Shown here piece after piece: positions 1 through 64,000 of a DNA stretch of 64,000 nt. The DNA lies in NCBI GenBank assembly GCA_037349105.1, contig JAYJMM010000123.1:4960001-5024000 (forward strand), in the 5' to 3' direction. The stretch is from Limnomonas spitsbergensis (Eukaryota; Chlorophyta; Chlorophyceae; Chlamydomonadales). A program made the translations under genes and the position numbers. The notes beneath the pieces were generated by a model. The model was given only the letters and a program-made list of their open reading frames with translations. It had not been told where the DNA came from and did not search any database. Position 1 is the first letter of the stretch. Each line of letters begins with the position of its first letter.

Positions 1-6
1 TCCCTT

Positions 7-467
7 ACTTCGTTCCTTTTAAGTGGACAGGCCTCTATTTGTAACCAGCACCGGCTAGATCTCGGAGACCTACCCAGTGAAGTGCATCAAAGCCAGTACC
101 ACTAAGCCAGTCAAGCCTAGATCAGCGACCCCGCCATCTAGCAAGCTCGAGAACACCTAACCCGAAGCCCTGCCCTACCTAGGACTACGTCGTCCGCAGT
201 CTACGGCTACGGCTTCGCCCGCTACACGCGGTAAGTGACTCATAACGACCTGCAGGGTTCGCGACCCGACAGGCCATTAGTCGCAGCTCTACAAGCGACC
301 AGCTCCACGCCTGTCATCTAGAAGTTCCAGCCACAGCTTAACGCGCTGCGCATTCGCGGCCAGCGTGTAGACGCTGAGTCCGCCCGTAGGTGTCCGCCAC
401 TCAGTGGGGAAGAAGTCCGCCACGGACCCGAAGCAACCATCGCGTGTCCACTTAAAAGGAACGAAGT
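7..467. repeat. 23-bp perfect inverted repeat, arms 438 bp apart
   Basis: Positions 7-29 are the exact reverse complement of 445-467 (core TCCACTTAAAAGGAACGAAG in the right arm). The arms bracket non-coding sequence just upstream of the retrotransposon-like ORF. No target-site duplication is visible because the left arm lies at the window edge. It may be part of the decayed retroelement or a separate small inverted-repeat element. Confidence 0.6.
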
Positions 468-644
468 GCGCATCCTGGCGGGTCCACGACCTCCCCTGCC
501 TCGTCGTCAGCTACCCGGACGGGATCTGGTTCTGGGTCAGACTGCCCACCTGGTTCCTGGGCTGCATCCGCCCAGTCTGCTGCCGCTGACTCCCCCAAGC
601 ATTGCCGATACGTTGCTGCCGCTTCGCCCTCGCCGGAGCACGCT

Positions 645-1637
645 TTGCCTGCACTGGCTAGGGCGCAATGTGTGGACGTCAGGGTCATGCCGATAGCAGG
701 GTCGCGGTCCGGGCCTGGTAAACCAGCCCTGCGGGCCAGCTCCCTAGGGATGATCTTGGCCGCCTCGAGGGCTATGGTGAGCCAAGCCTCGAGAGCCCAA
801 GCATCCATGCACCTGCCCAAGGCGGCCCTTCCGGTCGCGGGAGAGCACCTCAAGATCGCACAGCACCGGGACAAGTTGCGCTACGCCAGGATCCGCGGAG
901 GAGGATATGTACCCCAGGTCAGGCGGTTCGCCGTTGGGGATTACGTGTACGTCCGGTACGCTTCAGAGCGGCGCAGCCTCGACCCCAAAGCCAGGCCGGA
1001 AATCCTGCGGGTGCAGAGGCTGGGGGAGACGGGGGCGTTGGTGCTGGAGGGCGCCGATGGCTTGACCGTAACAGAGAACGCAGTCAACTGCTCCCCGTGC
1101 CACCTCCCCAACCTGAAAGGCAGGGTGGATTTCAGCACCTCCAGGCCCAACGTCAGCCTGTCCTGCGAAGTCTGCCGCCTACCCGACCGGGGGGAAGTCA
1201 TGCTCCTGTGTGACGCATGCAACACCGGCTGGCACATGGACTGCCTCACGCCAGCGCTATACACCATACCCGAGGGCGATTGGATGTGCCCCAGGTGCAA
1301 GCCAGCATCAAGGACCAGCCAAGAGACGGGCCCGGCCGCAGCAGCAGTACCGAACAAACCAGCCCATCACGAGGAGACAGCGCCCCGGGCAGCCAGGGCA
1401 GCCGCCAGAGCAGCCCAGGAGACAGGAGCCATGGACAAGCCAGAGGTGGAGGTCATGGCCACCAATCCGGCCACTAAACAGATGGAGCGGGGCATCGCCA
1501 GGCCCATGCCCAACGGGCTGTATGACATTTCATACACAACGGGCAGAGGAGAAGCCAACGTCACCCCCAGGGCAGTCCAGCGCAGGGCCAAAGCGGCCAC
1601 CGACGCAGCAAGAGCAGAGGAGGAGACAGCTGCCTAG
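645..1637 (+). CDS. Ty3/Gypsy-like integrase C-terminal fragment fused to a PHD finger (retroelement remnant)
   Basis: The readable part starts around position 820. A block with QHRDKLRYARIRGGGYVP and then RRFAVGDYVYVR resembles the C-terminal region of Ty3/Gypsy integrases; it continues through a chromatin-reader-like segment ending in NCSPCHLP. About 30 residues later comes a PHD-type zinc finger, with cysteine pairs CEVC, CDAC, HMDC and CPRC in C4HC3 order. An Ala/Arg-rich tail follows, ending in a TAG at 1635-1637. The first ~55 residues of the ORF do not look like integrase, and no reverse transcriptase, RNase H or integrase core lies upstream, so the copy is 5' truncated or frame-broken. 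An integrase tail with a PHD finger is a pattern I associate with green-algal Gypsy-like elements; a PHD finger could steer integration to modified histone tails. Function in this copy is unlikely. Confidence 0.75.
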   Translation: MPALARAQCVDVRVMPIAGSRSGPGKPALRASSLGMILAASRAMVSQASRAQASMHLPKAALPVAGEHLKIAQHRDKLRYARIRGGGYVPQVRRFAVGDYVYVRYASERRSLDPKARPEILRVQRLGETGALVLEGADGLTVTENAVNCSPCHLPNLKGRVDFSTSRPNVSLSCEVCRLPDRGEVMLLCDACNTGWHMDCLTPALYTIPEGDWMCPRCKPASRTSQETGPAAAAVPNKPAHHEETAPRAARAAARAAQETGAMDKPEVEVMATNPATKQMERGIARPMPNGLYDISYTTGRGEANVTPRAVQRRAKAATDAARAEEETAA

Positions 1638-1768
1638 GGGCAGACAGCCAGGGGGGACAGGGAGGGATAAGAGCCTGCTAGAACCGCCACAGGGCCAGCC
1701 ACCTGTAGAGGCAGGTTTGGGAGAAGCACCGCTGCTACTGCACACGTCTCCTGTAGCTTAGGGCCAGG

Positions 1769-3032
1769 TGTCAACGGTGCAGTGGGGCGAGAGCAGCGGG
1801 TTTCCGCAGCGCCCGTGTTCCTATGAAGAGCTGAGGGTTGAATAACAGGAGGATTCTGTAGGCCCGGATGAGCCCCACTGAAGATTCGGTTCATTCTCAT
1901 GCGACCCGCTGTAGATTTCTGATGGTTTCTGATGCGTTCTGATTTCTGGTGGTTTCTGACTTCTGATGGTTTATGATGGTTTCTGAGGAATTCTGATTTC
2001 TGATGGTTTCTGACTTCTGATGGTTTATGATGGTTTCTGAGGAATTCTGATTTCTGATGATTTCTGGTGGTTTCTGACTTCTGATGGTTTATGATGGTTT
2101 CTGAGGAATTCTGATTTCTGATGGTTTCTGACTCCTGATGGTTTATGATGGTTTCTGAGGAATTCTGATTTCTGATGGTTTCTGTGGAATTCTGGTTTCT
2201 GATGGTTTCCGATGCGTTCTGATTTCTGAGGGATTCTGACAATTTCTGATGGCTTCTGGCTCCCCGTAGTTCTGATGATTTTTCAGGGGTTCTGACCCTT
2301 TCTTGACTTCCAACAAGCATGACAATGGTGACGGTACCGGATTCTGTATGCCCTGATCAGGCCAGAGAGAGACCTGGAACCCAGAGGCCTGAGTCGAGTT
2401 TTCGGTACCTTGGTTGGACCTAGGGTTCGCCACGGGTTTCAGTGAGTATTCTTTGGTGCCTTTCTTTGGTGAATTTCCTTTTGTTGATTTCCTGCAGTGG
2501 ATTTTCTTCAGTGGATTTTTTTCAGCCGACTGGCTGGATTGCAGTCAGGTGTTTAGGAGGGTTCCGTGTTAGGGAACTGACCAGTTCTGAGTGTACATAT
2601 TTTTCCGATCTCAGTTTCATGACCACCCCTAGTCCGGCTCCCCACGCACGCCCGGTGTGCGTTTCGTGAGGAGCGGGGGGCGAGTAAAGTAGGGGCGGTA
2701 CCCACAGCTAGGGGCGCCCGGGTAGGCCAGCCTTATCCCAGCCTTAGCTCTTATGCGGTACGCTGTACCAAGTTACCCCTTTACAGCCCTTGTACCTCAG
2801 CAGTGTAGTACAAGAGGCACGTGTGTACAGGTGTTGAACCTTAGTTGTGAGTAGTTTGAGCCTCTCTAAGGCAGTAAGGACAGCTTACACCATTTTGGCA
2901 CGGTTACTGCTTTATGGTGCGACATACAGCCTTTATTTGAGCAGGGCCCAGACTCCCAGAGGTGTAACGTTAGGTGACCAGCCTGCATAGTGCCAAGCCA
3001 GCCTGCAGGCAAGGGAGGCCACTCTTCTTGTT
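1769..3032 (+). mobile_element. Putative 3' LTR of the retroelement (boundaries tentative)
   Basis: The retroelement ORF stops at 1637. A purine-rich leader and then TGTCAACGG at 1769 make a plausible LTR start (TG...). A possible end is the CCAACA near 3032 (...CA), giving about 1.26 kb. There is no second LTR in the window to confirm either end. The region includes the TTTCTGATGG minisatellite and several G-rich stretches. 3033-3612 shows only a short GATGAT-rich run and no recognisable gene. Confidence 0.3.
1912..2290. repeat. TTTCTGATGG-type minisatellite
   Basis: Imperfect tandem copies of TTTCTGATGGTTTCTGAC with interspersed GGAATTCTGA blocks; a higher-order unit of roughly 70-75 bp repeats about four times. 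Long ORFs across it on the minus strand are repeat artefacts. Confidence 0.85.
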
Positions 3033-3612
3033 TTCCAACATTCCCGAAATTTAGCTGTTGGATGCGAGGTGGTGATCGGTTAGATGATGATGGTGATGAT
3101 GAGAGTGCCTTAGCTAAATAACTCAGCTACAACCTGGCCTATAGCCAGTAAGCCTCGTTGCCTAGGCCCCCAGCTATAAGCTGATCAAGCTTTAGTCCAA
3201 TCAGCTCAGTGGTGGGCGCCCCGAAGCCCCCCAAGATAGTATAGTGCGGCAGTGTGCACTGAATGGCAACTCCCGAAACTCGTTGCACCAGTTGTGCAGG
3301 GTTGATGTGTGCACCGATGAGCATAAGCAGTTTTCTGTGGTGCCCTTGATGCTTCCTTCAGATGTGTCTCCAATTATAACGGCAACACCCTCTCATCGGG
3401 CAGGTTACGGGACCGAGCACGGTAGCTAACTGTCCTTTTGTGAGCTCAGCCCACCCTGTCACTCCTCCACCACACATCCGCCACACAAGGGCTCCGCACG
3501 TGAGAGGTTCTAGCAGCTGTCTCATCTCGTATGGTAGGTTAGGGGCTGTCGGGAAGTTGACATTCTATCAAAATCGACGGAGGTTGAATTATAGCACAGT
3601 CGACTAGCTGCA

Positions 3613-6600
3613 ATGCTCCATCGCGCACAACCGGTCAAGAGTCGCAGCGGAGAACGCAGTGGACGCTTCGGATTGCTTAATCAATGCCCTCGTGACAGTC
3701 CGGCCCTCCGTATGGGCAAAGTACCGCGGAGACGGCATTCGAGCGTCGTCAGTGTCGGGGAGGAGTTTGTGGGGCTGACAGGGATGACCTATCTCATGAA
3801 GCCTGAGGTCGCTACCTTGTTCTCGGCCGTGATCGCGGTTTCCAGCGTCGGCCTCAACCTGTACGGCTCGCTCTTGACAGAAAAGCGGAAATCAGAGATC
3901 CAGAGAGAGGTGGGTCCTTGGTGTTCGTTTGTCGCTCAACGAAAAGCGGAAGCCTGAGGCATAGAGAGGGGTAGGTTCGCTCCATGTGCCTGCATGGCGC
4001 GTATGTGAATCGTAAGGCGGAACCGCGCCCATGCTTGTCCGCATGCAGATCATGCATCTTCATGTCACCCATGCCCATGCATTGCTGCATGCAGGCCAGG
4101 GCATTTTGCATCTCCATGCCATACGAGCGTAGCTGCTGCATGAATGATTTGCTTGCATCATGCGTCACGCTCACCGAGCATTTCCTTGTCAGCACGGGGT
4201 AGCAGCAACTTGGTGTCTGTACCCTAGACCCAGGGACAGAAGCTGATTCTTGTGGGAAGCTACAGTGGGCATGGCGTAAGAAATACTTGGTGTCTGTCCC
4301 GCAGACCGAGCGAGAGAAGCTGATCCTTCAACAGAGGCAGGAGCTGCGAAGTGTCCTGGCCAGGTACCGCGGACCCCTTCTTGAGGCCACATTTGATTTT
4401 GAGCAGCGAGTGTACCACCTGCTTGTCCAGTCTGAGGGGCTGTGGTCATCTGAGTGCGACGGGCCGGGCTGCAGCGAGGGCGTCAACGACGAGGAGGTTC
4501 TTTACAGCCTGTTCACATTGGCTCAGGTGACTTTAGGGCCCGGTAGTCAAGGGGTGTACTCCTCTTTTCCAAACAGGCATCTCCAGCTGTTTTTGAGAAA
4601 TCTCTTTTACTAAGTTGAGGTGTCTCTGCAGACGATTTGGGCTCCTCGGGTATTACCAGCTATCCAGTCAGCCTGTTCATGGTGGCCCAGGTTAGGAAAC
4701 ACCAGGAGGAGGAAATGTGCCTGCAGAGAGCTCGACCTGGACAGACAATGTGCCTTCATGTTTCACTGCTGTGTCGAAGAACAGCCGTGTTGTGGTGATA
4801 CATCATGGCTTCACTGCAGGCAGAGCCTTGTGTCAAGGGGTGGCAGTATTTCTTTCAGTGTGCCTCCGCATCCTTTCAGCTGCATTATGGCCCATGGTCG
4901 AGGTGGCCTGGTGAAGGTACCTTGTCTCACTAGCCGTATGCATGTTAGGGCTTGGTCCCCTATGGCCCAGTGGTGGTGGCCCACCAGCCTGTTTCAGGCG
5001 GGGTATGGTGTGCGCTAAAAAAACACCGGCCGGCAACAGATAAGATATATTTTGATGTTTGGGCTGATGAATGCAGCTTCCAAGCAGCTTCCTGACTCGA
5101 TGCTGCCTCGATTGCTGATGCAGTTCTTGGGCTTTGTTGAGGTGGTGCGAAGGGAGGGTCCTCGGGAACGGTCGTTCCTGCAGCACGGCAACCCGCAAGG
5201 CACTGACACGCTGGCCACCCTTGTGGAGGGCTTCCGCTTTGCCATGTGCGCGGATGCTGAACAGCTACTCAGATGGTGAGTGGTCATCTCACCAGTTTTT
5301 TTTAAGTGTTGCCAGACCCCCATTGGCATGCTGCTGGGCGGCCACCACTGCGCCTATGGGGACCAAACTTTGACCAACCTGCGGTCGGTAGCCCAAGCAG
5401 CTGGGCATGCTGTACCAGCCCCCTGCAGCTGAAGGTAGTGGTGTAGCTGAATTGTAGCTGATGTGTGCTGAATGAATCAACAGGCCCACTCGCTCTTCTC
5501 TTCTAGATCATGTGCATTGGATTTGTAACTTACCTTCAGGTTGTGGGGTTTTAAAGCGGATGCACTGGATGCTGAACCATAGTGCACAACTTGGTTCAAG
5601 GTGAGGGAATCTACAGCATATGCTTTGGATTCAGAAGTCAGAACCAGGCTTCCAGATCATTTATTACCGTAAAACCACTTTAACTCCGCGCACCCCCAAA
5701 AAAAAGAATTTAATTTTCGGCCGCGCACCCCAAAAAGAATTTAAAAAACGGTCGCGCAGCGACGAGATTTTAATTTAATTTAACGCCGCGCAGCACGGAA
5801 TTTAATTAAACATCGCGCATCACTGGAAATAATTAAAATTTTCGTCCGCGCAGCACTTTCAGCCAGTACCGTCAAACTCAGTGACAACTTCGTTTGATGC
5901 TAGCAGGATCCGCATACCGTAGTCGTCATCCCCCTCCTCCGCCGATTCCTGGCCTTAGAAAACGTGTGGCTAGTGGGGCCCGGGGGGCTCAGTGGTACTA
6001 CGTAACTTAGCAGTCCACCCTGAGGTCTGCAGTTCGAATCCTGTCAATGTTCAGCACTTTGAGTCCCGGAAGGGCTCATCCGAGTCATCAGTAGTGTTAC
6101 CATGCAGGGCTATTTAGGCACACTTGACAAGGATGCCTGAACGGATGTCGAAACAAACAGTCGCGCGCAAAATTTTTGTAAAAAATGCTGTTTTTAATTC
6201 ATACCGCGCACCCCCAAAATAATTGTTTGGGCACCTTACTGACGCTCCGCGCAGCGGCAATTTTTGTATTAATATTAGCGCGCAGCCATGTCCGCGCACC
6301 CCAATAATTATTTAACTACGAGCGGAGCTAAAGTGGTTCTACGGTAATCACCATCTAGCTTTCACCTTCTATGTTCATCCACGGCAGTGATCACCATCAA
6401 GCTGTGAAGCGAATCGTTTCTTCCTTTCGCCATTGGTTAGGAACAACTTCAAAATGGCGGATGGCAGGAGCGAACACCCAGGGTGCCGGTCCCGGGTGTC
6501 CCGGCTGCCCACGTTCGATGCAGGAAACCGCAGATCTACATCAGACGGCAACGGAAGCCATGATGCCGCAGCCACTCCTCCGACCCCCAGCAGCCGCTCG

Positions 6601-8202
6601 CTACGGCGCGGCTACAACTGCTCCATCGGTGATGGAGCCAGCCGCGACAGTGGCCGATCGCTCGGGTCTCAGACGCAAGGCCCCGTTGTGCCGAACCTGG
6701 GATTGTCCACGCACGAGGTGGATGGCCTCCACGTATCGCGGGGGATGCAGCGGGCCATCGGCGCCCTCATGGTTGTTACTCCTGTTGGTGAGGGCATCAG
6801 TGTTCATTGAGAGCATCCTTGTTTAGTGAGGGCATCCTTGCTGGGTGAGAGCATCCGTGCTTCGTGAGAGCATCTTTGCTTTGTGACAGCATCCTTGCTT
6901 TGTGAGAGAATCCTTGCTTTGTGAGAGCATTCGTGCTTCGTGATAGCATCCATGCTTCGTGAGAGCATCTGTACTTCGTGAGAGCATCCGTACTTTGTGA
7001 GGGCATCAGTGTTCGTTGAGAGCATCACTCATTCACTCATCACTGTTCAGTCCTGTGTGCAGTTGTGCACCGAACCACCTTTGGCAGGTTCACCTAGTGT
7101 TTTATTTTAGACCACACCATTCCGTCCTCCTCCTTCCCGCAGGTGCCAATCGCCACTACACCATGTCCTACGCTGATTTCTACCGCAGCTTCCAGACCGA
7201 CCCCTACATGGCAGGCTGGTTCAAACCTCTGTACGAGGACATGGTCGGACTGCTGAGGACCGGGGAAAGGTGGGCATTGTTATAGGGGCTCCCTCTCCTC
7301 CTGACTACGCCTTCCTCTGGGCCGAATGAGGTTGGGGTTCAGGTATTTTAGTATTTAGGACCAAGGGTTTCAAGGCTATGTCTCAGGGCTGCCCCCCAAA
7401 GCTTGTCATCAGCCCTTCCCACTGTTAATTCCAGCTACGAATCGGCTACATCATGGCCCAGGGTTGTAACGTGACCCTTGCCTACTTAACCTCTGCCTAT
7501 CTCTATGAAGGGAACATCCTTGCAGCTCTCTTAGTCCCTTGTTAGCCCACTGCAATAGGGGGCACTTACTTGAAAATTATGTAAAAAAATGGGTGTCGAT
7601 GCGTGTCACCCTCCTTCTCTGTGCTCCTCTGACGCGCTCAACTTGAAAAACTGTGCTTGCTTTGTACCAGGTGGAAGGGCCAGCCCACATTTCCGTTTCA
7701 CCGGTGGAGCCGCCTACTCCTGGTCCAGCAGCTTCTCATCGAGACAATGGACCTCCTGGACCCGATCTACGTGCGGGTGCCACTTTCGAGGCGGGTCAAG
7801 CTGAGCCCCATCGACCACGCTCCCCTTCCTAATGTAAGCTGCTGCACACATTTAAAGCATACTGCAAACCACGCCCCTCTTCCTGATGTGAGCTGCAGCT
7901 CGTTGGACTGGTCAGAATTTCAAATCTGAACTTGCACCCTGCCCCCCATGCCACAGGTGCAAGAGTACCGTGAGCGTATTCTGCTGCTAGAGGCAGCCAC
8001 AGACTCGATGATGGGGTTTGATGCTGCTGCCCCCCCTGTCGTACTCCCTGCGTCCATCATCTACGCTCTCTCAAGTTCAACGTCGTCGTCCTCACACTCA
8101 TCCGACGAGGATGTAGCTGATGTTCTTGCTACAAATAACGTGAAGGCTCCACGGGAGGCGCCTGTTCTGAAGGAGGTTCCCGAGCCTGCACTCTTTGATT
8201 GA
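3613..8202 (+). CDS. Conserved membrane-anchored protein of unknown function, seven exons
   Basis: Exons by hand: 3613-3909, 4305-4526, 5124-5275, 6441-6787, 7143-7269, 7671-7833, 7957-8202. All phases agree, giving 517 residues. An N-terminal hydrophobic helix (about residues 60-85, ending GLNLYGSLL) precedes TEKRKSEIQRE and a long helical region. Conserved-looking blocks are RYRGPLLEATFDFEQRVYHL, VEVVRREGPRERSFLQ, GTDTLATLVEGFRF, SRGMQRAIGALM and LLIETMDLLDP. I recognise this combination from uncharacterised plant and algal proteins but know no function. Exon 4 adds a Ser/Arg-rich low-complexity stretch; the tail is a Ser-rich acidic segment. The first ATG at 3613 could be replaced by 3712 or 3784. 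Introns hold extra copies of the neighbouring exon edges, a TIR element and DR1 copies. No catalytic motif was seen. Confidence 0.8.
3937..3985 (+). repeat. Decayed duplicate of exon 1 tail plus donor
   Basis: CGAAAAGCGGAAGCC...AGAGAGG|GGTAGG repeats, with changes, the exon 1 end AGAAAAGCGGAAATC...AGAGAG|GTGGGT at 3878-3914. It lies directly downstream in intron 1. Confidence 0.6.
4208..4256 (+). repeat. Decayed duplicate of exon 2 head plus acceptor
   Basis: ACTTGGTGTCTGTACCCTAG followed by ACCCAGGGACAGAAGCTGAT mirrors the real acceptor and exon 2 start, ACTTGGTGTCTGTCCCGCAG and ACCGAGCGAGAGAAGCTGAT at 4285-4324. The offset is about 78 bp, upstream in intron 1. Confidence 0.75.
4668..4695 (+). 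repeat. Decayed duplicate of exon 2 tail plus donor
   Basis: AGCCTGTTCATGGTGGCCCA|GGTTAGG repeats the exon 2 end AGCCTGTTCACATTGGCTCA|GGTGAC (4506-4529). It lies in intron 2. Confidence 0.55.
4865..5005 (+). repeat. DR1 dispersed repeat, plus orientation
   Basis: Begins at a TTCAGCTGCATTATGGCCC head, runs through GGCTTGGTCCCCTATGGCCC and ends in a CCCAGTGGTGG core. Diverged from the 61.26 kb copy. Confidence 0.6.
5305..5475 (-). repeat. DR1 dispersed repeat, minus orientation
   Basis: Reverse-oriented copy in intron 3: GGCCACCACTGCGCCTATGG, then GCCCAAGCAGCTGGGCATGC, ending with AGCTGAATTGTAGCTGATG, the reverse complement of the DR1 head. Confidence 0.7.
5664..6347. mobile_element. Non-autonomous TIR element (MITE-like), 684 bp, in intron 3
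   Basis: The left end TTACCGTAAAACCACTTTAA matches the inverted right end (TTACCGTAGAACCACTTTAG when reverse complemented). The interior is AT-rich with repeated GCGCACCCC and GCGCAGC blocks. No transposase ORF is present, and no target-site duplication is convincing. Related ends occur at 61839-62133 and 63956 onward. Confidence 0.7.
5985..6046 (+). other. tRNA-like segment (box A/box B) inside the TIR element
   Basis: GGGCTCAGTGGTA resembles box A, and CAGTTCGAATCCTG about 34 nt later resembles box B, the spacing of tRNA genes. Stems of the T-arm pair only poorly, so this is a decayed tRNA-derived segment (SINE-head-like) rather than a working tRNA. Confidence 0.4.
6788..7022 (+). repeat. 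19-20-bp minisatellite built from the exon 4 donor
   Basis: About 12 units of GTGAGAGCATCCGTGCTTC type begin exactly at the exon 4 5' splice site (GTTG|GTGAGGGCATCAGTG). Each unit therefore carries a GTGAG donor-like sequence. It fills most of intron 4. Confidence 0.85.
7876..7908 (+). repeat. Decayed duplicate of exon 6 tail plus donor
   Basis: CCACGCCCCTCTTCCTGAT|GTGAGCTGCAGC repeats the exon end CCACGCTCCCCTTCCTAAT|GTAAGCTGCTGC (7815-7845). Both keep a usable GT donor, so alternative 5' splicing is possible. Confidence 0.7.
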
Positions 8203-9099
8203 TACTTGCTCATGAATTTGCTTGCAGTGCAAGCAAGTGATTATTAAAGACTACCTTGGGTCCTTCATAGAGAAATAGTGGCCATGCTAACCAACTGATG
8301 AGGTCCAAGTGTCACATGCTTTGAAGTTGCGTGCGATGACCTGGCATCTAATAAGACACAAGAATTAGTGAAAAGGCTAGATGTGATCGCCATACTTGGC
8401 ATGGCATAGGAAACAGTGTACAGTTATAATGACATGTGTACATATTTTGGGGGGTATGCCATGACAACCTTAGCAGTTGCTCATACTTTAAAGTACGGCA
8501 GTTGCCCCGCCTTCACATCCCAATGCTGTATATTAGCATGGTTTTCACAACTCACCTCATCTGTCCTCATCAGCTTAATTTGGGGTTTGGTCGATAGTGC
8601 TGATTCTGACTGCCTCCACTTGAGGCAGGCTCATAACTGCATGATGATAATAGTGTGAACTGACTGGCATGTATCATGGGATGCCATGCGTGCGAAGCAG
8701 CGCGCATGAAGTGCCCTTTATAGTTTATTCTATATGTTGTCGGGCATACTTGACAGCCAGCACCTGTATTTCAGTTAACGAAATGAATTGAGAGATCATG
8801 ACACTTCCTTGGAATGCAGTGAATTGTAGTCGCAAACATCAAGGTGGATCATACACTCTACCTGATACGCAGGACCAAATAACTTTGCATAAGTGCGCCG
8901 ATTGCCATTACCGGTTTATCGGCTGTCATGTCAGATCCAATAGTATGCCATCTTACGTTCGCAACCACCCGGATGGCGCCAAAACAAACCACCTATTTGG
9001 TGTCCTTTCCCAGACAGGCCCAGGTACAATATAAAGAGAGCGAACGATGTTAAAGTCTTGACAAATACCTAGGCACATTTACACACAACGCAAACAAAG
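8203..9099. other. Intergenic region between two plus-strand genes
   Basis: This stretch holds the 3' flank of the unknown gene and presumably the promoter of the PDI gene. It is AT-richer than the exons. I see no TATA box I would defend and no repeat family. Confidence 0.5.
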
Positions 9100-12056
9100 A
9101 TGAGTCGGTCTCACATACTAGCCCTGCTGATGGGATGCCTACTACTTGCGATCCCCTTCTCCCGCAACTCTGCTTTCGCCGAAGACGAGGATGCTGATGT
9201 CGCCGGTGACGTTGTTGTATTAACAACCAAGAACTTCGATGCAATTGTTGGAAAGTCGAAGTTTGCACTGGTGCGGTGACGAGATCTTGCCATTTGTATC
9301 GGCTGGTTCGAGGTGACAAGACTTGATCAAGTGGAATGCATTTGTAGGTTGAGTTCTATGCCCCCTGGTGCGGCCACTGCAAGGTAAGCGACTTACAGCT
9401 TTCGCTGCCTGAACAATGACTGACATGACAAGTTTTGTTTTGTTGACAGACTCTGGCCCCTCACTACGAGACGGCAGCCACGGAGCTGAAGGATTATGAT
9501 GCTTCCATCGTCATTGCCAAGGTAAACGTTTCAAGATCTCATGATCTTGGTTACTGTGACTGAATTCCCCTGCTTAAATCTTCGCGAACTATCTCTGTAG
9601 GTTGATGCCACAGTTGAGAGCGAGCTTGGAACCCAGTTTGAGGTCAAGGGGTATCCCACGATCAAGTGGTTCATCGATGGAGAGATGGCCGCGGACTACA
9701 ACGGAGGCCGGGATGCGTGAGTCTACACTAAATTTTGATGTGTATACGTGAATGTCACATATCATCTCGACGTGTCCTTTTCCTGGCACTGCAGTGCTGG
9801 GATCGTCTCCTGGATCAAGAAGAAGACTGGACCTTTTGCCACCACTGTGGAGTCGGTTGATAAGCTCGAGGACATGGAGAAGGAAGCCCCAGTCCTGATG
9901 GTTGCCTACTTCAAGGAGCTCTCTGTGAGTTCAGCGTTGGCATGCAGCCAAGATTATGCAAGAGCCAATCCACTACTGCCATTGCCTTAAGAACTTGAAT
10001 GATCCTGCTGAGCCATGCCTGTGACTACCTCAGGGTGCTGAGTATGACGAGTTTAAGAGCGTCGCCCTGAAGACGGAGGATGTGCCCTTCGCACAGACAA
10101 CTGATGCCGCTGTTGCTAAGGCTGCTGGTCTTACCACCTTCGGTATCGCAGCTGTGAAGAACTTTGTTGGTGAGCTCCCTCCGCACCATTACATTATATG
10201 AAAGTGGCGACACTGTGAAAGCGATGGCCACACGCACCCACTATGTTGCACATTTGACTCAACCTACCTAATTTCCAATGCCAGGTGAGGCCCGTGATGT
10301 AGTGGTCTACTCTGGTAGCTTTGAGGCTACTGAGATCAAGGAATTCATCACTGCTGAGAAGATGCCGCTGACCATTGAGTTCAACCAGGGCAACTCTGAC
10401 AAGATCTTTAACTCTGGCATCAAGAAGCAGGTAATATTTCAGAGCAAGCTTTTGAATGCATGCCCAAGGGTCCCTCCCATGCATGCCTCCAGGACGCCTT
10501 GTAGTGTCGTGAATGCCCTGGTGCACACTTCATGATTTCTGGGTGATGCCTTCCTTAAACGTGGATGAACTTGATCAGCGCATGAAATTGACCACGTCCT
10601 GCCATTCATGTCCCTGAACAGATCATTGTCTGGGGTGCAGCTGATTTCTTCACCGCTGAGTCCAAGCCATTCGCGGCCGTGCGTGCTATGGCCAAGGCCA
10701 TGAAGGGCAAGCTTGTGTTTGTCACAGCCAACAACGAGGGTGATTCCCACGAGCCTATTACAAACTACTTTGGCCTCAAGGGAGTAGAAGGACCTGTGGT
10801 AGGTTTTCAGGCTACAGACTGAGCTATCATTCCTTATGTACAATTGCTGGGGCTGATGTGAGTAGATCATTCTTAACTCCTTCATCATTCCTGATCTAAT
10901 TGCAATCTGTGGTGGGTATTTGAAGTTGAGGGCCTAAGAAAGAGAGGTTTTGAAGCTATTGAGTACTTTCAATGCTACCCTTGCTTGATCAGTGAGCATT
11001 GCCAACATCTTGGTACCTGGTATAGCAATTTGGTACCTGGTATAGCAATTTGGCATTCTTACCCTGGCAAGGGGCATGTTGCAAGATCCCATGATCTGTA
11101 TGTGTGACTGAATCCCTAGTTCCCCACCTATTTTGACTGCAGATCATGGGTTTCGAGATGGAGAAGAACAAGAAGTACAAGTACACTGGTGAGCTCACCG
11201 AGGAGGCCCTGATTGCGTTCGGTCAGAGTGTCGTTGATGGAACTGCCGAGGCTGATTACAAGTCTGCGCCAATCCCCGACGAGCCCACTGATGGTGGCGT
11301 GTCAATCATTGTCGGCAAGAACTTCGAGAGCATCGTGATGGACCCTACGAAGGATGTACTCCTTGAGGTAGGTCTCTAGGCCCCTGCACAATCTCGGGTC
11401 CTTCTGATTGAGTGAAGTGCTTGAGACCACTTCCAAGTGTTTGAACTCTTGACCGGTTAGCCAGAAAACACAGGTGGAAATTCTTGGGGGGAGCTGTCTG
11501 ACAAACTTAAACATGTCTCTATCCCTGATTTACAGGTATACGCACCCTGGTGCGGCCACTGCAAGAAGCTGGATCCCATCTACAAGAAGCTGGCCAAGCG
11601 CTTTGCATCTGTTGACAACGTTGTGATTGCCAAGATGGATGGCACTGAGAACGAGCACCCCAACGTTGAGGCGAAGGGCTACCCCACCATCCTCTTCTTC
11701 CCTGCTGGCGAAAAGACCCCCATCACCTTCGAAGGCGGTGACAGGAGCCTCAAGGTGAGCTGAAAGACTGTCGTGCTTTCTGCATCATGCGAGAGGAGGT
11801 TCACCTTCTGCTGCCCTGGTTTCCTTTCCATGTCAGGCGATGCCGTTGTGATGTGGGCCAGCGAACGTATTGACTTGAGAATGTGTCTGACTTCTGAATG
11901 CCTACCATACCTTCTGTCCATTCTGTATAATAATAGGCACTGACCAAGTTCATCAAGGCGAATGCTGTGAACGAGTACGAGCTGCCCAAGAAGGGTGGTG
12001 ACGATAAGGACAGCGAGGAGAGAGAGAAAGAGGAGACAGACAAGGATGAGTTGTAG
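9100..12056 (+). CDS. PDI: Protein disulfide isomerase (two thioredoxin active sites, KDEL)
   Basis: Eleven exons: 9100-9270, 9348-9383, 9450-9521, 9601-9716, 9795-9924, 10034-10169, 10285-10430, 10622-10798, 11143-11367, 11536-11754, 11937-12056. They encode 515 residues with consistent phases, close to the usual ~500 for classical PDI. A signal peptide (hydrophobic ALLMGCLLLAIPF) leads into an acidic linker. Thioredoxin domain a has APWCGHCK (Cys65/Cys68); redox-inactive b and b' regions follow; domain a' has APWCGHCKK (Cys409/Cys412) and the cis-Pro motif KGYPTI. The tail is acidic and ends in KDEL for ER retrieval. The enzyme forms and isomerises disulfides in secretory proteins in the ER lumen. 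Introns are short (66-344 nt) and clean, without exon-edge copies. The only repeat is a 20-bp duplication (TTGGTACCTGGTATAGCAAT type) near 11009-11050 in intron 8. Confidence 0.97.
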
Positions 12057-13869
12057 AGGGTCGCTTGTCAACCTTATTTTTTAAGTTGGTCTCCTTGAAG
12101 ACATTGAGAAGCGAGATCCGAGGCTAGATTCCCAGTAGGGAAGCAGGATGGAGCGAGGGTGTGATGAACCATGGAACCGCATGTAGCGTGCTGTGCTCGA
12201 GACAGGTCTTTTGCATGGGGTGGAGGTGGAGGATGTCTGGAACTTAGTATTTCTCACGATTTGAACCTTAATAAATGTTAAGAAGAATGCAATATTTGAG
12301 TTGTCAATGGATACCATCGACTAGAGAGTTGAGAACGGTGCATACCCGCTGGGTCCTGTGGATCGCTTGGCCGCGAGTAGCTGGGAGGGAATGACTCATT
12401 CCAGGTAACGTGCACAGCCAGGACCATGGTGCAGCCATGCCCCCTCCTACGCTGCGGGGCAGGAACATGAAATCCAACGATCTGGATAGGGGGAGGTGAT
12501 ATTGGGTGGTGGGCTCGATCTCTCTACCTTAAGAATATGGCTAGCACCAGCGTTGTACCACAGGACCATTTATCAAGGGACTGGTAACTACTGATTGGGA
12601 TCTACGACAGGGAAGGATTTGATGCAATTTGGTACCTTGCACGTTTTAATCACTAACTAGATCCTGCAGCGAGGGAGGGCAAAAACAAAAAAATCGACCC
12701 CACGTCCCTTTTTGTAGAGCTAAACGAGACCGTTCCATACCTATTTTAAACATGTTTTTGGCCCAGGGGGGTGGGTGCCTGGGTGGTCTCCCCCAAAACT
12801 CAACATTTCAATTTTCCAAACTTTTTATCTGGAGGTCTGTTGAGGCTGGCGGCGGCACCTGTGTTCTTCCTGCCAACATGAGTCTATTTACATCCTAGAA
12901 TGTTGCTTAAATTACCACATGACCCCCTGCCCCCCCACACTGAGGGTTTGGCTCCATTGGACACACCCCGAAACCAGCTGAGCTAGCCTTAGAATGAGCT
13001 GTATTATGCCCAGCACATGGTAGTGTGGGTCAGGTGGATCATGAATGAACCGATCACTTGTGGTCGTTGCGTCAAAGCCTAAAATCTGCTGACCTTGCAA
13101 ACGTCAGACGTCACCAGAATGGGAGAGAGTGCATGGCACGGATGGCAGCTTTCACGATACCATGCGATTCGAAGACTGTTGGCATGTCATCAGGTTACGA
13201 ATTGAAAAATACCAGTAGAAGCGCCTTAACGAGCTGATAAAAATTACTCATTACAGGCCCTGTAATTTTGAATTTTGACTGAGATATTTGAACTTCAATG
13301 GGTTCTGGAGGCGGGGGTGGGGGGGGAGTAGGCTCGTTGGGTGCTCTTTTAAGGGGGGACATGAAGACCCTGACTTTTTTTTGCTTCCCCCCCCTCGTCT
13401 TGCAGAACTATCTTTCAGTGAGTCCATGACGTGCCAACACACCGGCCCCCTGGTCATAAAATTCGGATGATGACGCTTATTTGTTGTACATGAATGCGGA
13501 CAAGGCCTCTTAACCATGAGGAATTGCAAAGGACATTTACACATTTTTCTGGATAACTGGTACCTTGTGTCTCTTAATCATAAGGAATAGTTGACTGAAG
13601 AATCATGTGCACCAAATCTTCCCTACGCACATTGCAGCTCCTTCAAAGCAGTAGCCCGCAAGACTCTAACAAAAACAGCACCACTTCGATATTAATCCAA
13701 TCCATGCACTCAAAGCCGCCACTATGGCTTGATGCTGCGCTGCACAATCAGAGCTTGCCTGTTGAGAATGTTCACACATTCCCCTTGCTGCCCCAGGTGC
13801 AACTCAGACCATGACATGTAGGTACCATAACATCCAAAGAGTTACTGGATTTCAAGATGTTACTAGCCT
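12057..13869. other. Convergent intergenic region between PDI and p34
   Basis: No conserved coding block is visible on either strand. The region has T-rich and G-rich runs around 13310-13390 and an AT-rich central part. It holds both 3' UTRs. ORFs here are short and lack recognisable motifs. Confidence 0.5.
12270..12275 (+). terminator. AATAAA polyadenylation-like hexamer after PDI
   Basis: AATAAA lies 214 bp after the PDI stop. The TGTAA signal typical of many core chlorophytes is not seen in this 3' flank. Single-site evidence only. Confidence 0.35.
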
Positions 13870-16800
13870 TCACCGCCCCCGCTTTGAGTACTCCGTGCCG
13901 CATATTCTGCAATGGGGTGCCTGCACAAAGGAGAGAGTCAGCATCATGACAGTTAAGAAATGAGCAAACCTGCTAGGCCCTACATAGTGCTCGTGGCCGC
14001 GTGGCACCATTACAGTTGCGAAAGGTCTCAATACAGTTTATTTTTGTGGTTGAGTGGTTTCACCGGTCTAACAGATGTCCAGGAGGACCACTGGCACATC
14101 CCGGGGGGGAAAAAGCAGTCAGAGGTAGACAGCGCTGCAATAACACTCAGGCCAACTGCCAGCCCACTGCAACTATAAAAGGTGGGGTTGCTTCCTTGCC
14201 TCCTGCAAGGTCCTCGTCCAGCAAGAAAAAACTGGAATTTGAATGGACACAACATGTGCACAAACTGCAGTCCAATTCTTTAGCGCAAATCAGACCACCT
14301 TCGGAAGGGTGCTCAGCAGCCACCACTGGGCCAATTGTGACCAAACCATGTCCGGCCTACATCCGCAAGCCCCACACTTTATATGGACATACTCACATAC
14401 GTGCACAACCTGCAGTCCACTATGGATGTTATCGCACATCAGCTCCTGTTCAGCTGCATCATACAACCTTCAGCCAGAATATTGTTGCTGGCCACCAGCC
14501 CGTTGTTCCCCAATGGCCCAGGAGTGGCAGCCCAGCCACCCCGGTGCATGAACGACGGTGGGTGCAACCTAAATTAAACTGCTGCATTGCTGCACAACCC
14601 CTTTTGCTCACCTGCTCGCAGAAAATCGACAGACACACCGAGCACACATAGCCGATGTCAATGGTCTTCTTATGACAGAAGCAGGAGGCCCGGAAGTCCA
14701 CTCCAAGCGGCTGGTGCACGGACAACATCTTGCGGGTCTCTGTGTCTGCGGCCAAGCACTGCACCAGGTGCTGCAACGCAGTGGCTCTGTCAGCCGGCCG
14801 GAAGTAGAGCCCGCCAGTAATGTGTGCCGCCTGGCAGGACAGAGTGGCATGGAAGAGTGACGTAAAAGGGTGACTTGAGGATGTACATTTACATGTACGA
14901 AAGTAAGCAGCGTGGAATTCACCCATCGATCAATGCAAGGCCAGCATGGTGGTATCACTGGTATGGACGTTCAGGCAGGTTGATGACGTTACACCCCTGG
15001 GCCCTGCTGAACAGGCTGGCCCGCATGGGCGTCCAACTTTCTGGTTGGAAACATGTGGGAAGACGAGAGAGGCAAAGAGGGACAAGACAAAAAGGCCGGC
15101 AATAAAAGGAAGTAAGATTCCCCAGCCCTGTATACAGCCTAGCCCTCAACACCTTCGACCACATCTTCTACAAAAGCTAGGGTATTCCACCCATTCCTAG
15201 CGCCAGATGACGAGCAACAAATGCAAGCAGGTAGGCAAGCAGACAGACAGACAGGCAGGCGGGCAGGCGGTAGGCTAGCAGGCAGGCAGATAGGCAAGCT
15301 GGCAGGCAGGCAGGCAGGCTGGCAGGCGGGTGGGCGGGCAAGCAGGAAGGCAGGCGGGCAGGCAGGCGCATGAGAGGAGGAGGGAGGAGGAAGGTGGGGG
15401 ATGCGTGGATAAAGAGCAGTTGTCAGATCATGGGGGCACCCAGAAACGGATTAAGGACGAACATCCAGAAACCAGCAACAAGACAATGGAGGGGGGCTTC
15501 ATGTGGGCTGATATTCAGCCTCAACACTGCCTAAGGCCAAGAGGGGGGGGGGGCATAATAGGATCCCAGCATTAGGAAAGCTAGATATTGCCCAGCTGGC
15601 CCCCACCTGCTGCAAGAGCGCCGAGTCCGTGGCGTGCAGGACCAGAGCGTCGATCGCGACAGCCGCACGCTGCGGAGACAAAGGGGGGCGAGAGTTGTCT
15701 CCTTAATGAGGCGGCTCGACGGCTCAACAAACGTTCAGCTGCAGATTACGCTGCTTGCCACCTGCAGCCGGAAGCCTCATGCATGGCGTGGCCTGCAATA
15801 CTGCACATTGCTAGCCGAAGGCCAATCCAGGTTTGAAACCTTCCGGGCTTTACGCGGCTCAGATACATGTGGCCATGCAGCCAATAAATGAAACACAGGG
15901 GGGCGAAGATTGACAGTGGGACTTGTCGGCATATGCAGCATGTCGGCCGCAGAGCACTGCAACCATGAGTTGTTTCAGCGCACGCCAGCCACATATTAGC
16001 CACATATCAGCCTACGTGGCACTTCAGCTACGATCCAGCTACACCCCGTAAGCCCAGTGGACCTGGTCCACCGACCCCAGTGGTTTGGGCCACCGGCCAT
16101 ATGGCAGTCATGGTCTGGTCCCCATCGGCCCAGTGATTGCAACCCAGCCGCTTCCCACAGGCGGTCTGGTGTGCACAAGAAACAACACTGCCGCAAAAGG
16201 AGGACATAGCAAAATGTGGTGTTCGGGACATGCCCGGATCCGTCACAATAAACCCACCATTGCGTCATTGTGCCATTGACGGACCATACTATGACGGATT
16301 AAGCATGTTCAAGCCATACAAACTTGAAGCGTGTAGGGCTGAAGGATGGAAGTTGAATATTTCAGGTTTAAAGGAAAGAAATTCAGGGTGTTAAGTCGGA
16401 ATCAGCTACGTCTAGGCACTGCAAGTGTACTGCCACAAGAAAGAGCCCACGGCAGTGCAACAAGACAGCAACCCAGCGATCCAGCAGCACAGCAATACAG
16501 CCTGCAGTACACAGCCTGCGCGTCCCTACTTGCGCAGAGAAGATCGCGTTCATGATGGGGATGTACTGCATGGGCACATCCGGCGACCCCATGAGGCACA
16601 GGATCCGAGGGTGCGACCGCATTTGGGCGCGTGCGGGGGCAGCCTGCAGGCGGTTGATGAGGCAGAGCGCGCGGGACAGGCCGCAGGACAGGGATACCTG
16701 AGGCTGGCCTGCAAGGAGCAGGAGGCGCACGGCAGCTCTGTTGTCGTTGTTGCAGACTTACAGTATAGATGCATTATACCAAAGGCCGTTGCTACAGGCA

Positions 16801-19800
16801 GCACAGCCACATTGGCACGAGTCGAGAAACCAGCAAAACAGCAGATGATGTGAGTGTGAGCAGGATCGCAAAAACTCTGGTTTGATATAGCTTTTGAAAG
16901 TTCCTGAGGCATCCCTGAACCCTGTGAGTCGCCTCCCCTCAACGTGTTTCCCTAAGCAGAATAAAATCTGACGCTAGCCAGCCCAGGCCCCCTGCCAGCC
17001 AGGCTAGGACATCCCAGCCACTATCCAGCCAGGCCAGCCGGCCAGAAGAATTCTGCAAATGGCCAGCCAGGCCCCCTTCACTATGAATTTCTCCTGCCCA
17101 CTCTGTGAGCCGAGCGGAGTGCTGTTTTACCTGGCTGTGCACCCTGGCTCCCCTGCTCAACCGTGCAACCTTCTGCTTGCCCAGCCAACCTATAGACCCC
17201 GCTTGGCTGGGCAACATAACGCCCCCCCGCTTGGCTGGGCAACGTATAGCCCCCCCGCTTGGCTGGGCAACGTATAGCCCCCAGCTTGGCTGGGCAACCT
17301 ATAGCCCCCCCGCTTGGCTGGGCAACGTATAGCCCCCAGCTTGGCTGGGCAAGCTGGCTCCCCCACGGAGATGGGCAACTGGCGGTTTGCGCTCATTTAG
17401 CCCCTTCATGCATCTCCCCCTGCAGCAGAGACAGCAGGCCCTCCCTGACACTCCCCAGCCCCCCCCTTGTATATCCCCCCCTCTGCATGTGCGCTCACCT
17501 GGCGCCCCCTTATGCATCTCTCCTTGCAGCAGGGACAGCAGGCCTTCCTTGACGCTCCTGTATGGGTTGCTGCTGGAGGTGGAGGTGGACTCATTGCCCA
17601 GAGACATGTACAGCGGCCGGCTGCGGAGCAGAAAGGGGGTGAAGCATGGGGTAAGGCTTTGTAGCGAGAGAGAGGGAGGCGCAGAGATCTGGGTAAGGCT
17701 TCATAGTGGGGGAGATAGAGGCACGGAGATGCGGGTAAGGAAAGTGCGACAGGCCCTTGAGAAGGAGGGCGCCCCTCATCGCTGTGAGACATGTACTGGT
17801 ATAGAGGCCGACTGAGGAGGGAATAGGATGCAAGGAATGAGGTTATCATACAATCATACATGGTTATCATATGGTTAATTGGTTATCATATGGTTAATTG
17901 GTTATCATATGGTTATCACGCAGAACGGGGTGAGGGCAGCGTCATTCAATGCAGGTTCAAAGGTTGTATATGTCCCCTTGATTGACAAGGCACCAAACGT
18001 GATGAAGGGGAAGGTGGAGAAATTATTCACCATTCATGCTTGTGGATTGCTGAGAAGGGAGCTGGGGGTACGATTCACCATTCTTGCTCGTGGATGGCTC
18101 CAAGGGAGCAGGAGGGGGGGCACTGACCATTCTTGCTCGTGGATTGCTAGCACTGCCAGCTGGTTGTTGTGGTTGAGGAGGACGTAGGCACCCACGAAAT
18201 AGAGCACCTACGCAAAGGTCAAGCCAGTGTAATGTAGGGTGCTCAAATTTAAGTTCAGCGACATCACGGCCTGCCGCTGAGATCTCCTGGTGCAGCAAGC
18301 CTTGCTGCTTGGGCCATCAGCTACAGGGTGGTCCAGGTTGTCTTAGCACAAACACAAGAGTCCTATAGCTATATGCGATAGGACTACTGTGTTTGACGAA
18401 AACCCTGTTTAGTCTACATGGGCACTGTGGTGGTTGCCGAGCGGCCTGACAACAAAAACGGTCCAGTCCATATGGGAATAACCACATTCACGCAACGCTC
18501 TAAGACCACTTTCACTTGCTTGTCTTTGGAGGAGGATTTCTCCCGGCTGGAGGCAACGGCGCGGATGTGGCTTCGGCCCAGAGCTGCGCTGTTCCCTTAA
18601 CCCGCACGCCCCTAGGGGGGCGTAGTTTTCTTTCTTTCCTTCTCCCGGCCCAAAGACGGGAGATGCCAAGAGTCATATGCAGGTGCTGCCGCATTGGAGC
18701 ATGCACCCTGTGATCTTCTCCGCATTATGTCGCATGTTGCAAGGCCACTACTTTGATGCATGCTGCATGCCCGTTCAAATGTTATGCGCCCACAAAGCAA
18801 GCCGCATGCCACCAGCAGGTTGCAAGCGCGTTATCAGGTTGTATGCTGTATGCCCATTAACATGTTATGCGCCCACGAAGCCCATAAAACAAGCCGCATG
18901 CCCACCAGCAGGTTGCAAGCCCGTTATCAGGTTGTATGCTGCATGCCCGTTAACATGTTATGCGCCCACGAAGCCCATAAAACAAGCCGTATGCCCACCA
19001 GCAGGTTGCAAGCCCGTTATCAGGTTGTATGCTGCATGCCCGTTTACATGTTATGCGCCCACGAAGCCCATAAACCAAGCCGCATGCCCACCAGCAGGTT
19101 GCAAGCCCGTTATCAGGTTGTATGCTGCATGCCCGTTAACATGTTATGCGCCCACGAAGCCCATAAACCAAGCCGCATGCCCACCAGCAGGTTGCAAGCC
19201 CGTTATCAGGTTGTATGCTGCATGCCCGTTAACATGTTATGCGCCCACGAAGCCCATAAGCCAAGCCGCATGCCCACCAGCAGGTTGCAAGCCCGTTATC
19301 AGGTTGTATGCTGCATACCCGCTAACATGTGATACGCCCACGAAGCTTATGAAGCAAGTTGCATGCCCACGTTGCCTGTTGCATGCTCAGGAGCATGTGT
19401 TCACGATACCTGCTCTAGCAAACTTTCTGACTGGATCTGATGCCCCCCGTGCTTGGGGCCCTCGTAAAAGAGATGTGTGTCCAGAAGGAGGACCAAAAAG
19501 TCGCTGTCGTCATCTGACGCATGGCGGCATGAGGAAAGTGGGTCAGGGTCATGAGCAAATCAGGTAATATGGCCATGCATGGTGGCATGAGGAAAGTGGG
19601 TGAGCCCATGCATACCATGCAAGGTGAGGCCAAGTATGATGAGACCCATTGTTTATTTCAGTGCATACGAGACCAAGGGTATAGGGTTTAGGGTTTGGGC
19701 CTCGGGCCACTGGGGTGCCACCCCCTGGGTGGCGACCACTGGGCTGATGGCTGATGAACACCAACCCTTGGTCGACATACTGCCGGTGGCCCAAGCAGCA

Positions 19801-20316
19801 GGGCTAGCTGCACCAGGCTACCTAACGTACAACCCGGGGTTGAGCTAAATTGTAGCTTAAGAAAGCTGTTCGGACATGTTTCGTATTTTTGCTTGAGTTC
19901 CTACTAATATTATATTTTTACACAATTTACAGGTGTAGAGGCCCTGGGCAGCAGGATCTGACAACATGAAGGAAGCGGATGAGGCCATGCAGGGTCAGGC
20001 AGTGGACACATGCGCACTCCAATCTATAGCGGGCCAGGCAGTGGACACATGCTCACTCTGGTCTATCTCAGGACATGCATGGTCAGGCAGTGGACACATG
20101 CGCACTCCAATCTATAGCGGGCCAGGCAGGGCCAGGTAGGGGACACATATGCACTCGTCACTAACATGGGACATGCATGGCCATGCAGTGGACTCATGTA
20201 GTCTGATTCGGTCCATGCACAGCCAGGGAGTGGACACATGCGCATTCTTATCTAATAAGGGCCATGCAGGGAAGCAGACCACCAGCAGCGGGATCTATCG
20301 GCATCTCACCCGACAT
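13870..20316 (-). CDS. TFB4: TFIIH core subunit p34 (Tfb4/GTF2H3), eight exons
   Basis: Exons in reading order: 20316-20310, 19513-19410, 18207-18128, 17620-17499, 16708-16530, 15669-15607, 14830-14612, 13920-13870. They encode 274 residues in unbroken phase (human p34 is about 300). Exon 1 carries only ATG TCG G; the join gives MSDDDSDFLVLLLD, the expected start of the vWA-like domain. Diagnostic blocks are AYVLLNHNNQLAV, GSPDVPMQYIPIMNAIFSAQ, AAVAIDALVL and HITGGLYF. The C-terminal zinc region has CFCH (235-238), CSVC (248-251), Cys256 and CRIC (262-265). As part of TFIIH, p34 pairs with p44 and serves RNA polymerase II initiation and nucleotide excision repair in the nucleus. Introns contain DR1 copies, several minisatellites and exon-edge duplicates. 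Confidence 0.95.
14275..14375 (-). repeat. DR1 dispersed repeat, minus orientation, partial
   Basis: CCACCTTCGGAAGGGTGCTC, then CAGCCACCACTGGGCCAATT and GACCAAACC match the reversed DR1 core. A plus-oriented decayed copy follows at about 14440-14545. Confidence 0.5.
15225..15370. repeat. CAGG/CAGA tetranucleotide-rich microsatellite
   Basis: Irregular GCAGGCAGGCGGGCAGGC tracts within the intron preceding p34 exon 7. Confidence 0.85.
16020..16195 (+). repeat. DR1 dispersed repeat, plus orientation
   Basis: A CTTCAGCTACGATCCAGCTA head, TGGTCTGGTCCCCATCGGCC centre and GGCGGTCTGGTGTGCACAAG end match the family consensus. Confidence 0.7.
17200..17355. repeat. 27-28-bp minisatellite in a p34 intron, six copies
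   Basis: Units share CTTGGCTGGGCAACGTATAG followed by seven to eight C/A/G bases. They lie between p34 exons 5 and 4. Confidence 0.9.
17391..17456 (-). repeat. Duplicate of p34 exon 4 tail plus donor region
   Basis: On the plus strand CTTCATGCATCTCCCCCTGC then AGCAGAGACAGCAGGCCCTC repeats the exon 4 end at 17508-17550 (CTTATGCATCTCTCCTTGC, AGCAGGGACAGCAGGCCTTC). It lies downstream in the gene's sense direction. Confidence 0.75.
17783..17822 (-). repeat. Decayed duplicate of p34 exon 4 head plus acceptor
   Basis: GAGACATGTACTGGTATAGA then GGCCGACTGAGGAG parallels the real exon head and acceptor AGAGACATGTACAGCGGCCG then GCTGCGGAGCAG at 17600-17631. Confidence 0.55.
17868..17917. repeat. 19-bp direct repeat, about 2.5 copies
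   Basis: GGTTATCATATGGTTAATT repeats in tandem upstream (sense) of p34 exon 4. Confidence 0.85.
18020..18100 (-). repeat. Two duplicates of p34 exon 3 tail plus donor
   Basis: Plus-strand CACCATTCATGCTTGTGGAT (about 18029) and CACCATTCTTGCTCGTGGAT (about 18076) repeat the exon tail and donor GACCATTCTTGCTCGTGGAT at 18125. Spacing is roughly 47-50 bp. Confidence 0.75.
18230..18345 (+). repeat. DR1 dispersed repeat, plus orientation, 5' half
   Basis: TTCAGCGACATCACGGCCTG and GTGCAGCAAGCCTTGCTGCT followed by GGGCCATCAG match the DR1 5' half. Confidence 0.65.
18781..19345. repeat. 93-bp minisatellite, about six copies
   Basis: Copies of GTTATGCGCCCACGAAGCCC start at 18864, 18957 and 19050, exactly 93 bp apart. 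It lies in the intron between p34 exons 2 and 3. Because 93 is divisible by three, long artefactual ORFs run through it; these do not resemble protein. Confidence 0.92.
19645..19860 (-). repeat. DR1 dispersed repeat, minus orientation
   Basis: GTTTATTTCAGTGCATACGA, GGCGACCACTGGGCTGATGG, GCCCAAGCAGCAGGGCTAGC and a terminal AGCTAAATTGTAGCTTA give a nearly full reversed copy. Confidence 0.75.
19985..20275. repeat. Imperfect ~60-bp minisatellite
   Basis: GGCAGTGGACACATGCGCAC followed by TCCAATCTATAGCGGGCCA recurs about five times with drift, in intron 1 of p34. Confidence 0.75.
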
Positions 20317-21272
20317 CGAAATTACATCAGCAGCACTCCACGGCGGCAGCTTCTGCGCGCTGTAGTCGAATAGGGGCACGCGCTGGTGGGCACGCTGGGA
20401 CTTCACCTCCTTGCCTCCAGCGTTATATTATCGACGACTGCGTGGATCTCAGGGTAATTGGACTGATATGGATTATCGCTTCATCGGGCCCATCATATAG
20501 ATGTCTTCATTTCAGGGTACGGCATGACGAATGCCGTATTCCCCAAGACACGCTCCGGCGTTTTCCGGCGTTTTCCGTTTCCTTCCTTCCTGATGCCACG
20601 TTACAGCCTTTTCTTGCCTGCTCACACTCGAGCTCACAAAGAAAACATCCTCAGCCATGCTTCTCAAAATTCACTTCAGCTAGGGTCCTGTTCCTTCGTT
20701 TCTAAAAGTGAAGCAAGAGATCAGCACCATGCCCTGCTAGTACTTTGCATGGGCCCGGTTGTAACCGATTTCTCCCTATCGAGTTACCATATGTCGACCA
20801 ATATCAAGCCTCGTTTATGGACCACCAAGTTTGTAACATCAGCGACACAACGTCTTGGCCCAGGCACTTCATATAAGCCCGTGAACTCCCATCACTGTGT
20901 ACATGATACCCTGCATGATATATGCGAAGATACCTCCACTCAATAATGGCAATGCACACCCGTAAATCTGTCATCATGGCCAAATGGCCACAGGGATGAG
21001 TGGAGAGCTGATACTGTGATACATGCACCTGTCACCCAATGATGTTTCGTGCACTGCAAGGCAGCAAACCAATCCCTTATTAAACAGCTATGGGTGCATC
21101 TAATTCAAATCCTGAAAGAGGCCATGTTGCAGCCACAGGAACATCAAGTACAGTAAGTATTCATGTCCATCCAATACGGTGAGGCGGTAAGCATCCCCTC
21201 TCCTCCCACCTCATTGGTCTGTACTGGGGCAGGCGCTGAAACCCACAAAAATTCAAAATCCAGCACAGACAT
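20317..21272. other. Intergenic region between p34 5' end and DEMETER-like 3' end
   Basis: Both flanking genes are on the minus strand. The region should hold the p34 promoter and 5' UTR and the DEMETER-like 3' UTR. A plus-strand ORF at 20524-20946 has no recognisable motif and I do not call it. Confidence 0.5.
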
Positions 21273-22735
21273 CTACTTGCCACTAGGCGACAGCCAGGCT
21301 GGCAGGGACGAAGGCTCCCCGCTCTTACAGTCCAGCACACGGATGCAGATGCAGGAGCGGTGGAAGGTGCGTGCGACCTCAGCAAAACCCATGCCCCGAC
21401 ATATGCTTGCCGCAGAGAAGCCGAAGTAGACAGTCTTCCACCGCAGCTTGCAAGTTGCACCCGGGGCAGGCCCAGGGCCGCAGGGGGCAAGCCCAGGGCC
21501 TAAGGGAGCAGGCCGAGGGCCTAAGGGAGCAGGCCCAGGTCCTAAGGGAGCATGTCCAGGATCCAGCAGCCCCGCAGACTGAGAGGCCGCTGACCAGGCT
21601 GGCGCGGTTGCCTCCGATACCAGCCTTTCTGGTATTGAGCTGGAATGAGGGGCAAGAGCAGCAGCCCCGGCAGGTGTTGAGCCGGGCGCAGGCTGTTCTC
21701 CCACCGCCACCACCACCACCGGTTCCCCTATCACGTTCGAATCCGCGGAAGGGGTCACATCATCGCAGCTTATGCTCGCATCTGCCGACCCTCCTATGCA
21801 TTCGGCTGTTCCTACTGCTACTGCTGCTGCTGCTTCGGCTGCTTCAACGGCGGTAGGAAGATCTGCGGCAACAGCGTCCCTCTTTCCAGCATTGTTTGAG
21901 GCAGCAGATGCTGCTGCTGCTGCTGCCGCAGCTGCAGCTGCACATTTTTCAGCAGCAGGAGAGGCTTTTGAGCAGCTGTTGCCCGACAACGCCATGAGCA
22001 CCTCCCATGGCACCTCCACCGGCTGCACCAGCGTCATACCGTCCAGGAACACCTCGTTGGTCTGGAAGTAGGTTCCGTTCAGTGGGAAGGCGCCCTGGAC
22101 CGCCATCCACGCCGGCAGCATCACCGCGGCCCGCAGCAGGGGCTCCTCCTGCCCAGGGGAGGGAGCATGGAGAAGGTCGCCCTCCCTGCTGATGCGGCCT
22201 CCACCTCTGCTCCCGCCTGCGTATCTATCGCCGCCTCCGTTCCCACCTCCACTGCCGCATGCACTTGCATCAGCTGGCGCTGCACCCGATGCCCCCCCCT
22301 CGTCAAGCTCCAGGGGTTCTGTCCCCGCAGGCGGGTCCACACCTCCCCGCTGGTTGCTGGCCGCTGAGGTGCCGCCCTCTTTAGCGGCCAAGGCGGTCCC
22401 ATGCTGGTCGCGGAGCCGCAACATGTTCCGCCCCGACACAGAGGCGCCGTCTCTTTCAGCGGCCCTCATGTGCCTCACGACGGCCGCCTCCACCTGCCCT
22501 GGGGACATGACCCGCCAGCCTCCGGCCGCGGCCTGGCGCAGCAGCAGCAGCAGGTACGGCGCCACTGCGCCCTTGCCGCAGCCCGGCCAGGGCCCAGCAC
22601 GAGAGGGCAGAACCTTACGTAGCTGCGCGAGGGTCAGCGGCAACGCCGAGAGCGAGGTTCGCGTTTTCGAGGTCGCGACCAGGGAGCCTGGCTGAGCCAT
22701 GAGTGCCAGCGCCTTGTCCCATCTCGGATCATTCC
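21273..22735 (-). other. Last exon: DEMETER RRM-like domain
   Basis: After NDPRWDKALALMAQPGS, the exon carries PLNGTYFQTNEVFLDG, VEVPWEVLMAL, a ~170-residue Ala/Pro-rich insertion, then KTVYFGFSAASICRGM and FHRSCICIRVLDCKSG. These match the C-terminal RRM-like domain of plant DEMETER proteins (VYFGTS... and CVRGFD... in plants). The stop is TAG at 21275-21273. Confidence 0.9.
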
Positions 22736-25700
22736 CTGGAGCAGCAGCATGCAGGCAGCAGAATAGAGTGTCAAGAAAAGCAAATAGCTGAGACGAAAGA
22801 GTCCGGTGACCAGCTCGCAGGCAGCAGAGAAGAGTGTCCAGGCATTAGAAAAGCAAGCAGCTGACAAAACAGTCCGGGTAACAGCACGCAGGCAGCAGAG
22901 AAGAGTGTCAAGGCTCTAGCAAAGCAAACAGCTGACAAGACAGTCCGGTAACCAGGATACCAGCAGGCAGGCAGCCGAGAAGAGTGCCGGGGCTTTAGGA
23001 AAGCATGCACTTAAGACTAGACAGCCCGGTTACCAGAAGACTGGCAGCAGATGAGAGTGCCAGAGCACTAGCAAAGCAAACAGCTGGTCAGACGGTCCGG
23101 AAAACAGCAGACAGGCAGCAGATTATAGTGTTAGGGTGCTGGCTGTACTGACAGCTCCTGCATGTCTACAAAGAACAGATGAGACCGGGCATCCGCCCAT
23201 GCGCCTTCTTCCCTGAGGCTGGGCAAGCAAACCATACCAGCAGAGAAAGTCTACCAGGAGCTCGCCCTGCCAACGCCGTGAGACAGTCCTCTACTAGCAA
23301 CTGGCCAGCTACCCCCTATGCCCCCCGCACCTGTCCAGCTACTCACCATGTCCCTCTGCACCCCCAGCTACCCCCCATGCCCCCCGCACCTGTCCAGCTA
23401 CCCCCCATGCCCCCCGCACCTGTCCAGCTACTCACCATGTCCCTCTGCACCCCCAGCTACCCCCCATGCCCCCCGAACCTGTCCAGCTACCCCCCATGCC
23501 CCCCGCACCTGTCCAGCTACTCAACATGCCCCCCGCACCTGTCCAGCTACCCCCCATGCCCCCTGCACCTGTACAGCTACTCACCCTGTCCCTCTGCACC
23601 TGGCTGGTTACCCGCCATATCCCCCACACCTGCTGCTGCCCGCCATATCCCCCACACCTGCTGCTGCCCGCCATATCCCCCACACCTGCTGCTGCCCACC
23701 ATATCCCCCACACCTGCTGCTGCCCGCCATATCCCCCACACCTGCTACTGCCCGCCATATCCCCCACACCTGCTGCTGCCCGCCATATCCCCCACACCTG
23801 CTGCTGCCCGCCATATCCCCCACACCTGCTGCTGCCCGCCATATCCCCCACACCTGCTGCTGCCCGCCATATCCCCCACACCTGCTGCTGCCCGCCATAT
23901 CCCCCACACCTGCTGCTGCCCGCCATATCCCCCACACCTACTGCTGCCCGCCATATCCCCCACACCTGCTGCTGCCCGCCACATCCCCACACCTACTGCT
24001 ATCCGCTGCATCCTACTGCACCTGCCCTGCTGCCCGCTACGTCTCTCCTCACCAGTATTCATTTCTCAACGTTTTACATCCCGCTGGCCGCCCCACAGCA
24101 ATCCCACGGTAGTGTTCCTTTTTTCGGCTACAAAACCATTTTTGACAGGCAGCCCCGCAGCTGCCAAAGGCCCGATTGAGACAAAACCTGGACCGGTGTA
24201 CGGCTGGCAACCCAAGCAGCAGGGCTGGTCACAAATGGGGACTCCGGCCGGAGGCCGGATTGTAGCTGACATGTAGCTGAGTCACAAAAAATAAACGCTG
24301 TCCCACGGCCGCCGATAACCCGATTAAGGCCGAGACCCAGCATGGTTGGCCGACTGGCTGTGCATGGGGACATCGGCCGAAGGCCCAGAGGTAGCTGACG
24401 TATACCTGAACTGTAGCCTAACCTCGACAAGATAAACAATGCACCGCACCTGGCCGGCTGCCCGCCACGTCCTTGGCCGCCGCCGGGACGCTGATGGTTC
24501 CGGAGCCGTCAACCCAGAAGATCTCGCCATCATCCACGCACTCCTCCCCGTCAGACAGCCCGTAGCCGCCGACGCCTTCGCCGCCACGGCCGTCCTGCCG
24601 CTGCGCTGAGGCGAGGGCTGCCGACAACGCCCGTGTGAGGGCAGCAAAGGCGTCCACAGCTCGCGGGTGCGGGCTCTTGTCGGGATGGAGCAGCACACAC
24701 AGCTCGCGGTACCGCTGCTTGAGACTCGCCGTACCTGCTTAAACAGGACAGCGTAAGCGCATCATTATTTCAAAGTTCCTTACTGTTTACAGCATTGCTA
24801 CGGGTACGGGAATGGATTCTCTACGTCAAGAATGGCCCTCCAGTATTTTCTACCTCATTGTTTTAATTCTTTGACCTTTCTAGGGCATGTGGGGTACTGG
24901 GGTGGGCAATGGTGAGGCCCGGCAGATGCAGTGCCCTGATGTAGACTGTATCTGATGCCATTGAGCCAGTGTGTGTGTGGGGGGGGGGGCAGGAAATGTG
25001 TGAACTCTCTTGCACGCACAGGGATTCATCTTTTCCACACATTCACAGTCCATTGGGTACGGACTATGGAAAGGCACATGAGAGCAGCTTCCACACAGAC
25101 CCCGAGGTTGGCCGTGGAAATTACACAAGGAACCAAAGTAAAAACATAATGAGGAGGACCGTCGCAAGAAACAAATACAATAAGAAATAATATCGTTTGC
25201 CATGAGGCGTGGGTCAAGGAAGCCAACATGCGAACCTGTGCGCCTACGCCAAGCCTCTTAAACTACAATCTTAAAAAGTCCTTACGAAAGCATAGAAATA
25301 GCGTGCAGCTATATCGTACGATGCTCCAGGTTTCATGCACGGTGTGCCCTTAATCTCTTCGCTCCATGCGATCCAATGATTTAGCAGCTCGCTGCCTCCA
25401 TGCCAATGTAGGACCTGTAGGGCCACCACCAGGGGCCTGCCCCCTCTTTCTGAACGGTATGCTCTAGATCTTCTAGATCCATCGTGTCACTCACTTGGCA
25501 GCTCGCTGCCTCCAGGCCAATCCAGAACCTGCAGGGCCACCACCAGGGGCATGCCTCCGCTGTCCGGCAACACGCCAGCCGTCGCCGCAGCGTTGGCAGC
25601 GCTTTCATGGGATTCCTGTTCAAGATGGGAGCCGACAGGGTGATTGTTCAGCCACAATTCAGAGACGATTCAGCCACACTCATATACAATTCAGCCACAG

Positions 25701-28700
25701 TTCAGCTTGTGTCCAGATACATTCAGCTACAATTCAGCGCTGCCATCGCATTTGTGAGATTCTTGCTGATGAGGGGTCCGATAATCGACTAGGGGGCTGA
25801 ATACTGGAGTATGCGAAGCGGCCCAACCCACTTGCTGGCCGTGCTCAGCTCTCCCTTGGGTACAAATACATATTTTGTTTCATTGCTGCTCACAGAACAG
25901 ATTTCGATTTGACCCGATTGAAAATTGTCGTAGACAATTGATCTTTGGTATTTTGATTTAATGTTTCCCTAAAATTGGTATTCTTGTGTGCCTTTCACCT
26001 CCAAACAACGGTGCTAACCGGGGCGGCAAATCGGCAATGCACATACTGATAATCTGCACATAATTACCTGTATGCTAATATGCATGATTTCATGTGAACT
26101 GTCGCGGATAATCGACCGTGAGTATTCTAATCCATCCCTCACACCCCCAAACAATCATAAATACGAGCGAAGGTAAGGCGCATCTACAGTACGACAGATG
26201 CAAGTTTTCACGCAAGATTTTTTTCTGGTCCTACCGGTCCTAACAATACCGGTACCATTGCCTTTCAGTATTGCCGTCACATTCCCTCCACTCACCTTCA
26301 TGATCTGCAGCACCCTCTCCACTGCCAACGCGGAGGCCAGTGTGTCCGCTCCGCCTGTTCGACTAGGCGGCCCTCCCAGGCCAGCAGCGCTTGCGGGCAG
26401 ACCTACGGCAGACACTGCTTCGGGCCCACCCTTCCACATCTCGGCACCTGAAGGCTGCACTGGCTCCTCTCTCTCAGTGTCCTCTACAGCAATCGGCCAT
26501 ACAATCTTGTCATGTGCTGCTTCAGGGCAAGCAGGCGCCTGCTGGACGCACTCCAAGTCCTCCTGCTCCTGCTGCTGTTGCTCCTGCTGACACTGCTGCA
26601 GCTTCTGCTGCTTCTGAAACTGCTGCTCCTGCTCCTGCTGCCTCTCCTCCTGCTCCTGCTGCCCCTGCTGCTGCTGCTTCTTGACCATTTCTTCCGACCT
26701 AGCTGGAAATGGACAAGGCGCCTCCGCCACAGCCGACCCAGACTCCGGCTCTCCCCAAGGCTTCACCAGCCCGCTCTCCAACGCTCCCTGTTCGGCTGGG
26801 CGCTCATCGAGATGACGCCTAGCTGGCATGGCAGGCCCAGGAGGGCATGCCGCCAGCTCAGCGACAGTGTAAGCGGGAAGGGACGGAGCGGGGGAGGGCA
26901 GAGCGGGGACGGACGGATCTTGTGGACCCGCACCATCCCGCGGATCCCTGCGCTTGCTCTGGCCAGTGGGGATAAGCGGGGCCAGGTGCCCGCTCTGTCC
27001 CGCGGGGCCGAGTGGGGCCGGATGCTTGCTGTGGCCCGCAGGAAAGGTTCGAGCCAGGTGCTCGCTCTGGCCCACGGGAATGAGCTGGACTGGGCACTCG
27101 CTGAGGCCCGCGGGGACAAGCGAGGCTGTGCGCTCAGTGTCGCCTGGGGAGCCTGGAGATGATGCTGCAGGCTGCGCCCACTTCCGCTTTGCCGCGGAGG
27201 CTGGTGGCCGCTGGCGAGGCGGCCTGTGCATCCCTGGCCCACGCAAACCCGCTTCCACAGCTGCTAGCACCTTCTCGGCGGCTTGGACCTCAATGGTGGC
27301 TTGCACCTCCACGGTGGCTTCCGCCTCCACTGCCGCTTGCTCCTCCATGGTGGCTTGTACCGCCACGGTGTCCCGCGCTGCTGCTGCACCCCGAGTACCA
27401 GCGCGGCCAGGGACCACCGTAGTGCCCACTGGCTGAGGTGCCTCATGCTTTGAGGCAGGCTCAGAAGAACCCTCCTGCTTGTTTTGCAGGGGCACCCTCA
27501 TCTCCTTCTCCTCCTGGTTGACTGTACCCTGCATGTGTGCCTGCTCCTCCTCCATTTCCTCCGCCTCCCCTTCCCCCTGGTTGGCTATACAATGCAAAAG
27601 CACCTTCTCCTCCTCCTCCTCCTTCTCTTCCTCTTCCTCTTCCTTCTCCTCCTCCTCCTCCTCGGCAGACCTCTCCGCGGCAGACCTGACGGAGCCCCGG
27701 CCACGCCGCAGGGAGTAGCTCCTTCGCTGCCCTTCCGGCTTGGGCGTCCCAACGACCATCGCAGGCCGCACAACGCCTACTTGCTGCATTGGTCGCTTAG
27801 CAGCGGCCGTGACCCCTGTCCGCTCAACAGCGGCCGTGGGCAGTGCTCGCTTAACAGCGGCTGTGACCCCTGTCTGCTTAACAGCGGCTGCGTCCATCAC
27901 GGGTACTGCAGCGCCTGCGCCCCGCGCCGAGTGCCGTGTGCCAGCAGCAGCCCGTTTGTCAGCCAGAGGAGTCGAGGCAGGCGTAAACAGGCGGCCCCAA
28001 TGCTGTCCCAAGGCATCCAGGTGCGCATCCCTGAGCGGAGCAGCGGCCAGTTTGCCTCCCTGCGCACCATTACGCCCTTTGGCCGCTCTGGTTGAACGAA
28101 ATCCTGAGCCCTGGATCGAAACATCTGCTGAGGGGGTCTTGCCGGCAGGGCCCGCACCACCTGCCGAGAGAGCCTTGCCGGCAGGGCCCGCGCCACCTGC
28201 CGAGAGAGCCTTGCCGGCAGGGCCCGCACCACCTGCCGAGAGAGCCTTGCCGGCAGGGCTTGCACCACCTGCCTTACTGCCGGTGCCCGCTCGACCTGCC
28301 TTACTGCCGGTGCCCGCGTTATCCGCTGAGGGGGCCTTGCTGCAGGCCAGGCGAGTGGAAGCCCTGAGGAGCTGCACGCGGCCTGCCTCCCTTTCTGCAC
28401 GGCAGAAATGCCTGGGCAGGCCCAACCGCCACACCTCCTGGGAGATCCCACGGGCAGTCTCAGCCTCAGCCTCCGTTGGTGAAGCGCGACGAGGTGCTGC
28501 CTTGGCAGGAGTCGCGGGAGGTATACCAGCAGGTCGCATCGGGGACCGAGCGGACCGAGGTGAGCCGAGCAGTCCGTGCGGGGTGTGCCGAGTGGTCCGT
28601 GTGGGCGACAGGGTGGACCGGGTGGGGAGAGAGAGGTTTGATCTTGCTCGGGAGAGGGCAGACCGGGTGGTAGGACGGACGTGCAACAGAGGAGGCTGGG

Positions 28701-31700
28701 CGACCAAGCGGCCAGTAGTGCAACGAGCCGCAGCAGCGGCGGATGGGGGGTGGCGGCGGATGGCAGGCTTGGCAACGGCTGCCCGGTAGCCCCGGGGAAG
28801 GGGATGCACCTTGGTGTTAGAGCCTGGCTCGACCTTCGGAAGAAGGCTTGCTGATCTGAGGGTGCGCAGCACCGCAGGCGCGGCAGCGGCAGCTTCAGGC
28901 GCCGTCAGAGCTCTTGTGAAATGCCGCTGGGCGGGCAGTGAGCCGCCGCCGCCGCCGCCGCCGTTGCCAATGGCCACTGTCGCAGCGGCAGCAGCAGCAG
29001 CAGCAGGAACGGAACTAGCAACAGTGACAGATTTCTCATCCGGTACGAAAGCCTGCAGCTGCATGACGCAGCTTCGTTTGGCCCGCGCCCTGACAGCCGC
29101 AGCAGGGGCCAGATCATCCAGAACATCCGGGGGCAAGCGAGAAGCTGCTCCAGTGCCATTGCCCGGCCACAGCAAAGTCTCCGCACGGAGAGCTGACGCA
29201 AGGCTCTTGCCTTGACCTGGTCCGCGGGCATAGGGAGACGTGGAGGGGCGCAGCGACGCTCGCTGTGGCAGCACGGCCGCCATAGTGCGCCTGGCCGGGG
29301 GCGCCATGGCAGCGTTCAACGGCGTAGCGGTTGCCTTTGCAGGAGGCGTCCTAGGATCAAAGGAGAAGGGAGCTTCTGCCAGCTCCAAGCCGCTGGCCTG
29401 GGTTGCAGCATCTGGTTCTGCTGCGCACCTGCTCCGCGTCTTTGGTTCGCCGCGGTAAGTGCGTCTGGGCGAGTCCACGCCCTCGCCCTGATCAGGGTAG
29501 GAAGCCACCGACATTCCCTTGCTCTCCAGGCCTCGGCGGATCTCAGAGGCACCCTCCATCGCCAGTCTGGTAGGACTGCCTTCGAAGGACTCTGGCCGGC
29601 CGGCCAGCCTGGTGGTAGGATTCCCTACAAAGGAATCCGGCCGGCCGGCCAGCCTCATAGGACTGCCTTCGAAGGACTCTGGCCGGCCGGCCAGCCTGCT
29701 AGGACTGCCTTCAAAGGACTCCGGCTGGCCGGCCAGCCTGCTAGGACTGCCTTCAAAGGACTCTGGCCCGCCGGCCGGCCTGCTAGGACTGCCTACCAAG
29801 GATTCCATAAGGTCAGTGGCGGCATTGCCATCAAGGTTTTCCGGAGATGTACTCGGTGCGTCCACCAAAGACGGGCCTGCAAGATCCGACAGGGCTGGTC
29901 CTGACAGATCCATGACGTCTGCCCCATCCAGATCCAAGATCTCTGGAAGTTCACCGTACAGTGGATCTTCCAGATCTATGATGTCCGCCTCTGCCAGGTC
30001 AATGCACGGCGGGCTCGCCTGCAGGTCCTTGATCGAGCCTGTGCCCCCCAGCCAGCGGGTCATGATGGCGGCAGAGGCACCCGTGGGTGGCCTCGTAACC
30101 GCTGCTTCCGCCTGGCCCTGGGGCGGGGCTCTGAGGCGCTTGCCCCCGGAGTAAGCGATGCCTCTCGGCAAAGTGGCCCTGAAGGCAAGTCCTAGGTCCT
30201 CTAGTCCAGTGGGTCGCCACGAGGAGGCATCCAACCCGCTCCCCAGACGGAGCCGCTTGATCGGCAGCTGCAAGTGACGACACTCAGCATCCGCCACCCG
30301 CTTGCGGACGCCGCCGCCGCCGCCGCCGCTGCCGCGGCGGCCGCTACTGCCGTCGGCGTCGGCGTTGGCATCCCCGCTGACGAGGCGGTCGGCCTGCTCC
30401 TGGAGCCGCTGCATCAGCTGCGGCCGCGCCCGCTTCCTCGCGCCGCGGTGGCGCGTGGTGGCGCTGTCCGAAACCACGAAGTGTACAGGCCCAGCGGCCT
30501 GCACCGCTGCTGCTGCCGCATCGCCCGTGTTGGCCGCTGCATTCATCGCAAAAGCAGCCGCGGCAACGGCGATAGCTGCGGCGGCGGGTTGGCAGGGCTG
30601 TGAATGGGTCCCTGGGGCAGAGGCAGGTCTCGCCGAGGCTTGCAAGCCCTGGACTAGCTTGCTATAGGAGTCTTGCAGGGCGCCGCCAGACCTCTGGTCG
30701 AGCCTTCCGTAGCAGTCTTGTAGGGCGCCACCCGTTTCTTTGAGGGAGGAATTCGGCTCCTGAATGAGTTTTTTGTTTGATGGCTGGGGGGCGCTCCTGC
30801 CAGCAGGAGTGACCCGGAGGGGCTTGCCCACCTCCTGGATGATTGTGCGGTATGGCTCCTGGAGGGCCCCGCTGCCTGCAGCTGCGCCTTGCCTTGGCCC
30901 CGCAGCGTTATGCTGGGTAGAGGCTGAGGCGCTGGGGGGAGAGATGCCCCCGAGCTGCTGCTGTTGTTTTTGTTGCTGCTTCTGTTGTTGCTGCTGTTGC
31001 TTTTGTTGTTGTTGCTGCTGCTGCGTTTCTTTTCGGCGGTCGACCCCATCAGGTTGAAGGCGAGGACCCTTGCAGCGCGCGTAGTCGCAGGATGATGCAA
31101 GCGGGCAGGCTGAGCAATTGGGCAGCACCTTCTGACAAAACACCTGCACAAAAAAACGCAGCAGCCTATTTATAGACCGCGCCAGGTGGTGCCACTATGA
31201 AAAGCAGAGAGGCAGGCAATAGTAATACGGATAAAGATACAAATAATCATCATCATTTAAATACCTAAAAAAATACAAGAAATGTTCAGATCATTCAGAT
31301 CATTGTATCTCCCACCTGGGCAAGTGTGACCTTCCACCTGGGCGAGTGTGACCTCCCACCTGGATTAGTGTGACCTCCCACCTTTCCCAGGGTGATCATG
31401 AGGTAGTGAAGCTCGTAGAGGGTACTGCTGTCAAAAGCCATCAGCCGCTTGTGGAGGAACTTATGGACCTCAGGCTCCTCAGGGTACTGGTCAAGATCCT
31501 CCAGGGCAGATTCGCTCTGAGAATAAGTGGAAATAAAAGATTTATTAGAGCTTCTACTTATGGACCTCGAGCTCCTCGGGGTACTGGTCCAGGTCCTCCA
31601 ATGCAGATTCACTCTAAGCATAAGCTGAAATAAATTGTTCAGTTGTTTTATCACAGCTTCTAGATGCAGACCTCAGGCACCCAGGTAGTTCATCCAGGCC

Positions 31701-34700
31701 CTCCAAGCAGATTCGCACTGATGAGCACACATGGATATCAATTCTACCGTTTTGCTGTTTTATTACACCTCTAAGTTAACCTCAGGCCCCTCAGGGGAGT
31801 TCCTCCAGGTCCGCCAGGACGAATTCACGCTCAGCATAGATCCACCATTCAAGAGGCATCTAATTGCTGCATTTCCAATACCGGTACCCACCTCGAGTTT
31901 TTATTTTTTTGATATTACTGTTTCTACTGGTCTAGGTCCTCCTCTCTGATAACCAGTGATAGGTCCTCCGTGATTCTCTCTGATTACCAGTGATAGGTCC
32001 TCCGTGATTCTCTCTGATTACCAGTGATAGGTCCTCCGTGATTCTCTCTGATTACCAGTGATAGGTCCTCCGTGATTCTCTCTGATTACCAGTGATAGGT
32101 CCTCCGTGATTCTCTCTGATTACCAGTGATAGGTCCTCCGTGATTCTCTCTGATTACCAGTGATAGGTCCTCCGTGATTCTCTCTGATTACCAGTGATAG
32201 GTCCTCCGTGATTCTCTCTGATTACCAGTGATAGGTCCTCCGTGATTCTCTCTGATTACCAGTGATAGGTCCTCCGTGATTCTCTCTGATTACCAGTGAT
32301 AGGTCCTCCGTGATTCTCTCTGATTACCAGTGATAGGTCCTCCGTGATTCTCTCTGATTACCAGTGATAGGTCCTCCGTGATTCTCTCTGATTACCAGTG
32401 ATAGGTCCTCCGTGATTCTCTCTGATTACCAGTGATAGGTCCTCCGTGATTCTCTCTGATTACCAGTGATAGGTCCTCCGTGATTCTCTCTGATTACCAG
32501 TGATAGGTCCTCCGTGATTCTCTCTGATTACCAGTGATAGGTCCTCCGTGATTCTCTCTGATTACCAGTGATAGGTCCTCCGTGATTCTCTCTGATTACC
32601 AGTGATAGGTCCTCCGTGATTCTCTCTGATTACCAGTGATAGGTCCTCCGTGATTCTCTCTGATTACCAGTGATAGGTCCTCCGTGATTCTCTCTGATTA
32701 CCAGTGATAGGTCCTCCGTGATTCTCTCTGATTACCAGTGATAGGTCCTCCGTGATTCTCTCTGATTACCAGTGATAGGTCCTCCGTGATTCTCTCTGAT
32801 TACCAGTGATAGGTCCTCCGTGATTCTCTCTAATTACCAGTGATAGGATGAATCAGTGATAGGGGGGAGGGCATCATTGCAACCTCTTTCTGCACCTCAA
32901 CTGGCCCAGTGGCCCAGGCTCTCCAGGGAGAAATCACTCTAAGCATCCAATCACTAATGGTGTAATGGATAGGAATTTTACTATCGGTACCTTAATTTTA
33001 TTTTCCATACCGAAATGATTGTTGCCGCCCCTACCGCCTCCTGGTTCTCTTTAGGGGAGTTCCGTTTAGCCTTATAAATCACAGGACATTGCAGCAGGCA
33101 GCATTTCATTTGGCACTAAACTCTAAACCCTGAACTCAATTCAATTGGCACTAAACCCGAAACCCTGAGCCCATTTTGTTTGGCACGTTTCTGACATGAT
33201 TATGAATTCTATATGGGCAGCAAGTCATCAGCAGCAAGCAGGCCGCCACTTCCAGAATTAACTATACAGTATACACCAGGGGGTATTCACCATTACACCC
33301 TTATCTATGCTGCACATGCCACATGCTACATCATACAGGACACTGTACAACAGGATGCAAACGTACTGCAGAACAAATACATAATCTACGATGCAGGCAA
33401 GCCCTGGCGTGGGCCCGGACAATTTGAGTATCTTTTACAAATCTCCTCTCCTGAATCTGTGAAGGCACCCTTATTCCTGTGCTTTAGTACCCACCTGCAG
33501 AGGTATCCATCCCAGCCTGGCGCACACGCGCGCGACATTAGTGTCCTGCATGTGGGGGACACGCCATGTGACGGTACGTCACTGCACGATCCCTCAAATA
33601 GAGGATCTACAATCAAGACAGAGCGATATGGGGTCTGGCACCCCTATGCAGCTTCACAACAATCCAATGCAGCTTCCCAACAATACAATGCAGCTTCCCG
33701 AATATCCAATGCACTTTCCCAGCAATCCAATGCAGCTTCCCAACAAAACAATGCAGCTTCCCGAATATCCAATGCACTTTCCCAGCAATCCAATGCACCT
33801 TCACCAAAACAGCAGTCAAAAGGGTCACCTGTGAGGCACCCCACCCAACAGGATGCAACGCAACACAGCACCCAGCGCTACTCACAAAAACCACAGATGG
33901 TACACCACAGCAGGAGCATGCTGTACAATTCAGAGCAGTACAAAGCAGTACACTACCAGCATGTGCTGTGCAGTACGCACCACGGGGAACTCTTTCATGC
34001 CCAATGAGAGAAGCATCACACACCTGTCAGGCGAGGGGGAAGCAGTTTGTTCAGTGAACAGCTTTTCCGTCCCATTGTTTCCACGGCCCACAGGGGGCCT
34101 AAGAGGCACACAGGGGGCCTAGGAGGCACATGGGGCTTGCATCTGCGCACTACCTCAGACATTAGCATTAAAATGTTGACTGAATAACCGTACACTATTT
34201 GCGGCACCGTCAAAGGGCCAACCGTAGCGACCGTAACTCGCCCAACACAGCATGTGCTGCCGCTGGGTCCTGACGCACTGGCTAATGCAGCTGTGAAGCA
34301 TCATGGAGGATGTTCCCGCAGCACAGGCATCAGCATCAGCATCTACAGCTACAGACGGCATGCATGTATATTCCGATCATTCAGGTGCCGGCAAGCATCA
34401 CAAGTGCAGAAATATGCACACAAGCAACCGCCCGGTGGCTGGGCGCTGCCTCCCCCGCTCAAGAAGGATCTCACAACATACCTCACAACATATCTCACAA
34501 CATATCTCACAACATACCTCACAACAGATCTCACAACAGATCTCACAACAGACCTCACAACAGACCTCACAACATATCTCACAACATATCTCACAACAGA
34601 CCTCGCAACAGATCTCACAACATATCTCACAACAGACCTTCCAACAGACCTTCCAACAGACCTCACAACAGACCTCACAACAGACCTCACAACAGACCTC

Positions 34701-37700
34701 ACAACAGATCTCACAACAGATCTCACAACAGATCTCAGAACAGATCTCACAACAGATCTCACAACAGATCTCACAACAGACCTCACAACAGACCTCACAA
34801 CAGACCTCACAACAGACCTCACAACAGATCTCACAACAGATCTCACAAAATATCTCACAACAGACCTCACAACAGATCTCACAACAGACCTCACAACAGA
34901 CCTCACAACAGACCTCACAACAGACCTCACAACAGACCTCACAACAGACCTCACAAAAGATCTCACAACAGACCTCACAACAGACCTCACAACAGACCTC
35001 ACAACAGACCTCACAACAGACCTCACAACAGATCTCACAACAGACCTCACAAAACATCTCACAACAGACCTCACAAAACATCTCACAACAGACCTCACAA
35101 CAGACCTCACAACAGACCTCACAACAGACCTCACAACAGATTTGTAACAGATCTCGCAACAGATCTCACAACAGATCTCACAACATATCTCACAACAGAT
35201 CTCACAACAGACCTTGCAACAGATCTCACAACATATCTCACAACAGACCTCACAACAGACCTCACAACAGACCTCACAACAGACCTCACAACAGACCTCA
35301 CAACAGACCTCACAACAGACCTCACAACAGACCTCACAACAGATCTCACAACAGATCTCACAACAGATCTCAGAACAGATCTCACAACAGATCTCACAAC
35401 AGATCTCACGACAGATCTCACAACAGACCTCACAACAGACCTCACAACAGACCTCACAACAGATCTCACAACAGATCTCACAAAATATCTCACAACAGAC
35501 CTCACAACAGATCTCACAACAGACCTCACAACAGACCTCACAACAGACCTCACAACAGACCTCACAACAGACCTCACAACAGACCTCACAACAGACCTCA
35601 CAACAGACCTCACAACAGACCTCACAACAGACCTCACAACAGACCTCACAACAGACCTCACAACAGACCTCACAATAGATCTCACAACAGACCTCACAAC
35701 AGACCTCACAATAGATCTCACAACAGATCTCACAACAGATCTCACAACAGACCTCACAAAACATCTCACAACAGACCTCACAACAGATCTCACAACAGAC
35801 CTCACAACAGATCTTACAACAGACCTCACAACAGACCTCACAACAGACCTCACAAAACATCTCACAACAGACCTCACAACAGATCTCACAACAGACCTCA
35901 CAACAGATCTCACAACAGACCTCACAACAGACCTCACAACAGATCTCACAACAGATTTCACAACAGATCTCACAACGGATCTCACCCGGTGCTCTTGCGT
36001 CCGAGACCCGCGACGTTCATCAGATACGAGGAGGCCCTGTCCTCGCCCGCGGCGCGCAGCCACTCCAACGAGAGGGGGCCCTCCACCTCCCCCAAAGGGC
36101 CTTGGGGCTGCGGGGCAGATTGTAGACCTGCTTGGGGACGTGATGCCCCCAGCATCGTAGCGGCAGGCTGTTTGGCCCCTTGCTGCTGCAGTGTCAATGC
36201 ACCTGCCGCTAAGTGGCCCGCATCCAGTGTGGTAGCAGTGAGGTGCTCCGCCCCATGCTGCTGCAGGTCCGGCGTACCTACTTCCAGGTGGACCGCACCT
36301 AACGCGGAAGCACTGAGCTGCAACGCTCCTTGCTGCTGCAGGTTCGATACTCCAGCCACCGAGCAGCCCGTACCTAGCGCAGCAGCACTGAGCTGCACCG
36401 CCCCTTCCAGTGGGGTTGGCCCTTCTGCTGCCAGCAGGCCAGAGCTGGCCTGAGTAAGCGACCTCTGGGCAGCCCGAGGATCCGCTACCGGCTGCAGCCC
36501 CTGCCCCCCCACTGCCTCCCCATCCCCAACCACAAGGCCAGCCGGACGCGGTGCATCAGACAGCGCAGCATCGGGCGGTGTTGCATCGCACCGTGGTGCA
36601 TGGGACGGCGGAGGTTGCGCATCCGACGGCGGTGCCTCAGGCGGTGTATGGGACAGCGCTGCATTGGATGGCGCTGCATCGGACAGCGTGGGCGGTGCAT
36701 CCGACGGTGAATTGGACAGCTCCGGCGGTGCATCGCTATCTGGCTGCGGTGTATCGGACAGCGCTGCATTGGCTTGAAGAGCTGTTGCTGGGCACAAAGG
36801 CACCTCAGCACCCAGCCCGTTAGCCACAGCACCCAGCCTGTCAGCTACAGCGACCAGCTTTTCAGCTACAGCGCCCGGCCCGTCAGCCACAGCGCCCAGC
36901 CTGTCAGCTACAGCGACCAGCTTTTCAGCTACACCGTCCGGCCTGTCAGCTACAGCGCCTGGCCTGTCAGCTACAGCACCCAGCCTGTCAGCTACAGCGT
37001 CTGGCCAGTCAGCTGCAGCGCTGGGCAGTTCCCCTTGAGCGGTGCCGGGCGGGCCCCAGGGTGCAGCGCTGGGCAGGTCCCCTGGTGCGGTGCCGGGCAG
37101 GCCCCGGGGTGCAACGCGCGGCTCTCCATTCACGCCCTCCGATTTGATCTTGTTGAGGAACTTCTGGATGCGAGCTGCGCAAGGGGGGCGCCACCAAGAA
37201 GAATGACGAAACGAGAAAAACTACATTGTTTAACCCTAGACAGTGTGAACCAGTGTGAACCAGTGTCACAAAAAAGGGGGGGGGGGTGTCGTTTTGGGCC
37301 ACTTACCGTCAGGGACCCTAATTGAACTCTTGGTGCGGTTTTCGGTGATCCTCCGCTAGGTGAGGGGACCTTGCAGGCGAGGTCTCCTCACTACGCGGAG
37401 GGACACTTATTCTCTTTTCAGACCTGCATTGCTCCAGCCATCGTGTCCCCCTTTAACGCTCCTTTGGTTTGCTGCACCCACCTTCCCTCCCTTGCCTCCC
37501 CTTCCACGCTCCTTTCAAAACCGGCAGTGTGTTCAAGTTGCATATGATGATAGGGTGTCTGCGGACATCTTGCGGTCCCACATGCATATACCATCTCAGC
37601 TACCCCACCATATGCACTGCCATGCCATCTACTCGCCAGCTACCTTGGCTACTTGCCAGCTACCATGCCAACTACTCGCCAGGTACCTTATAGCAGGTAC

Positions 37701-40700
37701 AACATTCACCAGCACATGTACATGCTGGACCAGGTCACCTCCTAGCCAGCTTCTAGTCAGCTTCTAAACAGCTACCCGTTAGCATGTACTGCATTAGCCT
37801 TCACTTCTCTGTGCCCCACCAGGCCAACTACCCATCAGCTACCTGTGAGCATGTAATACATTCCTCGGCACCGGATTGCATCGCACAACAGCGCTGGTTC
37901 CGCCACACGTACCGCCTCCCAATCCACCATATCAATTCCCAGGGCAATGCCATAGGCAGGCCCCCCCTCCTCCTCAGCGTCAAGCGTGAGGTCCAGAACA
38001 GCGCCTGGGTCACAGCTGGGAGCATCACTACGTCTTTCTGTGGCAGCAGGGAGGAGGCAGTGGGTGAGGAGACAGTGGGTGAGGAGGCAGCCAGTCAGGA
38101 GGCAGCCTGTGAGGAGGCAGTGGGTGAGGAGTCAGCAGGGAGGAGGCAGTGCGTGAGGAGGCAGTGCGTGAGGAGGCAGTGCGTGAGGAGGCAGCAGGGA
38201 GGAGGCAGCAAGGAGGAGGCAGCAGGGAGGAGGCAGCAGGGAGGAGGCAGCAGGGAGGAGGCAGCAGGGAGGAGGCAGCAGGGAGGAGGCAGCAGGGAGG
38301 AGGCAGCAGGGAGAAGGCAGCAGGGAGGAGGCAGCAGGGAGGAGGCAGCAGGGAGGAGGCAGCAGGGAGGAGGCAGCAGGGAGGAGGCAGCAGGGAGGAG
38401 GCAGCAGGGAGGAGGCAGCAGGGAGGAGGCAGCAGGGAGGAGGCAGCAGGGAGGAGGCAGCAGGGAGGAGGCAGCAGGGAGGAGGCAGCAGGGAGGAGGC
38501 AGCAGGGAGGAGGCAGCAGGGAGGAGGCAGCAGGGATGAGGCAGCAGGGAGGAGGCAGCAGGGAGGAGGCAGCAGGGAGAAGGCAGCAAGGAGGAGGCAG
38601 CAGGGAGGAGGAAGCAGGGAGGAGGCAGCATGGAGGAGGCAGCAGGGAGGAGGCAGCAGGGAGGAGGCAGCATGGAGGAGGCAGCAGGGAGGAGGCAGCA
38701 AGGAGGAGGCAGCAGGGAGGAGGCAGCAGGGAGGAGGCAGCAGGGAGGAGGCAGCAGGGAGGAGGCAGCAGGGAGGAGGCAGCAGGGAGGAGGCAGCAGG
38801 GAGGAGGCAGCAGGGAGGAGGCAGCAGGGAGGAGGCAGCAGGGAGGAGGCAGCAGGGAGGAGGCAGCAGGGAGGAGGCAGCAGGGAGGAGGCAGCAGGGA
38901 GGAGGCAGCAGGGAGGAGGCAGCAGGGAGGAGGCAGCAGGGAGGAGGCAGCAGGGAGGAGGCAGCAGGGAGGAGGCAGCAGGGAGGAGGAAGCAGGGAGG
39001 AGGCAGCAGGGAGGAGGCAGCAGGGAGGAGGCAGCAGGGAGGAGGCAGCAGGGAGGAGGCAGCAGGGAGGAGGCAGCAGGGAGGAGGCAGCAGGGAGGAG
39101 GCAGCAAGGAGGAGGCAGCAGGGAGGAGGCAGCAGGGAGGAGGCAGCAGGGAGGAGGCAGCAGGGAGGAGGCAGCAGGGAGGAGGCAGCAGGGAGGAGGC
39201 AGCAGGGAGGAGGCAGCAGGGAGGAGGCAGCAGGGAGGAGGCAGCAGGGAGAAGGCAGCAAGGAGGAGGCAGCAGGGAGGAGGCAGCAGGGAGGAGGCAG
39301 CATGGAGGAGGCAGCAGGGAGGAGGCAGCAGGGAGGAGGCAGCAGGGAGGAGGCAGCAGGGAGGAGGCAGCAAGGAGGAGGCAGCAGGGAGGAGGCAGCA
39401 GGGAGGAGGCAGCAGGGAGGAGGCAGCAGGGAGGAGGCAGCAAGGAGGAGGCAGCAGGGAGGAGGCAGCAGGGAGGAGGCAGCAGGGAGGAGGCAGCAGG
39501 GAGGAGGCAGCAGGGAGGAGGCAGCAGGGAGGAGGCAGCAGGGAGGAGGCAGCAGGGAGGAGGCAGCAGGGAGGAGGCAGCAGGGAGGAGGCAGCAGGGA
39601 GGAGGCAGCAGGGAGGAGGCAGCAGGGAGGAGGCAGCAGGGAGGAGGCAGAAGGGAGGAGGCAGCAGGGAGGAGGCAGCAAGGAGGAGGCAGCAGGGAGG
39701 AGGCAGCAGGGAGGAGGCAGCAGGGAGGAGGCAGCAGGGAGGAGGCAGCAGGGAGGGGGCAGCAGGGAGGAGGCAGCAGGGAGGAGGCAGCAGGGAGGAG
39801 GCAGATGGGAGGAGGCAGCAGGGAGGAGGAAGCAGGGAGGAGGCAGCAGGGAGGAGGAAGCAGGGAGGAGGCAGCAGGGAGGAGGCAGCAGGGAGGAGGC
39901 AGCAGGGAGGAGGCAGCAGGGAGGAGGCAGCAGGGAGGAGGCAGCAGGGAGGAGGCAGCAGGGAGGAGGCAGCAGGGAGGAGGCAGCAGGGAGGAGGCAG
40001 CAGGGAGGAGGCAGCAGGAAGGAGGCAGCCAGTGAGAAAGCAGCAGGGATGAGGCAGGGAGGCGATGGTGAGGTGGTTTGAAATTGAATGTGTTGGAACT
40101 TGGAAGGGTCTTGGGAGTCCTCTGGCTTGCTTTTTTTTACTCTTTCACTTCACACTTCCTGATAAAGCCGTAAAAGCTATCGGATGGATGCGCAGGTGCT
40201 ACAACCGATCCACCAGGTACGCAGCTGGCACATTAACAAAGGAGGCATCATGGTCTGTAGAGCCATTCACCGCTTACCCCCCTGTGCCCGCCCCCCTCCC
40301 ACCCACCCACCCTACCTGACCTTAAGGTGGCCCACATCCCCCCCCACACACTCCCCACCCTCACCCCTGCCTCATCCCACTCACGCATTTCTTGCCCCTC
40401 TCACCCACCATAGACCCCACCCCTACCTCCACCCCACCCACCCCCGGCCCCCCACCCTTCCCCCACCCACCATAGACCCCACCCCTACCTCCACCCCCAC
40501 CCCCCATCGGTCCACCCACCCACCCAACCCCACCCACCATTAACCTCTCCATGTGTGAAGTCCACAATGTCACCTCCTCCCAGCTGGAGGATAGCGGGCT
40601 TACCACACCCGGCAACCATACCACCAGTCAGGTCCACCACACAACCCTCCGGCTGCATGCCACCCTCCAGACCCTGGGTACACGCCAGCTTCCCGACACT

Positions 40701-43700
40701 CTCTGGCCGCATGTCCACCTCATGCTGACTGCACCCCTCCTGCGGCTGGGCGCCGTCCAGATGCCCGCCACCCTTTGGCTGCTCGCCAACCTCCTGCTGA
40801 CTGCCGTTCTTTGGCTCCTGGGCGCCATCCCCTGCCCCCAGCCCGCCGCCTGCTAGCATTTTAAGGCCGTTGCGGTAGCGCTGCGAGGGGAAGCGTGCAG
40901 CCAGGCTGATGAAGGCGCGGCTAGAGAGCACGTCGCTGGCGTTCTGGGTGAGGAAGGTGCCGACGACGGAGTCAAGCACAGAGCCACCCCACCTGGGAAG
41001 GAACAGCGTGGGGTTTAGGGTTTAGGGTTTAGGGTTTAGGTTTTAGGTAGTTTTAACCTACACCCTAAACCCTAAACTAGGTAGCAGGGGTTAAGCTGTG
41101 AGCAATGTGGGCGTTAGGGAGGGGGAGTTAGCTGGGAGAAGCGGGAGAGTAGCAGGGCGGGCGGGGGAGCAGGGGCAGTGCCATTCAGTGCCCTCTCTGA
41201 GAAGGCGCTGGACCGGTAAGCGGACAAAGTCGGGGGTGATGGGTGGAAGAATGCATGAGAAAACATGGCATAGGGCCTGTTTATCTCTGCGCTTGAGAGT
41301 GATGATGCGAAGAGCCATTTTGGACAGTGAGGAAAGTGTGGGCAGACCTGCCGCCGCTGAAACGCTTGGACATCACTAGTCCTTGACACCAGGGCATCTC
41401 TTTAACATCCATTTACGATTGGCTGCAGTAGCTGATAGGTAGGCTGTTAGCTAGCAGGAAGCTGACGGGAGGCTGACAGGTAGCTACCGGGTAGCTGATG
41501 GATGCCTCATTCAGGGCAATATGAACACAACACGAACATAACTTAAAGCTGGGATGTGGGATCCTGCCATGATCCCGGATTCAGGGTCAAAGATGGCCTT
41601 AACCCTATCCTGTCTTCCAAATGTTCCACAATTTGTCACCCGCCAACTTTTCCTTCCACCCTTCCCTGTCCACAGACTGCCCGTTCTCCGAACCCAGACA
41701 TCACCGATGTTCCCTCTTTCAGGCTTGAGCTTGATCGTGTGTGACCTGTGATGGTTTCAGAGCCCTCAACTTGTCCAGAGAACTTGTCCAATTTTGGATT
41801 CAGAGTTTCAGGTCTGGGGTTGAGAGTTCCAAGGTCAAATATTTCAGGCCCCTCCTCTTGCCTGGTCTGCAGTGACCTGTCGCCCAGCACTTGGCGCATG
41901 CTGCGAATGAAGCAGCCTACGCGGCGCGCCCACACAAGCTTCTCGTCGAACCCAAAGACGATGAGCGACAGCTGGCCGTCGCGCAGCACTCGCGCCTTCT
42001 TCTTCGCCGGGCGCGCTGTTGTGGGAGGTGGGGGGCGGCGCAGGGCATGGCACGGCAGGCGGGTCAGAAGCAGTGGGAAGTGCTAGTGAAAACTATCAAA
42101 TAACTGGACACACAAAATGTACTGCCAGAGGTTGGAGCTTGCTGTGGGCGTTAGGCAAACCCCTTAGCCCTAATCCTACAACTAGGCGTGTCGTAAGCAG
42201 TTGGCAGAGTAGCAAAAAGCGCACATCCTAAATATTGTTATTTTCTACGTTGGCAGAAAAATAAGAGGCAGCCGCTTGGCCACCACAGGGCGTACGGGGA
42301 ACAGACCATGACCGGCCCGCGCCCGGTGGCCCAGGCAGCAGGGCAAGCTGCACCCCTCCCCACTGAGGACCTCTCCGCTGCCCAGACAGCAGGGCAAGCC
42401 CCGTTGGCCCAGGCAGCAGGGCAATCCCCGTCTGCCCAGGCAGCAGGGCAATCCACGTTGGCCCAGGCAGCAGGGCAAGCCACGTCTGCCCAGGCAGCAG
42501 GGCAAGCTGCACCCACCCCACCCAGGACCCCTCCGCCGCAGGCCAGGACGTAAGTGAAAGGTGCCTGACAGCTTGCTGTTAAAAGGTTAGCGCAACACCA
42601 CCCACAGCCTTTTTCGTAAGGGCCTGGCAGAGCGGATAAGGGGTAACCAGGGACAAGGGCTGGAACCCAAAACCCGCAACAAGGAGGCACGCGGAAAACC
42701 CAAGGAGCACATGCACAGAGAAAAACGAGGGACACATAAACAAGCACACACGGCAGAATCACGAAATGTAGCTTGAGCGCGCTGACATAATCCCTGACAT
42801 TAAACAGTAGCAGATGTGGAGAGGAGGGTCACTACAGTGTGGAGCTAAGCCAGGAGGGAGGACCCCCCCTATCACAAGTGAGATGTCGGCACAGTCGAGC
42901 GCTTACCAAGGTTTATTTTCACAGGTACTGGTCCCACCCTCGGCAAGGCGCCCAAACAGGGTCAAAGACTTAGCTGGACAAGAGGCACATGACTCAAGCA
43001 GCATGGCTAACCGTGCATGAGGCCTCCATTCGGATGCCAGGAGATACCTGAAATGTACCGTAGCCACGACGAGGTACATCTCAGATATATACTTCTTAGC
43101 TGAAATAAGAGGTTTATAGTTGAGATGTACCAGATCCTGGAAGATGTACATTTGTACTACCTGATGTACCTATTTGCTGACATATGAGGTACATAGATGA
43201 AAAATGTGTAGGATAAAAAAAAGGTTGGCGCTCACCTGTCAGTGGGATGGGAAGCTCGGGGAGGCCAGCTTGTGGGTTGGTCAAGACAGCCTGCCTGCAG
43301 ACACATCAGTTTCCTTTCTGTTGAACCGACCACGTTCAGCCAGACAACAGAAGGTTTTATGAAATGCACCGCAAGCACCATGTCAACTGTGCCGCAGCCG
43401 GGCCGCGTCAAATCCGGATTCGGCGGATTCGCCATGCTGAGCAGCAGGGCAGCCTTTGATCTCCCCCTGGAGAATCCAGGTAGGCGCGAAACAAGGGTGA
43501 ACATGAGGTGCAAAACAATTTTCCAGTGGTTAGGACAAGTAGGCTTTGAACATGTGGTGAACATGTGGTGAACATGCGGTGAACATGTGGTGAACATGTG
43601 GTGAACATGTGGTGAACATGTGGTGAACATGTGTGAAAATGTGGTAAACATGTGTGAACATGTGGTGAACATGTGGTGAAGATGTGGTGAACATGTGGTG

Positions 43701-46700
43701 AACATGTGGTGAACATGAGGTGAACATGTGGTGAAGATGTGGTGAAGATGTGGTGAACAAGTGGTGAACAAGTGGTGAACATGTATGAACATGTATGAAC
43801 ACGTGGTGAACATGTGGTGAACACGTGGTGAACATGTGGTGAACATGTGGTGAACATGTGGTGAAGATGTGGTGAAGATGTGATGAACATGTGGTGAACA
43901 TGTGGTGAACATGTGGTGAACATGTGTGAACATGTGGTGAACATGTGGTGAACATGTGGTGAACATGTGTGAACATGCGGTGAACATGCGGTGAACATGT
44001 GGTGAACATGTGGTGAACATGTGGTGAACATGTTTGAAGATGTGGTGAAGATGTGGTGAACATGTGGTGAAGATGTGATGAACATGTGGTGAAGATGTGG
44101 TGAACATGTGGTGAACACGTGGTGAACATGTGGTGAACATGTGGTGAAGATGTGGTGAACATGTGGTGAAGATGTGGTGAACATGTGTGAACACGTGGTG
44201 AACACGTGGTGAACATGTGGTGAACATATGGTGAACATGAGGTGAAGATGTGGTGAAGATGTGGTGAACATGTGGTGAAGATGTGGTGAACATGAGGTGA
44301 ACATGTGGTGAAGATGTGGTGAACATGTGGTGAACATGTGGTGAACATGTGGTGAACATGTGGTGAAGATGTGGTGAAGATGTGGTAAACATGTGGTGAA
44401 CATGTGGTGAAGATGTGGTGAACATGAGGTGAACATGTGGTGAAGATGTGGTGAAGATGTGGTGAAGATGTGGTGAAGATGTGGTGAAGATGTGGTGAAC
44501 ATGTGGTGAACATGTGGTGAACATGCGGTGAACATGCGGTGAAGATGTGGTGAACATGTGGTGAACATGTGGTGAACATGTGGTGAACATGTGGTGAACA
44601 TGCGGTGAAGATGTGGTGAAGATGTGGTGAACATGTGGTGAAGATGTGGTGAACATGTGGTGAACATGTGGTGAACATGTGTGAACATGCGGTGAACATG
44701 CGGTGAAGATGTGGTGAACATGTGGTGAACATGTGGTGAACATGTGGTGAACATGCGGTGAAGATGTGGTGAAGATGTGGTGAACATGCGGTGAACATGT
44801 GTGAACATGCGGTGAACATGTGTGAACATGCGGTGAACATGCGGTGAACATGCGGTGAACATGTGGTGAAGATATGGTGAACATGTGTGAAGCTGTGGTG
44901 AAGATGTGGTGAAGATGTGGTGAACATGTGGTGAACATGTGTGAACATGTGGTGAACATGTGGTGAACATGTGTGAACATGCGGTGAACATGCGGTGAAC
45001 ATGCGGTGAACATGCGGTGAACATGTGGTGAACATGTGGTGAACATGTGGTGAAGATGTGGTGAACATGTGGTGAACATGTGGTGAACATGTGGTGAACA
45101 TGCGGTGAACATGTGTGAACATGCGGTGAACATGCGGTGAACATGCGGTGAACATGTGTGAACATGTGTGAACATGCGGTGAACATGCGGTGAACATGCG
45201 GTGAACATATGGTGAACATGCGGTGAACATGTGGTGAACATGTGTGAACATGCGGTGAACATGCGGTGAACATGTGGTGAACATGTGGTGAACATGTGGT
45301 GAACATGTGTGAACATGTGGTGAACATGTGGTGAACATGTGTGAACATGCGGTGAACATGCGGTGAACATGCGGTGAACATGTGTGAACATGCGGTGAAC
45401 ATGTGTGAACATGCGATGAACATGCGGTGAACATGCGGTGAACATGTGGTGAAGATATGGTGAACATGTGTGAAGCTGTGGTGAAGCTGTGGTGAAGATG
45501 TGGTGAACGTGTGGTGAACATATGGTGAACATATGGTGAACACGTGGTGAAAAAAATAGGCCGGTGCTTAGGATACGCAGGCGCTGAACAAGTGGTGAAC
45601 ATGCGGCACAAAAGGGAGCCTGTGGGAGCATATAGGCGATATACGGCAACAACTTCAGGTGCACAATAAATGTGGAGAACGAAACCACAGCTCTGTGGAA
45701 GATAAAACAAACAGCCAAGCAGGAAGACGCTCTCTGCACATGTTGACACGTGCACCCCTCCACACCAGTCCTCTGCGGGTCCGACAGTCCTTTTCCCTGC
45801 ACTGAACATACCTCTTACCCCCAAAGCTCAGCCCACCTCCTGCCCTCCAACTCCTGCCCCCACCTCCGGCCCCAACCTCCTCCTCCCCACCTCCTCCCCC
45901 CACCTCCTGCTCCCACCTCTTTACCCCCATCGTCCACCCCCCACCGGCTGCCCCCCACCACATACCCCCACCTTCTCCCAAACACTTGCAGACAGCATGC
46001 TCACTCCACACTTCCAAACCCCACACTTGCAGACAGCATGCTCACTCCACACTTCCAAACCCCACACTTGCAGACAGCATGCTCACTCCACACTTCCAAA
46101 CCCCACACTTGCAGACAGCATGCTCACTCCAAACTTCCAAACCCCACACTTGCAGACAGCATGCTCACCTCCGGGCGGCAGACACATGCGCCCTGCCCGC
46201 TGCATCCAGGCCGGCCATCCAGCTCTCCAACAAGATCCCCATGGCCTTGTGCATGCTATCGCTCCAAACTTCCGCTCCACACACTACCTCCAAACTTCCA
46301 CTCCACACACTACCTCCAAACTTCCACTCCACACACTACCTCCACACTTCCACTCCACACACTACCTCCACACTTCCACACAGAACGCTTACGCCACAAT
46401 GCCAAACAGCACACTCACCTCCAGGCAGCGGACACGTGCGCCCTACCAGCTGCATCCAGGCCAGCCATCCAGCTCTCCAACAAGATCCCCATGGCCGTTG
46501 GGTTTGCCCTCGACAGAAGCAGCAGCAGCGGGGAGCCTAATGAGACCTCTCCGCCGCCATACCCCGCTTCCGCCTCCCCCAGGATCACCACCTCGTGATC
46601 GACAGCGGAAGCGGCAGCGGTCGCCCGTGCGAGGTCTGCCGGCAACAATGCCGAGCTGTTGTGCTGCGCCGCCTGCCCGGCGGCTGCCATCACCTGCTGC

Positions 46701-48028
46701 TGCTGCTGCAGCTGCAAGGACCCAAAGATTCCTACCAGTGACCCAAAGCCGGAGGTGTTGCTAAACGGTGCAGCCTGCCCTGCGGCAACCAGCTGCTGCT
46801 GCCCCTGCGTAGACCCAACAATGCCATGGGTGGTCCCTGCTGCCTGCCCCACAGCGGCCCGCAGCTGCTGCTGCACTGCGAAGAGGCCCGGCCTGTAGCT
46901 GTTGGTGCTGCTGAACAAGCTTGAGCAAGCTACATCGTCAAGTGGACCGAAGCCTGCGACAGCGGCAGGCCCAGCCTGCGGGCCGAATCCAGTGGCAGGC
47001 CCAGAGAAACCGGGAAGATTCCAAAGGGGCAGCATCGCAGCAGCTGCTGGCAGGAAAGCAGGCAGGCCCGCGCCACCTGGCTCTGGAGATAGCAGCCCGG
47101 CAGGAGCGAGCCCTGCGGCAGCGGCATGCTCCTGCTGCTGCGCGACTGTTAGCGGTATTGCAGGCTCTGCCATCGATTCGGTGAGCACCTGCACCATCTT
47201 CAAGAGGCTTAATAGGTCGATCACTGGCTGCTGGCCTTGTGGCTGGGCGGCAGGCTGAGGCAGGAAAGGCAGCATTCCTGGCCACACCTGGTCCGGATGA
47301 GCTCTGGGCACAGGGATGGCGCTGGTGCCCGGAGGCGTATAAAATGAGGGATGCCCCGAGGCGGCAGCGCTGGGTGCTGGCTCTGCATGGCCGGGTGGTT
47401 TGTACTCGCTGAGGTTCTGAAGAAGCCGCTCGCGGAGCAACTGGGATTGGGACACAGGAGGGGGGTGAGGACTTTGGGGAGAAAAAACGTCCCCCTCGGC
47501 AAAAAGCAACGCCGTGTTGGCTAGCGAGCCTCCGATGGGCGCGGGAAGCAGCTGGCTGCGAGGCTGCGGCAGTGGCGCCGCTGGAGCAGCAGCAGCAGCG
47601 GTAGCCGGCTCCAGCAGCAACCCCGCAGGCTGCTGAGCGTCCTCTTCCTTCTCCTCTTCCTCCTCCATGTCGACAATGCCCCCCCAGTCCCGAGCCTGCT
47701 CCCGCAGGCGTCCCATCGTGGCCGGCCGGGCACGCTGCCTCGGGCCGCGGCGCCGCTTGGCAGGCTGTGGCGGTACAACCATCATGCTGCCACCTGCACC
47801 GATCAGCTGCTCCCGCTGCTGCTGGCAGGCCGCGCGGCTCGCCGCCGTAGCGGACAGCAGCTGCCGCTGTCTCGCCATCCACCGCGCATGGCGGATCCTC
47901 CGGGTGCGTGCCACAGCCAGGCGGAAGACGGGCAGCGGCCAGAGGGGGACGTCCGGGGTGTCGCACTGGGCCTGGATGCCTTGACTCTCTTCCAGGATGC
48001 CGATCATGTCAGACATCAGGGCCCTCAC
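21273..48028 (-). CDS. DEMETER/ROS1-like 5-methylcytosine DNA glycosylase with J domain; giant repeat-filled gene
   Basis: Exons with continuous phase: 42015-41877, 40992-40604, 38004-37913, 37355-37307, 37174-35986, 34023-33981, 33545-33495, 31516-31382, 31143-26296, 25615-25495, 24734-24450, 22735-21273. They give about 2,930 residues before any N-terminal exons. The HhH-GPD fold is split over eight exons: SVLDSVVGTFLTQNASD, VDWEA, RIQKFLNKI, LEWLRAAG, GLGRKST (catalytic Lys), FPV+DTNVARV (catalytic Asp), LYELHYLMITLGK. The 4Fe-4S motif C-x6-C-x2-C-x5-C follows at once (VFCQKVLPNCSACPLASSC). Then come ~1,600 low-complexity residues, a J domain with HPD, and the DEMETER RRM-like domain (LNGTYFQTNEVF ... 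TVYFGFS). Family members excise 5-methylcytosine for active demethylation in the nucleus. The land-plant permuted CXXC unit was not seen. Introns hold about 8 kb of satellites. The N-terminus is unresolved. Confidence 0.93.
22740..23115 (-). repeat. ~65-bp minisatellite directly upstream (sense) of the last DEMETER acceptor
   Basis: About six units sharing GCAGGCAGCAGAGAAGAGTG and AAGCAAACAGCTGACAAGAC, abutting the intron 3' end at 22736. Confidence 0.85.
23305..23600. repeat. ~31-33-bp C-rich minisatellite
   Basis: Units of CCCCCCGCACCTGTCCAGCT type, about nine copies with variants. Confidence 0.88.
23600..24005. repeat. 28-bp C-rich minisatellite, about 14 copies
   Basis: Unit contains CCCGCCATATCCCCCACACC plus TGCTGCTG; 28 bp is not divisible by three, so all frames stay open and give spurious ORFs. 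Confidence 0.93.
24110..24420 (-). repeat. Two adjacent DR1 copies, minus orientation
   Basis: The first ends in CCGGATTGTAGCTGACATGTAGCTG near 24280 (read as a reversed head); the second runs 24285-24420 and ends in ACCTGAACTGTAGCC. Confidence 0.7.
24450..25615 (-). other. J domain encoded by two exons within the glycosylase gene
   Basis: Exon 25615-25495 supplies helix I (PLVVALQVLDWPGG) and exon 24734-24450 supplies helix II with RYRELCVLLHPDKSPHP, including the HPD triad. Helix III is AVDAFAALTRALSAALAS. Phases join 26296 to 25615 (0), 25495 to 24734 (1) and 24450 to 22735 (1), so the domain lies in the same transcript as the Fe-S and RRM-like parts. J domains recruit and stimulate Hsp70. 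I know of none in land-plant DEMETER proteins. Confidence 0.85.
25384..25452 (-). repeat. Duplicate of the J-domain exon tail, downstream in the intron
   Basis: Plus-strand GCAGCTCGCTGCCTCCATGC and GGGCCACCACCAGGGGCCTG repeat GCAGCTCGCTGCCTCCAGGC and GGGCCACCACCAGGGGCATG of exon 25615-25495. The copy has lost its GT donor. Confidence 0.85.
26130..26178 (+). repeat. Conserved CCAAACAAC...GAGGGAAGG motif, copy 1
   Basis: CCTCACACCCCCAAACAATC then ATAAATACGAGCGAAGGTAA; a diverged member of a short family also at 49850-49905 (+) and 63445-63512 (-). Possibly a transposon end. Confidence 0.45.
26296..31143 (-). other. Fe-S cluster motif followed by a 1,600-residue low-complexity exon
   Basis: The exon opens with the four-cysteine cluster motif and then runs through poly-Gln, Ala/Gly/Ser-rich and Arg-rich stretches. 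Internal coding repeats include a 45-bp unit (SPSRLAGRPESFEG, 29560-29800), a 36-48-bp unit (AGKALSAGGAGP, 28140-28330) and Glu/Lys runs (27600-27660). The exon ends VERVLQIMK at donor 26296. A single uninterrupted 4.85-kb exon of disordered protein is unusual. Confidence 0.85.
31540..31850 (-). repeat. Three decayed copies of the exon 31516 head
   Basis: Plus-strand segments near 31555-31620, 31670-31720 and 31785-31840 repeat the exon-plus-acceptor sequence GTACTGGTCAAGATCCTCCA / GGGCAGATTCGCTCTGAGAA with growing divergence (for example CTGGTCCAGGTCCTCCAATG / CAGATTCACTCTAAGCATAA). Confidence 0.8.
31930..32848 (-). repeat. 34-bp satellite, about 27 near-identical units, acceptor-derived
   Basis: Each unit on the plus strand contains GATAGGTCCTCCGTGATTCT and CTCTGATTACCAGT. 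Read in the gene's sense it has ATCAG|AGAGAATC...GGAGGACC, close to the real acceptor and exon head CTCAG|AGCGAATC...GGAGGATC. Units are almost identical, implying recent amplification. Confidence 0.93.
33645..33810. repeat. 21-bp minisatellite in a DEMETER intron
   Basis: About eight units of CAATGCAGCTTCCCAACAAT type with CACTTT variants, between the DTNV and FPV exons. Confidence 0.88.
34469..35988 (-). repeat. 12-bp satellite, about 127 units, donor-derived
   Basis: Plus-strand unit CTCACAACAGAC/T; in the gene's sense it is GTGAGATCTGTT or GTGAGGTCTGTT. The array starts at the 5' splice site of exon 37174-35986 (ACCGG|GTGAGATCCGTT), so each unit is a GTGAG donor-like sequence. ORFs up to 716 codons here are artefacts (12 is divisible by three). 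Confidence 0.96.
38044..40047 (-). repeat. 14-bp satellite, about 140 units, pyrimidine-rich in sense
   Basis: Plus-strand unit GAGGAGGCAGCAGG; in sense TGCCTCCTCCCTGC. It fills the intron upstream of acceptor 38004 and ends about 40 nt before it, forming a ~2-kb pyrimidine-rich tract. All six frames show artefactual ORFs because three units equal 14 codons. Confidence 0.96.
40320..40540. repeat. CCCCACCC-rich tract
   Basis: Irregular repeats of CACCATAGACCCCACCCCTA and CCTCCACCCC just downstream (sense) of the HhH exon donor. Confidence 0.8.
41010..41090. repeat. Interstitial telomere-like repeats, head-to-head
   Basis: About four GGGTTTA units (TTTAGGG type) at 41010-41045 face two CCCTAAA units at 41060-41080. 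They lie about 20 nt upstream (sense) of the HhH exon acceptor at 40992. Confidence 0.85.
42325..42535. repeat. 27-bp minisatellite made from the DR1 core
   Basis: About seven units of GCCCAGGCAGCAGGGCAAGC plus CACGTCT or CCCGTTG. The unit equals the DR1 core GCCCAAGCAGCAGGGCTAGC, and the flank GACCGGCCCGCGCCCGGTG also fits DR1. Confidence 0.88.
43236..43466 (-). CDS. Candidate exon of the DEMETER-like gene
   Basis: Acceptor CTCCAG|GGGGAG and donor GACAG|GTGAGC bound a 231-bp open exon that starts in the phase left by the 46419 exon. It encodes RSKAALLLSMANPPNPDL and VWLNVVGSTERKLMCL. It ends in phase 2 whereas the next firm exon (42015) needs phase 1, so at least one more small exon, perhaps near 42910-42965 (KSLTLFGRLAEGG), remains unplaced. 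Confidence 0.45.
43545..45548. repeat. 11-bp satellite, about 180 units
   Basis: Plus-strand unit GTGGTGAACAT with 9-bp (GTGTGAACAT-less) and AAGATGTGG variants. It lies about 80 nt upstream (sense) of acceptor 43467, whose unique flank contains CATGTTCACCC, a likely seed. ORFs of 700-850 codons across it are artefacts. Confidence 0.96.
45985..46170 (-). repeat. 42-bp minisatellite, donor-derived
   Basis: About 4.5 units containing CACTTGCAGACAGCATGCTC and ACTCCACACTTCCAAACC. In sense each has GTGAGCATGCTGTCTGCAAG, identical to the donor flank of the exon-tail duplicate at 46170. Confidence 0.88.
46163..46250 (-). repeat. Duplicate of exon 46419 tail with intact donor
   Basis: GCTGCATCCAGGCCGGCCAT then CCAGCTCTCCAACAAGATCC repeats 46450-46500. 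Both copies end with a GTGAG donor (sense), so the second could be an additional or alternative exon. Confidence 0.85.
46260..46390. repeat. 26-bp minisatellite between the two exon-tail copies
   Basis: Five units of CTTCCACTCCACACACTACC plus TCCAAA or TCCACA. Confidence 0.9.
46419..48028 (-). CDS. Probable N-terminal exon of the DEMETER-like gene (tentative)
   Basis: Acceptor CTGCAG|GTGAGG at 48028 and donor TGGAG|GTGAGT at 46419 delimit a 1,610-bp open exon. It encodes LMSDMIGILEES, a basic KRRRGPRQRARP stretch that could be a nuclear signal, an acidic EEEEEKEE run and Ala/Gln/Pro-rich sequence like the rest of the protein. Its two leftover bases (AG) fit the phase of the exon at 43466-43236. 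Membership in the glycosylase gene rests on strand, phase and composition, not on homology. Confidence 0.55.
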
Positions 48029-48059
48029 CTGCAGCATGGGCGCACCAGTCGCATTGGCA

Positions 48060-48640
48060 GCATGCACTGGGCCACATTCAGGGGGCGGCCCGGACACTCC
48101 CCTGGGTCCAACGCAAGGGACCTTGTATGCTGCTGGAGCACACAAATGTATGCGTTCGGAGAATTGTAAACCCTACACCCTGAGAAATGCCCTGGGCCAC
48201 TTTCTGGGGGCGGCTCAGATACCACCACTGGGTCTTACATCAGGGACCTTATGTGCCGGGAGAGCACACCAATGTAGGTATTCAAACCAATGTAGGTGTT
48301 CACTGAATTATAAACACTACGCCGTGAGCAATGCACTGGGCCACTTTCAGGGGGTTGGGGCAGGGTTGTCAGCACTGGGTGACGTTCCTGTCGGACATCA
48401 GGGACCTCACCTGCTGGAGGAGCGCACACACATATCAGCTTTTTCGGTGTTCACTGAATTATGAACCCCTAGACCCCGAGCAATGCAATGGGCCACTTTG
48501 GGGGCTGGTTAAGAATGTGGGGTAACCCCACTGGGTGCCGATCATGCCCAACATCAGGGACATCATGTGCTGGAGGGACACAAATTTATGTGTACTCTAA
48601 ATTGTGAACCGGAGACCCTGAGCAATGCACCCTGAAGCAT
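48060..48640 (-). repeat. ~130-160-bp tandem repeat carrying the acceptor and exon head of exon 48028
   Basis: Near 48240, 48395 and 48550 the plus strand repeats ACATCAGGGACCTCACCTGC-like sequence matching the real exon head and acceptor GACATCAGGGCCCTCACCTG at 48013. Each is followed by AGCACACAAATGTA and GCAATGCACTGGGCCACTTT segments. Confidence 0.78.
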
Positions 48641-49539
48641 AAACAATCAAGCAGCTTTATCCTCAACTCTCAACTCGCAATCTTGAACGCTTCCCCCTGA
48701 AATAGGTGTCCTGGGAATAAATCAACCCCTATCCCTGTCCTTATCCCTGTCCTGAATAAGAAACCCTAAACACTGAACCTTAAGCAAAGGCGTTTTAGTA
48801 GCTGATTGAGGCCTCTGCTGAAGCGAGTATTGAGAGGGTTAGCAGCAGGAACAGTTAGTTTTTTGCCTAAAACACGCAGCCCTCCAGGGTGAAAGGATGC
48901 GTGGCCAGGCAGGCAGAGGATGGGACGCACTCGATTTACAAGAGGGTGACCTGTCAGCCAGTGGCTGACATTAGCGGAAGGGTTCACTCCATAGGCAGTC
49001 AGGATCCAGGGAATCTGGCGACATTGCATGCCTGAAAGAGACATGTTGCAGTAGGGCTGGTGAGTCGAGTTTAAGGTTCAAAATTGAAGGTTCAGACTTC
49101 AAGTTTATGGTTTTAGGCTAGTAGTTGAGTGTGCAGGATTCTCAACTTGTGTTGCTTTGGTGGCTGTGCTTGTCCTTTACTGGCTTTGGTGTTTCAAAGG
49201 GCTTTTTTGTCTTATCCAGCCAGGGGCATTGCAGCATCGAGGTGCATGTGGGCTGGAATGTTTGTCCATAACTGCGTTATCTGAGTTCAGAATGCTGCAA
49301 AACAGTTATGTTTATATCAATGATCACAGTAGCCAGGGGAAATTCCAAAACAGATCTGGCTCCACGTGGATCCCAAACAAACAAAGGGAACAGATCTGTG
49401 TATTGCATGCCTGCATTTATATCTGCCTCTGCTCTTGCATGACCAGTATGCATAGCATTGTCATTAATGAAAGCAGCTCATCCTGACTTGGCTGGTGTGC
49501 CTCAAAAGGACTTTCAAATTACTTGTAATTGAGCGCATA

Positions 49540-49685
49540 TTTTAGTGTGCACCTGATTACCTTGAGCAGGTGGTAGGGGGCCACCTTCGGCCTGATTGGG
49601 ACTAGTTGACTGGCCTGCGGCCGGTCGCCCAAACAGCAGAGCTTGCTACATCTGGCCACCACAGCGATAGCTGATGGCCTATCTA
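49540..49685 (-). repeat. DR1 dispersed repeat, minus orientation
   Basis: GGGGCCACCTTCGGCCTGAT, GGCCTGCGGCCGGTCGCCCA and AACAGCAGAGCTTGCTACAT are the reversed DR1 core. Confidence 0.65.
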
Positions 49686-49849
49686 AATGGTAGTTGAAGC
49701 ATACAAATACAGGTATACTGTAGATTTGATTTGCCTTCACTAGGATATCAAAATATATTTTCTTCACATGCTGCCCTCATGGCAACCTGTCGTCGAAAAC
49801 TCTTTATCTTTGACTTCCAAATGACGTCGACAATCGATGATTAGTGAAT

Positions 49850-49905
49850 GAATGGTTCCCTCAACCCCAAACAACGCTAAGTATGAGGGAAGGCAAAGCA
49901 AAACC
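49850..49905 (+). repeat. Conserved CCAAACAAC...GAGGGAAGG motif, copy 2
   Basis: CCCTCAACCCCAAACAACGC then TAAGTATGAGGGAAGGCAAA; very close to the reverse-strand copy at 63445-63512. Confidence 0.6.
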
Positions 49906-49959
49906 TGGGTAGAAAGCACTGCAGGATGTAGTTCCCTATATAGTCCCGGTTTCCTTTCA

Positions 49960-50075
49960 GCCATGGGGATAGAACCTTGATCAGCCTATGGCTGGTGGCC
50001 TGAGCAGCAGGGCAACCATGCTGCACCAGGTGCCCAGTGCACCTGCCCGCCCAGCTATAGCTGAATCCCACTGCA
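49960..50075 (-). repeat. DR1 dispersed repeat, minus orientation, partial
   Basis: CCTATGGCTGGTGGCCTGAG and CAGCAGGGCAACCATGCTGC, then CAGCTATAGCTGAATCC. Confidence 0.55.
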
Positions 50076-50725
50076 AGATAGTCATTCCTGCTGCATGGCC
50101 TATGAATGAGTCTTTTCATTTGCAGTTAAAATGCTTGTTCTCTTATTCATACTGTTAAATCGTTATTATCTAGGGAGTTACATACATCACCTCTTAGTCT
50201 CAGAGGGGCCAAAACAAATGAATAAATTACGAGTACTGGTACCAGTTTGAATTAATTACCGGTATTCACCTGGATGAGCATCCCTGGTTACTGGTTAGTA
50301 AGAGAACTTCCGGCACTCCTAACTAAAACACCATTCTTATGAAGGTGTAGTCCAGGTCGGGTTAGATGCGGTACTCCTAATTTACATCTCTCAGGGCAAG
50401 TAAATATCATGACAATCTGGAATTTGGGGCGTTTGAGGTTTCATCCTGGGTGAAGCAGGCTGTTAAGCTATCACCTCGGAATGTTGAGCTAAAAACAACT
50501 TGGTGTCCGGTTGCAGCGCGCCCATCATCCATGCCAAGGTGGCTATTTCATGATTATTGACACATGTAACATGTTGTAGAATGTTGGCAAGAGGGGCATC
50601 AGCTTCTTGCCAGATAAACAAGGCACAGCCCCTCCCCTTCAAACGTACCCCGAATAAAATAAGACATATCATACTCTGTTAAGTTATGGCGCATACAATA
50701 AATTAGCACACCCAGAGGCCAGGCA

Positions 50726-52356
50726 TCAACTCCCAGAGGCTGCACCGCGCATCTTGTACGTTGCAATGGGCACCAAGCGGGCGCCCACCCGGCACATGCT
50801 ACGCTGTACCATGCAAGAGACAACCGCCTCCACGTCCTTATAGGCATACGGGGCCTCCTCCAGCAGCAGCTCCCTGCTCTCACATACCACGGTGCCCCCG
50901 CGGGTGAGATCACCAGGCGGGCCGCTCCCGCCGGCACCCCCGCCGCCGCCGCCGCCGCGCTTGCGCGCGTCCGCGCGGCTCAGCCGCCGGCCGGCGCCGT
51001 GCGCGACTGAGCAGAGGTCGCGGTCCAGCGTTCCGTCGCACACGAGCACGTACGAGGCAGTGGCGCGCGAGCCGGGCAGCAGCGACAGCGAGCCTGCGTG
51101 GGACGGCGCCGCGCCCTTGCGGTGGAGGAACATGCCATCCGGCAGGCGCTCGATCCAGTTGTGCGCAATGTCGATCAAGGCCACGGGGAGCGGCGGGCCA
51201 GAGGCGGACGCCTCCTTGTCCTCGTTGTCCTTCTCAGCCTCGGCTGCCCGCTCGTGGCTCAACGCCTCTGCCTGCACGATCGACCCGCCAGCTCCGGCAG
51301 AAAATTGAAGCAGGAAGCGGCGGGCGATCTCCGCACGGTTACGTGCGGCCCATACCACTAGCTTCCCGTGCTCGTGCATGTAGGTCTCCAGGTCGTGCCC
51401 ATCGCTGTGCTCTTTGAACACGCGAGAGCCATGCTCACGGGATCCGCTGTGCACCAGCAGCACCGCGCGGCCAGGCGGGAGCAGCGGTTCAACCTCGGAC
51501 GCCAGGGCTACTGCAGGGTCGAGTACCAGCAGCTCTGCAAAGTGATTGCCGCCGCCGATGGTCCCTAGCTGCGGGTCCAGTGCATGCTCGCCCGTGTCGA
51601 GGTCCATGCGTGCCATGCAGCGCGCGACGCGGTCGCGCGCGATGCCGGCGGGGATGTTCGTTGAGAACAGAGCCATGCCGCAGCCGATGTCGTACCCAGG
51701 GAGCTTGGGCATGGGGCTGCGGGCGAGGATGGCAACGCCCGTCGGGCCCTGGTGCAGGTCTGGTAGCCCCACCGCCTTCAAGATGGCGCCTTTCGAGGCG
51801 GTTACTGTATTATGGACCTGTTCATCAGCGTGCCAGGTTATAACCAAGGAGGCCCGGAGCGGAGCATGGAGTAGGACCCATGTGCGTCTGAAAGTACTGA
51901 AGGGCTCTTCGCCGCCACTCTGAACATCTAGCGCTAGATGTCAGTGGCAGTGCAGAGCCCTGATTCCCCTGAATACACGAACATGCCTACCAAAGGGGCA
52001 GGAGCTTGGAGCGGATGTATACGGTATGTACATACCTGCTCCACAGCCTCTGGGTCTATCCACACGTCTTCGCCGTCCAAAATCACTACTCGCGCTCGCA
52101 GCTCGTCTGCCTGTCGGTACGAGTCCGCGGAGGGCCCCTTGTACGTATCGTTTTCACCGACCAGCCACGCCGATGCGCCGTCCTTGAGCCTGTGGTCGGG
52201 CTGCAGCTCAGTACCTAGGCTGAATAGCCGAAACTTTCGAGTGCTGAGGCGGAACTTGATGCAACCTGCTTTCAGGACCTGTGCCGTGCTTGGCTCGCTT
52301 TCGAAAAGTAGCGCGGCAACACGCCGATCGCCATTGTGAATGATCTCGATGCGCAT
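50726..52356 (-). CDS. RtcB-family RNA ligase homologue with N-terminal ubiquitin-like extension
   Basis: Two exons, 52356-52036 and 51919-50726 (phase 0), encode 504 residues. The second holds an RtcB fold with all active-site blocks: GLPDLHQG, DIGCGMALF (nucleotidyl-accepting region, Cys187), LGTIGGGNHFAELL (Asn232/His233), LVHSGSREHGSRVF, DIAHNWIE, HRKGAAPSHAGS and VAHGAGRRLSR. The C-terminal EAPYAYKDVEAVV and RLVPIATYK blocks fit the bacterial-type, release-factor-H-coupled branch better than the animal HSPC117 branch; that placement is from memory. RtcB joins RNA 2',3'-cyclic phosphate ends to 5'-OH ends using GTP and Mn2+. Residues 1-107 are a separate small domain (KFRLSTRKFRLFSLGTEL ... 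LKDGASAWLVGEND), which looks like a beta-grasp/ubiquitin- or doublecortin-like fold. The single short intron (116 nt) has no repeats. Confidence 0.88.
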
Positions 52357-52605
52357 TATTTTCTATTTGAATGATCAGACGTTGATCTGATTCTGCCTGT
52401 CCTTGCATAAGCTTTTGCATTCGGCAACCATGGGTGCTGAGGGCTTATCAAGAAGGTAGGGAGCAGCTGCAAGGCAGATGCTTCAAGACAGGCTCGCTTA
52501 AGTCGATCTGGGAGACCACTTTCCACCCTTAAACCATGCCGTACTGAACAGGTCATAAAAACGTTCATAATCTGATCGGGTACCCCCATCAAGATATGAA
52601 ACCTT

Positions 52606-52920
52606 CTAATTTGTACATTGCACATGCCACATGTGGCATAACCCGGATTTCACTGCTCTCCCAATTTGAAAGCCTAGTGCGGATCCTCCGATTCCTCGCA
52701 CCTTTGCCTCCACATTCCCAGGTCCCCTTGGAGATATGATCGGCTCATCAACATCATCTCCCCAACCAGGGAACTCTTCGTCTTCCTTGTGGAATCCATG
52801 CGACAGTGCCAGCCTGCCTGCCGAGGTATTCTTGTGATACTGGTTGCCCCCATGCAGCGGCAAGGGTCTTGGGACGGCAGCCAAGTCTCGCTTGCCTGCT
52901 GCCAAACATGGAGGAGACAA
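52606..52920 (-). CDS. Small hypothetical ORF, 104 residues
   Basis: The ORF reads with an acidic, non-repetitive composition (HKEDEEFPGWGDDVDEP, GPGNVEAKVRGIGG) that looks more protein-like than neighbouring frames. I recognise no family. It could be an exon of a gene between the RtcB homologue and the SAND gene. The C-terminal part (LCHMWHVQCTN) may run into an intron. Confidence 0.3.
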   Translation of the reverse strand: MSPPCLAAGKRDLAAVPRPLPLHGGNQYHKNTSAGRLALSHGFHKEDEEFPGWGDDVDEPIISPRGPGNVEAKVRGIGGSALGFQIGRAVKSGLCHMWHVQCTN

Positions 52921-52991
52921 GTGAATAAGCGGGAATCAGGTGGGAATGAATGATGCAGACAGCAGGTTAGGTTGCCATCTTTCTTTTAATA

Positions 52992-53211
52992 CTTAGAGCC
53001 AATTCACACATAGTTCAGTTCGCCGTTTCGGTTGGTTGGTTCGGCGTCAGACAGCCCTCTTGCGGGAAGCTCAGTTTGGCGAAACCAAACCAATGCGAAA
53101 CCAACCGAACTGAAACTGGGGGTCGGACCCCTGGTTGCGAAACTGTGTGAAACAGAGGTACCCAGACCGGCCAAACTCAGCGAAACCAGCCAGGTGTGAA
53201 TCTGCTCTTAG
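52992..53211. mobile_element. Short TIR element (about 220 bp)
   Basis: Left end CTTAGAGCCAATTCACAC matches the inverted right end (CCTAAGAGCAGATTCACAC when reversed). Inside, TTCAGTTCG...CGGTTGGTT faces AACCAACCGAACTGAA, giving a long imperfect hairpin. No coding capacity. It sits between the small ORF and the SAND gene. Confidence 0.6.
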
Positions 53212-53254
53212 GCATAAATCATTTGAGGAACCGGCTGGAGCAGTGCAGTAGGCA

Positions 53255-55798
53255 TCAGGCTCCCCCAACAGTAGACAACGGCCTGCTCCTATCAAGCACG
53301 CGCATATCAAACGTGAACCCAACAAGCACGATCCCATCGAGCAGAGGCTCATCTAGTACCATCCCATCAAGCACATGACTATGACTGAGAGCCCATCCAG
53401 CATATGAGCAAGCCGCACCATTCCCCTGGTAGTGGCTTGCAGCTTTAAGGAGCATGTCCGACAGGCTCTGCGCCAAATGCCTCTGGGATCCATCGGAAAC
53501 GGAAAGAGCTGAAACCAGCCGCAGCAAGTCCCCCGCACGCCAGGCCTGCCTCTTGGAAGATCCTGGGGCTTGCTTGCCGTTGGGGGGGGCCTGCCGACCA
53601 GCACTTGTCGCCGGGCCCTCGATGGGCAGGCCAGCTGCGCCCTGGACCTCCAGCAGCTGCTGCTGCTGCTGTTGCACGTGGGCGTTCCACGCCGTTGCAA
53701 AGGGGAACGGCCGTGGGCCAGCGCCTTGCTCGGGCCTGCCACTGCCCCGTCCTCCCCTCCCTGGCCTGCTGCCTCCAACCGCTCCCGCGGGTCGCTCCCC
53801 CGTGGTTCGGTTGCCCGGTGGGACGATGTGCCTGGCGGCCAGCCACTGTTCCATGCTGCGCCCGTCCAAGGCGCTGCGGAGGCTGCAGCGCCACTTCTTG
53901 GATGCCGCTGCACCACAGTGTGCCTCAAACCCTGAGGGGGTCATCAGGCTCGCACTGCTGCCAATCGCGCTGCAGGCGTCACACCGGCATGTCACCTGCA
54001 GCGGGCAGGTGGGGACGAGGATGACAAGAAAAATGTCGAGCTGTATGGGGAGATGGAAGTACGATGAGGGCAGCAAAAACAGTCTATAACCCAGCTTACA
54101 ACCCCCTGGTTACAACCTAGGATCTTGTAGAGGTAAGGGGAATAATCTATGAAGAAATCCTTTATCCTGTAATTTTGTAGTAGGTACTGAAAGTATGGCC
54201 ATGATGGGAATGATGAGGACCATGACAAGAGGAATTTACCATGGCCACGAGAAGAGGAATTTCCATGACCATGATAGGAGGGATTACTTTCGTCACGAGA
54301 AAAGGAATGACCATGACCGTCATGGGAGGACTTTACCATCGCCACCAGAAGAGGAATGACCATGGCAGTGATGAGTGGCCTGGCTGAGCCGCGTCTCCTC
54401 CCTGCCCCGCCCAACCCAGCCCTACCTTCCAGTTAATAAGGTCCAAAACGCCTTTTGTCGCCCTACACAGCACTTCAACATGGGAGGGACGGTCCAGCTC
54501 CTGTAGCCCGGGCACTTGCAAGGCAGACGCAGCCATGAGCGGCAGTCTCTCATTTGATGCCGCGATTGGCTGGAAGCCCTGGAGCTCAGTGGCCGAGCCT
54601 GAGTATAAGTCAAAAACTTGCAGTTGCTGCTCCTGCTGCTGTTGCGGCTCCGGACCCTGGAGCACAATGGCCGAGCCTGAGTAGAAGTCCAAAGCTTGCA
54701 GCTGCTGCTGCTGTTGCGGCCCTGGACCCTGGAGCTCAAAGGTTGATGAGTCTGGATAGCAGTCTATGGCTCGCTGTTGCTGCTGCTGCTGCTGATGATG
54801 ATGATCTTGACCCAGGCCGGAGTGTCCTTGCAGGAGCATCCTTGGAGGCAGCTCCGGCATGGGCTTTACGGGCCCCTTAGCGGGTCCGAAACCAGCAGTG
54901 TGGTGGGGTTCATGGCCGGCGTTAGCGGCGTTTAATCTGTCAGTATGCTGGGATGCATCAAAGCCGTCTGCGTGACTCAGCAGCCTCCAGGTCTCCAGCC
55001 AATGCCCTATGGTGCAGCCCTCGGTGGCATGGTGGATGCTGGACCTCCACTCGCGGGTGGATCCAGCGCCGCAGTGCGCCTCGAATGCTGACGCGTTGAT
55101 GGGGCCGTTTTGAATCCGCTCAAGGCAGGCTGTGCAGCAGCAGGTGACCTGCGAATGTTGGATGAGGCAAGGATAATTTTAGGGTGCTTAAGCTACATTT
55201 GAGTCTCATGATGGCCCGCGACTGTTGGGCAGGGAGGTGTAGCAAGCCTGGCTGCTTGGGCCACCGATAGTAGGCCGGTCAAATTTTGGTCCCTCATGGT
55301 CCAAGTGGTGTCTCCCCAGCAGTGTACCCAAGGTGCTCTGGTGCACACCAAACAAACGCTTGTGCAAGGGAGGGGTTGTCTCTGGTGAGAGGTACTAGGG
55401 TGTCCTCTCATTGCTCATGAACCAGTGCTGCGAGTTTGCAGAAAATTCTGAGTGTATACATTCTTCATGGTTCAGAGGGGATTGCAAGGCCTGAATCTGC
55501 ATGGCACTTCTAGTGCAACCAACTAATTAAGGAACTCATTTGACCCTCTGGAATGTCACACCTGAAACGTGGACAGGCTCAGGATCCCCGTTTTGCCTCG
55601 GCACACTATCTCGACATGCATGCAGGGCATAACGTCTGAGGGGCCTTCGACTGTCGCCGCTGAGCGATGAATGAGCAGCGATGCGTCGCTGCCAGGTTGT
55701 TGTTGGGGCAACAACCCTGACGAACCTAGACAGCCATCCGTCGATTGATGACCCGCTGCGACTGGTTGATGGGTCTCGTGGCAATAATCACTGTCCAT
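53255..55798 (-). CDS. Protein with two SAND-like Cys-rich domains
   Basis: Three exons, 55798-55562, 55148-54426 and 53995-53255, all phase 0, encode 566 residues. The same module occurs twice: HVEIVCRGKTGILSLSTFQ + VTCCCTAC ... ASAFEAHCGAGSTREWRSSI, and HVEVLCRATKGVLDLINWK + VTCRCDAC ... TPSGFEAHCGAAASKKWRCS. The xFExHxGxxxxxxW pattern after a CxCxxC knot is typical of SAND and related (TDBD-like) DNA- or protein-binding domains of plants and algae. Each module is split by an intron at the same place (before VTC), pointing to duplication of a two-exon unit. Between them lies Gln-rich sequence with three ~22-residue repeats (FYSGSAIVLQGPEPQQQ). A chromatin or transcription role is inferred. 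An in-frame ATG at 55798 is the chosen start; an upstream exon is possible. Confidence 0.75.
55190..55355 (+). repeat. DR1 dispersed repeat, plus orientation, in a SAND-gene intron
   Basis: GTGTAGCAAGCCTGGCTGCT, TGGGCCACCGATAGTAGGCC, TTTTGGTCCCTCATGGTCCA and GGTGCACACCAAACAAACGC, a good full-length copy. Confidence 0.75.
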
Positions 55799-57081
55799 GG
55801 CAGCTAAAACGTTATGTCCAGGAAGGCTGGAACCCTATCAATTGGCATCATCTAGGTTGGGCCTCGTGGCGTAAATCATATTGGATGACGCAAACTGCAT
55901 ACGTTATATGACCGTGTTTGGATGAACATATTCAGCATTGATTGAGACCTTACAGGCCTTCAGACAGTGGAGGGGGCATGTTGATCAGCGATTCAGCACC
56001 CATTGTTCACACTTGGCAACCACTCACAATTGTCACACACACCAGCCTGGCGAGTACCGGTATGTCCGGAGAACAAATAAAACCAGGTGCGGCAGTCACT
56101 GACCATTTCAAGTTTTGCTCTGAGCGATGCAAACAGTGAATTGATGCACCGGAACAACGGCTAACCAATGTAGTTCCGTTTCACCCCCTGGGTTCACACT
56201 CTTCCAAGTAGATTTCAAGTGCCGTTGACAAGTTGAAGACGCATGAATCCCTCCCCTACCCGTAAACGATGCATTAATGAACATCATGCCGACTGGACTG
56301 AGCTTGTGGAACAAGCTTAGCGGCGTCACAAGTAAATTGTCGGTGAGTGCTGTTATTTCTGTTCACCCTTACATTTGCCTGAACGCCGAAGACGAGACAA
56401 ATTGAGATGCACAATTTCGCGTCATCTTAGGAAAAGGCTGAGGCGTGGAGGTCGAAGCCACAAGGCAAGTGCTTGCAACAAATTCTTGTCATGGCACCGG
56501 ACGTCCGCAGTTCGCGCATGACAGCTTGTCAGCGGTTGCGCAGGTTCAGCGGAGCAGAAGTTTAGCGATCAAAACGAACCTGGGCTACAGTTCCTTCTGA
56601 GGAATGTTCGTAGCAACCACGTGAGGCAGCTGTTTTTCAAAAACGCTCCAGGAGCTTACACAGAGACGACAGACGTGCAAATTCTGGTGAGGCCCTAACA
56701 CTGAATTATTCATTGCCAATTTGAGATCATGACATGCATCATCCGACCATGTTTCGAAGCGCATGCATGGGGGTGACAGCTGCAGGGTGACCACATTTAA
56801 GCATGAATGCATGTCGTTGTTTATTTTGGTGAGCAGCAGACCAACTTCAGGGGGCCGCCGGGCGGCCACCCCAGGGCCAATTGAGATCAAACCTTATCCG
56901 GCCTACAGCGGATGGCCCAAGCCCCAAGGAGCGGGGCCAGCTGCACCTGGACCCTTCGGCCGTATGCCGAGATGTTGCTGAAAAGCTTAATCACCCCTAC
57001 GTAAACAGTGATTCACTAAAAGCATAGGCTCCCCAATGGATCACTAGCTGGCCAGCTAACCCTTGCCGGTGCCCTGCTCAG
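55799..57081. other. Divergent intergenic region
   Basis: Lies between the SAND gene (-) and the first visible 5-phosphatase exon (+). It contains a minus-oriented DR1 at 56815-56985. No coding block is recognised; N-terminal exons of the 5-phosphatase may lie here. Confidence 0.45.
56815..56985 (-). repeat. DR1 dispersed repeat, minus orientation
   Basis: GTTTATTTTGGTGAGCAGCA, CCACCCCAGGGCCAATTGAG, CAAACCTTATCCGGCCTACA and GGATGGCCCAAGCCCCAAGG match the reversed family. Confidence 0.75.
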
Positions 57082-60000
57082 TGCGGCAGCTATAACGTGA
57101 ACGGTAAGAAGCCCCCGGAGCGGCTGTCCCTAAAGGACTGGATCGGAGATGCTGCTGACGGCGCCAGCAGACCTGCGGTGGTGGCGATCGGCTTTCAGGA
57201 GGTTGTCCCGCTCTCGGCTGGAAACCTTCTAGGAGGTGCGCGGTGCGCGGGGAAGGAAATGTCAGGGTGTCTGGGAAAGGCCGCCATGCATGGGAGGGAT
57301 TGAGGGGCTGCCATGCATGGGAGGGATTGAGGGGCTGCCATGCACGGGAGGGATTGGGGGGCGGCCATGCATGGGAGGGACTGGGAGGCTGCCATGCATG
57401 GAAGGGATTGGGGGGCGGCCATGCATGACCTTCTTTTTCCTTACTAAAGAGGCTGTATTGCTTTCTTTGTTGGCATATAACAGAAACAGTCGGTCTTTCT
57501 TGAAAGTAAAACGGAAAGAGGTCAACGATTTTCAAACAAGCATCTCTCCCAAGCAGGAGAGAGTGGAAGAGGAAAGTGTCCGTGGCATGGCTACAAGCAG
57601 TGTCCGCCTGGACAATTTATCAAGGCAGTGCAAAAGAAGTAAACAAAGGAATATGTCAGTGCTCCGTCTGCCCCCTCTCCCCCCTCCCCACCTTCTGCGT
57701 GCAGTGTCCGCCTGGACAATTTATCAAGGCAGTGCAAAAGAAGTAAACAAAGGAATATGTCAGTGCTCCGTCTGCCCACTCTCCCCCCTCCCCACCTTCT
57801 GCGTGCAGTGTCCGCCTGGACAATCATCAAGGCAGTGCAAAAGAAGTAAACAAAGGAATATGTCAGTGCTCCGTCTGCCCCCTCTCCCCCCTCCCCACCT
57901 TCTACGTGCTGTGTCCGCCTGGACAATCATCAAGGCAGTGCAAAAGAAGTGAACAAAGGAATATGTCAGTGCTCCGTCTGCACCCTCTCCCCCCTCCCCA
58001 CCTTCTGCGCGCAGTGTCCGCCTGGACAATCATCAAGGCAGTGCAAAAGAAGTAAACAAAGGAATATGTCAGTGCTCCGTCTGCCCACTCTCCCCCCTCC
58101 CCACCATCTGCGTGCAGTGTCCGCCTGGACAAACGTCAAGGCAGTGCAAAAGAAATGAACAACGGCATATGTCAGTGCTCCGTCTGCCCCCTCTTCCCCC
58201 TCCCCACCTTCTGCGTGCAGTGTCCGCCCAGACAAACGTCAAGGCTTGGGATCGAGCCATTGCAGTAGAGCTCAACGGAGAAGCATGGTGCGTCATTGGA
58301 CATCCTGCGTGCCATGGGCATGCAATGTGCCGTAGGCATGCTGTGGGCACTGTGCGTGCTAGGGAGATCCTGTGCGCTGGGGAGATCCTGTGTGTTGGGG
58401 AGATCCTGTGAGTTGGGGAGATCCTGTGTGTTGGGGAGATCCTGTGTGCTGGGGAGATCCTGTGTGTTGGGGAGATCCTGTGTGTTGGGGAGATCCTGTG
58501 TGTTGGGGAGATCCTGTGTGTCGTTGGCATGCCGAGTACAGTGGGCATGCTGCAATCATGTTGTCTGCTGTGGGTATGTTGTGTGCTGCGGACATGTTGT
58601 GTGCTGCGGACATGGCGTGGAATTTCAGCCGCAACCTACCGGGCCCCACGACAAGGGATGCGCCCCTTGTGTCTATACGCCTATCAGCAACGAATCAGCA
58701 CTGTTTGTGTGAGGATGCCTCAGCTACAATTCAGCTGCATCATGGCCCGTGGCTGGGGGGCAAGCTTTGCTGCTTGGGCCACCGGCATTAGGCTGGTCAT
58801 GTTCTGGTCCCTATTGGCCCAGTGGCGGCTGCCAACGACGGTCTGGATGACCGAATCATCCTTACTAAGTCAAACATAAAAATGTAGGCAGTAAATCAAG
58901 TAGCAAAATAATATCACAAAGAAACAAGTGTTGTTCTTCAGCTGTCCTATCCTTTTGCTCTGCTTCAGGGCCAACCGCCATTACGGAGTGGTCCTTGGCC
59001 CCGCAAATGGGGACATGGCAACGCATGAGAATCCCGTTGTGGACGAGCTGGAGGATAGGTGGTCCGGCTCCCCGCGCACCAGCCAGGCGGGGGCCGCCCA
59101 TGAGGGCGTTCAGGGCCGGATCCAAGCACTGACAGGTGGGCCTCTTACAGGCTGCCAGGTGGGCCTCCCACAGGCTGACAGGTAGGCTTGCCAAAAGCAG
59201 ACAGGTGGGCCTGACATAGACTGCCAGGTGGGCTTGCCAAAGGCTACCAGGTGGGCCTGACACAGGCTACCAGGTGGGCTTGCCAAAGGCTGACAGGTGG
59301 GCCTGACATGGGCTGACAGACGGGCCTGTCACAGGCTAACAGGTGGGCCTGACACAGGCTACCAGGTGGGCTTGCCAAAGGCTAACAGGTGGGCCTGACA
59401 CAGGCTACCAGGTAAGCTTGCCAAAGGCTGACAGGTGGGCCTGACATGGGCTACCAGGTGGGCTTGCCAAAGGCTAACAGGTGGGCCTGACACAGGACAG
59501 GTAGGTGGGCTGGCCGGAGGCTAACAGGTAAGCTTATCCGCTCAACTAGACAGCGCAAAAATCCAGTAGCGCTCTGGTAGCTTCTGTTGACAGGACCATT
59601 ACATTTCCCTTGGAACGATTAAGCTCGGGTGAAAAGCTGTACACAAGTTGTGATCTGAGTTCCTGGAACCCCGTGGTATATAATAATAAACCGCAGGGTT
59701 CCAGGAAAACCGAAGATTAAGTTTGCCTTCCCCCACCCCTAGGAAAATATTTGCTAAATTAAGCCCCGCAACCCTTTTTCATTGTTTATTAAGTCCCACA
59801 GGGGGGGGGGTATTGTTTATTACTTCATTAGTTCAGACACTGCCCGATTCCGACTGATTCCGATTGATCCCAACCGGTATAAACCGATTCCGCCTAGCGA
59901 CGCTATCGCGCACCCCCGATATTATTTACTTTCAGGGGCCTAGTTTAGGGTTCACGGAGCTTATCCGGCCTCGAAAATTATGCTTAAGCAGGAAAGCAAA

Positions 60001-62919
60001 GATAATATTCGGCATATTTGGTGGGGTTTTCATGAAGTGGGTGCTCTGAAAGTTGATGACGTCAAATCTGTCGTGAGCTAGTGAGACTAGGTCAGAAATG
60101 GTCATTACGGTATGCAAATAAACAGAAATGTATGGGTTGATACACTGCGTGCCGAGCAATGATCCGAGTCTATATGCACAGAGGTGGATGGACAGCCCGT
60201 GTAGAGGGACGAGATCGGCCTGCATGCCCGGAGCTTTGCCGTCTTTGTGTTGACTTGCGTCCTATGCTGATGGTGGTGCAGACAGTCGGGATGGCGGTCA
60301 CGTATACTACCAGGTGGCCTGCAAGCAGCTGGTTGGGTTGTACATCAGCCTGTGGGTGCGCAAGAGCTCCTTGCCGCACATCAAGGGCGTCCAGGCGGCG
60401 CAGGTGTCAACGGGTTTCGGAGGCTACCTAGGAAACAAAGGTGCGGGTGCGGGGGGTAGGCAGTGTAGGGGGGGTGGAGGAGCGGGGAGGGGGATGGTGT
60501 CAATGGGTTTCGGAGGCTACCTAGGAAACAAAGGTGTAGAGGGGGGAGGCAGTGTGGTGGGGGGTGTAGGAGCGGGGGGGGATGGTGTCAATGGTTTCGG
60601 AGGCTACCTAGGAAACAAAGGTGCGGGGGGTAGGCAGTGTAGTGGAGGGTGGGGATGGGGGGTAGAGGAGTGGAGCAGGGACAGTTTGAATGGTAGAGGC
60701 CATCTGGGCGACAAGGGTGCAGGGGGTAGGCGCTGTAGTAAAGTGCGGAGTATAGGAGACAGTTTGAATGGGCTTTCTGGGCAATTAGGGTGCGGAGGGA
60801 AGCCGCTGTGGTGGTGGGCGGAGGACTGGAGGAGTGGGCCCTGGAGTAGCGGGGGGCGGAGTGAGTTTGAATGTGCTTTGGAGGCAACCTGGGCAAAGAA
60901 GGCTAGGGGGGAAGGCGCTGTGGTGTAGTGCGGAGGTGCGGGCCCTGAAGAGCAGGGGCGGGGCGGTGTGAATTGGTTTCGGAGGCTACCTGGGTGACAA
61001 GGCTTTGGGGACAGGTGCTGTAGTGAAGGACGGCTGGGAGAGAAGGAGTGGGCCCTTCAGAGTAGGGGCGGAGACGGTGTGAATAGGCTTTGGTGGCTAC
61101 ATGGACAACTAGGGTGGCAAGCTTGGTCAGAGGTAGGGGTGTGGGCGTGGGCAGTAGTTGGTTTTATAGGCTACCTGTGCTGCAAGGGTGAGAGAGCAAG
61201 AGCAGGGGATGGGGGCGTACTGAGGGCGGGGATGAGGGTTAGGTGCACTGGTTGTCTTTGCACGCTTCAGCTACAATTCAGCTACATCACGGCCTACGGC
61301 CGTGGGTGCCTGGTGCAGCAAGACCTACTGCCGGGGCCACTGACCACAGGCCGGCCAAGGTTTGGTCCCAATCGGACCAGTTATGGCCGTCCGGCGGCCC
61401 CCCACAGGTGCTTTGGGGCATACTAAAATAAACACTGGTGAAGTGGGTGCTGGTGTAGCAGGGGTGGAGTCGTGGGCGAGATTCAGGCTTAAATGGGGCA
61501 GGGATGGAGGCAGGCGCTGATGCAGCGGGAGCAGGGGCAGGGTGGGGCGGAGGGGGGAGGGGGTGGGCTGATGCGCGGGCTTACTGCTTACTTGTTTACT
61601 GCATGCATTTTGGAATGGTGAAACAAACAATCTTGACCTTAACTAACTCTTCCCTCTTCCAAGCCCTCTTTCTCGCCCTGATCTTTGACAACAAACTTAT
61701 GTGTTTGTGTCTGCGTTCTGCGGGAAATTCAGGTGCTGTTGCGGTGCGGCTGTACGTGCACGATACGCCTGTCTGCATTGTGAACTCACACCTGTCATCT
61801 GGCGATAAGGTGCGCCCCTTAGGGTTTAGGGCTAAGGGTACCGTATAACTGGTTTCACTCCACAATTCATTTGTGGTTTGGGGGGGTCGGACCAGCTGCG
61901 TGGTTTTAAATTGATCAAAAATCAGCTGTGCGGACCAGTCGGTCACGGGCGGGGTGCACGGACACAAGACTCTGTCAAAACCAGTCGAACTCGCCGCTGC
62001 GCGGCCGAAAGAAAATCGCAATTTCCCAAAAAATTGCCGCTGCGCAGCGCAGAGTGATTTCCCCCCCCTGCATGGTGATTTTAATGAACGTGCAAATTAG
62101 GGGTGCGCGAACCGTATCCGGTTCTACGGTAAGGCCACTGTATTGCCACTTCATAGAGAGCTGACCTGGCCTGGGAGTGGGCAAGAGTAGTGCTCTTCTG
62201 ACCTAGCATGCATAGCATCAGGGGTGGCTGATACTCATCGTTATGTCAGTGATTAGCTTCTCCTGAAAAGGTGATGAATTCATTTGTTTGTGCTTTTCAA
62301 GGACAAATGAATAAGTCTCAGCAATAAATCAGTCTCACGTAGGATACTATACCTGTTAAGGCCATATCCAAGCACAAATTAGTTATGCTCAAACACTGCA
62401 CTGCCAGTACGCTGCTAGGGTAGTTATTTTACACCCATGTTTCTCTTTCCAGCTACAAGGCCCACCCTGGCAGGCCTCCCTGCAATTTCTGATGGTGGGA
62501 TGAGGGTCAAACCTGGATCGGCCTGCAGGCACAAGTGCAAGCAGCATGCCTGACAAGTGAAAGCAGCATGTCTGGCTGAGCATGGGGCTTCCGAGCCAGG
62601 AGGTACCGTAGTTGAAACGAAGCTGTGCAAATTCATTAATAAGCACTGGGCTCAGGTGCAGCCAGAGTGACTCCAGCTGCCCCAATGCTTTCCAAGAGGC
62701 ATACAGATTGAGCAGCATCCTACGCCCAGAACCCTAACCCTGAACCTTAACCCTGGACCTTAACCCTAAACCCTAACCTTTCCAGCCTGCCTGCTGTCCC
62801 ACAGGAAGGGGACGAGGCCAAGAGGAATGCCGAGGTGGCCGATATACTGCAGCGCTGTGACTTTGCCGCCGCCTCGCAATACGACCAGATCATGGCGTCC
62901 ACATCAGCCACTCTGCTAG
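57082..62919 (+). CDS. Inositol-polyphosphate 5-phosphatase (partial, both ends missing)
   Basis: Six exons join in phase: 57082-57235, 58221-58287, 58969-59135, 60282-60440, 61733-61809, 62805-62919. They encode the first two thirds of an IPPc catalytic domain: SYNVNGKKPPERLSLKDW, VVAIGFQEVVPLSAGN, NVKAWDRAI, YQVACKQLVGLYISLWVRK, GFGGYLGNKGAVAVRLYVHD, CIVNSHLSSGDK and EGDEAKRNAEVADIL. The GDLNYR and later catalytic blocks are absent and should lie beyond the window. Exon 58969-59135 adds a non-conserved insert (GPANGDMATHEN). Family enzymes remove the 5-phosphate from phosphoinositides or inositol phosphates in the cytosol or at membranes. Exons make up about 740 of 5,840 bp; the introns are packed with tandem repeats grown from four of the exon edges. 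Confidence 0.9.
57260..57432. repeat. 27-bp minisatellite, six copies
   Basis: ATGCATGGGAGGGATTGAGG plus GGCTGCC, directly after the first visible 5-phosphatase exon. Confidence 0.9.
57592..58220 (+). repeat. 103-104-bp tandem repeat, six extra copies of an acceptor and exon head
   Basis: TGTCCGCC starts at 57601, 57705, 57809, 57912, 58015, 58118 and, in the real exon, 58221. Most units have a C/T-rich tract and TGCGTGCAG|TGTCCGCCTGG, equivalent to the functional acceptor TGCGTGCAG|TGTCCGCCCAG. Copies are close to identical. Confidence 0.95.
58360..58525. repeat. 18-bp minisatellite, about nine copies
   Basis: GATCCTGTGTGTTGGGGA units in the intron after exon 58287. Confidence 0.92.
58720..58862 (+). 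repeat. DR1 dispersed repeat, plus orientation
   Basis: CTCAGCTACAATTCAGCTGC head, CTTTGCTGCTTGGGCCACCG, GGTCCCTATTGGCCCAGTGG; nearly full length. Confidence 0.8.
59136..59535 (+). repeat. ~24/48-bp repeat, about 16 donor-like units
   Basis: Starting at the real donor CTGACAG|GTGGGCC, units such as GGCTGACAG|GTGGGCCTGAC and GGCTACCAG|GTGGGCTTGCC repeat, each with a CAG|GTGGGC or CAG|GTAAGC donor-like junction. Confidence 0.88.
60441..61195 (+). repeat. ~90-110-bp repeats, eight extra copies of an exon tail plus donor
   Basis: After the real exon end GGTTTCGGAGGCTACCTAGG / AAACAAAG|GTGCGG, near-identical copies follow at about 60500 and 60590. Progressively decayed ones lie near 60685, 60770, 60870, 60970, 61080 and 61160 (for example GGAGGCTACCTGGGTGACAA). 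Confidence 0.9.
61262..61440 (+). repeat. DR1 dispersed repeat, plus orientation, best full-length copy
   Basis: Head TTCAGCTACAATTCAGCTAC, then GTGCAGCAAGACCTACTGCC, GGTTTGGTCCCAATCGGACC, and tail GCATACTAAAATAAACACTG. About 180 bp, no clear terminal inverted repeat. Confidence 0.8.
61839..62133. mobile_element. Short TIR element related to the 5664-6347 element
   Basis: Left TACCGTATAACTGG and inverted right TTACCGTAGAACCGG ends; interior with GCGCAGC and GGTGCGCGAACC blocks as in the larger element. Confidence 0.5.
62730..62790. repeat. Degenerate telomere-like CCCTAA repeats before an acceptor
   Basis: AACCCTAACCCTGAACCTTA and ACCCTAAACCCTAACC lie 15-70 nt upstream of the 62805 exon acceptor. 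Confidence 0.7.
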
Positions 62920-63039
62920 GTGGGTGGCAATGGGGGGGGGCACTGCTTGTTAAACAATTAACATGATGCTAATTCAATGGATGGGCATTGGAAGATTTGA
63001 ATGTCCGACTGGGGGTGGCTGTCATTTTGACACGGTCTC

Positions 63040-63096
63040 TCAATACGTCCAGACATTGGTTTCCTCGTCAGCCACACTGCTAGGTGGTTAGCAGCG
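63040..63096 (+). repeat. Decayed duplicate of exon 62919 tail plus donor
   Basis: CAGACATTGGTTTCCTCGTC / AGCCACACTGCTAG|GTGGTTAG repeats CAGATCATGGCGTCCACATC / AGCCACTCTGCTAG|GTGGGTGG at 62886-62928. Confidence 0.78.
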
Positions 63097-63174
63097 TGTC
63101 GGGATCGGCTACAATTTCATTACACTTCAGATGTATCTTGTTCTGAGGCCCGGGGCCTGGAGCTGTAGGTCGTT

Positions 63175-63350
63175 CAAGATTTCCTCCCCATGGGCCTAGT
63201 GGCTGGTCCCAAGCCAAGGGTCATAGTTCCATAGGGCTGGACCCTGGTTTGGTCCCCATGGGCCCAGTGGTGGCTGGTCTCAAGCCTGGGGACTTCGTTC
63301 CACAGGGCTGGACCCTGGTTTGGTTCCCATGGGCCCAGTGGTGGCTGCAT
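63175..63350. repeat. ~68-bp tandem repeat derived from the DR1 core
   Basis: Three units of GGTCCCCATGGGCCCAGTGG / TGGCTGGT plus CACAGGGCTGGACCCTGGTT. The first part is the DR1 centre. Confidence 0.8.
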
Positions 63351-63444
63351 AGTTCCCTGCGAAAGATGTCTGGGAGAACAATGAAATACACAGTTGGTTG
63401 GGGCCTTGAAAAGGTGTCTTCTACGGCAGAGAACCGGCAGATTC

Positions 63445-63512
63445 AACGCACCACATACCGAAGATTTGCTTCGCCTTCCCTCATAATTAATGTTGTTTGG
63501 GGTTGAGGGATC
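63445..63512 (-). repeat. Conserved CCAAACAAC...GAGGGAAGG motif, copy 3
   Basis: Reverse complement of this segment reads CCCTCAACCCCAAACAACAT then TAATTATGAGGGAAGGCGAA, near-identical to copy 2. 63513-63955 shows no gene or further repeat that I can name. Confidence 0.6.
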
Positions 63513-63955
63513 CATTATTATACTACTTATTGATTGGTGATGCCAGTTTTCAGTCAGAAATTAATAGTTGTGTTCAATAATTTACCCTCGGGGCAGCATA
63601 AAAGAAAATGTTTTTTATACCCAAGGGAAGGCAAATTCAAATCCACGGTATTGCCTCCAGAGGGTATTTTAGGTTCAGAACAACCTTTGGGCTACCGTAT
63701 CATGATTCATGACCCAGTTTCGGGGACTTTTTAAAACCCGATTTGCCACGATAAAGCCAAGGAGATGCCTGGGAGGGTGGGGTGAGGGTGGGCGCCTGGG
63801 CCCCCTGGCTGCCAAAAGGGTCCGGGGGACTTGTTTTTATTTGTTTTTTATTTGAAAGGTCCTTGTTCTTGGATGTTTTGTTAATGTATCAATCCCCTGA
63901 CCACATGTACTGGTACAGGTAATGCCATATCTGTTGTTAAGCATTTTGTTACCGG

Positions 63956-64000
63956 TACCGTAAAACCGTTGGAATCTACTCATAATTATTTGCTTTGGCC
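63956..64000 (+). mobile_element. Left end of a third TIR element, cut by the window edge
   Basis: TACCGTAAAACCGTTGGAAT resembles the TTACCGTAAAACCACTTT end of the 5664 element. Confidence 0.4.

Follow-up and report, generated by a model that had tools for sequence, protein, structure and literature searches.

Copies of exon–intron junctions within introns of Limnomonas spitsbergensis

Introns of Limnomonas spitsbergensis contain extra copies of their own splice junctions, which we found at about a quarter of the kinesin splice sites sampled. These copies are real and are not limited to the window, the 64,000-nucleotide stretch of DNA in which they were noticed (C123:4960001-5024000, from an assembly of 260,226,709 bases in 124 contigs). 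Very probably the best explanation is local tandem duplication that is blind to splice sites, with the copies at junctions tolerated through use of the outermost site. Excerpts of the paper describing the genome (260.248 Mb in 124 contigs, the largest of 10.736 Mb; GC content 54.15%) report 18,277 genes with 6.7 exons per CDS and introns averaging 788 bp, describe RNA-seq and IsoSeq evidence, place the alga in a clade with Chlamydomonas ICE-L, UWO241 and C. eustigma and relate genome size to transposable elements (PMC11228838); no mention of junction repeats was found in those excerpts. Nor did searches of open-licence PMC papers bring up a description of widespread junction copies in introns.

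Junction copies in the window and beyond it

Each exon edge was scored by local alignment of a 40-mer (30 exon and 10 intron nucleotides) against its own intron, and 1,000 length-matched stretches of other introns served as the null for window edges. Where the partner exon was unmodelled (46419, 35986, 48028, 31516 and 62919), a fixed flank of approximately 0.7-1.6 kb replaced the intron. The initial annotation had listed about 17 edges with junction copies. At p ≤ 0.005, 14 of the 17 carry a copy on the same strand and in the adjoining intron, namely donors 3909, 4526, 7833, 18128, 17499, 46419, 25495, 59135, 60440 and 62919 and acceptors 4305, 48028, 31516 and 58221; edges 17620 and 6787 are weak, and 35986 did not hold. 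The edges, with window positions, are as follows.

3909 to 3976, plus strand: donor 3909 with a single decayed copy of the junction (approximately 3940-3976), p = 0.001
4208 to 4305, plus strand: acceptor 4305 and an upstream copy at approximately 4208-4251, p = 0.001
4526 to 4692, plus strand: donor 4526 and a copy at approximately 4669-4692, p = 0.001
6788 to 7026, plus strand: 19-bp array beginning at donor 6787, with scarcely any exon edge (3 exon nt matched), p = 0.018
7833 to 7899, plus strand: donor 7833 and a copy at approximately 7868-7899, p = 0.001
18025 to 18149, minus strand: p34 donor 18128 and two copies, 48-bp unit, p = 0.001
17620 to 17821, minus strand: p34 acceptor 17620 and a weak copy near 17800-17820, p = 0.010
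17401 to 17499, minus strand: p34 donor 17499 and a copy with an exon part of 53 nt, splice dinucleotide unaligned, p = 0.001
46163 to 46419, minus strand: DEMETER-like donor 46419 and a copy of the exon edge, approximately 80 nt long (by eye), adjoined by 26/41-bp arrays, p = 0.001
48028 to 48600, minus strand: DEMETER-like acceptor 48028 and about four decayed upstream copies (by eye), p = 0.001
31459 to 31840, minus strand: acceptor 31516 and a 97-bp duplicate (TRF), with older copies upstream (by eye), p = 0.001
34470 to 35985, minus strand: array of 12 bp x 126 abutting donor 35986, exon edge uncopied, p = 0.14
25381 to 25495, minus strand: donor 25495 of a DnaJ-like segment and a copy with an exon part of 60 nt, splice dinucleotide unaligned, p = 0.001
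57597 to 58245, plus strand: array of 103 bp x 6.3 running onto acceptor 58221, p = 0.001
59132 to 59529, plus strand: 23/46-bp array beginning on donor 59135, with about 7 exon nt in the best copies, p = 0.001
60403 to 61130, plus strand: 5-phosphatase donor 60440 (GFGGYLGNKG/AVAVR, slash at the junction) and a 93-bp array with three good and some decayed copies, p = 0.001
62919 to 63093, plus strand: donor 62919 and a copy at approximately 63050-63093, p = 0.001

Scoring also returned two edges beyond the original list: donor 31382 (p = 0.004, but with 2 exon nt only) and an acceptor near 58969 (p = 0.001, score 22), which has no copy at a stricter score. The genes labelled PDI, RtcB and SAND in the initial annotation had been described as free of copies, and this holds for the six predicted introns of the regions taken to hold these genes (9000-13500 and 50000-56000), all of them short (59-385 nt). 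Tandem repeats make up 24% of the window and between 5% and 42% of each 20-kb stretch of C123 that was sampled. Short interstitial telomere-like repeats (GGGTTTA / AACCCT) lie at window positions 41011-41047 and 62725-62780.

The wider sample comprised ten 20-kb stretches of C123 and 27 kinesin loci. The kinesin loci were taken from 139 genome matches to Pfam PF00225 and were picked for compactness and several exon hits, blind to repeat content. Junctions were placed by reading frame, splice-site score (from the matrices of the gene finder) and profile length, independently of the gene finder's exon calls; 10 hit pairs without a consistent splice solution were dropped, and pairs with a profile gap outside -22 to +14 were skipped. 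This yielded 43 introns from 24 of the 27 loci, a small sample of one gene family that is biased to compact loci. Seven of the 43 are off the profile length by more than one amino acid, which leaves a strict subset of 36. Predicted introns were obtained with a self-trained HMM gene finder with a minimum exon length, trained on the ten C123 stretches and the window, which is prone to errors in repeats. The predicted set includes the window and the hinted kinesin loci; low-scoring genes were removed from it, as were exons shorter than 25 nt and introns of less than 40 or more than 6000 nt.

Junction copies were found at 12 of 43 kinesin donors and 11 of 43 acceptors, and 18 of the 43 introns have at least one; inverted controls gave 2/43 and 2/43. 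Among 180 predicted introns, 37 donors and 28 acceptors have copies at p ≤ 0.005. When these introns are restricted to those of at least 150 nt, the counts are 32 of 123 donors (25 spanning the junction) and 22 of 123 acceptors (21 spanning the junction), against 1/123 and 2/123 in inverted controls, although the inverted acceptor control rises to 10/123 at the looser p ≤ 0.05. Exon-interior controls in the predicted set gave 3/62 and 0/66.

The arrays run head-to-tail in direct orientation, as expected of local tandem duplication (TRF arrays): directly self-duplicated sequence constitutes 31.8% of kinesin intron sequence and 0.4% of kinesin exons, and inverted duplication accounts for 1.7% of the kinesin intron sequence. 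The corresponding direct and inverted values in predicted introns are 49.5% and 0.7%. Both units that were searched genome-wide are confined to their locus, bar one paralogue exon edge. The 93-bp 5-phosphatase unit matches its own locus only, and the unit of the kinesin locus L023 (C124:7568600-7572200) matches its own array and, for its exon part, a paralogue exon. Introners or transposon-derived introns found no support: the two units have no matches at unrelated loci, in a search that skips simple and very common words, and in the predicted set no donor junction matched another intron of the same gene (0/88).

Duplication at junctions and in intron interiors

The initial annotation had proposed that the repeats are seeded on splice junctions. 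This proposal was not supported by comparison with intron interiors, which are duplicated as often as junctions or more often. Among kinesin introns of at least 300 nt, copies were found for 11 of 34 donors and 10 of 34 acceptors, compared with 58 of 204 interior pseudo-junctions (39 of 116 in another draw). In predicted introns of at least 300 nt, 25 of 76 donors and 18 of 76 acceptors have copies, compared with 98/228 and 101/228 interior positions, and this lower rate at junctions raises the possibility of some counter-selection there. A profile of duplicated 30-mers falls from intron to exon with no peak at the junction. On the donor side, 49% are duplicated at intron position +120; the fraction drops to 33% at the donor itself and then, within the exon, to 16% at -30 and 5% at -120. 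On the acceptor side, it drops from 45% at intron position -120 through 23% at the junction to 0% at exon position +120.

A splice-site- or transcription-linked process that seeds arrays at junctions is therefore very unlikely, if the least so of the alternatives considered here. Two arrays do begin at a donor GT (6787 and 35986), and tandem repeats are reported to be commoner near intron–exon junctions in the green algae Chlamydomonas and Volvox (PMC3887541), yet the absence of a junction peak and the rate at interior positions argue against it. The intronic minisatellites of those algae resemble the present arrays in the density of tandem repeats in introns, with a rise toward intron ends. 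The excerpts of that survey do not describe exon-edge copies, whereas here the repeats contain the junction and show no enrichment at it.

It had also been argued that minisatellites placed by chance would not so often bear a correctly oriented exon edge. That argument was mistaken, as any head-to-tail array over a junction does so. The related statement that copies lie on the intron side was correct, and this is the layout to be anticipated when the encoded protein has to be preserved. The evidence is best read as junction-blind tandem duplication of about a third or more of intron sequence, together with purifying selection on the protein.

We hypothesize that local tandem duplication of units of approximately 12 to 170 bp, presumably by slippage or similar repair, strikes introns everywhere and often grows into arrays. 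When the duplicated segment straddles a junction, the intron would gain a copy of the exon edge and of the splice site. Duplications within exons would be purged by selection. Those that cross a junction would persist if the outermost site stays in use, because the mRNA would then be unchanged and the intron merely longer.

Splice-site choice among the copies

In agreement with the initial annotation, the outermost copy is the junction consistent with the protein, and from this continuity we infer that it is the one spliced. Protein continuity fits outermost use in the p34 and 5-phosphatase alignments and in the placement of kinesin junctions. The p34 model has a Pfam Tfb4 match, and its alignment to chains of TFIIH subunit 3/Tfb4 continues across 18128/17620 and 17499/16708. 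For the 5-phosphatase model, the alignment to synaptojanin passes through 60440/61733 and, less strongly, spans 57235/58221, and 93% of the model aligns to a Chromochloris protein; a protein search returned 22 hits, with Chromochloris best, Dunaliella salina lower and a top identity of 66%. The scanned pieces of the DEMETER-like gene and of the 'unknown gene' have no Pfam match above the cut-off. We take the former to be putatively DEMETER-like, from the initial annotation and from its motifs. Downstream of its exons lies the DnaJ-like segment (window 25495-24450; 25.9 bits at 25495, against a Pfam cut-off of 27.8), which may belong to the same gene.

Outermost copies thus seem to be used and decoys tolerated. 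Copies are present on both sides of kinesin introns (12/43 donors, 11/43 acceptors), and copies of intron edges inside exons are almost nil (1/43, 0/43, 0/78 and 0/75). Spacing and splice dinucleotides were examined in the first 38 of the 43 kinesin introns and the 15 curated window introns, two of which have a boundary one base off (58288/58970; acceptor 7142). The spacing to the nearest copy is not a multiple of three at 21 of 26 junctions, so use of an inner copy would usually shift the frame. In the window at 60254-60928, one forward frame is open through the first 93-bp copies (224 codons), so use of an inner donor there would insert in-frame residues.

Inner dinucleotides are kept approximately neutrally when averaged by locus (donors, 0.77 versus 0.79 at 16 loci; acceptors, 0.75 versus 0.76 at 10 loci). 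Summed over copies, the dinucleotide is retained by 30 of 38 inner donors (32.2 expected), and AG by 19 of 34 inner acceptors (27.1 expected). The acceptor shortfall comes almost wholly from one kinesin locus, L036 (C34:293250-296300), where the outer junction reads AG and every one of the 12 inner acceptor copies reads TG. At the same locus, two of six inner donor copies keep the outer dinucleotide and several read GC or AT. This loss of inner sites could possibly reflect selection against decoys or a change that preceded amplification. Inner copies may also be used in some transcripts.

The simplest account of outermost use would be that the exon is recognized as a unit, so that the site closest across the exon prevails. 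Under exon definition, preference goes to the outermost site at both ends; under intron definition, and in classical experiments, it goes to the site closest to its partner on the other side of the intron, here the inner copy (excerpts of PMC9225289). As the two modes thus favour different copies, the genome constitutes a natural test. The present case resembles the proximity rules of that work, exon- and intron-centric, in the competition between sites of equal strength, with the outermost favoured under exon definition. It differs in that the rules come from human transcripts and minigenes; here the copies are natural and tandem, and their use is judged from protein only.

Alternatively, junction copies might act as recursive or dual-specific splice sites through which arrays are removed stepwise. 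Many exon ends read CAG/GT, so that a copy can resemble a joined acceptor and donor, and exon ends in AG are nominally commoner with copies than without (17/20 versus 23/31; 11/15 versus 13/28 in the predicted set). A known example of dual-specific sites in tandem repeats is provided by polyubiquitin genes (PMC10809524), which share with the present introns the occurrence of splice sites within a tandem array. According to the excerpts of that work, the polyubiquitin repeats are coding and variably spliced, whereas the present copies lie in introns and show no significant enrichment of dual-site character. Whole-site scores give no significant sign that exon ends with copies are more acceptor-like than those without (Mann–Whitney U test, p = 0.68 and 0.93) or that exon starts with copies are more donor-like (p = 0.73 and 0.82), with 11-20 edges with copies per test. 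We consider stepwise removal very improbable, ranking just after seeding.

The copies could also be an artefact of gene model or assembly, with the repeats being coding or the edges misplaced. Some predicted exons in arrays are doubtful, and the placement of at least one kinesin junction (L032, 152-215/222-265) seems wrong. Nonetheless, copies remain at 10 of 36 donors and 10 of 36 acceptors in the strict kinesin subset (within one amino acid of the profile), in which the L032 junction is included. The p34 and 5-phosphatase proteins align through their edges, and the copies have diverged in most of the listed arrays. There is little likelihood of an artefact, and we place it third among the alternatives.

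If about a quarter of junctions carry adjoining copies, an extrapolation to the 18,277 genes and 6.7 exons per CDS of the genome paper (PMC11228838, in excerpt) from a rate in 43 introns of one family, the genome holds thousands of natural tests of spliceosome choice. These vary in copy number, spacing and divergence, and an unduplicated paralogue is sometimes at hand. Stated in full, the proposal is that the spliceosome picks the outermost of near-identical sites at both intron ends over tens of thousands of junctions, that intact decoys are neutral and that border-crossing duplication is one of the main routes by which introns and the genome grow; we hold it tentatively, at a little short of an even chance. 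If true, it would be a natural, genome-wide counterpart of the duplicated-splice-site experiment and would place a growth route for introns beside transposons.

Paralogous introns and intron length

Tandem duplication over exon–intron borders had been proposed to lengthen introns, and paralogue pairs, the greater length of introns with copies and the near absence of copies from exons support this. The 1190-nt intron of kinesin L023 begins with nine copies of an 89-bp unit (the final 49 nt of the exon and the initial 40 nt of the intron), the inner ones 96-100% identical over the aligned part. Its putative donor is a GC donor (CAG/GCAAGT) in all nine copies, whereas the paralogue L024 uses a GT donor. 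The exon end of L024 is 92% identical to that of L023; its intron is 534 nt long, has no copy of the L023-type donor junction and has one acceptor-side copy that is absent from L023. A third paralogue, L027, has an 825-nt intron with a weak, decayed donor copy only.

In a second paralogue pair, the 1126-nt intron of L026 contains seven 82-bp acceptor copies; that of its paralogue L029 (541 nt) has none, and on its donor side it carries a decayed duplicate of 76.5% identity. Gain of an array would be a simpler reading of these sequences than its loss in the other paralogue. Birth of whole introns through tandem duplication of AGGT-carrying exon segments is hardly credible, although it is a documented mechanism (PMC3443670, PMC4974935) that also yields extra splice sites: it predicts a copy of the upstream exon end directly before the acceptor, a signature found at 0 of 26 junctions (nearest copy only). 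In the potato RdRp gene, tandem duplication likewise crossed an intron–exon boundary and doubled the splicing signals, and the excerpts of that study describe a new intron (PMC4974935); here existing introns appear lengthened, often by multi-copy arrays.

This lengthening by junction-crossing duplication is consistent with intron sizes. Among kinesin introns, the median is 1007 nt for the 18 with copies and 465 nt for the 25 without (p = 0.0003), as expected, though longer introns give copies more room. Some further paralogous junctions follow the same trend, with an acceptor copy confined to the longer intron: L026 and L029 at the 173 junction (1075 versus 546 nt) and L027 and L024 at 174 (543 versus 179 nt). 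Others differ in length without junction copies (L033 and L046, 732 versus 393 nt; L023 and L024 at 174, 465 versus 179 nt), and L044 and L047, also without copies, are near-equal (366 versus 382 nt). These mixed comparisons indicate that intron length has several sources, junction-crossing arrays among them.
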